Shown here piece after piece: positions 1 to 64,000 of a stretch of 64,000 nucleotides of DNA. A program made the translations under genes and the position numbers. This DNA comes from Cyathus striatus (taxonomy: Eukaryota; Basidiomycota; Agaricomycetes; Agaricales; Nidulariaceae): positions 8,184,001-8,248,000 of the forward strand of contig JAOVFP010000001.1 of NCBI GenBank assembly GCA_025738555.1, given 5' to 3'. Each line of letters opens with the position of its first letter. The stretch's first letter is position 1. A model generated the notes under the pieces. That model was given only the letters and a program-made list of their open reading frames with translations, was not told the DNA's origin and did no database searches.

Positions 1-357
1 TTACTATATAAACTACTCCTGTAATGTAGATAGACTTCAGTTTCAAATCAACTATGTTTACACCCTTCTCCCACTTGGGCCTTGAGCCAACTCCGCTATT
101 TTGCCACTTACTCTGCTTTGTTCTAAATACGGAACTGGAAGTCCAAGGGGCGCAACACACAAGTTGAAGCCAATGTTCCACTACTCCCATACTTGTTCAT
201 CATCTCCACACACCCTACTAATGTTGTACAAGTTACTCCGCTATTAGACTATCTACTCCGAGGTTCTTGTCCCTAGTGGAATAGAATGGGACGTGACAAT
301 TAGTACTTCTACATACCCAGAATAACGCACCCAGTACTAGGCTAGGCAATCACATAC
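1..357. other. Unannotated left edge
   Basis: No gene or repeat is recognised here. A splice-donor-like GTATGT on the minus strand at about 352-357 ends the decayed exon to the right, so more of that gene could lie in this stretch, but no continuation reads clearly. Confidence 0.3.
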
Positions 358-988
358 CTTCAGGGAAATACTTTGGACTAGAGGACTCTTGGGCCGCTGG
401 TCCCACCAGATACCGCAATGCATAGCTATTGCGCAGTCTCTCAAATAACCCAGAACCACCATATGTCTCTACTGTGTAAAACTGCTACCATGCAGGAAAC
501 TGCATGCCCCCAGGACTTTGAAACGCACGCTGAACACTTCCTGTGGCACATTGGATAGTGTCATCAGATGCGCCAGTACCAGAAACACCGGTGTCCATTA
601 TATCTGAGTACTTGGCCAGACTTAGCACATGTATTAGCGCGTGTCTTGATGCATGCCTATTAATAGCATGGCGCAGCATTTGATGCATCTCTGAAACAGA
701 GTGCGCCCTCATGGATTCTCATATGGAGGGTCGACCATACCTCTTTAACCATTAGAATGCACTAGGACATTATGACGTACTATTTACTTTACCTATACCA
801 TCACACATGAGACTGCTGCCATGTAATGAAATATATAAGTAGTTAGACATACCTTTAGAATACTTTAAGCACTGCACTGGCTGTACTTCCGTTCTTGCAG
901 TAGAGTACATTCTGAATTGATATTGGAATTCTGAGTATAAATCTGAAATCTGAAAGTCCATTCTGAAAGTATCTGAAAGCAATCGCAC
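358..988 (-). pseudogene. Decayed gene of unknown family
   Basis: Unrecognised. Two blocks on the minus strand read like coding exons. The first (988 to about 853) ends at a GTATGT donor. The second (about 745 to 358) reads through DTGVSGTGASDDTIQCATGS and GGSGLFERLRNSYALRYLVG and ends in another GTATGT donor at 357. The second block holds two in-frame stops, TGA at 719-721 and TAG at 485-487, with plausible protein sequence on both sides of each, so it is broken. The intervening intron would be about 100 bp, longer than usual here. No known domain was identified. The low-complexity but non-random residue use and the donors are the only support, so this is a weak call. Confidence 0.35.
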
Positions 989-1130
989 TATCTACTATTA
1001 AATACATTGTTCATTTTACTATACTTGAAACTCTTGCGCCCTCAAACTAAATATAAATCTAACTTGGAATATATGTTCTTTGTTGGTGGTGTTAATACTA
1101 TGTAAATAAACATTCTCTAAAAGTTAGTCT

Positions 1131-1964
1131 TATCACTGGCTTGATATTCTACATGCTGGGCTGTCTGATATTCACCAATGGCAGTGCATTACTAGTGTGT
1201 CAGATGGACATATTAAAATTTTATTGGGCTCTGAGAAGATTGGTTCTGGCATGGACTTTCCAATGGTTGGTCTTATTGTGCAGTATCAATGTTGTGGGCT
1301 TTCTATTATTTGATGGGAACAGCAGAGAGGTAGAGGAGCTCAAAGTGAAGGAGCAACTGCAACTGGAGTGATCCTTGTGAAGAAATCAATGAGTGGTGAA
1401 GTGTCAGGCTCACCAACCATTAAAAACCCCAAATATGAGGATATAGGCTTTCTTGATCTCATTCAAACTGATCAATGCTTACAGAGGTGCACTGATAAAT
1501 GGCTTGAGAATCCACCTCATACTAATGATGATCCTTGCTATTCATGCACCAACTGCAACCCCCAACTTGCACAACTTACTAATCACTATACATTTATACT
1601 AGAGAACACTTCTAAAGCAACTCATCATCGAATCTCTGACAGAAATGTCCAGATAATCTATGATGCTCTTTTACAGTGGCAGGATGCAACATGGATTTCA
1701 GATTGGAAGGATGAGTGGCCTGCTTATGGATCAGAGGCATTGGTTTCAACACTAGATTTGCATACAATTGCAAAAAAAGCCCTTAACATTAAGGATATTG
1801 ATGACCTTGATGCAGTAGCTTCTATTGTGCATCTTGAGGATCTCTCTCCTTCACTGCTTACTGCACTTCATTCTGTGGTACACCATGTGTGTGGTGATAA
1901 GGCAATAACTGAGATATCAATAGCCCCAAATGTGGAATTAGACATTCCTACTGAACTGCAATAG
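1131..1964 (+). pseudogene. RecQ-like DNA helicase, C-terminal fragment
   Basis: Fragment of a fungal RecQ-type superfamily 2 helicase, an ATP-driven 3'-5' DNA unwinding enzyme. Read in one frame it shows ILHAGLSDIHQ, then KILLGSEKIGSGMDFP (motif V region), VGLIVQYQ and QQRGRGAQ (motif VI region). These are followed by a cysteine-bearing tail (CLQRCTDKW ... CYSCTNC) in the position of the RecQ zinc-binding segment, and about 130 further residues to a natural stop at 1964. The ATPase half (Walker A, DEAH) is missing upstream; the frame meets a stop at 1125-1127 just before the homology begins. An in-frame TGA at 1311-1313 sits between motifs V and VI. It is therefore truncated and broken. It faces the DUF6589 pseudogene tail to tail, with 261 bp between their stops. 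The family call is from remembered motifs. Confidence 0.7.
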
Positions 1965-2225
1965 ATACCATCTGAGTACTCTGAGGCCTTTTAATTTTTA
2001 GGTTAGTGATATTCATCTTTATCTACTCTTGTTTAGTAATACAAAATTTTATAGCAACATTAACTATGTCTCTTTTCCATCTAATTCCATATTTTCAATA
2101 TCATTCCAGTCCTTATTTACTGTACCAAGTATGTACTCCACACCTGTATTTAATTCTGTCTCATCAATCATTCCCTGGTTGATTCCATTTGTTGCCATTG
2201 AAGATTCATCATTAGTATGGCATTC

Positions 2226-4812
2226 TCAAAGCTGTAATTTGTTCCTGGCTAAGTGTTTTTGATGTCCACCACATATACCACTAATACGCTGTAATCCATG
2301 GTAAAATAAATTAATAACAGAATGCATAGATTTTTTATCTTGTTCAAAGTCAAATATGTGATGTTTTTGAATGTGGTGAATAGCAATAGCAACATCAGTC
2401 TTCTGTTGAACATGATTATGCCATTGATTAAGGTCTTCAACTCCTATTTCCTCAAATACAAAGTCAGTTAATTTTTGAACATATTCCATAGCTGGTACTA
2501 TCTTCTCCAATACAGATGGAGAAGCATTTGATCCATGAGCATGTTCTTTTATACGATTATTCAAGTGCTCCACACGGAGATCAGTGGGCTTAAAGTTTTC
2601 TTTTTGTCCATGTGGATTAAAAAACATTCTATTAAATGCCACTTCAGCATATGGGTTTGGCCAATCATGAATTACATTGTGCAAAATTTCCATACACTCA
2701 TTAGCATAGTTGTAACACCCTACTGCATAATACATTGGCATCCAGAATTTAATCATTTGAAGTACATGAGTTGGATGACCTCGCTTAACTGCATCATGCA
2801 TTTCTCAAAGTGTCATTATATCATGAAACAAGAGTATTGAATGACCTGTAACTGTTTCTCCTGAAATTTTCTTTATCTCCAACCTCTCAAGTCGATCAAG
2901 AGGTGGAATAAGAAAATTATCAATTACAGCAGCTAAAATTTCTGTGAGCAATTCAGGGCTTGACTGGATAAAGTTTGACAATTCACTCAATGAAGATGTC
3001 TTTGTAACTACCATACTTGCACTCAGAGCCAGACTTTGAAGGATAACTTCTAGGAATTGCATCCATGCATAGTAATTTATTTTGCATGAATTGATGTCTG
3101 TGCAATTTGGTAATAATTTCTGAAGTGTTGATAAGGAAATAGAGTCCAAACTTCCATCTGTTCCCCAGAAATTTCCAGAAAGAGCTGAAATAAAATTCAT
3201 TTCATAATGCATTAAGCCACCAACTGCATTGATGCTAGAAAGATGATCAAATGCATGAGGAGAAAGATCAACTGCACATTGGTCCTGAGCAGCACAATCA
3301 CATGCAACAGTTAAATGGTCTCCAAGTACTGTAAACATTGTATCTTCAAAGGTTTCCTTTGGTATTGCTAGGACCTTGCCAAAGTAATGCTCAAGTACAA
3401 TCATATTCCCTCTTGTTGATCCTTGCTCTTTGTCAAAGGTTGGAAGATAATATTCTTCAGTCTTCACTGGTTGAATAGCTTTTTTGTCTTCAAACTTTGG
3501 AATCAACTGCTGCAAGCAATTCAGGTTCTCCAAGTTATCCACAATAATATTTTGCACATGTAGTATTGAATTATTTTGGAATGCAGTATGATCAGACTTA
3601 GAGGGAATAATGTCAGTGAGTGCAATGCATGATTTAATTTGATATTGGGTTCCTGCCTTCTCCTTGAATGCAGGTATAGCTATTATATTTTTGGCATTCT
3701 GATTGGTAGGTGTTGGTAGAATAACTAGTAGTGCAGATACCTGATCATGAGTATGAGATTTATGCAGAGCAGTTGACTCCCAAGCTCAAGACATCCAGTT
3801 GAAATTAACATAAGGTAACATCTTGATTTTTGAGGGGTCATTTGCAGCTGTCTTTGCCAATTGACATGCACTCCTGCTTAGTGATTTGATGGCATTAATT
3901 TGAAAGGCATAAGATGAGCAAATACCAAATTGATTAAGCATTTGAACAAGACGTTTGGGCATAGAGTTATCCCAGAAAATCAATGAATTTATAGCTTGAT
4001 GATAGTTAGTTTTCTGACTTCGAAGATTGAGTGCCATTGATGTAATCATTGTGCGACCCTATGTACAATTAGCACTTGACTTTTGTTGAAGTAAAAATAA
4101 TACTTACAAAATCTCTATTCTTTTCTAAATCATTTTCTTGGTGTGGTGTGATGAAAGCCTTAACCAATTTTTGAAAATGTGGAGTCACTTCATCATACAA
4201 TGCCCCAAGGTATTTAATTTGGAATTTATTCACATTTTCAACATTGATTTTAGCAACAGGAAGGTGAAGCTCTTCTGCTTTCTGTGGATGTGGTCCAATA
4301 GATGCCCTATAGGTGAGATTGCTACTTTCATGAGCACATATAATAGTTGCTTTCTCCATGATCCATTCTACCATTGCATTATCTTTTTGTCCCACACAAT
4401 GATTCCACCAGTTTTCCATCATCTTGATATGTGAATTCTCAGCATAAAACATTCCAGCTGATGCCTTTAGAGACATATCTTCTGATTTGAAAAGGCCACT
4501 GAGAAATTCAGCCAAGGACAATCTAGAGTACATCTTTTGCATATGTGCAATAATTCCAAGAACCTTTTGATCTAAAGTTGTTGCTGGTGCTCTCTCTTTC
4601 TTAACCTCAAAATCTTTATCATTGGGATCTTCCTCTAATAGCTCTGAGCTTGGATTTAATGCCAGAAGATGTTCATCATGTAAAACAGGGTTAATAGGCA
4701 ATGGAGATGAAGGTGGTAGGCCAGGGGAAGTCATTGCTTCAGGTTCACTGTAATCAGAATGGAAATGCATCCCTTCAGGGAAATAAACACCAAATTTAGG
4801 TAGCTGAGGCAT
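2226..4812 (-). pseudogene. DUF6589-type protein, broken by two TGA codons
   Basis: A DUF6589 gene, a basidiomycete family of about 900 residues whose function is unknown. Exon 1 (4812-4108) starts MPQLPKFGVYF and includes TTLDQKVLGIIAHM. A 49-bp intron (4059-4107, GTAAGT...ATAG) joins in phase to LNLRSQKTNYHQAINSLIFW and PKRLVQMLNQFGICSSYAFQ. The frame then runs to 2226 through FNRMFFNPHGQKENF, RVEHLNNRIKEHAHGSNASP and a helical C terminus. Only two stops interrupt it, both TGA: 3786-3788 (after NFNWMS, before AWESTALHK) and 2805-2807 (between HDIMTL and EMHDAVKRGH). Arginine would fit both places, so CGA to TGA transitions are the likely cause. Apart from these the gene is full length, which suggests recent decay. 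Confidence 0.75.
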
Positions 4813-5210
4813 AATATTGAAAGTAGAACAAGCAGGATATTGAGGATAGATGAAGGAGTGGAATGTAGATGTGAATGCGCATGCAACGCGTGCGCAATGC
4901 GGATGAGATTGTATCGTGATGCTGACTAATTACATTACTAATACTCGAAAACGCACGCGGACGAGCATCTGCGAAGCCCGAGAACACTGAATGCATACCC
5001 CTGCTAACGTTGCTCATTTTATCCTAGTGTTGCTCCAAGGTGAGGTGAAGTCGTTCCAAGGTCTCAGCTATTTCACCTCAAGGTAACTTGAGGTATTACC
5101 AAGGTACCTTGGAAACCAACATTGTCTGACTAACAGAATGTAGTGTCATGTGAGATTAAGTGTAACTAGCGTACATTTACACTGTTTTTAGTCTTACTAT
5201 TACTACTAAA
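4813..5210. other. Spacer with short inverted motifs
   Basis: No gene. Holds several inverted and direct copies of a CCAAGGT/ACCTTGG-type word, including a perfect 14-bp palindrome, CCAAGGTACCTTGG, at 5099-5112. These may belong to the 3' end of the hAT element that starts at 5211, but no matching terminal repeat was found on its other side. Confidence 0.35.
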
Positions 5211-8200
5211 TTACTCCTGTGATAAATCAATTAAAGATTCCAACTCGTCAATTTCCCCTGCCATTATCATTTCCTCCATAACTGATGAGTCGATGTCAAT
5301 AACTGTGGCACATTCTTCTTCAGTCACCAAGAGACCTTCAGTGAAATTGAGGCAATTAGAACAAGTGGAGTACTTGAGAATTTGAAGCTTCTCCATCATA
5401 TCTGAGTCTAACTGTGATCGATGATGGCTGTCAGTTTCTTTGCTGGATGAAAATACACGTTCACATGGTACTGCAGAAGCTTGAGCAGGAAGAATGTCAA
5501 GTGCGATACGATAGAGTAAAGGAAACTCAAATTTTCGACTCTAAGCCATTGTAAATTATTAGTATTGAATCGAAGAGAAAATGTTGAGTAAATCAATTAC
5601 CTGCCAAAATATAACAAGATCTAGCTCCTCAATTTCTTTTGGATCTGTAATAATCCCTGCAGCTATCCACCGATTTAACTCTTCTTCAATAGCAGCAGTA
5701 TCTTGAGCCACCAGATGTGCTTCGGTCATTTGAACAGAAGAAACATCTTCTACAGGCTGAGGAAGCGAGCTGTTCAGTCTTAAACTACCTGAAGATAGAC
5801 TCCTCGCAAGCACATTCAGTCTTGCATGACCACTTGTTTGCGCCTGTGCTGCACGAGATGGTATGTTAATTTTATGCCGTCCTACAACTGCTGGTGTCTT
5901 CATGTTTGCGGTACGCATAGCTCGCCGATGTCTTAACATCTGCAGTGGCAATGTCACCATTAGTTACTTTAACATAATTTACACACTATAAATGACTTAC
6001 CAGATCATGTAGTGCTCACATGGCTTCCAACTTCTCTTCTTCAGTCAAAGCACCCACTGCCCATTGTAGCTTCATTGTTGGATTGATAACTATCAGACTA
6101 AAATAAGAAATTGTCACATATATATGTAGAATGGTTACCCATTGCTAAGACATAAGCCTTTGTGTGACATGCTTTTGCCATGTATTCTTCAAGCTTCTTA
6201 ATTGATGCTGTGACACCATGTGCAATTCCTGGAAGTAGACCCTTCTCATCTTGTAACATTTGGCGGAGCTGTTCAAAAACAGGTAGGACAAGTGACAGTG
6301 TCGGGGTTTTCTCTTGAGATACTATTTGTTGAGTAATGTGAAATATGTTGAGGAAGTAACGGATATCATTCAAAACAATAAGTTGTGATTCAGATAATAT
6401 AAGTTTCCAGAGGTCAGACTTAGCGTCACTTTCTGATACCATTAATTTGATAGCCTAAGAAGGTATAAATTATGTTAGATTAAAATCAAATTGTATGAGT
6501 AACACTCACTGGGTAAAGTGTAAACACTTGGTCTATCATCAAAAAAGTTGAAGACCATCTGGTATCAACATCACACAATAACTCCAATTCTGGTAGCTTG
6601 TCTTCGCCGAATAAACCATTTTCATTTCCATATTGAATGGCATTTCGAAGCGCCATGCGACGCTGATCAGATGCATGACATGCATTCACAAGTTTACAAG
6701 CAGCCCCAACAACATCTGAATCAAGGGCAATGCGGTAGGCCACATCAGTACCCCTATTGATTTCTTCACATTCTTCAGATATATATTCCTGTGGAACCTC
6801 TGTGTCATCCTTTGGAATCGTCGTCATATACTTAAGACCTGTCTTCACGCATATATTATTGACATGAGGAAAGCACCTGAATATTATTTAAGCCATTGAA
6901 CTAGTAAACTCGAGAAAATAGAATGTACCATATATGATTTTCCACATGATCAAACTCAATGAAATCATTTTTTTCACTCATCTGTCGAGCTAGTGCCACC
7001 ATCATTGTGTTATTATTTGATGCATTGTCGAGTGTCACCATACCAATCTATCACAATGTTAGGTACCAAAAATAAGGTGCTAGATAATACTAACCTTTCA
7101 TAATATCCCAAGTTCCTTTAGAATTTTCATAGCTTCCTCAGCCATGTTTTCCCCTGTGTGACTTCCATGAAGGGCTCGAAAAGCAACAAGCTGGCTTCGA
7201 AGAATAAGCTGATTGTCAGAGGATATTGTCAAATAATGAACAGTCATGCCCATATGCGGACACAGGTTCTGTCTGGACCAAATGTCACTTGTAACTGAGA
7301 CATTTCCTAGTGCATTCTTAGACAATGGTGTAAGTAATTATCATGTTGAAAAATGGGCTCTTACTCGAATTTCCTCTGCCATTTTGTTATACTCCTGCTC
7401 AAACTGCTCTTTGATTAAATCTGCCACCTTTTTTCGGTGAGGGATATCATTTTCTGTAATGTCAGCATTTAAAAAAAGGAGCAAGTCTCGTAGTTCTGGA
7501 CATTCAACAACATTCATGGACTAGAAACAAATTGGGTGTTAGTAATATGAAATGAAACAAAAATTTAACAGAAATTTACCTGGTCATCAACCACAATCCA
7601 CCTAGCTAATCGTGTATAAAACCCATCCAGTGTGAACATCTCACGGTCAGCTCGTACTCCAGTAAATGCATTTTGAGACCGCTTTCCTCCATTGCGCACA
7701 ATATCCTCCCAACCTTTGAGCTTCTCCTTCATAACAGTTTCACTGTATACCTTCCAATGCTTCTCATGAAGATGTGTATGAATTGCAGAAGTTTGACCCT
7801 CTGTACACTTCCACACAGAGCGGTTATTTCCCCTGTATAAATATGAGGTAAGTAATTGATGAATTAAAGAGGAAAATTACAGCACTTACTTGCACAGTCG
7901 ACAAGCAATGAAGGCTGCATCCCTGGGACGTATCTTCGACAGCTTAATATCCTTCGGAATCTCCACAATATCCACCTTGTCCTTTGATGAAACTGGGATA
8001 ATGAAATACCAAACGTCACTTGCTGTTTTCACCTTGGTCGCAGGATTCCCAACCCAGGTGTCAGAGATTATTGATCCATAGTTAGTGTCAATAAAATCTT
8101 TGGATCGAATGGTATCATTCGGAACACTCCCCATACGCAGAGGTGAAACCGTGGTTGCTGTTTGGGGACCAAGTTGCCTGGTACCACCTGAATGCATTAG

Positions 8201-8441
8201 CACAAATTTAGTCTTTAGATAATGGAAACAACTATTCAAATGAAATACAGTACACACCTTCAGCACTATAACTCGGAAGATTTTCTTGATTTCCAATCCG
8301 AGCTCGTTTGGAAACTGATCCAGTGGAATCAAGAGTGGCTCGCTGGCGCTTTTCAGGAGTTATAAATGACGAAGAAATGACTAAAGGATCATTGAAGGGG
8401 CTGTGGTTCCCATAATGCTGTTGGGAATGAGCATACTGCAT
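5211..8441 (-). pseudogene. hAT-superfamily transposase, two in-frame TGA codons
   Basis: hAT cut-and-paste transposase. Eleven exons can be joined in phase: 8441-8258, 8187-7890, 7832-7580, 7520-7365, 7316-7095, 7047-6929, 6876-6510, 6454-6139, 6089-6001, 5939-5601, 5540-5211. In order they give a Ser/Pro-rich N terminus, a BED-like zinc finger (CRLCKGNNRSVWKC ... HTHLHEKHW) across exons 2-3, the catalytic core (NVSVTSDIWSRQ with the first Asp; IGMVTLDNASNNNTMM with the second), LLCDVDTRWSSTFLMIDQV, and the C-terminal dimerisation block (LDILPAQASAVPCERVFSSS). TGA codons interrupt it at 7098-7100 (after KELGIL) and 6016-6018 (between LEAM and ALHDL). Arginine would fit the second well. All splice sites survive. 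The start at 8441 is the only Met in the open frame; the frame closes upstream at 8562, inside an inserted MITE, so the original 5' end may have been displaced. Confidence 0.88.
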
Positions 8442-8539
8442 ATATAAGTATGGGTTTGATGGTTGAATATAATACGGCTGGTGCAGATTTGAAGGTGTTG
8501 GACTTGCATTTTGCTGTTCAACGTGAATACGAGAGGATA

Positions 8540-8816
8540 CTGGAGACTTTCGACCACTTGTTCACGGCTTCTGGTGCGTGACGCGAAAAATTGGTTTGAC
8601 CAAGTGTTCAAACCCTGCGCTGGTACGTGACACCTGGTGGTTCTGTTCATGCCCCTACAGCCGCCCGGCACGGGCGGAAAAATCGGCTAAGTAAGCGCCG
8701 TATTTGTCTCAAAACTTATGTTCATAGCAGCCTGTGACGCGTGACAAATGCACTCAAGTGTTCAGTTCAAACGCCCTGCGTGACGCGTGACTGAACACTT
8801 GGTCGAAAGAGTCCAG
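8540..8816. mobile_element. 277-bp MITE with TA target duplication
   Basis: A short non-coding element with imperfect terminal inverted repeats of about 25 bp. The left end begins CTGGAGACTTTCGACC and the right end, read inwards, CTGGACTCTTTCGACC. It is flanked by TA on both sides (8538-8539 and 8817-8818). The interior is built from repeated GTGACGCGTGAC and CAAGTGTTCA words in both orientations, so the single strand could fold extensively. TA duplication points to Tc1/mariner-type mobilisation (inference). It lies about 100 bp upstream of the first hAT exon and ends that exon's open frame. Confidence 0.6.
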
Positions 8817-8819
8817 TAG

Positions 8820-9815
8820 TGGGGAACGTGTATAATCTGTGAAATTAGACATGGAAGAGTTCTTGTGGTATACACCAAGTTCATACAAGAACCGTCCTTT
8901 TATACAGTACACACACCTTGATTTTGTCGTCCATTGCAGGTAAGTTGAAGAGTTTTGCTTTCTGTTTCAGAACTGTGTTCTGAGTCACAGCCCTTACTCT
9001 CCGACCCAACTCCGACCCGAGTCTCTCTCCCTCTCATGCTTATACTTATATTGTTCTGCTTTCCTCTCCTATCACGATACCCAATATGCAGCACTCACAC
9101 AACGTCAGCAAGCTCAACGTTGGCTCAACGACAACAACACATATACTTCCCATGATCTGGAGGAGAGACGAGTCCTGAGTGAAGTAAATCTGACTTCTTC
9201 TCGAGTGCTGAGTGTGGAACACAAGAGCCTACGAGGGTAAGGCGAGAGAGGAGGAGAGATGGAATCTGAGCCGGGGAGAAGCATAATGTGAGGACTGCTA
9301 CTGTGTCTGGTCTGGGGAGAGATACGAAGCGCGTTTTTGGTGGGGGCTTTGTATCCTGTTCCGTCAATGTTCCAGTTGCTCTTAGCTTCGCATCTCATAC
9401 TACAGTTCCTGTTCTCATCGCCCTATGCATCGACATCTTTCTCGTCCTCTTCTCTCGTCCCATGAGCACAGACACCGTCATAAGTGCTATCATCGAAAGT
9501 CAGAGCACATACCAGATACTACTCCAACATACCCCTTTCGCCGATATCGTCCGTACTCGAATCCGATTAAGCTTACGAGGGGATGGAGGAGCGTTAGTGC
9601 CAGATGCCGTCGCCTGGAACTGGGTTGGGATCTCGTTCTTCCAGTTCGTTTTCGGCTCAAGTTCAGGGATTAAGTACGAGGGGAATCGTCGCGTTTGTGT
9701 CTAGTATTACTACGGAGTACTGCCTTTATCGCTCTACTACTTTCCTTTCTACTCCGTTATCTCAGTGCAGATAACGCCTAGAGGCATGCTCAGAGTATTC
9801 ACCCGATCCATGGGC
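8820..9815 (+). repeat. Dispersed repeat C, copy 1
   Basis: From about 8,950 to 9,720 this stretch matches 29,040-29,900 in the same orientation. Both carry TGATCTGG(A/G)GGAG followed by GAGTCCTG(A/C)GTGAAGTA, then a segment whose plus-strand reading gives ADIVRTRIR here and EDIVYIRIR in copy 2. The shared peptide suggests a decayed coding origin, but no family was recognised. A 138-codon open frame (9288-9704) lies in it, interrupted in the other copy, so it is not called as a gene. 8,820-8,950 holds nothing recognised. Confidence 0.4.
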
Positions 9816-9979
9816 CGGGGGTCACAGATGCAGACTGAAGTATGGTGTAAGTGTTAGCTGGGACATGACAGACTCCACCTGTACCACGTCGGAAACAAAA
9901 TTTACCTGAGTTACGTTTGAGCTTTGATATGAATTACGGATCCAGGATACATGTACTATTCTTCTAAGGTAATAGTGTA

Positions 9980-11804
9980 GTATCAACCATTGATTCCCTC
10001 TACCTCTCTGCAAGTCTATACCAGATCCATTTCTGGTTCTTGTTCAGAGTTGTTGGTTACGGCAAGCACTGGATGAGCAAAAAATATTGACTGTGACACG
10101 GAGGGAGCACTTCCACTACCGTCTAAGTCTGACATTTTTCTTAAATTCAATAATAACCGAGATCCCTGAAAACTTCTAAATGTTAGTCCTTGGAATAAAT
10201 GCATTATAACTGACCGTAAATGACAGCATTGCATTGAACCACCTGTAATAGTATGAGAAAGATTTAGACCAACAGTACTACCGATGAGATTTACGGAGTG
10301 AAGTAGATATTAAATGTTAGTCCTCTGGGATCAATGACGCTCCATGTCTGAAGTAACGCAAATACTAAAGAATATTTTAATTAGAACGCTACTTCCCTAA
10401 ACATATTTCGAGACATCTCTCACCAAATAAAACGAAGAAAAACAGTGTTCCATCAAGCATAAAGGAAGCTAGAATAGGGAAGTTGCTTCTTATGCTCGTC
10501 AAAATATTTCGCAGTCCTCCTTGAGCAATATTGATATCCTTCCAAAATCGGACAATAGTAAGAATAAACATAGTTGCTATTGACGTGATCTAAGTTCATC
10601 CTTGTGGAAAGTTGGATTATACATACAATGGACGGCCAGTGTGACTCCAAAATAGATGGTTTCCAGCCTTTCGAGAAAGGTTGCATTGTCAGGGATGTTC
10701 TCCATGCATACCAATCCTGGAATTTCAAGAAGATTTTTACTATATGCAATGGAATATAGTATGGAAGACGTGAGGAGTATCTAAAAATGATGATTAGAGC
10801 GCAACAATTACAATGTGGTAGACAGTTAAATATAACACACCGAAAACTGTGCTAGTAAATTTACGCATGCGCTTTAGTCCCAGTCGACTAATGGTATTAC
10901 AACTTACCAAGGTAACATAGTCCTAAAAACACCACTACTATTGTCATTTTATGATTAGTAAATATATAATTGTTGGATGGAGTGCACACTTTTTCTGTTG
11001 TTCCCATAACATGCACTAACTCGTAATGCAAAGATAAGATCCACTGCAGTATTTAATATTAATGACCCCCTCTATATGAATGCTGTTACTTTCATGAAGC
11101 AGAATAAAATGGAATTCCATACAGCTCATTAAACCAGTAAGCTTCTCGACAGCTACGACGTTAGGTTAGAGTATAATAAACCCAATTCTTCTTATATAAT
11201 TACAACTTAGTTCGCAGATTCAGTTTAGCAGACAGTAAATTGATGCGGAATTACTGACATTGAGTGATACGTTTCCGAATAAGTCAAAGAAAGGTGCTAG
11301 AGTAAACATAATTCAGCTATAAAAAAAACCACATTGATGAAATGCTTTCATACGAATGAATGTGTCAATTCTGTAGGACTCAGAAATGTGTCGTTTTAAT
11401 AAAGAAGTAACACTTACAAGAGATACAGAAGACAGTAGTATCTTGAAATGATGTACAGAACCTTAGGAATAGACCATTTCATTCCACTGAATAAAGGGGA
11501 ATAATGCCTTTAAGATATATGTTCAATTGCCTAATGGGGAGACCCTCACCACCAAATGTATTTCACCTGCACGATGTCAGCTTTTATATGTAACTTCCAT
11601 AATATGCGAATAATTGCACCTCATCAAAAAAGCAGTAAACAATATCATATGCGAGCGAAGATATAACAGAAACTAGAACATAAAGAGCAGGAACTTGTAA
11701 TATTGAACATATAATGACGTACTGTAGACAGCATTTATTATTCGGTCTTCGTGAGTAGTGCTAATTATGTCGTCGAAGGTATAGCCGAAGTAAGCGTCGC
11801 TCAT
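9980..11804 (-). pseudogene. DUF6533-like membrane protein, decayed copy 1
   Basis: First of three decayed copies of a gene resembling the fungal DUF6533-type multi-pass membrane proteins, whose function is unknown. The start is taken at 11804 (MSDAYFGYTFDDIIS) because all three copies align there. Recognisable blocks include TSLYVQYYK near the N terminus, the segment FILTIVRFWKDINIAQGG followed by LASFMLDGTLFFFVLF (10,389-10,571), LQCCHLRSVI, and the C-terminal SRLLLNLRKMSDLDGSGS ... SVSQSIFFAHPVL (10,016-10,140). Stops and frame changes between blocks make it non-functional. The family call depends on the pattern of hydrophobic segments and the S(R/H)(L/V)LLNLR motif and is moderate. Confidence 0.5.
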
Positions 11805-12082
11805 GATGGAGTTTGTATGGTGGACACTGCACTGAGATCAATTATTTATATATAAGTTTGCGCTAACGGCTAATGACGGGACCTGTTAGTACCTCAAAAC
11901 ACACTGTGCGTACTAGCAAGTACTAGCCAGAGGCATCTTAGTGTTTCACAGAAACAAGAGAGTTGAGATCCATGCGTTAAGGAACTTGTATTCTAACTGA
12001 AATGATGAAAATATAATCTTCTAATCCAAATTAAAATATCAGCCCCCTTTTTTTCAAAAACGACCGAAAGAAAGAGATCCGG
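11805..12082 (-). promoter_or_regulatory. Conserved upstream region of DUF6533-like copy 1
   Basis: About 60 bp upstream of the start (minus-strand gene) lies an AT-rich block, ATTTATATATAAG at about 11,844. The two other copies carry related TA-rich blocks at the same distance (about 17,700 and 33,625). Position and conservation suggest a former core promoter. Confidence 0.3.
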
Positions 12083-12328
12083 CTAACGCTGTGCCGGGGG
12101 AAGGCGCACTAACACTCCTCCGTTGAACACCTTGATGGAATTCGAACGGGGATTGTGTCCCCGAAAGAAATCCGGGCTGGAATACAATTTCTTGAATGTT
12201 CTGAGGTAGTGGGTGACTTTCCATAACGTCTGGAACGTTTTCAGGGTGCCAGTCGGAGTTGGAACCCTATAGCTTACCTCAGCTATGGTTACAGATTCAT
12301 CGAACTTCTGGAGACTTTGGGACACCAT
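12083..12328 (-). CDS. Small hypothetical ORF
   Basis: An 81-residue open frame from ATG at 12328. It has a mixed, protein-like composition (FQTLWKVTHYLRTFKKLYSS, FRGHNPRSNSIKVFNGG) and no membrane segment or known domain. No promoter or intron supports it and no second copy was seen. It could be a gene fragment or chance. It lies between DUF6533-like copy 1 and repeat A copy 1. Confidence 0.2.
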   Translation of the reverse strand: MVSQSLQKFDESVTIAEVSYRVPTPTGTLKTFQTLWKVTHYLRTFKKLYSSPDFFRGHNPRSNSIKVFNGGVLVRLPPAQR

Positions 12329-13559
12329 TAGCGAGACAGGCTTTCATATTTAAGTACTCCGACACTTAGCGAGTGATGCGGAATACCATAAATGGTGATT
12401 GATCACAAAAATGCGTTTAAAACTAGTGTCTGGAACTGGAAGAGGGGTAGCTACCCTCCTTCCAGACTTTGCTTTCAGACTGCATCTGAAAGGCTACGGA
12501 GAGTGAAATATTTTCCGGGGTCTTGCTTAATCATCAGGGAAATGTCGGCTAACGTCGGCAAGCGCGTCTGAAAGCAAAATCTGAATCTGAAAGGCTTTCC
12601 AGAGGGACGCTGTAGGAGATGGAGATTGAAACATAGATGAGAGCGGAGACAAGCGGGGACACAGCCCCCGAGCGACGGACACGATGCGTCCTTTTCCAAA
12701 CTCATCATAAGTACTACACAAGTACTCAGATGATAGTGGACAGCGTGAACGGAGCTAATGCTTCGGAAGCGATGGTGAGTTCCGAGTCTTACGGGGTTTA
12801 GCACTGGTTTGGCGGACGCAGATTCTCCCTCCCCGGGAGATCCCCACCTTAGCACCTGAAATATGTATAAGATATGGAAACCACATGAAAAGTTAGTTCC
12901 GCTGACGATGACTAAAGACAAGAAACCGTAAGGGTGAATACAAGGTGAATATAATGTTGGTGGGAGGATGTGCCACCTATCGAAGTAGTACTTCAGTACA
13001 CGATGTGGTGATATAGTAGAACTCATCGTCGGTTGACCCCTTTTTATGTGAAGCATACGAGAGTTTTGGACAATTAACTCGAACAATAATGACTGCTCTA
13101 CAGGATAGGAGGCATAGAAAGCATATCGACTTCTGTGCATACTGAGCAAAAGGCGTAAATGAGTGATGTCACTCCAAGGAGAATATGGGTGGTAATGTGG
13201 CACTAACCCTTCCTGTGCGGGCGTACAACACTAAGAGCGGGGTATAAGACGAATCACCATGACGAACCAAGGCCTCCAAATAGACGCGGCATGCTCGCGA
13301 ATGGCATTAGGGAATAGGGCACCTAGGGTCCTTCTCATCCTCAGGGCAACGGCTGGGAACCGTAGGTCATGCCAGCACAGGCACCTCGTATTCAGCGCAG
13401 ACGACTGGGTACTGGAGCATACGCCGCAGTGGATAGGAAGAAGGGAAGGTGGTACTGTGTACCGTTGTACTCCCACGCGTTGACTCTCTGGACGCTGAGC
13501 GCAAAACAGAGCGAATGGTGCCACTGTGGAACAACATAACGTCCTTCCTCACGTTCAAC
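12329..13559. other. GC-rich intergenic sequence
   Basis: No convincing gene. From about 12,900 rightwards it carries words shared with the degenerate tandem block at 18,181-19,559 (for example GGTAATGTGGCACTAAC at 13,190 against GTGATGTGGCACCGTTAC at 19,240). The long minus-strand open frame at 12,475-13,203 has skewed composition, no recognisable domain and no copy elsewhere. Confidence 0.3.
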
Positions 13560-14290
13560 ACTCCTACAATACCGTCACCGTCACCATCCAGAATGGCGGT
13601 TATGCAAGTAACTGTTGCGCCTTCAGCCGCTCAGCCCAACCAAACTGCACCCTCAAATGCCAATGCAGGTCTCCAACCAGCCATCGAACAACCGAGACCC
13701 TAGCTCCCGAACACAAACGAAACGCAGGCGCAATGGAACTGATGACGTCGACTCACCTCAGCCAACTTGAACGCTTCGGCCTCTTCCTTCCTCCTCTCGC
13801 GCTCGATTTAGAGAGGGCGTAGGTAAGCGTAGGCAGCGCTGTTCTGAGCGGGTCATTGCTTGCTGCAGCCTGCTGCTGAGTGGGGAGGCATCTGGGGCTG
13901 TTGTATCACTTGTGGGTGGTGCCTCTTGAGTAAGCATCGTGATAGGGGTCGAGTGAGTGCTTGGTAAGTAAATGGTATACAAATCTAGGTATATTCGTAA
14001 GACCGGCCTCGGGAGTTGAAAGACAGGGATAGTAGATAAAGGATCGGCCCATGCTGCTGTTCAGGTACAGTCTTTTTACTTACTTCCTCCTCATAGTTAA
14101 AAGTCCAGATGTGGTGGGGGTCGTAAAGAAAGCTCTAGGTTATGCCATGCAGAGCAGGCGAGATATGTATGAGAGGAAGAGAGGAAGACTCTGGATGAGA
14201 GTGTGCGCAGGGTGGAGCGGGGTGGTGCGGGGGTGGGGTTGGTGACTGTTACCTGGTGGCTGTGTCGTTTGTGATGAGATTCCCGTGATG
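13560..14290 (-). repeat. Dispersed repeat A, copy 1
   Basis: One of four copies (others near 19,560-20,276, 28,265-28,900 and 63,430-63,900). Oriented on the minus strand it begins with CATCACAAACGACACAGCCAC at about 14,270. It runs through AT-rich and purine-rich stretches to a Glu/Arg-rich coding remnant and ends with a segment containing GGTTGGAGACCTGCATTGGC. The copies are 60-75 percent alike by eye and differ by many gaps. No transposase or reverse transcriptase was recognised. Confidence 0.5.
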
Positions 14291-14829
14291 CTATCATCAT
14301 GCCAATGTCCCTGCCGATAGTTTTCACCTGCCGATGAGTTCTTGTTCTTCTCTGCAAATACGATATGTAGACTTGCACTCTATTCGCCCAGAGCCATAGA
14401 GGATGCATACTGGGGCATGTTGTAAGTGTTAGCTGCCAGTTACGGGGAGACTACCCGTAGTTTTATGGGGTTAGTAGCACGATCTTTCTTTCGATTTTAT
14501 TTCCCTCATCAGGATCATTATTATTGGAGGTTGGAAGAGGAGTTTAATGAGGACAGGAAATGGGTCGCCTTTGACGTGTTGACGTTTTGACATTCCGGAT
14601 TTTCGCGAAATCCATGGGATCTGGATTTTACATTTTGACCGACGGTCTTACTAGTCTTCTCTTCTCCTTTTTTACTTCGTGTACCGGTTTTATGCATGTT
14701 TTGGGTCAAAGAAAGGCAACACATATCATTATATTTGTATTTCTGCCACGACTCAATGCCTTAGACATTATGTTTCACGGACCCGGTTTCAATAACCGAT
14801 AGTCTACACACTAGTATTTTCATGCGTTC
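14291..14829. other. Unannotated spacer
   Basis: No gene or repeat recognised between repeat A copy 1 and the 3' remnant of DUF6533-like copy 2. Confidence 0.3.
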
Positions 14830-17649
14830 TTCTAAGTCTTCAATATCAGTCGAGATCCCTGATGACAAGCTTGTAAACATGAACACGCAAAAAAGAATGG
14901 ATTATTACTGACCGTAAATGACTGCATTGCATAATATCACCTGTAATCATATGAGAATAGTTTAAGTTAACAAGAGAACGAATGAGATATACGGAGTGAA
15001 ATAGACGTTAAATAGAAGTCCCCTGGGATTGATCATGCTCCATAATTCTAGTACCGTAAATACTGAATGAGAGTTTCGTTAGGAAACCACTTGTCTGACC
15101 AATATCTCTTACCGGAGATAATGTCGAAATATAGTGTTCCATCACGCATTAAGGATGCTAGAATAGGGAAGTTGCTTCTACTACTTTTCAACAGGTTTCG
15201 CAGTCCTCCTTGAGTAGCACTGACATCCTTCCAAAATTTGAAAAACGTAAGAAGAAACAAAGCACCTGTTGACAGAAATTAATCGCACGCTCGTGGAAAG
15301 TTGGATTAAACATACAATGGAAGGCTATATTGACTCCAAAATAGACCATTTCTTGCGACTCTGTGGACATCGTATTTGCAGGAGTATTTGCGGTGCATAC
15401 CAGCCCTGGAATGTTAATAAGACCGGAATCTTCTGCAATGGCAGCTTATATGGAAACAGCAAGTTGCATCTAAAGATCATGATTAAAGTGCAATAGTCAT
15501 GTGGCAGGTACTCGGCTTACCAAACGTAGTGCTAGTACATGTTCATATCTATATCAGACTAAATCAGGAAATCGCATTGTAACATACTCACCCAATAAAC
15601 ATGTTCCTAGAGGCCACACTACTATTTTATGTGAGGATTAGTAAACCATACGTAAGCATAGTATTTATATGGCAAACATACTTTTTCTGCTGTTCCCGTA
15701 GCATGCACTCACTCGGAATGAAAAGATAAGATCCACTGCAGTATTTAGTATTAATGTTCCCCCTCTAATATATGAGTGAAGTTATATTTTATAAAGTAAA
15801 TAGTATGATTAAATCCCTACATTTCGTACAACCAGAAATATGCACGACAACTACAGTGTTAGGTGAGATTCTGAATAACCAAATTATTCGAATATAACTA
15901 CAACTTATTTCACGGAATCAGTTTAAGAGACAGTAAATTTATGTGAGGATTACTAACATTAAATGATATAGTTCCGATTACTTCAAATGTTGGTGCTAAG
16001 AGAAATGTAAATCAGACAAAACTCTTCCACGTAGAAGGAATACATAATACGAAAGAGTGTGATCATCCTGTAAAAGTTCAGAACCCAGGATGTGAGTCAT
16101 GTATTTTTTCAGTAAACATATATAACTTACGAGAGATAAAGAAGACAATAGTATCTTGCAATAATGTAAAGAAGCTTAGGAATTGACCATTTCATTCCAC
16201 TAATTTAAAGGAGAAGTCTTCATATATATATAGGCTGGTGAGTCACGCGACGAGTTTTAAGTAACACTTAAATACTTAGAATATAAAATCCCAAATATAA
16301 TAATAAACTCAAATCCCGAGGTGTAAGTTCAGTAAGTTCGAGGGGCGCAATGATTTCAATTTCAAAAATAGAACAAGTTATTTTTAGATCAGTTTAACTC
16401 AGTTTATTCTTTAGAACGCGTCAAGGTATTCAAAGTCAAGATATTTCAGTTCAGATTCAATTCAACACTATCAATTCGGTACGTAAAATCTCTGTGTCAA
16501 ATGTCTCGTAACAATTCTGATTCTAGTCTGTTATCTCGTCTGAACCGCCCTATCCGTGGGAGGGAAGAATGCCTGGCAGTTCCTGCCGTTTCATTCCCTC
16601 CTCGCTCATCTATATACATTTACGGACACATCTAGTTACTACTTTGGTCTATACTAATTACTAATTTATTCCTAGGTTTCTCCGTTGTTCTAGTCCAGTC
16701 GTTACTGTAGCCAATTGCATGCGCGCGCGCATGCGTGTCTATGTCGCGACGGGCGCCCGTATGGGCGGCACGTCGATCTATTTCCATTTTAGGCGATGCT
16801 TATATCATCAAGTACGCGCGGCGCCTCAGTATCGCAACAAAACGCCATCGCTGCGTCGCGTACTCACATACTGCTTATCTTTTTCTTCTCGTGATCTGCG
16901 CATGGGTTGCGCGTGGTCTATCGGCTTCGTTCCGGGCACAGCTAGTGCACTGTCTGCATAGCTTTGCTCATATTCTCGTGTTCTGGGCTGGTTCTAGGGT
17001 CTGGCTCTGTCTGGTTTCTGTATTCAACTCTGCGCGCATTCTTGGTTGGTCTATGACTCTGGGGGCTTGTCTTAATGAAGAGTGGGATTTCTGTTATACT
17101 AGCAACTGCAGAATGACGTTGGTTTTATGAATAAAAGAGGTATGTATTTGTTTAATTTGTTTTAAACCATACTGATGCGGAGTTTTTATGTTTTTTTTAT
17201 ATAGTTTTATTTGTTTTTAATCCCTTGATGAGTTATGGGAGGCAGCGCGGGAACTCAGCCCCTCCCCGCTGTGTCCTACTCACGCGCTCAGGTGAAAGTT
17301 CCGTAAATTCGGAACGCGAAAAATGAATTTTAAAGTACGTCATTATATTTTACTAGCGTATCAAGGCTAATGGAATATCCGTCTCACCACCAAATATATT
17401 TTACCTACGCGGCGTCAGCTTTTATATCCAAGATTCACAACAGAGGGATAGTGATACCTCATCGAAAAAGCAGTAAATAATATCATAACCAAGGGAAGAT
17501 ATGACAGCAACTAAATCATAATCAGTGTACAGATAAGAATCATAAGATCTAACATATAATGACGTACTGGAGACGACAGCTAATGTTTTAATTTGATATA
17601 CGGCTCTAATTATATCATCGAGCGGAATATCTGAGTAAGTGACGCTCAT
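14830..17649 (-). pseudogene. DUF6533-like membrane protein, decayed copy 2 (interrupted)
   Basis: Second decayed copy. The start is at 17649 (MSVTYSDIPLDDIIRAVYQI), followed by TSLYVRSYDSYLYTDYDLVA. Blocks matching the other copies include FLLTFFKFWKDVSATQGG and LASLMRDGTLYFDII (15,048-15,260) and the remnant of the terminal S-R-L-I-L motif at about 14,840. The C-terminal Ser-rich tail seen in copies 1 and 3 is lost. A 1.13-kb insertion at 16,237-17,363 splits it between the first and second exons. Stops and frame changes elsewhere show it was decaying independently of that insertion. Confidence 0.5.
16237..17363. mobile_element. Solo-LTR-like insertion with 5-bp duplication
   Basis: Comparison with the two other copies of the host gene shows about 1,127 bp of extra DNA here, flanked by a 5-bp direct repeat AGGCT (16,232-16,236 and 17,364-17,368). 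Removing it restores the alignment around TAGGCTAATGG. The insert runs from GGTGAGTCACGCG to AGCGTATCA, carries a TATAAAA-like word near 16,285 and an AATAAA at about 17,130, and has no open reading frame of retroviral type. A 5-bp duplication, TG...CA-like ends and transcription signals without genes fit a solo long terminal repeat. The family is unknown. Confidence 0.5.
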
Positions 17650-18180
17650 GGTGAAGTTGAATAACGTTTAAGGTGGGAGGTACTCGACTGGGATCGCTTA
17701 TATATATATACATCATGATCTAGTTCATCTATATAGCACACGACCCCACCACGTCTTAAGGAATTAAAATCACCCTAGTAGAATCACAGGAATCGACGGA
17801 ATGTATACAGGCAGTGCTGATCAGATGATCTCCTCATTCAGCATAGAATGTCATACAACAGAAGTAATAGTACCCAAGACTAGTAAAATTTAGTTAAGGT
17901 CATGCTAAATATGATACATACTAACCCTATACACATCTCCGTTGTTCCACCGTGCTTCAATGCAGTATGTTACAAGAGAAAGTGTTAAAATATACCTTAC
18001 ACCAAACCTCTTTTGCTTGACCTTTGTTGAGTTGCATCATGTATAAGCGACAATATCCAGTGGTGCTCAATCCAATCATGTTCAAGCTTATGGAACTAGG
18101 AAATCGAGCTTCATTTGCATTATTCCATGATTGTAAGCTAGAACTCACATGTTTTGAATATATCATAGAAGTATTTCTAA
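17650..18180. other. Upstream region shared by DUF6533-like copies 2 and 3
   Basis: The first 250 bp match the region upstream of copy 3 (about 33,572-33,830), including a GGCAGTGCT(G/A)AT(C/T)AGATGAT word at 17,812 and 33,752. The duplicated unit is therefore larger than the gene. A short minus-strand open frame (17,957-18,166) has no support. Confidence 0.35.
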
Positions 18181-19559
18181 TATTTACTATTTACTAACGA
18201 AGCTAAGAGCAAAGATGCGGAGAGGGGGGGGGGGGGTGAGGAAGTACGAGCAACACTACAGAGCATCGTAGTGAATTGCAGGCAGAGGCCAAAGCTCCGC
18301 TTCAAGACTTCAAGAGTCACACTGAGCATAGAGAATGGGTACCTCCCTACCTCATGTGGAACGAAAACACTGGCACTGGCATAACGATGTTGTTCTAACT
18401 TAGCTGCAAGGTCTTGAAAGGAGAATAGGGGAGTGGGGTGTTAACTGCGCAGCGCCACTCGGCTCAGTTAGATGAAACACCGCGTCACATTAGATTCTTA
18501 TGAATGGAGAGTAGGATATGGGAGGATAAGAGCACTGAGTTCTCCCTCGAGCTCATGGAAACGACGAGGTACCGTAGCACACACAACAACGGAAACGGGG
18601 AGATAAAGAGATGAACATGGTGCTCCCTCCCTTCTTCATACAACATGATAGATCCCGTGGTGCACGGAACCTCCCTCTCCAGATTCGACGTTCTAATGAT
18701 GTCGCCGTCCTGTATAAGATTCATCCACAACACGTTACACCATATCCTCGACAGGAGGATAAAGGGATGTGATAGTAACCGTAGCGCACCATAACTTCCC
18801 TCCCCGCGTCCAATGCTCCAACTCCAACGACACGACACCCTAACCATCCGAAATAGAGGCGTAGGCTGGGTTACTGTCCCACCACCGTCCGGCCCAACTA
18901 ACACTGCTGCCGCACACTCAGTCTAGGTGTCACCAACGCAGATCTCCAACCCACCCACCGAACAACCAAGATCCGAACTCCCAAATACAAAACAAAGAAC
19001 AGAAAGCAATCTACTCTCCGCACATGGGGAGCATTCAAGAATGAGATAGGAGACAAGTATACTCCTCGCGTTCTAGAGAATTGTGGAAGGCGCGAATAAC
19101 GAATCGTCCGTGTGTACCCAGGAGAATAGGAACATGTACTGTGGTACCATACTCATACCCTCCCTACTGTGTGCACGGCACAGAAATGATGCAAAACTGT
19201 CGCGCCAGATCCTTGATGCGAAACGGATAACAATATGAGAGGGTGATGTGGCACCGTTACTCCCCCCACACTACGGAGAGAGGGAGTACGAAGGATCACA
19301 GTGGCGCACCAGAATGGGTGCGGCCCACTCGAAAGTGGGATAGAGGATAGGAGAACATGATTCTCCTCGTGCTTCAACGAACAGTGGTGTACCCAGCGCA
19401 TACAGCAGCTGACACGAAGAGGATGGGAGAGGTCACCGTAGTCCTCCCCAGTGATGAACGTAGAGAACAGCAGAGCCATTCGTCCTGACTACGATTCTTC
19501 CACACCTCGACAACGGGACAGGGGGTTAAGTGGTAACCGTGGCGCAGCGTAACCTCCTC
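18181..19559. repeat. Degenerate tandem repeats with a G homopolymer
   Basis: A run of diverged units of about 100-250 bp. Each carries a word like GTAACCGTGGCGCACC followed by pyrimidine-rich TCCCTCCC, preceded by GGATAGGAGA-like purine stretches (for example at 18,545, 18,775, 19,035, 19,335 and 19,520). The part at 18,760-19,015 repeats 19,500-19,800, which is the end of repeat A copy 2. A run of about 13 G lies near 18,224. Open frames here are repeat-derived. Confidence 0.4.
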
Positions 19560-20276
19560 CCAGGTTCACCAACTGCACCGTCACCGTCACCATCTAAAAT
19601 AGGGGCGTAGGCATGTTACCACCTACCACCAGCCTCTCGCAACCGCACCGGTACCGACACACTCTGTTCACCTGTCATGTCACCAATGCAGATCTCCAAC
19701 CAACCAAAACCAACACCGAACAACCAAGATCCGAGCTCCCAAGCACCACCAACGCCAACGCCAACACCAACACCAACACAAAGAACAGATAGCCGAGATG
19801 ACATCAGAAAACTCACCTCAGTCAACTTGAACGCTTCAGCCTCTTCCATTCTCTGCTCGCGCTCAATCTCGAGGAGACACAAGCGGTGCTGTTTAGATCG
19901 CGTCATTGCCTGCTGCTGAGCTTATTGCGCTGGCTGTTGTTGCTGAGGAGTAAGAGGAGGCAGCTGAGGTTGTTGTATCACTTATGGATGACGCATCTTG
20001 AGTAAGTTATCGCGATAGGAGTCGAGTCGAGTGTGTGTGCCCTTAGTATAAGGTATACAATTCTATGTATGTTCGTAAGGCCAGCAATATATAACATGCA
20101 AAGTAGTATTCGAGAAACAGGAAGAGGGGAAGAGAGAGAGCGGGGATACTGGTTACTGGGAGGAAAGATGGGCCAGAGCTTCAAATGTTTCGCTTTTCAA
20201 GCAAGTGGCTGTGTCGTTTGTGATGGATCTCAACAATCACAATGGGTGCACGTGATGCACTCAAGTCGGTAATACG
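19560..20276 (-). repeat. Dispersed repeat A, copy 2
   Basis: Minus-oriented copy of repeat A. The minus strand reads LEIEREQRMEEAEAFKLTEV (about 19,810-19,880), matching FIEREQRMEVAEAYKL in copy 3, so the family contains a conserved coding remnant rich in Glu and Arg. It resembles the coiled C terminus of the Myb-like protein of the Harbinger element only in composition. A (CCAACA)n-type short repeat lies at 19,748-19,780. The copy stops exactly at the 4.3-kb element beginning at 20,279. Confidence 0.5.
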
Positions 20277-21589
20277 TAGGACCCCTGATAATCCCGCCTT
20301 AGGTCGGATACTAAAATCGCCTTTTTCCGGCTGTAATAAGGGGACGAAAAATCGTCAAAAATTTCCGAATTTTAGGGGGATAGCGTATCCAAGCTACAAA
20401 TTTTCGGGTTTACAGGGGGATTATGTATTTGACCTCTAAAAATAGTCACAGCGTTCCTACTCTACTGTATCTTCGTTTGAGCATTTCTGGTGTGTCATGA
20501 TCCGCTTTACAGCACTCAAAGCAAGTTAATTTTTCCCTGAAATCCCCACAAAAGTATTTGTGAATGTGTTTGTGTGCATCTCAACAATAGAGTCATTATG
20601 AGGAACCAGCTTTATTGATGAAGCTGACAATTCACATAGAAATGCCACTCCAGCTGGTATGCGGATGGGTTGTGGCAAACCAAGATGAGCTGAGGGATCA
20701 AAAATACCATGGAAATGTCAATGACCAGGTAGTATCTACCTCTAAACTTGCATACTGATGTAAAAGAGCACACCGATGTTATTTGATGATGACACCCAAT
20801 TGTAATTTGTACTTTCCCCCTTTACCAGCACCTCTCTTACATTGTGATAACTGTAAAATAAACCCTAGGGCTGGCTCACGCCGGCAAAGCCCACTACCTA
20901 GTAGTACCTAAGTATTCTGTGATCAGTGCCTAGTGCTTAGCACTTAAGTAGCTACAAAACATTTTTAATATTGAATACAACTGTGTAGCTCAAAAAGATA
21001 GAATAAATAAAATACTAATTTTCATACATTTGATGGGCATGCCTGTACGGCATATACATATAATATAAACCATAGGGCCGGCTCATGCTGGCAGAGCCCA
21101 TAACCTGTTTAACATGAAATTTTGTTCGTTAAAATCTGTTTAGGAACCAATTCATTGGTCTTTTCAGACTATTATGCAGATGTCGATTGTTGAAGTTAAA
21201 GTAGTCATAGTCTGCCATACGAAACAGACAAGCTGGGTATGGGTGTCCATGGGTACGGGTGTGGGTCAGCTTCATTGAACCCACAACCCGTGCATACCTG
21301 TGAACAGATATTAGCACAAAAATGTACAATAACTTATTAATTGTCCATAATAAACATATAGAAGTGATATGATTATCTTTTTTCGTTACAAATGTATGTA
21401 CAAGATATTGTAGTTATAAATCAATCATGTATTTTGTTGAGTCCGCAGATTCAGCAAAATATTAGTCAGTATACAAGTTGTATACAATATTTATTTTTAT
21501 AATGTTGGCTTTGTTACATATTACTATGTCACAATTCACCTAGCCTTATTAAACATCTCTAGCTATATTCTTATTCATCTTGTGATGTT

Positions 21590-22560
21590 CCTAGTATCCT
21601 ATTGGACTGGTACTAACTGGTACTCTTTTGTGCTCACGAAATTATACCTAACTTTTCCTGCTCTTCAGTGCTTGTTGAAACTTGTCTAATGCCACTCCTA
21701 CTTTTCCGGTACTTTCCTGGGCTTGAGAAAACATGAATAGCTTCGTTCCCACTTGCCTGGAGTCTTTGGCTGGTTTAAACTTGACTAACTTCATTTCTAC
21801 TTGTCTAGTACTCCTCTGTGCTCGTTGGAATTTATCTAGTGTCATTTCTACTTGTCTTGTACTTGTCTGGGCTTGAGAAACATGTATAGCTTCGTTCCTA
21901 CTTATCTGGAGTCCTGGTCCAGTTTAAACTTGTCTAACTTTGTTCCTACTTGTCCCGTACTCTTCTGTGCTCACTAAATCATATATAGCTTTGTTCTTAT
22001 TCATCTTGTACTTGTCTATGCTTGTTAAAACAAATCTCCTTTGTTCATACGTATCTGGTACTCATCTTTTCTCATTAAAAACACATCTAGCTTTGTTCCT
22101 ACTCATCTGGACTTGTTGAAACCTGTCTAACTTCATTCATACTGATCTGATACTTGTCTGCACTCGTTGGACATATCTACTTTGTTTCTACTCATCTAGT
22201 ACTCTTCTGAGCTTGTTAGGACCTGCCTACTTCATTCGTATTCATCTGGAACTCATCCATGCTTATTAAATCAGATCTACTCCATTCTATTTGTCTGGTA
22301 CTTGTCTGCACTCATTAAAACATATCTACTTTGTTCTTAATCATTTAATCGTCTCCTAGGCTCATTAGGACAGACCTATTTTATTCCTATTTGTCTGGAA
22401 CTCATCTGGGTCTACTAAACTACGTCTACATCATTAATATCCATCTCAAATACATCTGGTATTCATTTAAACTTGCTAAAATATGTCTAGTATCGTTCCC
22501 ACTCGTCTTTGCTTGATACAATTATCTGGCTTTGTTGAAACTCATGTAATGTCGTTATAG
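21590..22560 (-). repeat. Degenerate 51-bp minisatellite
   Basis: About 19 diverged units of roughly 51 bp, each containing words like TTGTTCCTACT(C/T)(G/A)TCTGG and TCTG(T/G)GCTC(G/A)TTAAAAC. At the left end the minus strand stays open for four units and reads as a 16-17-residue repeat (LDKFQRAQRSTRQVEMK then LVKFKPAKDSRQVGTK). Elsewhere the frame is broken. This could be a former coiled-coil coding repeat or a simple non-coding minisatellite. Confidence 0.6.
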
Positions 22561-23524
22561 TGTATATAAATTTATTATGACTTATCTACTAGTCATCTGG
22601 TTTCATTAAATCATGTGATATAAACTTATTTACTCAATTATAAATGCTATAAGTTGCATATACATGGTTCATAATAGATCTCAAAATTAGAAAACCTACG
22701 GGTTACCCGCAACCTGTAGCACCCGTGCTAAAAATACCTGTGGGTTCGCGGGTAAGGGTTCAGATGGGTATGGGTGTGGGTCAGCTTTAAAATAACCACA
22801 GGTGACCTGTGCACTTCCCTAGCAACACTACAAAATAGCCAAGTTAGAACTCCCCTAATGACTCAGTGAGCTTCAGAACAAGTCAGGGAGCTTAAAAATG
22901 AAGCATAAATATTAAGAACAATTTAACAAAGCAGAGAGTAATAAAAAATCAAGAAAAGAGTTTTAAGCATTGCTGGTCAATAGTTTTCAACCCCAGGGAT
23001 TCAGAAAAAGTAAGACTGATTCCTTAACATGGTATTAAATACATTTATATGTATAGCATTAACTACAAGGTAATGCAAAGCTGACCTGCACCTGTACCCA
23101 TTTGTGCCCTTACCTGTAACCCATGCTTCTCCCTACATGAAAGCATAGCAAGACACCAAGAGATATGTAGGCCTGAGGTACAAGACATTGACAAGGTTTA
23201 TAGTTTGAACTTTGAATACATTTCTTATACAAGCTACTCCTAAGATGGAGATGCAGGATGCTTTCTGCTCACAAAATTATTGGTTATGATTTTTGTGTTT
23301 AGTTTAAATTAATGAATAATAGGTGTCATACACACGAGAGATGGAGGAATGTAAAGATAAAGAGAGGAAACAGGGGAGTATACATTAGGAATTTCGAAGG
23401 ACAACTTTGAAAAGCGGGAAATACCGAACAATTTAAACTCAACTGCACAGCATAAAATTCCCCGCATAACCGCAAGAATCTAGTGCACCCTATAACCCTA
23501 CTACCTTAAAAGGTAGTGGGAATA

Positions 23525-23978
23525 ATATTACTACTTAGTGCAGCTGTTGCTTTTAATAATAAATAGTGCACCTTTTCCAAGCAATACTTGATCTTTAGCA
23601 ATAACTATACCATAAGATTGATTACTCAACAGCACAACAAGACTAACACGAGCTGTTGCAAGTAGCTCAGAGGGCACCAATAAAGAAAATTCATGTCTTT
23701 GTTGTTGAAGATTTTTTCCAGTGCCAGCTTCAGCTGTAAGTTTCACATTTGCTGTATTACCAGTGTTCAAAAGACTTTTAAACTTGTGGAATTGTTATGT
23801 TTGCTAGATCTATGGGTGATAGAGTCGAAGCCAGAACACATGTTGCATTGGAAGCACTAGAAAACTTTGTACGTTGATTGAGCTCTTCAGAGACATGATC
23901 TGGAATGTTCTTGTACACCTTTCCAGTACCAACCCACCCTACAAGTACTTCATTTGGAAAGAGTGTTAATGTCATCAA
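23525..23978 (-). pseudogene. Decayed coding remnant, unknown
   Basis: Two overlapping stretches of protein-like sequence on the minus strand: LFPNEVLVGWVGTGKVYKNI followed by ATCVLASTLSPIDLANITIP, then, after a frame change near 23,775, LTAEAGTGKNLQQQRHEFSL and QVLLGKGALFIIKS. They read as one interrupted protein of about 140 residues. The family was not recognised. The first block opens with Met at 23978 but upstream exons may be lost. Confidence 0.3.
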
Positions 23979-24904
23979 AAAGTAAATTTGTTTCTGTTCG
24001 GAATAGAATAGTCAGAATTTCGAGTAGATGGGATAAAAATAACACAGCGGAGTGAGAAGCAGCAATTCGCAATGTGAACACTTTATATCACAGTGAATGA
24101 AAAAGAACTGAATTTTACAATTGCGAGCACACATTTATTATATATACAAAAACGAGAGAGAAGAGATAGACCGAAGACTGCAGAGTAAATAGTAAGGCAG
24201 TGAAGGTTTGAAAATTTTGTGTCCGAACATGTTTGTGAGGCGTTAAGCCTACCCAATAGGACCTATGTCGATACATGGTTGAGGCAGTGAGTAGCAGGGA
24301 ATGGCAATGTGCACGGAAGACAGTGCCTAAGGCACCGGAAGAGGGTGTGCTCGCGTGTTCGGCCTTGGTTCGGCCCTTGTTGATGCGATGAAAGGTCGGT
24401 GTGGCTGTGTTGAAACAGGTGGACGCGTATCTGACCTGCCAGCGAAGCCTCGAATATAGGGGGACGCTAAACTTGACATCGTGGTAAAAAAAATGACGCC
24501 ATAGGGGGACACCCGCCAAGTTGTATCTGACATTTCAGAAATTTTTGGCGATTGTAGGGGGATTAGTATCCGACCTAAGGTGGGATTATCAGGGGTCCTA
24601 ATACAGTTGTAACAGTAGGGGAATTCAAAATTGAAGTTACGCGGTACGATACGAGCTGATGGCGCTACGTGAACGACTTCCCACGGTACGGAAATAGCTA
24701 TATTCCACCTGTATTGTGGCCTATTGTAGCGCGCACTTTCTGGGCGCTCGGCACCGTCTTTCGGAGCTTGAAATACCTCTCGCGCAAGCATGTGGTCCTT
24801 ACTGCCAACGCGCCTGCGCGCGATAACCTGCGATAACCTGCGATACCCTCCCTCCCCCTCCCTCCTCCCCTCCCCTAATTCCCCCCCCCCTCTTTGTATG
24901 CATC

Positions 24905-26419
24905 ATGCCTGAGCCGGCTGAGCCGAGCACTCCCCTCGTTATCACCAGCAATACTCAGCCCTCCGAGCTTCAACAGCTAGAAGAACGACTTGCCACTGTC
25001 AAAGCTGGAAAGAAATCTAAGACAACCAAACGTAAAGAGTGCGACGATGACAAAGAAAACGAAGGTGTCCATGTCATCAGTGGAAGGAGAAAGGGTGTGA
25101 AGCGCAAGGATGGCATCCAGTATGCTTCCTTTCTCTATATTTATTATTATGCGAGCTAATTTCTGTCCTAGGTGGTCTGATTCAACTTACTTCTTCCTCA
25201 CCGACCTACTGTTGACGAAGATCGAGGAAAACATCCCTTACCGACGGGTCTTTGGATTCAAGACTGCAGGGCTCGATGAGACACGCAAAAATCTCACTGC
25301 AATCCTCGCTTGCAGGGAGCTGGCTCCTGTAATGTTTGAAAAGGCCAGGACCTCTCCAGAACATGTAGAGAGGATTGCCAACTCAATCAAGGCCCGCATA
25401 GCGTTGTAAGTACAAGTTTAATCATATATTATCATTAACTGACGCTCTTTTGTAGTATCAAAAAGAAATACTTCGAGTATCGCAAGGAATTGGGACAGAC
25501 TGGTCACGGGTTGGTAGAAGAAGGTCTTGAAGCATCTATTCAAGTCGGGACGCCGATTCACAACGTTTGGCGTAAGTAATTTAGTTCCTATCATTATATA
25601 ATTTACTCATGCTTTCAATAGAGATGATTGAACGTGATTTCAAGTGGTACAAGCGCCTCCACAGTCTCCTCTCCTCAAGCCCCATCTACAGCCGCTCCAG
25701 GGTAGCAAACAGCTCCACTCCACTCGACTTGAGCATCCTTCAACCTCAAGCTTTGGAAGACGACGAATTCAATGGGTCTTCAAGAACAGAGCAGCCAACT
25801 GCGACGGATGAGGGTAGTACTCAAGTGGATGAGGAGGATGACGACGATAAGGATGTATCTGATATATCTGGGCCCTTAGTGAGTACATCTAAGCTTCAAC
25901 ATGATAGCTAATCAATTCATTTAGGAGGCTCCTCAGCAATCGTTGGACTGGGGACTTGAAGGTATCGATAACACCCTCGACAACAACTTTTCGGATCAGT
26001 TGAATCGAAGCTCCCCCCCACCTACAGACACCTTTATGACACCTTCCAAGCCATCCCTGTCATCAATCACCTCCTCCCCTCTATCCTGTGTAACCCCATC
26101 ATCCTCAACTGATTCACTTACGACTCCGAAGGTTATACCTCAAAAGCGCAAGAGTGGGGGGATTTACGACAATCTGGGTGAGATTACAGCCAGTCACCAG
26201 AAGGCTCGGATGGAGCAACTAGAGCGCCATGACTACAACAAGATGAAGCGTCAGCGTGCATGCCTGAATGCTAAGGCTGAACGGGACTTGAAATGGGCTG
26301 AGCATGAACGGGAACAACGTCGGGTAGAGGCCGCTGAGCAGGCTGAGAAGCGGGCCCATGAATTGTTGCTTCTGGATAAGCAGATTGAGCTGGAGCGTTT
26401 GCGTACTAACATGGCATAA
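24905..26419 (+). CDS. Harbinger Myb/SANT-like DNA-binding protein
   Basis: The accessory protein of PIF/Harbinger elements, which brings the transposase to the element ends and the nucleus. Five exons (24905-25119, 25172-25405, 25456-25571, 25622-25878, 25925-26419) join in phase to 438 residues. Introns are 46-52 bp with GT...AG ends. A basic stretch with nuclear-import-like KKSKTTKRKE and GRRKGVKRKDG precedes the Myb-like domain, which begins WSDSTYFFLTDLLLTKIEEN at about residue 72. An acidic Ser/Thr-rich linker follows (EEDDDDKDVSD). The C-terminal 100 residues are strongly helical and charged (ERDLKWAEHEREQRRVEAAE), a likely coiled coil. It is convergent with the transposase, 50 bp from its stop. 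No disabling change is seen. Confidence 0.85.
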
Positions 26420-26469
26420 GGTTTTATTTCTATCCCTAAAATATATACCCGCTACCCACATTCCTTTCA

Positions 26470-27983
26470 CTATTCATTTCTAATTGCTTCAAGTAAACTT
26501 TCCTTCAGTCTCTCTCGTTTAATTCTTCCCTCCAGCAGGGCTACTTGCTCCCCCTGGTTATTGTTTCCCTCCAATACATCTAGGTTACCCAACCTCTCCT
26601 CTTCCCACTGCCTACGTAGTTCCTGTTCGTCTTCCATTATTTGTTGACCTTCAATATAAAATGTGTCGCTTTCAATGTTCTCCCCACTTTCATGCATAAT
26701 GGCAAAGTTATGAAGGTGAATGCAAGCAATTACCCACATAGTTGCCATGTCCTTTGCTTTCTCGTTATCAATACGAAGTCGAAGGCCTCTCAATGATGAC
26801 CATCTCCCTTTCAGGTACCCAACACAGTGCTCGGAGCGAATGCGTATACGTGAAACATGAAAATTGAAAATTGAATTTTCCCGAATAGACTTTTCAGGTC
26901 TATGCAAGTAAAATTAGTTCGCAAACTAATTAAAGCATAAAACTTACTCTTTGTATGGTGCTTGACACCAGTCTCGCACTGGATATGCAGAGTCAGCCCA
27001 TATAAACTCCTGGTCTTCAAGAAAGTGTTCATGTTCCTGGTACATCTTTGTCTCCTGCCATGCTGTCGCATCATGCTGACTACCAGGAAGACCCACTTCA
27101 TAATCAATAATACGAAGGTTTGGAAGGTTTATGAGCTGTAACTAATATTAGAAATTTGTTCAAATGCTGGTATATGACATACCTGGACATTTAGCGAGTA
27201 GTTTGACTTCCGATCGTAAAATGCATTTCCAAAGTGATGCGGCCTTTGAAAAATTGGAACCAGAGTGCCATCCACCATAAGCCATCCATCTCGCCAGTCA
27301 GGACAAGAGAGTTCTTCTACCCAGTTCTTTGCTTGCTCTTTTTCTTCTGCTGTTGGCCATGGCATGGTAGCATGACAAAAACGTGAATCACAACAAGCCT
27401 TCATGACACGCAGAACAACATTTTGCACAGTTCCATATGAGACACCAGCCCATAAAGCCACCTTCATAACACTAGCAGCATTTCCATAATGGCGGAATCG
27501 GAAAAGGGCAATAACAAGTTGGTGGTCAATCGGCATTTGGTCATGGTTAGAATTATTCTGGAATGCAGGGTGATTTTGCATTATATCAACTAGACTATCG
27601 AAACACTTTGATGTAAGCCCAGTGTATGAGCGAAAGATATCTGGGGAGTTTTCTTTATGATCATTAAGCAGAATCCGGACATTCTCAAGTGTTTTGGGAA
27701 TTTTACGATGTCGGTTGAGGTAGCGTTGACTGTATAGTTCTTCCAAAGCTGTAATAAGATGTTCTGGAAAATCATCCAGTTCAAAAATTGGCCCATCAGA
27801 ATCATCAGAGGACGTGGACACATTGGATGAGTCCGAAGATGGACAGCTGTCAGAATCTTCACTGGAGGAAGATGAGTCCGGTGATGGCATAGATAATCTT
27901 GCCTCTTCTTCAGCCACTGAGTTTAAAATAAAGGCTTCTATAAGGGCCTTCTCCTGTTTCTGGCGGTCTGTAGTACGGGGCAT
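26470..27983 (-). CDS. Harbinger DDE transposase (HARBI1-like)
   Basis: Cuts and joins the element ends. Three exons (27983-27183, 27141-26948, 26899-26470) join in phase to 474 residues; introns are 41 and 48 bp. An acidic Ser-rich N terminus is followed by a helix-turn-helix region (HYGNAASVMKVALWAGVSYG) and the DDE_Tnp_4 core. Candidate catalytic residues are the Asp in GWLMVDGTLVPIFQ, the Asp in FIWADSAYPVRDW and the Glu in RSEHCVGYLKGRWSSLRGLR. GLPGSQHDATAW precedes the second Asp, as usual in this family. The C terminus is charged and helical. Frame, splice sites and catalytic residues are all intact, so it may be active. The ATG at 27983 is the first in frame and gives the normal family length. 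Confidence 0.9.
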
Positions 27984-28264
27984 ACTGAGCTAGTGCTGAA
28001 AAACGGAGCAGAGGAAGAAATGCAGAGTGTTCACTGTTATCGTTCTCCTTACTTGAGGGATCTACTATCGCACTATGTAATCAAATCGAGCATGATCATC
28101 TCCATCACTTATTTCAATCTCAGACACAGCCCTGTCGGCAGACCGTATCGTTGCGAGCTTGGAGAAAGGGGGGTATCAAGATTGAGTCGCTACGACAAGC
28201 TGTTCACACGATACGGCAACAGGTCTTGGCGCTACGATTTGATCAATTTTGAACTCCCCTAGTA

Positions 28265-28900
28265 TTGCGTAAATATTGAAACAACACAGCCACAAACTTA
28301 AATGAATCAAACCAAGTTCAACTCCGCTCCCTTTCTTCCCCTCTTTCTTCCTCACACTCTTATCCTGTCTTGTGTCTTGCTTTGCGGATTTCTTTACGGC
28401 TCCCATCAAGGATTTTGATTTTATACTAGGAAGAAAGAAAGATAGATAACTCGACTCTAGTCCTATCGTGATACCCAAGATATATCACCCGCAAGCTATA
28501 CAACAGCGCTCAGAGCAGGCTGCAACACGGCTTGCACTTCATCGAGCGCGAGCAAAGGATGGAGGTGGCTGAAGCGTACAAGTTGTAGATCTGAGGTGAG
28601 TTGAGCGTTTAGCTCAATCTGTCTTTTGCGTTTGCGTATCTCGAGTTCGGGTCTCTGATGGGGTGGTTGGAGACCTTACTAGAAGCATCGTTGGTGGGTG
28701 CAGTTTTGCCATCTGGGATGGAGCTTAGGGATGGTATCAGAGTGTGTCGAAGGAATAGCGCAAGACATAGACGCACTGCTCTAAGTACCCAGTCGTCTAG
28801 CGTGAACGCGAGGAGCCTAGTGGACCTAGCCATCATCCCCCCATCCCATCCTTGAGCACACCACGTCTATTCAGAAAGCTATGGTAGGCAAAAGTGACTC
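28265..28900 (+). repeat. Dispersed repeat A, copy 3
   Basis: Plus-oriented copy, beginning ACAACACAGCCAC at about 28,280 and including the coding remnant FIEREQRMEVAEAYKL (28,537-28,585) and GGTGGTTGGAGACC (28,659). With copy 2 it forms a head-to-head pair whose junction has been invaded by the 4.3-kb element and the Harbinger element. No working gene was recognised. Confidence 0.5.
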
Positions 28901-29905
28901 GCTTTACACCCTGTTTGCCCTGGCGCGAAGAGTACCTACCGACCTATAGTCTCCGTTACGTGTGAAGGATACGGTGTCATGTACTCACCATCCTAGTACG
29001 ATTTTGCTCGTTTGCGCTGTGTACTAGGTGATAGCAGACTCTAGATCTCACTATTCTTTCTTTCTTCTTATTCTCTCGCTTTCGTTAGAGTTGATGTACT
29101 AACTTAATCTAATTCTAAGGAACAACGCCAAATGTTCATGCGCACCCCCGTTCTGTCAGACCTGGACGGGATGAGGCCGACCCTTCTGCGCTATGCAGCG
29201 CATCCCCATTCTTTCGTTCGTTCATATTTGTATCTAACGTACGTTACTTTTCGTTCATTACAGATAGGTAGCAACATTGCTCTCCTGACGCAGCTTCTCA
29301 ATACCTAGTCTTCTCTTCAAAGCCAACCACACCCCCAGAATCATACCACATCCACAACATCCGCACACTTGCATACACCGCATGTGTATCCCACACGGAG
29401 ATTGCATGATCTGGGGGAGTGATGAGTCCTGCGTGAAGTACAGTCGGCATATTACTCGAGCGATGGGCGTGGATGTGGAGGGGTGAGTGGTATGGGGAGA
29501 GGAACAGGAGATGTAGCCGTGAAGACTGCTACTGGGTCGGCAGCAGAGAAAGCAAAAGTTCGGGAGCGCACGAATGGTGTGCGTCTGTCGACGGTTGTGT
29601 CCTGGGGACGCTTTCGTCTACGTTCCCTGTGTTCTAAGGATCGGTACTATCACCCTGTCCCCATCACCCCAACTTCACCCTCTTCTCCATCCGCCCCAGC
29701 GGTACCCTCACCATCACTAGCAGCAGCAGCAGTGACAGAGCAGGCCTCGTTCGAAGACATCGTCTACATTCGAATCCGACCTTTTTGCCTATAGAGTGAA
29801 AGATGAGTGTTAGTGTGCCGTCGTCTGGGACCGCGATGGGGATGCATACTGTCATCGGGGTTTTCTTAACTTTCTTCTGGTCTTTCATCCAATCCAAGGT
29901 CGGGG
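28901..29905 (+). repeat. Dispersed repeat C, copy 2
   Basis: Matches 8,950-9,720. The best shared part is 29,408-29,430 (TGATCTGG(G/A)GGAG) and the stretch ending near 29,790. The plus-strand frame 29,483-29,794 is Ser/Pro/Ala-rich and ends soon after the shared EDIVYIRIR word. The remainder (28,901-29,330) is pyrimidine-rich with nothing recognised. Confidence 0.4.
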
Positions 29906-29907
29906 TA

Positions 29908-30594
29908 CTATCGTCAATCAGCACTTAGTGTTCATCAGGAGTTAGTGTTGGGCATTTTTGACCGCCTTCCCGACCTTTATTTCTCTCAAAATTTCACATA
30001 TAACTATTTCTTACTTCAATAAACACGAATACCACTTTTTATGTCGGTATGAGCTCATTTACTGTGTTTATGTTTTTGGAAGTCGTCACGCTGGCCGTGT
30101 TACGGCTGAGAGGAATTTTAATGAAATGATCATTTTTTGATGGCGTCAAACATCACGTAACCTCGTTTAAAGTCGATAACGCGACAGTGAGGAACGTGTC
30201 GCGACTCGCGTACGACACTGAGTGCTTGGGTAGGCTCTCAAGCCTCTAGGATATTATGGCTAGTGGCAGTTCACGAAGCCAAAGTCGTGTGTTTCATGAC
30301 CAAGATTATGAGAAAAGTATTCAAGCTGCAATTACCGCGAAAAGGGATGGAACTTGCAAATTCTGGACAGATGCTGCTAAAGCAAACGGTGTAAGTCAAC
30401 CATTACTTGAATTTTCTCTTTATTTTGTGCCGTAGCTCATTTGTAAACGCTTTAGGTTAATGTTAATACCCTTCCACAACGCGCAAATCGGTTAGAAGTG
30501 CCATCAAAGCTATCAACGGAGTTCGAATACGAGGCAATGTCACAGCTGTGACAACACTAAGTCCTGATGAACACTAAGTGCTGATTGACGATAG
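29908..30594. mobile_element. 687-bp Tc1/mariner-type element (pogo-like)
   Basis: Ends in inverted repeats of about 43 bp with one mismatch, starting CTATCGTCAATCAGCAC at both ends, and is flanked by TA (29,906-29,907 and 30,595-30,596). The interior has a single small spliced ORF on the plus strand that looks like the DNA-binding N terminus of a pogo-type transposase. No catalytic DDE region is present, so this is a non-autonomous deletion derivative. Confidence 0.75.
30256..30551 (+). CDS. Helix-turn-helix remnant of pogo-like transposase
   Basis: Two exons (30256-30390 and 30456-30551, intron 65 bp with GTAAGT...TTTAG) join in phase to a 76-residue ORF. YEKSIQAAITAKRDGTCKFW followed by TDAAKANGVNVNTLPQR resembles the psq-type helix-turn-helix of pogo/Fot1-like transposases, which binds the terminal repeats. 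The stop lies at the edge of the right terminal repeat. The catalytic domain is absent. It may be a plain internal-deletion relic, or a small protein able to occupy element ends; the sequence cannot decide. No disabling change is visible. Confidence 0.5.
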
Positions 30595-30596
30595 TA

Positions 30597-31859
30597 TGGG
30601 CACGTAAGGTTACTTCCTTCCATAATACCCGCTCCGGGGCAGGGTGCAGGAATAAGGATAAATGTACCCCCTTCCATCTACTCTCGCTCTTACTGGTCTC
30701 CCTGGTCTCGTGAAACACTGTCAATTTCCCCTTCTCCCTCTGCCTCTAACACATCATACACTCGTACGAGGGTATCATCACGCTCCGGTCTCTGAAATAT
30801 CCCAGTATCACGTCCGAAGTTGAAGCGACCCGAACTGTGTGACGGGATGGGAAGGCAATATCCCCGTCTTGGTTGTTTCTTCGGGATCATTCTCGTTCGA
30901 GTTTTTCTAATTTTTATACTGTCCGGGGTAAGGAATTTGAGGAAGAAGGGGACGAGGATAAAGATGATTTTTTGAGGTTGTTGAAAATGTGCTGGAGGCT
31001 GATAGGGATGAGGAAGAGGAGTAATGGTATTCACGATCAGGTCTACGAGCCGATCAGGGCCATGACGCGTCAATTCATCTTCTGCAATTCGATTTCCCAC
31101 TTTTCTCCTCACATCGTTATTGCATCCGCTCCATCCACAACGTTCACAATCCCCTTCTTCGAGGATGAAGACATGGCAACAACCGATCTCGATCAAGAAT
31201 CAACACTACAGGGTGTGAAGCTTTTCCATAATGCTGTGTTCTGTCTATCATGTACTTACGACCTATGACCCCTTTCCGAGCTCTCACCTCAATATTTCAG
31301 ATTCGAAATGAATACACGTGGAGTCGTGGACCCGGACTCTCGGAGTAAGTTGGTACCTCTATGTGACACCGAGGGTTTTGATAACGCTTGGATACTTTGA
31401 TGTATCGATTCTCGATGATGTTGTTCAATACAATGCGGGACTACATATGTATGAGTATACTACGCTTGGGCGCTCAGCGCTCTATATTGAAGATGTCTGT
31501 ATTACTCATTCGCACCTGTAGCTTGATATTCCTAACACTAGCTACCGAGGGGGACAAAAATGAACTCGAAGAGATATCACCCATCATTCACTTTATAATG
31601 CTATTATGTAGTATCGACTTCTTGGTCTCGACTCAATTGACTGTTCTCCAAAACATTAATTAGTAAGTTGTAGAGATGTACTAGACACTTCAATCACATG
31701 AATGTGCATTCCGCATTCCGAATACATGCATATACATAATACAATAATAATATAATAATATGTTAATATGTATTCCGAGTACGTGCGTTCGCCTAGGGCA
31801 ACAGCATAGTTTCAATGAATGATCCCCTCTACATCTCTGGAAATAATATAAATGTGATC
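30597..31859. other. Spacer with one unsupported 168-codon frame
   Basis: A minus-strand open frame at 30,690-31,196 includes CERCGWSGCNNDVRRKVGNR and TRHGPDRLVDLIVNTITPLP. The latter has protein-like character and could come from a real, unrecognised gene. No intron structure or second copy supports it. Short TAATA-rich repeats occur near 31,740-31,765. Nothing else was recognised. Confidence 0.25.
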
Positions 31860-33571
31860 CATATGGTGTTCTTCCACAGAGTTATTAGTTGTACGAAGCA
31901 CGGGGCGAGCAAAGAAAATTGACTGAGATACAGAGGGAGCACTTCCACCATCCACGTCCAACACTTTCCGCAAATTCAGTATCAATCGAGACCCCTGACG
32001 GATTGTAAATTTTAATCACTGATGAATGAATTATAACTGACCGTAAACGACAGCATTGCAGGATACCACCTGTAAAATATATCAGAAACGTCCCGATCAA
32101 CAACAGTATCCATAGTATTCACGGGTTAAAATAGAGACCAAATGATGTTCCTCTGGAATCGATTGAACTCCATGTCTGAAGTATCGTAAATACTAAAGAA
32201 CATTTAGATCGGAGTACCACTTCTCTAAAAAAAATTTCAAATATTTCTCACCCAATATAACGAAAAAATACAGTGTTCCATCTTTCATTAAGGACATCAT
32301 AATAGGGAAGTTGTTCCTGCTATGAAATACGTCTCGTAACCCTCCTTGTTCAGCACTGAAATCTTTCCAAAATCTGGAAATAGTAAGTAGAAATGTAATG
32401 GCTGTTGACATAAAATAAGTAGATCTTCCTGTAAAGTAAAAGTGAATGTACAATGGATAGTAAGAGTGAGTCCATAATAAACAGTTGACAGCATGTTGAG
32501 AAGCCTTGCATTTTCTTGATTCTTTAGAATACACATAAATCCTGAATTCTCGACAAGATTCCCACTATCTGAAATGGCAGATAGTACTGTGGAAGTGAGG
32601 AGTGTCTAAAATTATAATTAGACTATAACAATTATGAAATAGGTAGCTTATTTTTCCCACCGAGATTTCTGCTGGATAGCCCCTACATGCACATCAGTCT
32701 TAATTGAAAAATAGTATTATAGCTTACCGGCAAAACATAGCACTAAAAATGACACAACTATTGTTATGTTAAGATTAGATTTGCATAATAGTTGGAAGAA
32801 AAGCACACCTTTTTTGCTGTTCCCGTAACAGGCGCTCACTCGGAATGCAAAGATAAGGTCGATTGAGATATACAGTATTATTGGCCCTCTATATAACTGC
32901 TGTTATTTTTGTAAAGTATAATAACTAAGTCGACTTACATTGTATTATACCAGAAAACCACATTACAGCTATAATATGAAATTAGAATTTAATAAACACA
33001 ATCCATCTTTTATAATTACACCTTATTTAACAGAATCAGTTCATGAGAGTGTAACGTCATGTTGGAATTACTGACATTGGCTGATACGTTCCCGACGTCT
33101 CCTGAGACTGGTACTAGAAAAAAAATCAGTTATAAGCTTTCACAGTGATGAAATGCTTGATACGAATTAATGCGTCAATTCTGTGGTACTCAGAAATATG
33201 TATTTCTTACAAAAAAAAATGAAACATACAGGAGGTAAAGAGGGCAATAATATCTTGCGATAATATAAAGAACCTTTGGGATGGACCATTTCATTCCACT
33301 GGGATCGAATTTGAGATATGTATATCGCCTAGTGACATACTCATCTCACCACCAGATGTATTTCATCTACATTGTATAAGCTTTTACATGTAGGTTCATA
33401 GTAGATGAATGAATAATCACACCTCATCAAAACAGCAATAAACGATATCATAACTTAGAGAAGATATGACAGCAACTGCACCAATATAAAGTGAGAACAC
33501 CGAAATTATGATATACATAATGACGTACTTTTAACTTGATTTATGGCTGTAATTGAGTATGCATCGTTCAT
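31860..33571 (-). pseudogene. DUF6533-like membrane protein, decayed copy 3
   Basis: Third decayed copy, start aligned at 33571. The best preserved block (32,193-32,534) reads SYYPLYIHFYFTGRSTYF, FLLTISRFWKDFSAEQGG and IMMSLMKDGTLYFFVIL, matching the last membrane segments of the family. The C-terminal block (31,885-32,080) gives LQCCRLRSVI, SRLILNLRKVLDVDG and SVSQSIFFARPVL. The N-terminal half has lost its frame. The three copies share gene structure and upstream DNA, so they come from one duplicated locus. Confidence 0.5.
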
Positions 33572-34757
33572 CATTGGTGAAGTTGTTTAACGTGTAAGGT
33601 AGGAGACACGGAACAAATCAATTATAGATAAGTATAAGTCGTGAGCTTACTACTACCTATATAGCTTCATTTTAACTATCTATAGAACATTGATAACACT
33701 TAAATAAATCTGTAACCAACACTTGTACAGTATCAAATCTGTCTTTTACTGGCAGTGCTAATTAGATGATGTTCTCATCAAAACATATAAGTTTGTACAG
33801 CAGAATTAGACATTTCCCACACTTGTTCAAGTATGTATAATAACGCCATATTTTAAACAGGGTCCATATTAATTGTTCGTTGATCTAGTAGAAGAAGTGC
33901 AAATATTGCAATGGATCTTATATACAAATATTTCAATGAAAGCCCATAAAGCTGATAGTTATTATCATTTAACAGGTGGTTTATAAATCGGGAACATATC
34001 AAAACCACCTCATGATTACGTACGTAATACTTGGATCTTGTTTCGATTGTGTTGTGAAGAAATAAGTCTTGGGGTTGTGTGACGACAGTATTGTATTGGT
34101 GATCAGTTTTACCGCAGGACTGATATTAATGACATGAGACACTTTAAAATTGTAGGCGAAGGGCTACGACGGCGGCCCAAGCAGTGTCACTGCGGCGAGT
34201 TTACGCCTCCCCCAAGACAAGAATAGTGGACACCGGTGATTGTGCGACTAATTGTGCGTATTCGGGTATCAGATCAAGGCCCACCAAAGGCTGTTCAGTG
34301 TTGGTTTAGTATCCTTTTGATTCCACTTGACACTAAGTGCATCGGTCTTCTATTGATTATGTCCAGTACGGCTCTGCCGGCCTTAAGAACACAGCTTGAT
34401 TACAGCATAATAGAATCGCTTGATATTCATGAACTACCTCGGATGCAACTTGCGCCCAACCCCCGCATCCAAATAACAACCTTTGATAGCTTTCCTGTGT
34501 GTGATTCCATCACAGCAGTCAACCAAATTTCTATTGATTAACAAGATAGTCATGTAACCCGTCGGCATTTCAGTGCCTATGATAGAATGTGAATGCAGCA
34601 ACGCTGTAAATAGCCTGCTACGTGTATGGTCCAAAATTGTGCTATGCACAAGCTGTATGTGTACACCGGAGAAGGATAATAGACTCCCACCGAGTTAAAT
34701 TTACTAACAACAAATAGAATTTTAAAATTTTAAAGTTCAAGAACGTTTTAAGCAAGT
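33572..34757. other. Spacer up to the giant element
   Basis: 33,572-33,830 repeats the upstream region of DUF6533-like copy 2. From 33,830 no gene is recognised; the plus-strand frame 34,236-34,541 has no support. The last 8 bp (34,750-34,757) are the candidate target duplication of the giant element. Confidence 0.35.
34750..34757 (+). repeat. Candidate 8-bp target duplication, left
   Basis: AAGCAAGT, identical to 63,421-63,428, directly outside the last base at which the two inverted ends can still be aligned. Outside this word the two flanks share nothing. Confidence 0.5.
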
Positions 34758-35090
34758 CAGATAGGTAGTATGTGATGTGCCGTTCCAGAGTGGTACATAA
34801 AATATACCAAATGACAGGTACATGGGTATGTACCTGTAAACAACCAGGTACATACCCATGTACCTCAACGCACGGTAAGCTAGATATTAGTCAGTGTGAT
34901 GTTTAATAGTAAAACACTTGTAGCGATATAAGACTATATCTGTATTAGGAAAGTGGCCATACTACGCTACATTTTCAAAAAAATAAGAATATGTAGTTCT
35001 ACTAAACTACAATTTTGGCATGCACAAACCACATCCTATGTTCACCTCGACTCCCAAGATATATATAGCAAGTTAGTATAGATTCTAGAA
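34758..35090 (+). repeat. Left terminal inverted region
   Basis: Aligns with the reverse complement of about 63,090-63,420. Shared words include GTTCCA(G/C)A(G/A)TGGTACATA, AGGTACATGGGTATGTACCTG, CGATATAAGACTA(T/C)AT and GTATTAGGAAAGTGG(C/T)CATAC. Identity is around 70-75 percent by eye, with gaps. It contains the hairpin at 34,816-34,865. Confidence 0.6.
34816..34865. repeat. Perfect hairpin, 21-bp arms, 8-base loop
   Basis: Arms 34,816-34,836 and 34,845-34,865 are exact reverse complements built around GGTACATGGGTATGTACC. At the right end of the element the same word occurs twice as a direct repeat (63,312-63,333 and 63,344-63,364) and not as a hairpin. Location near the tip suggests a transposase-binding or end-processing site (inference). 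Confidence 0.6.
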
Positions 35091-38000
35091 TATTATTTTT
35101 TGGTATACTTAGTTGAAAATATGTCTATAGAATGTATAAATTGTAATGTAAAATGTAGTCTATTAGAACTGGACTTGAATAATTGATGCGATGCCCCATA
35201 TATGGACAGATGTGATAAGCGTGAGTTATTTGGGTTGCGCGCGAAAATAACAGATGAGTCAGCACATGAACGCAGCGCGACGAGACTAGATTCCTGCCAT
35301 CTGGTGAATGTGGCGGCAGGAGGCAGGGTCTTCATTTGTAATTTTCGCAATTATTAGTGCATTATGGGGGTGTGTGATATGGAATAATTATACTACGTTA
35401 TATCTACATCTAAATGAACGGATCGTGCGTGTTCTACATTTCTAATAGCGATGTAGAGGATGTAAATTAATGAGGTGGAAGTGGTGCATGTAGACTGGAT
35501 TTACCTTAATTGATGGGATGTTCTATACGCTGACAGAATTGATACGCGTGGTATATTTGTTTTCCTCAATCTGAAAATAACACATGAGTCAGCACATGAA
35601 CCAGCAGCGACGAGACTAGATTCCTCTCATCTGGTGAATGTAGCGGAAGCAGGCAGGTTCTTCGTTTGTAATTTTTCGCATTTATTAGTGCATCATGTGG
35701 ATCTATAACATAGAATAATTACATTGCGAAATATCTACTTCTAACAGAATAGATCCTGTGTTTCCTACATTTATAATAGCGACGTGGATGGTCTTAATGA
35801 ATCAGGAAGAAGTGGTGCATGTAGACTGGATATCCTATGATTGATGCGATGTGCCATATGCCGACAGAAGTGATAAGCGTGGGATATTTGCGTTGCGCGT
35901 TCCGAAAATGACAGATGAGTCAGCACATGAACCCAGCGCGACGAGACTAGATTCCTGTCATCTGGTGAATGTAGCGGAAGCAGGCAAGATCTTCATGTTT
36001 AATTTGTTGTATTTATTTGTGCATTATAGGCATCTATCGTATCGAATAATTATATTATAAAATATATACATCTAACTCAACGGATCATGAGTTTCTTACA
36101 TTTCTAATAGTGAAGTAGATGATCTAAATGAATGAGGAAGAAGTGATGCATGTAGACTGGATATCCTATGATTGATGCGATGTGCCATACGCCGACAGAA
36201 GTGATAAGCGTGGGATATTTGCGTTGCGCGTTCCGAAAATGACAGATGAGTCAGCACATGAACCCAGTGCAACGAGACTAGATTCCTGTCGTCTGGTGAA
36301 TGTAGCGGAAGCAGGCAGGTTTTTCGTTTGTAATTTTTCGCATTTATTAGTGCATTATGTGGATCTATAACATAGAATAATTACATTGCGAAATATCTAC
36401 TTCTAACAGAATAGATCCTGTGTTTCCTACATTTCTAATAGCGACGTGGATGATCAAAATGAATGAGGAAGAAGTGGTGCTTGTAGACTGGATATCATAC
36501 GATTAATGGGATGTGCCATACGCCGACAGAAGTGATAAGCGTGGGATTTGCGTTGCGCATTCCGAAAATGACAGATTAGTCAGCACATGAACCCAGCGCG
36601 ACGAGACTAGATTCCTGTCATCTGGTGAATGTGGCGGAAGTAGGCAAGATGTTCATGTTTAATTTGTCGCATTTATTTGTGCATTATAGGGATCTATCAT
36701 ATGAAATAGGTATATTCTTAAATATCTACATCTATCTGTATGGACCGTGAGTTTCCTACATTTATAATAGAAAAGTAGTGGATGTAAATTAATGAGATAG
36801 AAGTGGTGCATGTAGACTGGATTTACCTTAATTGATGGGATGTGCCATAGGCAGAAAGAATTGATACGTGTGGTATATTTGTTTTCATCGATCTGAAAAT
36901 GACACATGAGTCAGCACATTAACCCAGCGCGACGAGACTAGATTCCTGTCATCTGGTGAATGTAGCTGAAGCAGGCAAGATTTTCATGTTTAATTTGTCG
37001 CATTTATTTGTGCATTATGGGCATCTATCGTATCGAATAATTATATTGTAAAATATCTACATCTAACTCAACGGATCATGTGTTTCCAACATTTCTAATA
37101 GTGAAGTACATGATCTAAATGAATGAGGAAGAAGTGGTGCATGTAGACTGGATGTCCTATGATTGATGCAATGTGCTATACGCGGACAGAAGTGATAAGC
37201 GTATGATATTTGTGTTGCACATTCCGAAAATAACACATGAGTCAGCACATGAATGCAGCGCGACGAGAGTAAATTTCTGTCATCTGGTGAATGTGGCGGA
37301 AGAAGGCAAGAACTTCACGTTTAATTTGTTGCCTTTATTTATGCATTATGGGGATCTATCATATGAAATAGGTATATTCTGAAATATCAACATCTATCAG
37401 TATGGACCGTGAATTTCCTACATTTATAATAGAAAAGTAGTGGATGTAAATTAATAAGATAGAAGTGGTGATCATGTGTTTCCTACATTTCTAATAGCGA
37501 CGTGGATGATCAAAATAAATGAGGAAGAAGTGGTGCATGTAGACTGGATATCCTATGATTGATGCGATGTGCCATACGCCGACAGAAGTGATAAGCGTGG
37601 GATATTTGCGTTTCGCGTTCCGAAAATGTCAGATGAGTCAGCACATGAACCCAGTGCGACGAGACTAGATTCCTGTCATCTGGTGAATGTAGCGGAAGCA
37701 GGCAAGATTTTCATGTTTAATTTATTGCATTCATTCGTGCATTATGGGGATCCATCATATGAAATAGGTATGTTCTGAAATATCTACATATATATATATA
37801 GACTGCTTTTTCTACATTTCTATTAGCGAAGCAGAGGATGTAATATAATGAGGAAGAAGTGGTGCATGTAGACTGGATTTACTTTAATTGATGGGATGTG
37901 CCATAGGCGGACAGAAGTGATAGGCGTGGGATATTTGTTTTCCGCGTTCTGAAAATGACACATGAGTCGGCACATGAACGCAGCGCGATGAGACTGGATT

Positions 38001-41000
38001 CCTGTCATCTGGTGAATGTGGCGGAAGTAGGCAAGAGTTTCATTTTTAATTTTTGCATTTTTTCGTGCATTATGGGGATCTGTCATATGAAATAGGTATT
38101 TTGTGAAATATCTACATCTATCTGAATGGATCGTACAACTCCTACATTTCTAATAGTGAAGTTGAGGATGTAAATTAATGAGGTAGAAGTGGTGCATGTA
38201 GACTGGATTTACCTTAAATGATGGGACGTGCCATAGGCGGACAGAAGTGATAGGCGTGGGATATTTGTTTTCCGCGTTCTGAAAATGACACAAGAGTCAG
38301 CACATGAACGCAGCGCGACGAGACTAGATTCCTGTCATTTGGTGAATGTGGTGGAAGGAGACAAGTTCTTCATTTGTAATTTTTCGCATTTATTGTTGCA
38401 TTATGAGTATGTATAATATCGAAAAATTATACAATGTTATATCTACATCTAATGAACGGATCGTGCGTGTTCTACATTTCTAATAGCGATGTAGAGGATG
38501 TAAATTAATGAGGTGGAAGTGGTGCATGTAGACTGGATATCCTATGAATGATGGAATGTTCCATACGCGGACAGAAGTGATAAGCATGGGATATTTGTGT
38601 TGCGCATTCAAAAAATAACAGATGAGTCAGCACATGAACACAGCGCGACGAGACTAGATTCCTGCCATCTGGTGAATGTGGCGGCAGGAGGCAGGGTCTT
38701 CATTTGTAATTTTCGCAATTATTAGTGCATTATGGGGATGTATAATATGGAATAATTATACTATGTTATATCTACATCTAAATGAACGGATCGTGCGTGT
38801 TCTACATTTCTAATAGCGATGTAGAGGATGTAAATTAATGAGGTGGAAGTGGTGCATGTAGACTGGATTTACCTTAATTGATGGGATGTTCCATACGCTG
38901 ACAGAATTGATACGCGTGGTATATTTGTTTTCCTCAATCTGAAAATAACACATGAGTCAGCACATGAACCCAGCGCGACGAGACTAGATTCCTCTCATCT
39001 GGTGAATGTAGCGGAAGCAGGCAGGTTATTCGTTGTAATTTTTCGCATTTATTGGTGCATTATGTGGATCTATAACATAGAATAATTACATTGCGAAATA
39101 TCTACTTCTAACAGAATAGATCCTGTGTTTCCTACATTTATGACGGCGACGTGGATGATCTTAATGAATCAGGAAGAAGTGGTGCATGTAGACTGGATAT
39201 CCTATGATTGATGCGATGTGCCATATGCCGACAGAAGTGATAAGCGTGAGATATTTGTGTTGCGCGTTCCGAAATGACAGATGAGTCAGCACATGAACCC
39301 AGCGCGACGAGACTAGATTCCTGTCATCTGGTGAATGTAGCAGAAGGAAGCAGGTTCTTCGTTTGTAATTTTTTGCATTTATTAGTGCATTATGGGGATC
39401 TATCATATCGAATAATTATATTGTGAAATATCTACATGTAATAGTGAAGTTTGTGATCTAATGAATGAGGTAAAAGTCATTTCTAATAGCGACATAGGTG
39501 ATCTAAATAAATGAGGAAGAAGTGGTGCATGTAGACTGGATATCCTATGATTGATGCGATATGCCATATGCCGACAGATGAGATAAGAGTGTGATATTTG
39601 TTTTGCGCATTTCATAAATGACACATGAGTCAGCACATGAACGCTGCGTGATGAGACTAGATTCCTGTCATCTGGTGAATGTAGCGGAAGCAGGCAAGAT
39701 CTTCATTTGTAATTTTTTTGCATTTATTAGTGCATTATGAGGATGTATAATATGGAATAATTATATTATGTTATATCTACATCTAACTGAATGGATCGTG
39801 CGTGTTCTACATTTCTAATAGCGATTTAGAGGATGTAAATTAATGTGGTAGAAGTGGTGCATGTAGACTGCATATCTTATGATTGATGCGATGTGCCATA
39901 CACGAACGGAAGTGATAAGCGTGGGATATTTGTGTTGTGCATTCCGAAAATAACAGATGGGTCAGAACAGGAACCCAGCGCGACGAGACTAGATTCCTGT
40001 CATCTGGTTAATGTGGCAGCAGGACGCAGGATCTTCATTTGTAATTTTCACAATTATTAGTGCATTATGAGGATCTATCATATCAAATAATTATATTGTG
40101 AAATATTTACATCTAACTAGGTGTATCGTGCGTTTCCGACATTTCTAATAGCGAAGTCGATAATCTAAATGAATGAGGTAGAAGTAGTGCATGTAGACTG
40201 GATATCTTATTATTGATGGGATGTGCCATACGCGGAGATGTGATAAGCGTGGGATATTTGTTTTGCGCATTCGGAAAATGACGCATGAGTCAGAACATGT
40301 ACACAGCGCGATGAGACTAGATTCCTGTCATCTGGTGAATGTAGCGGAAGGAGGCAGGATGTTCATTTGTAATTTTTCGCATTTATTAGTGCATTATGGG
40401 CATCTATCGTATCGAATAATTATAGTGTGAAATATCTACATCTAACTCAACGGATCATGTGTTTCCTACATTTCTAATAGTGAAGTAGATGATTTAAATG
40501 AATGAGGATGTGGTGCATGTAGAGTAGATATCCTATGATTGATGCGATGTGCTATACGCCGACAGAAGTGATAAGCGTGGGATATTCGTGTTGCGCATTC
40601 CGAAAATAACACATGAATCAGCACATGAATGCAGCGCGACGAGACTAGATTCATGTCATCTGGTGAATGTGGCGGAAGTAGGCAAGATGTTCATGTTTAA
40701 TTTGTCGCATTTATTTGTGCATTATAGGGATCTATCATATGAAATAGGTATATTCTGAAATATCTACATCTATCTGTATGGACCGTGAATTTCCTACATT
40801 TATAATAGAAAAGTAGTGGATGTAAATTAATGAGATAGAAGTGGTGCATGTAGACTGGATTTACCTTAATTGATGGGATGTGCCATAGGCAGAAAGAATT
40901 GATACACGTGGTATATTTGTTTTCATCGATCTGAAAATGACACATGAGTCAGCACATGAACCCAGCGCGACGAGACTAGATTCCTGTCGTCTGGTGAATG

Positions 41001-42110
41001 TAGCGGAAGCAGGCACGATCTTCATGTTTAATTTGTCGCATTTATTTGTACATTATGGGCAGCTATCGTATCGAATAATTATATTGCGAAATATCTACAT
41101 CTAACTCAACGGATCATGTGTTTCCTACATTTCTAATAGTGAAGTAGATGATCTAAATGAATGAGGAAGAAGTGGTGCATGTAGACTGGATATCCTATGA
41201 TCGATGGGATGTGCTATACGCGGACAGATGTGATAAGCGTGTGATATTTGTGTTGCGTGTTCCGAAAATAACACATGAGTCAGCACATGAATGCAGCGCG
41301 ACGAGACTAGATTCCTGTCATCTGGTGAATGTGGCCGAAGGAGACAAGATCTTAATTTTTTAATTTTCGCATTTTTCAGAGCATTATGACGATCTATCAT
41401 ATAATATCATTATATTGTGGAGTATCTGCATCTAACTTAATGGATGGTGCGTGTTCTACATCTCCAATTGCAAGGTAGAGGATGTAAATTAATAAGGTAG
41501 AAGTGGTGCATGTAGACTGGATAACCTAAGATTGATGGGATGTGCCATACGCGGACAGATTTGATAAGCGTCGGATATTTGTTTTGGTGTTCTGAAAATC
41601 ACAGATGAGTCAGCACATGAGCAGGGCGCAATAAGACTAGATTCCTGTCATCAGGATAATGTAGCGGAAGGAGGCAGGATCTTCGTTTGTCATTTTTCGC
41701 ATTTATTAGTGAACTATGGATATCTATCACATGGAACAATTATGTTGTGAAATATCTACATGTAACTGAATGGAACGTGCATTTCCTACATTTCTAATAG
41801 CGAAGTAGAGGCTTTAAATTAACGAGGAAGAAGTGGTGCATGTAAACTGTATATCCTATGATTGATGGGATGTGCCATGCGCGAACAGATGGGATAATCG
41901 TGGGATATTTGTTTTGCGCATTCCGAAAATGACACATATGTGAGCACATGAACGCAGCGCGACGAGACTAGATTCCTCTCATGTGGTGAATGCGGCAGAA
42001 GAAGGTAAGGTCTTAATTTTCACTTTTCGTATTTATTATTGCATAATGGGGATCTATCATATAGATTACATATATTGTGAAATATTTATAGTGTGATGAT
42101 TCCCGTGTTA
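35091..42110 (+). repeat. 331-bp satellite array, left arm
   Basis: About 21 tandem units with a period of 331 bp (for example 35,851 to 36,182), some truncated or shortened (near 37,470 and 39,440). Marker words in each unit are GTGGTGCATGTAGACTGGAT, CAGCACATGAA, GCGACGAGACTAGATTCCTG and CATCTGGTGAATGT. Many units keep a 60-75-codon open frame from the same position, but frame length and content vary and no initiation or splice context supports it. Confidence 0.85.
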
Positions 42111-42367
42111 TTTTTATCTTGAGCATTCAGAGAACAACAGATTTCTAATGCCTTTGCCAATCATGTACAAATAACGCTCATTTGCTGAGGTATCGCTCGC
42201 CGACACTCCAACATTTATTAGGGCGTCGTTCTGCTTTATCTTAAGCAATAATTATAGAGATAATGTTTGTGATAGCGAACTACGTGATTACTTATTCCAG
42301 CAATTTCAAGAAATACATTATTTGTCATTTATTTTATATTACATCTATTGTTCGTTCTGCGTATCAA

Positions 42368-43467
42368 TCATATTTTTAAATAATGTATGTCGTAATCTTC
42401 CTGCCTCCAAACTACCTTCCAGTCCGGCTTCGATGTGCTCCATTCTTCGTACATTCCATCGTAATCAAAACGAACCCCTGTCAGCTTCTTACCCACTTCA
42501 TTCAAGTTGTATTCTCCTCTTGAAGACGGCAACCATCCATTAACACCACTGGACCGTATTCTGTACCAGCCAGAGATATCTTCTTCGGTAGATGGGACTT
42601 CCTGTTCGACATTGGTGCTGGATGCCGGAGGTGGCGTTGGCGGAGTCTTTTGGGTTACGAGGTCCTCCCAAAACCTTTCCAACATTGGGGGCGCAGGAAA
42701 TTCGGACGCCAATTGTTGTGCTTCATTGCTCCACTGCAAGTATTGGTCAACATCATATGTGTCGTCGACCAGACCATACATCTGAAGTATTTCCTTATCA
42801 AACAACCCTATGATGTGCGAGTCGAGGGCCGGAACTACAATTTTTAGAATAAAGAGCGCATAGCGCGCATATTCAAAATTGAGGTACAGATACCGCGCTA
42901 CAACGGGAGGATTACCATACTCCAGTAGTATGGACATATCTGCATAATTGGTGTTAATTCAATTCGTAATCTATTATAATATATTCTTACTTTCGTGGAT
43001 AATGTCGCGGCTCATGACAGGAAGGAGGGCGAGTTTTGGATGACTTCCTATCCCATGACAGTTCTGTATTCCTTCAATACTGCATCGAGAACAGTTAGGG
43101 GGGCCGTGGACGAAGTCAATTGTACAGGTCTCCTCTACCAGAACGTGAAAGTAGACTTAGTATAATCAGCATTTAATTGACTCGATTGACATACCTGCTT
43201 GAAGCATTTATCGCACGCATTCCTCCTCGTGTACTCTCTCAGTTCATTAACTATATTTTTCAGCGTACGCCAGACGGGAGTCACGCCTTGCCCCAAATTG
43301 GAGTACGGCTGCACATAGGGTCCCTAATGATCAACCAGTTAGACAAGACGCGCTCCGAGAATAAGGCTCACTTGAATGGTGTTGAGAATGAAGCTCCGGA
43401 GTGGCCCTTTCTTCATGCCGACCGCATAAAAATATTGAGGGACCTTGGTGGAGATAGTTTCCTGCAT
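42368..43467 (-). CDS. Cysteine-cluster protein, copy 1
   Basis: Unrecognised family, three members in this element. Exons 43467-43372, 43323-43195, 43132-42991 and 42939-42368 join in phase to 312 residues (introns 48, 62 and 51 bp). N terminus: FYAVGMKKGPLRSFILNT. Then comes a six-cysteine cluster, CDKCFKQETC then CSRCSIEGIQNC, with spacing like a zinc-binding module. A helical middle follows (FEYARYALFILKIVVPAL), then an Asp-rich start of the C-terminal domain (DDTYDVDQYLQW), a Pro/Ser linker, and a conserved end, EWSTSKPDWKVVWRQEDYD. The intact frame over four exons and the matching exon pattern in copy 3 argue that it is a real gene. It has no signal peptide or clear membrane segment. 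Function unknown; DNA or protein binding is a guess from the cysteines. Confidence 0.75.
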
Positions 43468-43499
43468 GCTGGCGAGACTGGAAGTAGATACTGAGAGAG

Positions 43500-43735
43500 G
43501 GTGGGTTGGTGTAGGGAGATAGTGAGTCGGGAAGTGACGAGGACGAGTGTTTTAAGAGGATGGGTTGGTGTACGGAGGAAGGAATAGAGAGCAGGGAAGT
43601 TACGAGGACGAGTGTTTTGATGTGCAACTGAGCTGGATATGTCCGTGTTTCAGGGATACGAGTTAAAACACTACGGCTCACCAAAGATGTGCCTAAATTC
43701 AAGTTTTCCTTGTTTTCCTCTAGCCTATTAGTATC
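43500..43735 (-). promoter_or_regulatory. Shared upstream motif of the paired genes
   Basis: Read on the minus strand, the block around 43,610-43,675 contains ATCCCTGAAACACGGACATA followed by TCCAGCTCAGTTG and AAAACACTCGTC. The same words in the same order lie upstream of copy 3 at 56,177-56,230. A 60-bp tandem duplication (GGGTTGGTGTA at 43,502 and 43,562) lies between this motif and the start codon. Likely promoter of the family. Confidence 0.55.
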
Positions 43736-43980
43736 ACCGAGACATGTAATGTGAGACGATGCCGGATATAGATTATCTATTTTAAGTAATTCTAACGGGA
43801 CCAGATAAAGACCAGTATAGTAATAGCTCCGATGGGGCTTGTTTCGTCGTATCTATGTGTTCTCCATTTGAAGTCGTCGCATCCACAGAGAAAACTGCCC
43901 TTCATTTGCCGCTGTAACGACAAAAGGAAGCAAAGATAGCTGTACTATGGTGACAAAGTGTCAAACATTATTTTCTACAT

Positions 43981-44866
43981 TTAATACACGCCGCTATCGA
44001 AACTAAAATCCACTAATCGTAGTCCTTTGTTGTGTATACATTCAAACAACATCCTTCTATAAGTTAGTACCTCTTCTTTAGGTGGCAACCATTGAAGAGC
44101 TTTACGTGCCGTCCATCCTATGTAGTCATATCCTTCGGGATCGTCATCGGGTAGAATTAATTTATTTGCCAGAAGGACTGATACCGGGAGTTGCTGCAAT
44201 CGTCGAAGAGAAGGAACAACTTCCTCAATGAGGTAATATATATATCGATAGAACTCTGCCCACCGATACCGATCAGCGTACCGGTGGCTTGCATAGGGTT
44301 GTAGGCAAAAAGTATACAATTCGCATCTTAAAAATTTTCTTAGTTATGAAAGTTAAAATAAATGGTGTGTCGAATGAAGACTTACTGTTATTTGTTACTT
44401 CGATTGCGTGACGAGGCAAAATGTGTAGAGGTGGAACTTTAAAGATATTAGCCATCTCGGCTGGAAATTTGCAATTGATTCGATGTTCTATTTCACATTG
44501 ATAACAATATGTATATGGATGCTCGAAGTCAAACCGACAGAAATTATTTGAAGCGATGCATGTCCGACAACGCCGTGAACGATGGAAGCGTATGAAGAAT
44601 TTTAGCAATTTATCGACGATCCAGAACGGCGACAATTGTATCACCCTTGGTGGGCGGAACTCGGTCAAATGCTAGACGGAAATTAGCGTATGTAAACGGA
44701 GGGGATTGAGAGATCTTACCCTTGTCGTGTACAAGGTAAAAAGTTGGAGGCGTGGGAAATCAACGTCGAAGTCGATGTAATTTCGGGAATCGTTTTCATC
44801 AGAAGTAAGGTACCAAGGCATGCTCAAGAGTAGATGGAATGGAGAATGGTCAGTGCAGCCCTTCAA
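43981..44866 (-). CDS. Cysteine-cluster protein, copy 2 (possible frameshift)
   Basis: A diverged relative of copies 1 and 3 in the element core. Exon 1 (from 44866, or the inner Met at 44821) reads MPWYLTSDENDSRNYIDFD. A 47-bp intron leads to an exon with the cysteine cluster CRTCIASNNFC then CYQCEIEHRINCKFP. The last exon has RWAEFYRYIYYLIEEVVPSL and DDPEGYDYIGWTARKALQWL, matching the YARYALFILKIVVPAL and YDVDQYLQW regions of copy 1. Across the second intron (GTAAGT donor near 44,388) the phases do not match with either visible acceptor, so a one-base frameshift or a different splice is needed. It also lacks the terminal WKVVW block. It may be a pseudogene or a shorter divergent family member. 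Confidence 0.5.
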
Positions 44867-45138
44867 TTTATATCGTTTTTTATATTCATGCGGAACAGTT
44901 CACCATTTTCCCTCGAGGTAAGTCAATCTGAATATAGTTATCGGAGAATTTTAAGGAACGTATTAAGTCCACACATCGAGCATATTGCAAACATCCATAA
45001 TGGGACATAGACATCAACAAATCGAAACATGAATTCTATTTTGGGTCAACGGACATACATCCACACATGCGTTGCCATGCACACTACACAGGGTCCTTCT
45101 GCAGACAAATAGGGAAGCAAGCTCCCCCAATTATTAAA

Positions 45139-48028
45139 CTAAATTATACCCATCCTTTCTTCGACAGACATGCGATCATAGGAATCTACATCTATAGACA
45201 TGAGTACAAACCGCTGTGTGCGGTTGCTCCTAGCTGCAAGTTCGTTCAGACGTGTGATATTGCGAGTTACCATCGTCATGCGCCTCCTCTCCTCATCCTG
45301 ATCAATCGTAATCTCCACGTCTCCTGTGAAGTAATCATTAGCCGTGAGCAAGGTTTCCCTTGAGATGTTCTGCGCGATCATATCTCGCGTCCGAGGAGTC
45401 ACAATGTCTTTCCAGGAAAAATCTTCGGTAACTACCGTACCTGTACTGACTTCAGTATATCAGAGGGAGGTAACCCAAATAATTAACATACCTTCAACGA
45501 GCCCAGAGACATTCCAAGAATGATACCATTGCAGCTCGCGTATGGCTGTTTCCACGAGGCATCCACAGTTGAGGGTGTCAGAATTTTTAAGATTGTACAG
45601 TATCCTACGGGAATCTTCCGCGCTCCGCTTCGAATCATTTTGACCCTTAACGGTATTCTTTGCCCCTGGAACCCCAAGAATGAGAAAATTTGAGCTATTT
45701 TCTTCTCCATTCCGTTTGGTAGCCTTAGATCTACGATGCGACAGGCAGATCGTATTGTTAACATTCGTAGCGAACGCCTCTAGGGCTAGAATTCGGTCGG
45801 AATATACAGTAGCGGGCAGTTGCGGCAGTCCGGGCAGTTGCGACAGTCCTTCTTCCCTTTTTGCTGTCGCTAAATGTCGAGTGCTTGAGGAAAGTATGTT
45901 TGGGCCGTCGTCAATGAACTGCTTTAGCTCAGCTATCGTTAAATATTAGAACAATATATAATATCAAACAAAAAGCAGAAACATACTAAAGCTACCCTTC
46001 AAATCGGTTGGTGCTGTATTGACAAATGTCGATCTATTTTTAGAATACCCAGTCTCATAAGAGTATGGGATTGGATCACGATTTCCATCGTTCCGTGGGG
46101 CTACGTTGTATGTTAATACAGGTTTCTGTGGGTGCAATATCTTATCACACATACGGATGTAAAGCCCTTCTTCGGAAAAATATTTGTGACTTGTAGCTTT
46201 TAATTTTGCTAAGGCATCCGGGATATAATTAGATGCTAATGTTTGACGAACTTTGGGAACGTCGCCTTCCCGGAAGATTGACCCAGCGATTGGATCAGTA
46301 GCGATAGATAGTAGTGGTAGGAGCAGTGGCGGGTGGAATAGTGCTATGAACATCAAGGTCTATTCAATATACGTCAGTATGAGTTCAACATAGCGCTAGG
46401 AAGAAACTTGCCCATGGCTGCTCCCGGCCCAGTGTTAGCAGCAATAGCAGTAGGCGGAAAATTATTTTCTGCTTCGCTATCACTGACGAGGTCCTTGCCT
46501 ATATCTGCATCCGATGTGGTGGTGGTAGGCAGTTCTTTATTGCCTCCTTCACTATCAGCGTCAAGGTCTATTTAATATATGTCAGTATAAGTTAAACATA
46601 GCGCTAAGAAGATACTTGCCCATGGCTGCTCCCGACCCAGTGTTAGCAGCAATAGCAGTAGGCGGAAAATTATTTTCTGCTTCGCTATCACTGACGAGGT
46701 CCTTGCCTATATCTGCATCCGATGTGGTGGTGGTAGGCAGTTCTTTATTGCCTCCTTCACTATCAGCATCAAGGTCTATTTAATATATGTCAGTATAAGT
46801 TAAACATAGCGCTAAGAAGATACTTGCCCATGGCTGCTCCCGACCCAGTGTTAGCAGCAATAGCAGTAGGCGGAAAATTATTTTCTGCTTCACTATCACT
46901 GACGAGGTCCTTGCCTATATCTGCATCTGATGTGGTGGCGGTAGGCAGTTCTTTATTGCCTCCTTCACTATCAGCGTCAAGGTCTATTTAATATACGTCA
47001 GTATAAGTTAAACATAGTGCTAAGAAGATACTTGCCCATGGCTGCTCCCGACCCAGCGTTAGCAGCAATAGCAGTAGGCGGAAAATTATTTTCTGCTTCG
47101 CTATCACTGACGAGGTCCTTGCCTATATCTGCATCTGATGTGGTGGCGGTAGGCAGTTCTTTATTGCCTCCTTCACTATCAGCGTCAAGGTCTATTTAAT
47201 ATACGTCAGTATAAGTTAAACATAGCGCTAAGAAGATACTTGCCCATGGCTGCTCCCGACCCAGCGTTAGCAGCAATAGCGGTAGGCGGAAAATTATTTT
47301 CTGCTTCGCTATCAATGATGAGATCCTTGCCTATATCTGCGTCCGATGCAGTAGTGGTAGGCAGTTCCTTACTGCTTCCTTCGCTATCAACGTCAAGGTC
47401 TATTTAATATAGGTTAATATAATTTTAATGCAGCACTAGGAAGAAACTTGCCCATGGCTACTTCCGACGCAGCATTAGGAGGAGTAGCGGTAGGCAGCTC
47501 GTCATTTCCTCCTTCGCTATTAACGTCAAGGCCCTTGCCCATATCCTTGCCCATTTCTTCATCTGATGCGATGTTAAGACCAGTAGCGATAGGCACCACG
47601 CTATTGCCTCCTTCGCTAACAACATCAAGACCAGAAGACGTTGTAATTACTTTGGTCAGTATTGACATGACCGAGGATTTTCCCGGGGGATCCTAATATC
47701 ATTTTTCATTATTAAATAAATGTATGGATAAAAAGACGCTTACAACCACCGGATATAATGGAGGAAGGTAAGAAACCTCAGGAAATGGGGAAATAAGGCA
47801 AATGGAACATATATTTAGATAACGACGTACATTTGGAGATGAAGCTGGCTTTGTCGTGTCTCCCCCAGGGTTTTGTTCCGTGACTGGAGTCGATAAATTT
47901 TGTTTCTTAGTTATCTTGCGCTTGGAAAGACTAGTGGAAGGCTGAGATGAGGTATTCTGCAATCTAGACGACCGTCTGATGTTCGTGGGATGGGGAGTGG
48001 CCGGAGGAGTGGAGGACGACTTTGCCAT
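45139..48028 (-). CDS. 780-residue unknown protein with tandem repeated exons
   Basis: Unrecognised. Eleven exons join in phase: 48028-47831, 47776-47744 (33-bp microexon), 47692-47452, five exons of 156 bp each, 46343-45996, 45932-45492 and 45440-45139. Residues 1-66 are basic and Ser/Thr/Pro-rich (RRSSRLQNTS; SKRKITKKQN). Residues 158-417 are five 52-residue acidic repeats containing SDADIGKDLVSDSEAENNF; a diverged unit precedes them. Residues 418-780 are a unique domain (VRQTLASNYIPDALAKLKA, YSDRILALEAFATNVNNT, LNCGCLVETAIRELQWYHSW), ending FVLMSIDVDSYDRMSVEER. The introns after the diverged unit and after each repeat fit phase only if they are GC-AG. The intron before 46343 needs an acceptor 16 bp beyond the usual one; that choice restores the frame. 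No signal peptide or membrane segment is clear. Possibly a nuclear or structural element protein (inference only). Confidence 0.65.
46412..47399 (-). repeat. Five-fold tandem exon-intron repeat
   Basis: Exons at 47399-47244, 47191-47036, 46983-46828, 46775-46620 and 46567-46412 are each exactly 156 bp, separated by 52-bp introns, a 208-bp period. Exons and introns are nearly identical, so duplication was recent. Each exon begins and ends in phase 1, so copy number can change without breaking the frame. Confidence 0.85.
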
Positions 48029-48940
48029 GTTCCGCAACTTTGGAAATCTGGCGATAGAAAACCACCTCTGAATATAACTAAAATTTGATATATCATCATA
48101 ATTGCTAGGATGTTACCTAAGCCTGTGGATTTTCTGGCGTCGAACTACGAAACACGAGTTTTGCAGATACACCGGGGTATGTTCCGCCAAGCATATTGTT
48201 TGAATACCGAATATCCGATCTAACATTTGAGATCATAAATGAGTTGAATTTATCTAACTGGAGATAATGTTGAAAGGTCAATTTGTTTTAAAACCCCTAC
48301 CGAGGAGATAATGGAGAAAGGAATTTTTTGATATATTTTAGAAGACCACCACATAGCCATAAACCCTGTTTACTAACTTGGAAAGTCCGCCCGTGGGTCG
48401 CTGATGGATACTATTCCATTCAACGTTACTATCATGATCAGGGTGTTGCAAACTTGTTTGGAAACCCCTTCGGATTTCGTCATTATTGCCCGCATCCACT
48501 TCATATTTTACACACCGATAGGTATACATCTGAAATATATTGCTTACAAATTATATGAGAATATACTTACTGCTCAAAATTGTATGAAGCACATAGTGTG
48601 GCATAGTCCAAAATCAGCGGCGATGGGATTTGTAAACAAATCACGGCATTGTCCGCTGGCTTCAGTTCGTCGTCCCTTTGATAGTGATGGATCTTCAAGC
48701 GGAGATCGGGATTCAACGCGTCTCAAGAATAGATGTCACGCTCTGCATCTTCAAACGGAATATCTTCACTTCTTCCTACTCAGTTTCCATTCTGTCTTTC
48801 GTACCACGATCTGTCATATATTAATATCATGTTTTCTAAGTTATATTTCTTTAGAGTAGATGTTAGAAGCGAAACAGTACAATTTTTACATTTGCAAGAC
48901 ATAAATTGTGTTCTGTATTTATGAAAAATGGAAATATCCT
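48029..48940. other. Spacer upstream of the 780-residue gene
   Basis: Presumably holds the promoter of the leftward gene ending at 45139. No gene was recognised; the plus-strand frame 48,404-48,859 has no support. Confidence 0.3.
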
Positions 48941-49890
48941 CTTGTATTTTGCAGACTTGAGCAGAAGAGATATATCATTTTAAATCCCGAGAGTTTTTGA
49001 GGTAAGTGTGCGAAGGGTGTGTGTCGAAAAATGCAAGTTTGCATATCTATGATACTTTGCATACCGATGATCATGATAGTATAGTATCTGGCTTCCTGGA
49101 ATTAATAATCTACAAATTTCACGGTACAGTATGCATGTAGTCCAGAGAGCTATTAAAACGAGTTCATGTTCATACAGTAACTACTGAGCAAGGAATACGA
49201 GTATTTGAGCAGGGCGCATAATGTATTTTGATGGAACCTAAATGCACTCAACGTTATAGTATCTGGCTTTCTAGAATTAATAATCTGTATTCAATCGTTT
49301 CACGATATCTTTTCAAGGTTACTCGCCTTGTATTTTGCAGATTTGAGCAGACGAGATATATCATTTTCAATCCCGAGAGTTTTGAGGTAAGTATGCGAAG
49401 GGTATGTGTCGAAAATTGCGAGTTTGCATACCCATGACACTTTGCATACCGATGATCATGATAGTATAGTATCTGGCTTCCTGGAATTGATAATCTATAT
49501 ATTTCACAGTACAGTATGCATGTAGTCCAGAGAGCTATTAAAACGAGTTCATGTTCATACAGTTACTACTGAGCAAGGTATGGCAATACGAGTATTTGAG
49601 TAGGGCGCATAATATATTTTGATGGAACACAACTGCATTCAACATCATAGTATCTGGCTTCCTGGAATTAATAATCTATAAATTTCACGGTACAGTAGGC
49701 ATGTAGCCCGGGGAGCTATTAAAATGAGTACATGCTCATACAGTAACTACTGAGCAAGGTATGGCAATACGAGTGTTTGAGCAGGGCGCATAATGTATTT
49801 TGATGGAAACCAATTGCACTCAACGTTATAGTATCTTGCTTTCTAGAATTAATAATCTGTATTCAATCGTTTCACGATATCTTTTCACGG
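48941..49890. repeat. Mosaic tandem repeats, about 386 bp
   Basis: CTTGTATTTTGCAGA recurs at 48,941 and 49,327, and ATAGTATCTGGCTT(C/T)CT(G/A)GAATT at about 49,080, 49,257, 49,466, 49,646 and 49,828. Pieces alternate between two sub-units (CTTCCTGG and CTTTCTAG types), so the array has been shuffled. No ORF. Confidence 0.6.
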
Positions 49891-50102
49891 TTACTCGTAT
49901 ATCTCTCTGTGTGTTCATCTCTGCGCATTGCGTGTAAATCTTGACATCGACTTCAAGCTCAAGCAGTACAAAATCAGCGAATACCTCATAATATTTAGTG
50001 TGTACTCCTTTTTCTTAGCATAGTCATCCACAAACGGCACGATTCACGAGATCTCTAATTTATTAGCGTTATAATTGAAGAAACACTAGTAAGCAGCACT
50101 AT

Positions 50103-51748
50103 CTAATTTGCAACCGCACCACCAAGTAGCCCAGTCATTTGTAATAGCTGTGTCCTCTGCTCTTCGATTTCTTTTTCTTTTCTCTCGAGCTCCTTATTTT
50201 TCTCATCGAGCTCTCGCATCCGCGCTTCAAGCTCCTTCATCAAAGAATGGCTGTTTGCAACCCTAGCTTGCTTCAGCTTTGATGTTAGCTTCGTGAAGAA
50301 GTTTGCCAAGTCAACACATTCGCTATTGGCTTCATCGTGCAATGTCTTTGACACGAAGTGAATGGCTCCACTTGACTCACCGGTGTGACGGGCGAGGACG
50401 AGAACCCAAGCCCCTGTTGATAATGATAACCTCTCCGTCTATTCGTGATATTAAATGAAAGTTCATATGACTGATAAAAGAATTATGTACCTTAGCGATG
50501 ATGGGCCCGATGTCTCTGTTGAAACGCTGACTTGCACTAGCACGGTCCAGTATCTCCGGTTCCAATTTCTTTGTCCGGACTATCTCTGAAGGTGGTATGA
50601 AACACTATATCAAAGTTAAACATTCGATCTATTACGCACTGTAGTTCAAGCTACCCCGCTGAACACCTTCCACAGTTCCAAAACGTTTCTCTTTCTCTTC
50701 CATGGTTACAGGTTTTCTACGCCCAAGGAAGTTAACCAACCTTGGATCGTAGCTGTTCTTATTTGTACCCGCTGGAAGCGCTGATGATGACTCTGAAGGG
50801 TTCATAGTAAGAACAGGGTCGATAAAACTATTGTCAATAAGTTCATGTGTGTTCTAAGAGATATATCAGTACATCACGCACGAAGTAATAACAGGATCTG
50901 TGGCAAGATGAGTTGGTGAGGACTCCGAAGGGTCCATGGCAAGGAGAACAGGGTCAATAAAACGATTGTCAATAAGCCCGGGTGGGCTCTAAGAGATATA
51001 TCAGTACATCACGCATAAAATAATAACCAGAACATGATTTACAGTTAGTACGGCCACAGACTCATCAGTAGTGGCAGGATCGGAGCTGAGTGGCAACGCG
51101 TTCTTATCAGCTGCAGGCGAATTGGGGGCATGTGCGCTCTAATAAGTATTAGTAAGTCAAGCAAGATAATAAACAAAACGCGAATTACAGTTGGTACACT
51201 CTCGTATCCGCTAGGTTCAGCAACACCAGGAGAGGCATCCAAATCTAAGGACTTTAACTGCATAAAAATATGAGCAAATACTAAAGCTCTAAGACACACT
51301 ATGAGATAATTCTGTCCAGCCTTCGTATGGGGGCACTGGCTGCGAAGTGGCCTGTCAGTACATACGTTACATCGCCTCTGACTGCGAGTGGTTGGAATAG
51401 GTTCAGGTGGGCTCTAAGATTACATCAGTACATCACGCAAAGTAATAACAAAAAAGTGATTTACAGATGCGTTCTCGTCTCCATCAGGTTCAGCGACAAC
51501 GGGTGTGATGTCCATATCCTGGGACTTTAACAGCATAAGAAATGAGTAAATACTAAAGCTCTAAGACGCACTGCGAGATAAAGTTGTCCGGCTTTCGTAT
51601 GAGGGCACTGGACGCGAAGTGGCCGGCTAGGACATTTAGTACATCTTTGTGGTGTGCTGTTGTTGTTGGGGAGTCTTGTCACGGTTTCCTTCTGGGATCT
51701 GGTCGACTTCTTTCTGCTGGAATTTGCTTTCTGGCCCTTTGATTTCAT
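50103..51748 (-). CDS. Protein with two CPH zinc-like modules and coiled coil
   Basis: Unrecognised. Nine exons join in phase to about 415 residues. A basic N terminus (GQKANSSRKKSTRSQKE) leads to CTKCPSRPLRVQCPHTKAGQ. A short exon follows, and then a near copy, CNVCTDRPLRSQCPHTKAGQ. Each is a C-x2-C-x8-C-x-H cluster that could bind zinc. Two further exons share LIDN(R/S)FIDPVL and PSESS. The C-terminal exon reads GAWVLVLARHTGESSGAIHF then a coiled coil rich in Glu and Lys (ELEARMRELDEKNKELERKE), ending GGAVAN. The introns following the two zinc-like exons are nearly identical too, so exon and intron were duplicated together. Its start (51748) lies 456 bp from the divergent transposase start. 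A nucleic-acid-binding, oligomerising partner of the transposase is an inference from zinc clusters, coiled coil and position. Confidence 0.65.
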
Positions 51749-52203
51749 GGAGGAATGGATAAGAAGTGAACAGACGGAGTAAAGGTGAGAGGTATTTTTT
51801 GGCAGCGGAAAAACAGACCAAGGCAAGTATAAGGCACAATTTGTGCAGGATGATATGGTACCTGTTTTCTGTTTCTTACTTCGACACTAAGTGCCAATAT
51901 CAGAGGCATACAAATGCAAATATGCGCTGATCAGATTGTACACGGGAAATGGTCGCGCTTGATACCTATAGGGTAAATCAAGTTTCAAATGTCAAAAATA
52001 ATAGTTATTCTTATTCAAACACTGTATCTTCTTACTTCGACACTAAGTGCCAATATCAGAGGTATACAGATGCAAATATGCGCTGATCGGATTGTACACG
52101 GGAAATGATCGCACTTCATACCTAGTAAATCGAGTTTCAAGTGTCAAAAAGAATAGATATTATTTTTGAAGCACCGTGTCGTTTCTTACAACTATCTCTT
52201 GCA
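51749..52203. promoter_or_regulatory. Divergent promoter region with 156-bp duplication
   Basis: Lies between the leftward zinc/coiled-coil gene and the rightward transposase gene. Two tandem copies with a 156-bp period (51,875-52,030 and 52,031 to about 52,185) each contain CTTACTTCGACACTAAGTGC, ATGCAAATATGCGCTGATC and TGTACACGGGAAATG. A duplicated control region for both genes is likely. Confidence 0.5.
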
Positions 52204-55200
52204 ATGTCCTCCATTCCACGTAAACGTCGCGAGCGATTTAAGGAGCCAGAGGAGATCAAATGTATCCCGGGATTATATGCTGAAAGAGAACCAGAAAGGA
52301 TAGTGCGTGCCCCAGGACTTTTTAAATCCTCAACGCTATCATTATCGTCATTTTTGTCGGCTTCAGCGTCTGTGTCGGTTTCGTCATCTGGGCCTTATGA
52401 GCCAGTCTCATCCCCTCAAAAAAAACAGCGATTGGTGAAGAACCCACGCTCTAATACTGGTCAACATCGATCACGCAACCCTATGTCTGTGTCGAGGAAT
52501 GATGAAGTATCCAGTGAATTAGTTCAGATTATCCACGGAGGTTCAGATGTGCTCCAGGAATATGACAATGGTCTACCATTGTGGTCTGATTGGACGCATG
52601 AAGAATACATTCTCAATAATTTTCCCTTCCTAAATGACGGCAGTGTGCCTTTCAGTGAAGTAGATCTCGACGACATCTTTTATTCGTACCATGTCAGCGT
52701 GTTTTACGGTGGGATTGGTTTTGAACGAGTTAGCAAGGAGTTGTTTCTTGTTCAAGGTTGGGATTCCACAAAGAATAACAGTATGCCAGTAAGTGGTTCA
52801 TAGATCTATCTTCTGTGTACGGTATTACTGATGACCAAAATTTAGAATCGTTGGTTTCATCTGCAATGGTGGCTAGTGGATGGAGATATGACTGCAGTGT
52901 GCACCTGCAATTCCAAAAAGTCACCTTGCGTACATGCTAAATTTCTGTATGTCTTTGGTAAGGAAAGGTTCTCGAATAGTAATGAAATTCCCAATGGTAT
53001 TTTTTCGCAACTTCAACACATATCCCATAACTAACTCGTTCATATAAAGTACCTTCTGATGTGACACTGTTTCATCGCGAAATATTTCCAGAGTCGAATA
53101 CATCGTATCATTTGTTTTCAGTGAATACGGGAGCAGGTCTCCTTGATCGAATTATTATATCACATGAAGGCTTGGACGACGGTAGTGGCAGCTGGGAATG
53201 CCAAAAATGTAACCTGTCAATGTGCCCGCATATTATTAAAACGCGGCACAAGCTCCAGCAAATCCTGCACTGCAATCCTGAGGCACGAGATGACATTGCA
53301 CTCAATTACGACCTCTTGGAGAACTCAAGTGAGCTAATATTTCATACATGTTTCCCTTCTGACACGTTCCATACAAGGTCAACAATTCCACTCTGATTCT
53401 GATCCAGACAAAGGGATATCGTATCTACCGATAATGCCTCCTAGCTGGGCGCGTTTGGAAACAGACGCCAAGCTCTACCATAAAAAGCCAAGGCCACTAC
53501 CTCCACCACCTCTTCTTATTGAATTAGGTGAACATATGCGGTGTATATGCGGTTCTGGACTTGAAAATTCAGGACCAATGGTGATCAAATCATGTACTGT
53601 ATACGGGCTTAGCGGTGCACATGTGACCGAAATTCAACTTCGGAAGTGTAACAACTGTCTTTGCTCAGACCGATTCATCGGTCCCGACTGCAGAGATATC
53701 GAAATCCTGAATCTCAATAACCGTTACTTATTTACACATGAGCTTCTGGAGCGCTATACATCGGCTTACACCATTTCTCCTACTCCTTTCGTGGCTTTTC
53801 GTTTTGGAAGTCAGTCGTGGTTACGCAGATAATGGAACCGGGATCCCTTTCGTCAATGATTTCATCTTCCGTGCCGCTTGGTTCACATATGCCGATCTCT
53901 TATGTTTAGAAAATGATATGCGGTGTCATATCTGCGGTCCGGCTCCAGATAATGTAATTTTTGATGGCGTCTCCATCTCGTTCAGCCGCAAGCAGCTCCG
54001 TTCCTCCATTAAGCCACCGACAGCTATATCACCACATTCGGAACGAAAAGACAAAGTGTCTTATGTCAGCAAGCAGCAGCTCATACTGGACCGTAAGCTA
54101 CGGAAACTAATACGTACCGTCATGACCAAAAAAACGCATCTTAATAATTCTTTCATTCGTGGTGATGACGAAGAAAGTATGCTTTTGCAACTACCTGACG
54201 TCAATCCGGCATTGGGACGTCTAGCGGCACGTTTATTCATGGGAGACACTTGGCCAGACGATAGTTATGTCTATTTGTTTTCGGAGGTTCGGATATCATT
54301 ATCTCAGTAAATATTTAGATATTAACTATTGTTTCAACAGATAGCAGCAGAAGAATCGATTGTACAGATGGTGAACAGGCTTGGCTACGACGCCCTTAGA
54401 AATTTCAATCACACGAAAAGTGACGACGCCCTCTCTCGATTGGTAAACATTCCATCAATCTATCTGGTTTTACGACATGAATATACCAAAGAAAACACAT
54501 ATTCGGAAGACCTAATTGATGTTTGCATCTGGATAGAAAGCCGTGCACATGAGACGTTGGATAAGCTTATAGCGCAAAGTCTGTCTACTCAATCTAGTCC
54601 TGTTTCGGAAACTCCAAAAGATGACTGGAAATTGGTAAGTGTCTGTTTTCGCTTAATCATTTTCTTTCTTTGCGACCCGTAATATTAGACAGGTAGTTGC
54701 TACAGCATGCCGCAGATACGACATAGGCCAATCTATCCTGGGTTGAAACACGATAGGTCACAAGATAAAGGTGGACAAGACCGGGGTGCTGAGTGTTCGA
54801 AGTACTATGCTCAGTACTCGCCCCAACGCCTGACCAGAGGAATCATGGCCGCCTGGTGTACACATTCCATTTGCTATGGTTTTCATTCTATGCCAAGCAG
54901 CGAAGGCCGTGATGATGTTTTCTCGGCTCTCTATACACGATGGAGAGTTCCACCAAAGCGGGTGATTTATGACTTCGCTTGTGCTCTGGGTCCTTACTGT
55001 ATGACACGAGAAGGGGATTTTTTTTCCGAGACTAAGTTTCTAATTGACCACTTCCATGCCGCAGGTCATAAAAAATGTTCAACAGCCTGCTTTCTGAAAC
55101 GATCCGTTACTGCAGATCCCCGATTAAAAGGTCTCAACTCGAGTGCCGCCGAGTGTGGTAACTCAGTGATGGCGCGTATCCGCAAGTCAGTCAGCTACAT

Positions 55201-55306
55201 GGGGCAATACCGTGCTACATTGTACATGAAGACTTTTCTTTGTATCTGGAACTGCACCAAAATGCAAAAGCTCGCTGGATATAATGCAGTGCATAATAGT
55301 AGTTAG
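52204..55306 (+). pseudogene. KDZ-like transposase with one apparent frameshift
   Basis: Resembles KDZ-superfamily transposases of the kind with cysteine clusters. Exons 52204-52788, 52846-52996, 53050-53328, 53378-54286, 54341-54634 and 54689-55306 give about 945 residues. Order: Ser-rich N terminus; SWIM-like cluster VCTCNSKKSPCVHAKF; CQKCNLSMCPHIIKTRHKLQ; a CxC segment (MRCICGSGLE ... LRKCNNCLCSDRFIGPDC); CHICGPAPDNVIFDGVSISF; then the catalytic half with RPIYPGLKHD, VIYDFACALGPYC, FLIDHFHAAGHKKC and LNSSAAECGNSVMARIRKSV, which supply candidate Asp/Asp/Glu residues. Near 53,800 the frame must shift by one base between TPFVAF and VLEVSRGYA, with homology-like sequence on both sides. No intron explains it. 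All else is intact, so this is a very recent lesion or a sequence error. The fourth donor (GTTCGG) is unusual. Confidence 0.65.
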
Positions 55307-56244
55307 GAATACTATTATTCTTCGTTGTGGTAATCTGTTGACATGGACAATTAAATAATTTGATTAGCCGTTTGCAAGGCAATGAATAAAATATGTATGT
55401 CACGGGTGCATAGATACGGAAAATTGAAAAGATGGCAGTGATATCTCGTTGATATGTCGAAAGGGTTACAATGCGGCATTCTGTGAGCTGACCTCGAAGC
55501 TATGCCAAGAAAAGATAAAATAAGGGGTGATAACAAAAGATAATCGACTTGAATGATGAGCTATACCGGAAAAAAAAAATCGGAAAGGCATGGTGTAAGA
55601 AATATGTACCATCAAGGGTATAGAAATTTGAAGAAATTGAAAAAGATGGCGGCAATGTGGCGTTGATATGTCAAAGGAGAAAAATAACGGTGTTCTGTGA
55701 GTTGAATTGCTATACCCAGAAAAGATAAAATACCGGTGATAAAAAAATGATAATAGATGCTAAGCTATAACCAGAAAAGAGAAAATGACCGTGTTCGATG
55801 ACTTCAATGATTCTCAAGAGAAATAATTCGGAATAATCCGAAATGCGGATTTGTTGTTCTGGTAACATGCCCGTATGTCGCTAGTTCGATGACTCCAATG
55901 ATTCTCAAGAGAAATAATTCGGAATAATCCGAAATGCAGATTTGTTGTTCTGGTAACATGCATGTATGTCGCTATGAGGCTAATAAGGTAAAGTGGCTTC
56001 GATCGCACCTGTTGGTTCTCAAACATACATACTTCTAATGAGAAAAAGCTACAGAGAAACCTTATCGTACAGAAGTGCACTACGTCACCTTGCGAATCCT
56101 GCATAAAGTTCGGAAGTACTGATTCACGCGAATCTTTATTTGGTAGCAGTACGTAACGCCGTTTTTTTAACTCTTATCCCTGAAACACGGACATATCCAA
56201 CTGAGTCTGTCATGTACTAAAACACTCGTCAGTGTCCTTTATAG
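55307..56244. other. Spacer with 91-bp tandem duplication
   Basis: Downstream of the transposase. 55,794-55,884 is repeated at 55,885-55,974 with few changes (GATTCTCAAGAGAAATAATT and the palindromic CGGAATAATCCG in each). Before it, a looser repeat of GAAAAGATAAAATA-type words occurs at 55,510, 55,720 and 55,775. The final 80 bp carry the promoter motif shared with copy 1 (see 43,500-43,735). Confidence 0.5.
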
Positions 56245-57306
56245 ATGTCTTTCAACGTACTCCCGACCTCCAAATCTTTTTTCCCATACCCACCCAACAT
56301 GTCCAGCAACCAATTCCAAAATACAAGGGCGTTCTTTTACGCAGTTGGAATGTCAGAGGGTCCCTTGAAATCGTATATAATCAACTCTACGAAAGTAAGT
56401 TAATTTTCGTGAGTATGTTTAATCATACGCTCACGGTTTTCAGTTCCCAACATGCCTTTTTGCCCTCGACTACCCCGACGAGGATTCAATCGTTACCTCG
56501 CGGTTGCGTCGCGAGGTGAACGAAATAGAAGATTATATCAACAAAGTAACGTGCGACGATTGTCATACTGACGGTATGGAAATCCTGTATTCTAAATGTG
56601 ACAATATTTACTTAACATATGCTCATAGATGCTGATTGTGTCGTGGCTTTTGGAAATCATGGCCCGACCTGTGAAAGGTGCAAATCGCGGGATAACGACA
56701 AGAGCTGCTTGGCGGACGATTGCTGGATTCCAGAAATGGACTTTCTACCAGCGAAGAGTCTAAGAGAATACGTTAAAAGTACGTTTGGTTTCTTTCATGT
56801 TATTACCACAAATAATAACGTGAAATTATATAGATATCCTTGTTTTAAACAAGTACAGGATAACACCACAGATCGCACGATACCAATACACGCATTACGA
56901 AACCGCGCGATACGCGCATTATCTTATCGAAATTGTTTTACCGTCGTTAATCAACCACATACGCATGGTTGGAAGCTTGGAGTCACTACAAATGAACAAT
57001 ATCATCGACTCAGATTTCAACTACGATGATTTTAAGAAATGGGCCGACGACATCACATCGCTTCTACGACAATTACCCCGCAAGAACGAATTGGAGGTAT
57101 TTTGGAGGAACCTTTCAAAGAACAACACGGCATTGTCGCCACAGCCTCCATCGACTCAAACAACGTCTTCAGCATGGGGTAATTTTAACAAAATGGGATT
57201 AGAACTATTCCGAATCAGGTATGACCAGACAGAGATGCATGACGACTGGAGGAAACCACTTCCGGAATGGAAAGTGGTATGGTCGAGGAGTGATTACAAC
57301 TTCTAA
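56245..57306 (+). CDS. Cysteine-cluster protein, copy 3
   Basis: Paralogue of the gene at 42,368-43,467, in mirror orientation at the other end of the element core. Exons 56245-56394, 56444-56573, 56629-56778 and 56834-57306 join in phase to 300 residues; introns are 49, 55 and 55 bp. N terminus FFYAVGMSEGPLKSYIINST matches FYAVGMKKGPLRSFILNT. Cysteine cluster: CDDCHTDDADC then CERC and a further Cys. Then YETARYAHYLIEIVLPSL, DFNYDDFKKWADDI and the terminal EWKVVWSRSDYNF. All three intron positions match copy 1. Divergence at protein level is high (roughly 35-40 percent identity by eye) while the structure is kept, so the pair is old and under constraint. Function unknown. Confidence 0.75.
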
Positions 57307-57419
57307 AGGAGATCGGTCGTCAGTGTCGTTGTATCATATTGTGTCTACTGTGTCTACTGTACAGTTCTGGTGATGTAATAAATGTAGAATATCTTGCCTC
57401 CTACCGCCACCTTGTTGAG

Positions 57420-60400
57420 ATGACAGAAGGTTAGTCTCATCGCGCTGGTTCCAGATGTTGACTCATCAGTTGGTGTGTGAAATTTTAAAGCATAAAATAA
57501 CACGGTTATCACATTTGTCAACATATGTCATATACCATCAATCATGGGAAATCTAGTCTACATGCACCACTTCTACCTCATTAACGTAGATCATCTATTT
57601 CACCGTTAGAAATGTAGGATAGACTGGAGCCGTTCAGAGAGATGTAGATATTGCTTAATATATATTTTTCATAAGATAAAGTCGGATAATGCGCTGATGT
57701 GTATGAAACATTTAAAAATAAATAACTTGCCTCCTTCCGCCACATTCACCAAATGACAGAAAGCTAGTCTCGTCGCACTGGTTTTAAATGCTGACTCATC
57801 TGTTCTTTTTCTGAATGCTCCGGACAAATATCACACGGTAATCATCATACCGTTAATTCATTTTTCCGCATATGTCGTATAACATTAATTATGGTGCATC
57901 CAGTCTACATGTGCTACTTTTACCTCATTAATGTAGATCCTCTACTTCTTTATAATAAAAATAAGATACACTGGTGCCGTTCGAATATACATAGATATTT
58001 CTCAATATATTGCTACATAAGATAAAGCTAGGTCCCTATAATGCACAAATAAATGCGACAAATAAAATATGAAAATATTGTCTCCTTCCGCCACATTCAC
58101 CAGATGACAGGAATCTAGTCTCGTCGCGCTGCGTTTATGTGCTGACCCCTGTGTCATTTGAAAACGCAAAAAAGGTCCCCATAATGCACTAATAAATGCG
58201 AAAATTAAAAATGAAGATCTTGCCTCCTTCCGCTACATTCACCAGATGACAGGAATCTAGTTTCGTCGCGCTGGTTTTAATTTCCGATGCATCTGTCATT
58301 CTCAGAACACGGAAAACAAATATCCCATGCATATCACTTCTGTCTGCATACGGCACATCCCATCAATCATAGGATATCCAGTCTATATGCACCATTTCTA
58401 CCTCATTAATTTACATCCTCTATTTTGCTATTATAAATGTAGGATACGCATGATCCTTTAAGATAAATGTAGATATATCACAATATACCTATTCCATATG
58501 ATAGATCCCTATAATGCACTAATAAATGCGATAAATTACAAATGAAGATCTTACTTCCTTCCGCCACATTCATCAGATGACAGGTATCTAGTCTCGTCGC
58601 GCTGCGTTCATGTGCTGACTCGTGTGTCATTTTCAGAACGCAGAAAACAAATATCCCACGCCTATCACTTCTGTCCGCCTATGGCACATCCCATCAATTA
58701 AGATAAATCCAGTCTACATGCACCACTTCTACCTCTTTAATTTACATCTTCTACTTTTCAATTATAAATGTAGGATATTCACGGTCCATACAGATAGATG
58801 TAGATATTTCAGAATATACCTCTTTCATATGATAGATCCCCATAATGCACGAATAAATGCAAAAAATTAAACTTGAAAATCTTGCCTCCTTCCGCTACAA
58901 TCATCATATGACAGGAATATAGTCTCGTCGCGCTGCGTTCATGTGCTGACTCATGTGTCATTTTCAGAACGCGGAAAACAAATATCCCACGCCTATCACT
59001 TCTGTCTGCCTATGGCACATCCCATCAATTAAGGTAAATCCAGTCTACATGCACCACTTCTATCTCTTTAATTTAAATCCTCTACTTTTCAATTATAAAT
59101 GTAGGATATTCACGGTCCATACAGATAGATGTAGATATTTCAGAATATACCTCTTTCATATGATAGATCCCCATAATGCATGAATAAATGCATAAATTAA
59201 AAATGAAAATCTTGCCTCCTTCTGCTACAATCATCATATGATAGGAATATAGTCTCGTCGCGCTGCGTTCATGTGCTGACTCATATGTCATTTTCAGAAC
59301 GCGGAAAACAAATATCCCACGCCTATCACTTCTGTCCGCCTATGGCACATCCCATCAATTAAGATAAATCCAGTCTACATGCACCACTTCTACCTCTTTA
59401 ATTTACATCCTCTACTTTTCTATTATAAATGTAGGATATTCACGGTCCATACAGATAGATGTAGATATTTCAGAATATACCTCTTTCATAGGATAGATCC
59501 CTATAATGCATGAATAAATGCAAAAAATTAAACTTGAAAATCTTGCCTCCTTCCGCTACAATCATCATATCATAGGAATATAGTCTCGTCGCGCTGCATT
59601 CATGTGCTGACTCATATGTCATTTTCAGAACGCGGAAAACAAATATCCCACGCCTATCACTTCTGTCCGCCTATGGCACATCCCATCAATTAAGATAAAT
59701 CCAGTCTACATGCACCACTTCTACCTCTTTAATTTACATCCTCTACTTTTCAATTATAAATGTAGGATATTCACGGTCCATACAGATAGATGTAGATATT
59801 TCAGAATATACCTCTTTCATAGGATAGATCCCTATAATGCACGAATAAATGCAAAAAATTAAACTTGAAAATCTTGCCTCCTTCCGCTACAATCATCATA
59901 TCATAGGAATATAGTCTCGTCGCGCTGCATTCATGTGCTGACTCATATGTCATTTTCAGAATGCGGAAAACAAATATCCCACGCCTATCACTTCTGTCCG
60001 CCTATGGCACATCCCATCAATTAAGATAAATCCAGTCTACATGCACCACTTCTACCTCTTTAATTTAAATCCTCTACTTTTCAATTATAAATGTAGGATA
60101 TTCACGGTCCATACAGATAGATGTAGATATTTCAGAATATACCTCTTTCATATGATAGATCCCCATAATGCACGAATAAATGCAAAAAATTAAACTTGAA
60201 AATCTTGCCTCCTTCCGCTACAATCATCATATGATAGGAATATAGTCTCATCGCGCTGCATTCATGTGCTGACTCATATGTCATTTTCAGAACGCGGAAA
60301 ACAAATATCCCACGCCTATCACTTCTGTCCGCCTTTGGCACATCCCATTAATTAAGATAAATCCTGTCTACATGCACCACTTCCACCTCATTAATTTACA

Positions 60401-63030
60401 TCCTTTACTTCACCATTAGAGATGTAGGACTAGGACGATTCATTCAGATAGATATAGATATTTCAGAATATACCTCTTTCATATGATAGATCCCCATAAT
60501 GCACGAATAAATGCAAAAATTAAAAATTAAAATCTTGCCTCCTTCCGCTACAATCATCATATGACAGGAATATAGTCTCGTCGCGCTGCGTTCATGTGCT
60601 GACTCATGTGTCATTTTCAGAACGCAGAAAACAAATATCCCACGCCTATCACTTCTGTCCGCCTATGGCACATCCCATCAATTAAGGTAAATCCAGTCTA
60701 CATGCACCACTTCTACCTCTTTAATTTACATCCTTTACTTCACCATTAGAAATGTAGGACTCGTACGATTCATTCAGATAGATGTAGATATTTCAGAATA
60801 TACCTATTTCATATGATAGATCCCCATAATGCATGAATAAATGCATAAATTAAACTTGAAAATCTTGCCTCCTTCCGCTACAATCATCATATGACAGGAA
60901 TATAGTCTCATCGCGCTGCGTTCATGTGCTGACTCATATGTCATTTTCAGAACGCAGAAAACATATATCCCACGCCTATCACGTCTGTCTGCCTATGGCA
61001 CATCCCATCAATTAAGGTAAATCCAGTCTACATGCACCACTCCCACTTCATTAATTTACATCCTCTACTTCGCTATTAAAAATGTAGGAAACACACAGTC
61101 CATTCAGATAGATGTAGATATTTCAGTATATACCTCTTTTATATGATAGATCCCCATAATGCACAAATAAATGCAAAAATTAAACATGAAACTCTTGCCT
61201 CCTTCTGCTACAATCATCATATGACAGGAATCTAGTCTCATCGCGCTGCGTTCATGTGCTGACTCATCTGTTATTTTCGGAATGCGCAACACAAATATCC
61301 CATGCTTATCACTTCTGTCCGCATATGGCACATCCCATCAATCATAAGATATCTAATCTACATGCACCACTTCTACCTCATTAATTTACATCCTCCAAAT
61401 CGCTATTAGAAATGTAGAACACGCACGATCCATTCAGTTAGATGTAGATATAACATAATATAATTATTCCATATTATACATCCTCATAATGCACTAATAA
61501 ATGCGATAAGTTACAGTTGAAGATCTTGCCTCCTTCCACCACATTCACCAAATGACAGGAATCTAGTCTCGTCGAACTGCATTCATGTGCTGACTCATCT
61601 TTCATTTTCGGAACGCGCAACACAAATATCCGACTCTTATCACATCTATCCGCGTATGGCACATCCCATCAATCATAGGATATCCAGTCTACATGCACCA
61701 CATCTTCCTCATTCATTTAGATCATCTGCTCCGCTATTAGAAATGTAGGAAACACACGATCTATTCCGTTAGATGTAGATATTTCGCAATATAATTATTC
61801 TATGTTATAGATCCACATAATGCACTAATAAATGCGATAAATTACAAACGAAGAACCTGCTTCCTTCCGCTACATTCACCAGATGACAGGAATCTAGTCT
61901 CATCGCGCTGCGTTCATGTGCTGACTCATCTGTTATTTTCGGAATGCGCAACACAAATATCCTATGCTTATCAGTTCTGTCCGCGTATGGCACATCCCAT
62001 CAATCATAGGATATCCGGTCTACATGCACCACTTCTACTTCATTAATTTACATCCTCTACGTCGCTATTATAAATGTAGAATAACTACGATCCGTTAATT
62101 TAGATGTAGATGGAATATAATATAATTATTCCATATTATACATCCTCATAATGCAACAATAAATGCGAAAAATTATAAATGAAGGACTTGTCTCCTTCCG
62201 CTACATTCACCAAATGACAGGAATCTAGTCTCGTCGCGCTGCGTTCATGTGCTGACTCATCTGTTATTTTCGGAATGCGCAACACAAATATCCTATGCTT
62301 ATCAGTTCTGTCCGCGTATGGCACATCCCATCAATCATAGGATATCCGGTCTACATGCACCACTTCTACTTCATTAATTTACATCCTCTACGTCGCTATT
62401 ATAAATGTAGAATAACTACGATCCGTTAATTTAGATATAGATATAATATAATATAATTTTTCCATATTATACATCCTCATAATGCAACAATAAATGCGAA
62501 AAATTACAAATGAAGGACTTGTCTCCTTCCGCTACATTCACCAAATGACAGGAATCTAGTCTCGTCGCGCTGCGTTCATGTGCTGAGTCATGTGTCATTT
62601 TCGGAATGCGCAACACAAATATCTCACGCTTATCACATCTGTCCGCGTATGGCATGTCCCATCAATCATAGGATATCCAGTCTACATGCACCACTTCTAT
62701 CTCGTTAATTTACATCCTCTACATCGCTATTAGAAATATAGAACACTCACGATCCATTCAGTTAGATGTAGATATAACGTAATATAATTTTTCCATATTA
62801 TACATCATCATAATGCACTAATAAATACGAAAAATTACAGATGAAGAACCTGCCTACTTCCGCCACATTCAGCAGATGACAGGAATCTAGTCTTGTCGCG
62901 CTGCGTTCTTGTGCTGACACATCTGTCATTTTCGGATCGCGGAAAACATATATCCCACGCTCACCACATCTGTCCGTATATGGATCATCCCATCAATTAT
63001 TCCAGTCCAGTTCTTATAGACTACATTTCA
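57420..63030 (-). repeat. 331-bp satellite array, right arm
   Basis: About 17 units of the same satellite in inverted orientation (CAGTCTACATGCACCAC, CGTCGCGCTG). The period is exactly 331 bp in the outer part (61,474; 61,805; 62,136; 62,467). Units at 58.6-61.1 kb are a more homogeneous sub-family, showing recent local expansion. The innermost units (57,480-58,300) are shorter and more diverged. The minus-strand frames of 60-75 codons recur as in the left arm. Confidence 0.85.
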
Positions 63031-63089
63031 CGTTACAATTTATACATTCTACAGACACATGGTCAACTAAGTGAACCGCAAAATAATAT

Positions 63090-63420
63090 TCTAACATTTA
63101 TAGTAGCTTGATATTCAAATTTTGGGTGTCGAGGTGAGAACAGGATGTAGTTCATGCACGTTAAAATTGTGGTCTAGCTGAACCACATATTTATAATTTT
63201 GACAATGTGGCGTAGTATGACCACTTTCCTAATACAAATGTAGTCTTATATCGCCACATGGGTTTCAGTATTAAACATTGCACTGACTAATTACTACATT
63301 ATGTTAGGTCCAGGTACATACCCATGTACCTCTAAGTGTTAGAGGTGCATACCCATGTACCTCTCGTTTGGCTCAATCTATGTACCATTGTGGAACCACA
63401 CATATTCCGCTACATGCCTC
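63090..63420 (-). repeat. Right terminal inverted region
   Basis: Reverse-complement counterpart of 34,758-35,090. Contains two direct copies of the GTACATACCCATGTACCTC word (63,315 and 63,346) where the left end has an inverted pair. The outermost bases (read inwards GAGGCATGTAGCGG) match the left tip only loosely. Confidence 0.6.
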
Positions 63421-63428
63421 AAGCAAGT
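63421..63428 (+). repeat. Candidate 8-bp target duplication, right
   Basis: AAGCAAGT, identical and in the same orientation as 34,750-34,757. Confidence 0.5.
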
Positions 63429-63429
63429 T

Positions 63430-63900
63430 GATCACATAAGATAATCAATTGGCCTTTCCGCATTAGTCTCGCATCACGTGAAGTTGAACTCAAACGACAC
63501 AGCCACTTGCTTGGCCTACTTCCGTAGTAAGTTACTGGTCTACAACTTGTCCGTTACAGGCTTACACCTCTCTCTCTCGCTCCCCACCTATCATACTTAC
63601 ATATCATCCTGCTATTCATGTTATAGCTAGGCTTTTATTGTGACTTCTATCAAGAGTTTGGATTTATACACGGAAGGAAGGAAGATGGACTAATAACTCG
63701 ACTCTAGTTCTAGTCCTATCATATCGCGATCCTCAAGACTCTGCATAACCCAGAACCAATACACCTTCAGTCCTATCTGCCTACTCCCCAGCATAAACAA
63801 GCCATTATGCGCTCAGAACATTGCTGTTTGGGCTTTCTAGAGATCGGGGCGTGAGCAGGAGGTAAGATCGCGTCATCCATCTTTTGCGTTTGCATTCACC
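63430..63900 (+). repeat. Dispersed repeat A, copy 4
   Basis: Begins GCATCACGTGAAGTTGAAC and AAACGACACAGCCACTTGC (63,472-63,514). It shares TAACTCGACTCTAGT(T/C)CTAG at about 63,694 with copy 3 (28,447) and CATCTTTTGCGTTTGCAT near 63,880. Plus-oriented. No working gene. The final 100 bp of the window hold nothing recognised. Confidence 0.5.
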
Positions 63901-64000
63901 TCCATATTGGAAGGGGACAGCGCCATTGGGGCCTCGCTGAGCGTAGCGAATATAACGAAATGCGCGGAAGATCCGGAGCGAGCCCTCCTCTGTGTACTGC

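Follow-up and report, generated by a model that had tools for sequence, protein, structure and literature searches.

A 28,663-bp DNA transposon with inverted satellite arms and a KDZ transposase in Cyathus striatus

The 64,000-nucleotide stretch of the Cyathus striatus genome analysed here (the window) contains a complete transposon of 28,663 bp at 34758–63420. It is flanked on both sides by AAGCAAGT, the left and right target-site duplications (TSDs) lying at 34750–34757 and 63421–63428. The same 8-mer also occurs at 20199 and 20519 on the + strand of the window, so this single pair is weak evidence by itself. Many related copies of the element are present in the genome, and 17 of the 18 copies read at both ends, the window's included, carry an 8-bp duplication (15 perfect; one mismatch in copies C8 and C18). 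The TSD-bearing copies range from 17.6 to 37.7 kb in length. Flanking DNA is unlike between the copies read, right up to the termini, and matches to a right-end query mostly terminate at query position 340–344, position 341 being 63420. A sequence-only reading of the window had noticed the outer 8-bp repeat and proposed a search of the genome for other copies with duplications of their own, and both points are borne out. It had also held that other copies with differing ends would speak against the element; in this genome the other copies share the ends, with one chimera, C12, deviating.

In inverted orientation, the two ends can be aligned over 419 bp with 79.5% identity, a longer stretch than the approximately 330 bp first noticed. 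End alignment and the satellite profile delimit the non-satellite parts of the terminal inverted repeats (TIRs) at 34758–35167 (+ strand, terminus CAGATAGGTAGT) and 63008–63420 (− strand, terminus GAGGCATGTAGC). Each end contains two copies of a 20-bp subterminal repeat, AGGTACATGGGTATGTACCT, which is a candidate transposase site. On the left, copy 1 (34816–34835, + strand) forms a perfect 20-bp inverted repeat with copy 2 (34846–34865, − strand); on the right, the inner copy is at 63312–63331 and the outer one, with one mismatch, at 63343–63362, both on the − strand. This 20-bp palindrome is found twice per end at fixed offsets in 8/8 fully read copies, and the repeat has four matches in the window versus none in 100 shuffles.

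Inside the terminal regions lie two arrays of a 331-bp satellite in opposite orientations, as had been described from the letters. TRF places the unit at 35182–42085 on the + strand and, inverted, at 58030–62999. A profile widens the arrays to 35168–42088 (left arm, + strand, 19 near-full units) and 57440–63007 (right arm, − strand, 16 near-full units), leaving a core of ~15 kb. By the same profile, the arrays point inward from both ends in all eight fully read copies, and in each of them the satellite begins at element position 411, 411 bp from the left terminus. Unit number differs among copies, with arms of 8 to 19 near-full units, and the arrays span 3.3–9.0 kb, the longest including inserted DNA. 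Most satellite units of the window have best matches of 94–100% in most of six other copies of its subfamily (A-type); unit order is largely kept, with blocks of units missing.

A genome search with a satellite 30-mer, allowing three mismatches, returned 573 matches (control 0). The 100 matches listed form 29 clusters by manual grouping, 27 of which lie within ~10 kb of a core gene. Among these 100 of 573 matches, satellite without the core looks rare, two clusters being exceptions; they lend little support to the worry that the satellite might be widespread without it.

The core carries spliced cargo genes, modelled by eye. Gene a (42371–43467, − strand) has four exons, the last at 42371–42958, and points towards the left end. 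Its paralogue gene h (56299–57306, + strand), with four exons and the same splicing pattern, points towards the right end, and gene b (43984–44900, − strand; partial model) is a diverged paralogue of both. A shared 25-bp promoter motif lies upstream of gene a (43634–43658, − strand) and of gene h (56175–56199, + strand), with two occurrences in the window versus none in 100 shuffles; the paralogues in opposite orientations with a common promoter motif had been recognised correctly. The core further contains a possible gene c (45142–46359, − strand), an internal tandem array with a 208-bp unit (46353–47495, 5.5 copies) and a group of ORFs at 50103–51886 (− strand), within which 51129–51363 and 51404–51635 are a 75% duplicate. 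The scanned cargo ORFs, including those of possible gene c and of the 50103–51886 group, gave no credible Pfam family match. The Pfam scan of core ORFs (some small ORFs left out) showed neither a TET/JBP match nor a tyrosine recombinase captain (DUF3435 in Starships).

Genes a, b and h occur almost exclusively in these elements. Relatives of gene h are present in Cyathus striatus, and a search of 306 candidates found no relative of gene a at E 0.001. The last exon of gene a compares with the genome's h copies at 28–37% (34% within the window). AlphaFold modelling of the gene h family, with P0008 from Cyathus and 10 other rows, gave a mean pLDDT of 52, and the gene h consensus has two stops in the frame chosen, a failure of frame choice. 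Between the A-type consensus and copy C1a, dN/dS for the last exon of gene a is 0.060/0.261. The comparison indicates that purifying selection acted on gene a as the two subfamilies diverged and, therefore, that it is probably of help to the element. The frame of gene a is open in 18 of the 25 places spanning all or nearly all of the last exon. We do not read this as selection after insertion, because the last-exon consensus offers no stop-making CpG transition and the transitions track site numbers (27 changing and 24 silent versus 31 and 23 sites).

The transposase gene (52204–55306, + strand) has six exons by model. Window ORFs match Pfam CxC4 (E 1.2e-29) and KDZ (E 1.5e-6), both past the cut-off. 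The CxC4 cysteine cluster (PF18717) scores 103 and 120 bits against a cut-off of 26.9, and the KDZ domain (PF18758) scores 28.5 bits in the window ORF 54689–55303 against a cut-off of 26.6; in the spliced protein of copy C1a, KDZ reaches 24.7 bits, slightly below the same cut-off of 26.6. The transposase is 944 aa long in related copies and has seven homologues in Agaricales at 30–40% identity. By-eye comparison finds counterparts in the Mycena relative P0001 of the stretches IFDGV, VIYDFACALG and AECGN, which may hold the catalytic D, D and E residues. The 17 of 18 copies noted above have the 8-bp TSD that Zisupton and a Dileera family are reported to show. The transposase-like gene of the sequence-only reading is therefore a KDZ gene, although a frameshift in exon 4, which breaks the frame of the window's own copy, had been overlooked.

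None of nine copies read has a fully open transposase gene (several have deletions and one is partial), and assembly errors may account for part of the broken frames. The match of the C13 fragment is confined to the 3′ part. Element copies are decaying through CpG mutation. Between the A-type consensus and C1a, dN/dS of the transposase is 0.0042/0.095 in exon 6, 0.0127/0.067 in exon 4 and 0.026/0.082 in exon 1. In exon 6, CpG transitions comprise 25 changing, 22 silent and 10 stops at 40, 19 and 5 available sites, so that changing transitions are fewer than the sites predict. This is not so in exon 4 (26, 9 and 1 at 23, 12 and 1 sites), and we base no conclusion on the difference.

Within this one genome, we searched for empty sites with the joined flanks of seven insertions. 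At four of the seven (C11, C3, C4 and C8), dispersed relatives read through the junction, and the element is absent from 7/7 such relatives fetched. The target is single, letter for letter, in two relatives for C11 and one for C3; in the relatives for C4 and C8 (85–87%), it is single with two to three of the eight letters changed. No junction-spanning relative is among the matches listed for C9, C1b and the site in the window. The sequence-only reading had proposed to look for strains with an empty site; within this genome, dispersed relatives without the element exist for four other insertions, with none listed for the window's site. Ends, arms, core genes and transposase travel jointly with 8-bp target duplications. 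The observation is confirmed: the 28,663-bp unit is one DNA transposon. TSDs, empty-site relatives and the same ends in other copies support its interpretation as one mobile unit, and the best overall explanation is, with high confidence, a KDZ-superfamily DNA transposon whose satellite arms, core and ends move together.

In a second subfamily (B-type), the core lies the other way round between the termini, as read through in one copy and judged by position in five. The core of the copy at C1:279252-302353, which has a perfect TSD, matches window 42086–57206 at ~93% with ~1.1 kb missing, and is reversed relative to its termini. Judged by its position and strand, the transposase gene is in normal orientation in 15 A-type copies and reversed in six B-type copies, a scoring that covers copies with both ends listed. 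The split is incomplete, because C7:4642296-4673157 and C8:2044763-2051626 mix traits: with a right end that is 85–86% identical to the window's, they nonetheless show a normal-looking order beside it. The C12 copy (C12:3959729-3981544) is a chimera with two left-type ends and is the sole one of the 18 copies without a TSD. The reversed cores and this two-left-ended copy likely reflect recombination between the arms. It is unlikely that the reversed form is ancestral, or that the ends were swapped in some other way, with no flip of the core through the arms. Left termini are homologous to left ones (89.8%) and right termini to right ones (92.9%), against ~80% for left-right, while the core between them is colinear but runs in reverse between inverted satellite arrays, which makes an arm flip the simplest route. 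The sequence-only reading is upheld for the unit as a whole; it missed that the core can be inverted against the ends.

The genome also contains a sister KDZ lineage whose inverted arms, read in one copy, are built from an unrelated satellite of ~320 bp. A search of that copy, on C16, found no TIR or TSD, and one side of it may be truncated. At nine sister KDZ places with satellite within ~30 kb, both sides being seen at four and one side at five, satellite orientation relative to the gene obeys one rule among the matches listed. Some clusters of the sister-type satellite have no KDZ match nearby. The architecture seems to outlast its sequence.

What the arms are for can be read in several ways. 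We consider it an even chance that they are passengers, inverted seeds expanded by unequal exchange and kept alike by conversion. Blocks of units do differ between close copies, and growth of and exchange between tandem-repeat TIRs has been proposed for Galileo (PMC3573991), but two unrelated satellites with the same architecture and a similar period in one transposase clade then call for coincidence or a shared cause. That the arms are functional, being maintained as an inverted structure for transposition (with ends 30 kb apart) or for persistence (dsRNA, heterochromatin), is a somewhat more doubtful proposition. The sister copy's similar period (~320 versus 331 bp) and same inverted layout, the single orientation rule and the presence of arms in all fully read copies speak for it, whereas their variable size, the missing sister termini and the sister satellite clusters lacking a nearby KDZ match speak against it.

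It is highly improbable that the arrays are ordinary satellite hit by a small KDZ element, or an assembly artefact, with the arms outside the mobile unit. The two clusters without a core gene nearby among the matches listed would fit such a view, but the arrays are enclosed by the TSDs, the empty-site relatives have neither arrays nor core, the arrays of all eight fully read copies start at exactly the same distance from the left terminus and point inward, and matching units mostly keep their order from copy to copy. For the copies examined, it is refuted.

We infer that the core-encoded DDE-type KDZ transposase would bind the terminal ~410 bp, most likely at the paired 20-bp subterminal repeats, and would cut and paste the element at its CAG/GAG termini. 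It probably does not recognise the satellite sequence itself, given that the arms of the sister lineage consist of an unrelated satellite. The arms might provide a sequence-independent inverted structure (allowing distant ends to meet, or acting through dsRNA or heterochromatin) or might be passively expanding DNA; under either role, they would be the likely substrate of core inversion and end exchange. We tentatively suggest, holding it possible rather than probable, that in one KDZ clade inverted satellite arms are selected while their sequence is free, that the slot is filled by unrelated satellites of ~320–331 bp, and that the arms permit core flips and the trading of ends.

The Cryptococcus elements KDZ1 (~11 kb, 241-bp TIRs, 8-bp TSDs), KDZ2 (~9.2 kb, 139-bp TIRs) and KDZ3 (~10 kb, 169-bp TIRs, 4–8-bp TSDs) are like the present elements in having TIRs, 8-bp TSDs and a KDZ catalytic domain accompanied by a zinc cluster (PMC12810828). 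The present elements differ from them in their length of 17.6–37.7 kb, CxC4 rather than CxC1, kilobase-sized arms of 331-bp satellite and inverted cores. The TET/JBP-carrying Kyakuja/Zisupton elements of Agaricomycetes are likewise mushroom KDZ elements with extra genes, and Zisupton has 8-bp TSDs; two Kyakuja families are reported with 7-bp TSDs and no TIRs, unlike the 8-bp TSD and inverted end alignment found here, and the term 'tandem repeat' is absent from the main text of that source (PMC12730594). Zisupton is also reported in a nematode (PMC9297572). Starships are giant cargo-carrying fungal DNA transposons, with one case in a basidiomycete (PMC13066641), but they have a tyrosine recombinase captain in place of a KDZ transposase.

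The closer likeness is to foldback elements, whose long TIRs with internal tandem repeats correspond to the arrays on both sides of all eight fully read copies. Galileo of Drosophila has long, internally repetitive TIRs of variable length, and its chimeras, which combine TIRs from two subfamilies and have flanks that do not match, are comparable to the C12 copy (PMC3573991). It differs in its P-type transposase and 7-bp TSD, and in D. mojavensis the longest TIRs (~1.2 kb) belong to transposase-less copies, whereas here arrays of 3.3–9.0 kb flank a transposase gene. The element works like Galileo and is not a member of its family. Tetris, a Drosophila virilis foldback element, has ~220-bp tandem repeats within its TIRs, but is apparently non-autonomous and its repeats also occur in large satellite arrays (PMC4079207); here, satellite lies by core genes in 27/29 clusters among the matches listed. 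In architecture, the element thus resembles Galileo and Tetris, but its transposase is of another kind. The sequence-only reading had not recognised it: foldback precedents exist for satellite-built TIRs, and none was found for KDZ, the titles and abstract openings of the literature searched, which lies mostly outside subscription journals, naming no satellite-armed KDZ element.

These findings mean that KDZ elements can reach 17–38 kb as single mobile units, and that satellite DNA, as the arms of a transposon, can move and multiply with it. Such arms accompany core inversion and end exchange, and chromosomes are likely to rearrange at them. The occupation of one structural slot by two unrelated satellites offers a testable argument that selection acts on the architecture of the repeats and not on their sequence. 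If such selection is real, what matters in the arms would be a long inverted tandem structure, acting in the joining of ends 30 kb apart, in chromatin or through dsRNA.

The sequence-only reading had proposed one mobile unit with satellite-built inverted arms, and its boundaries proved exact. Within the window (contig C1 of the genome under study, G000:C1:8184001-8248000; 107 Mb, 24 contigs), the left terminus lies at 34758 (CAGATAGGTAGT) and the right terminus at 63420 (GCTACATGCCTC), enclosing 28,663 bp flanked by two AAGCAAGT. The ends are indeed inverted copies, aligning over 419 bp with 79.5% identity. Arrays of a 331-bp unit occupy element positions 411-7331 (+) and 22683-28250 (-), separated by a core of ~15 kb. 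The core also contains a 208-bp tandem array (window 46353-47495), with 5.5 copies compared with 3.5 in C1a, the copy at C1:279252-302353.

Other repeats and ORFs with Pfam matches lie outside the element in the window. On its left, two ORFs at 2229-3785 (-) match successive parts of DUF6589 (PF20231; E 1e-39 and 3e-35) and are pieces of one gene. An ORF at 27132-27989 (-), with a weak DDE_Tnp_4 match under the cut-off (E 9e-4), is possibly a fragment of another DNA transposon, and tandem repeats of a 149-bp unit lie at 21661-22429.

The suspected KDZ-like transposase is supported by domain searches, in which window ORFs hit CxC4 (1.2e-29) and KDZ (1.5e-6), both beyond the Pfam cut-offs. The gene (window 52204-55306) was modeled with six exons, giving 944 aa in related copies. 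The seven relatives found include a Mycena citricolor protein at 40% and proteins of Marasmius, Paramarasmius and Leucocoprinus at 30–33%. Exon 4 carries a frameshift in the window, at a place where the seven other covering copies agree with one another and differ from the window in length. None of the nine copies read has a fully open transposase frame; several have deletions, and that on C13 is partial. A query with the last exon matched 71 genomic places, fragments counted.

Either end used as query recovered many genomic copies, the numbers being lower bounds in which the best-scoring candidates alone were rated. As anticipated for a mobile element, 17 of the 18 copies read at both ends, the window included, have their own 8-bp target-site duplication (TSD). 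Fifteen TSDs are perfect and two (C8, C18) have one mismatch, in copies of 17,553–37,719 bp. The 18th copy, C12:3959729-3981544, has no 8-bp duplication. At least four further apparent end pairs exist outside this set.

Empty sites, also predicted, were sought by comparing the joined flanks of seven insertions with the same genome. Four insertions (C11, C3, C4, C8) lie in dispersed repeats, other members of which cross the junction uninterrupted; nesting of the element in a dispersed repeat thus supplies ready-made empty sites. All seven relatives retrieved lack the element (identity 97.8, 97.2, 97.0, 87.2, 87.2, 85.5 and 84.6%). The target letters are intact in the three closest, and 2–3 of the 8 are changed in the remaining four. 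Since arms and core are jointly missing, both moved together. The dispersed repeat targeted at C11:2177775-2206332 is ~97% identical elsewhere (C7:3662002, C12:3182977).

In the transposase gene, CpG transitions account for 265 of the 323 differences from a consensus of seven A-type copies, the subfamily of the window. Across nine core regions (5–7 copies each), substitutions of other kinds run at 0.08–0.41% per site for each copy, and in all nine the window shows the lowest number of CpG changes. These patterns suggest that a burst, probably recent, gave way to methylation-type decay. When C1a, a copy of the second subfamily (B-type), is compared with the A consensus, three transposase exons and gene a all show a dN lower than dS; both proteins were therefore under purifying selection as the lineages spread.

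The paired genes noticed earlier, a (42371-43467, -) and h (56299-57306, +), are paralogous, face outwards at the core edges, and share a 25-bp promoter motif and exon structure. Gene b (43984-44900, -) is paralogous with both. Paired cysteines seen by eye in the cargo suggest possible zinc binding. Eight relatives of gene h were found, all Cyathus striatus proteins (best-scoring 75%); the best-scoring one matches this genome piecewise, at 88% maximum. Judged from this single element gene, the host would probably be another bird's-nest fungus than the C. striatus already sequenced. Most hits of genes a and h fall inside these elements. A few gene a fragments, such as C1:6756219, C6:6403768, C4:6604310 and C12:4132612, have no end or transposase nearby among the matches listed.

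In all eight fully read copies, the left array begins at element position 411 and the satellite units point inward on both sides, with 9–19 near-full units on the left and 8–16 on the right. Most window units find best matches of 94–100% in other A-type copies, where unit order is largely kept and some copies miss blocks of units. Units of the B copy match A units at 82–92% at best, and their order is not kept. The arrays therefore move as part of the element and change through gain and loss of units. Within one element, mean unit identity is 82% within arms and 81% between arms, and the window's arms share 4.6 kb of inverted similarity at 82%. A 20-bp near-palindromic repeat occurs twice per end in 8/8 copies: counted from the respective terminus, the left pair lies at positions 59 and 89, the right pair at 59 and 90. 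Allowing four mismatches, it was found nowhere else in these copies, and none is expected by chance in the window. We consider these repeats candidate transposase sites.

The core can also be turned around. C1a carries the window's core reversed (probably REARRANGEMENT through the arms) within a perfect TSD; its termini are homologous to the window's (left–left 89.8%, right–right 92.9%), and ~1.1 kb at 48.8–49.9 kb is absent. In copies with both ends among the matches listed, core orientation was scored from where the termini, the transposase and gene a lie and on which strand. It is normal in 15 copies with an A-type left end and reversed in six with a B-type left end; of these six, C1a was read through and five were assigned by this scoring. 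One-end copies near C7:4.67 Mb and C8:2.05 Mb show a normal-looking order, with a right end 85–86% like the window's. C12:3959729-3981544 combines two left ends, A-type at one terminus and B-type at the opposite one; its flanks read GAACTTTC and GCTGGGTC. This copy represents an end exchange between elements, paralleled, in the available text of PMC3573991, by chimeric Galileo copies with non-matching flanks.

A second KDZ group in the same genome has a transposase exon ~67–77% identical to the element's. In its copy at C16:88000-126999, arrays of a ~320-bp unit are inverted on both sides of the transposase gene. The window-satellite profile gave no hit in this copy, and the satellite consensuses align with a score of 21 versus a mean of 20.9 for pair-block shuffles; by sequence, the two satellites are unrelated. 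Among the matches listed, nine sister KDZ places (C16, C5, C9, C19, C4, C6, C12 and two on C2) have the satellite within ~30 kb and follow one orientation rule relative to the gene, with satellite seen on both sides at C16, C19, C4 and C12. Some sister-satellite clusters have no nearby KDZ hit among these matches. One, C9:3803945-3827653, has arrays in both orientations, and may be either core-less derivatives or free satellite. Termini and a TSD were searched for at the C16 copy and not found. No other result is as surprising as the arms of unrelated satellite in the sister lineage, and none is as incomplete. Both unit lengths, 331 and ~320 bp, are close to twice the nucleosome repeat.

In the literature searched, we found no satellite-armed KDZ element. 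Cryptococcus KDZ elements, in the available text of PMC12810828, are 9–11 kb long with terminal inverted repeats (TIRs) of 139–241 bp and TSDs of 8 bp, in part 4–8 bp; KDZ elements that carry TET/JBP occur in mushrooms, according to the accessible part of PMC12730594. As far as their sources describe them, the foldback-type elements Tetris (PMC4079207) and Galileo (PMC3573991) have tandem repeats inside long TIRs. The element is a KDZ transposon by domain and TSD that works like a foldback element.
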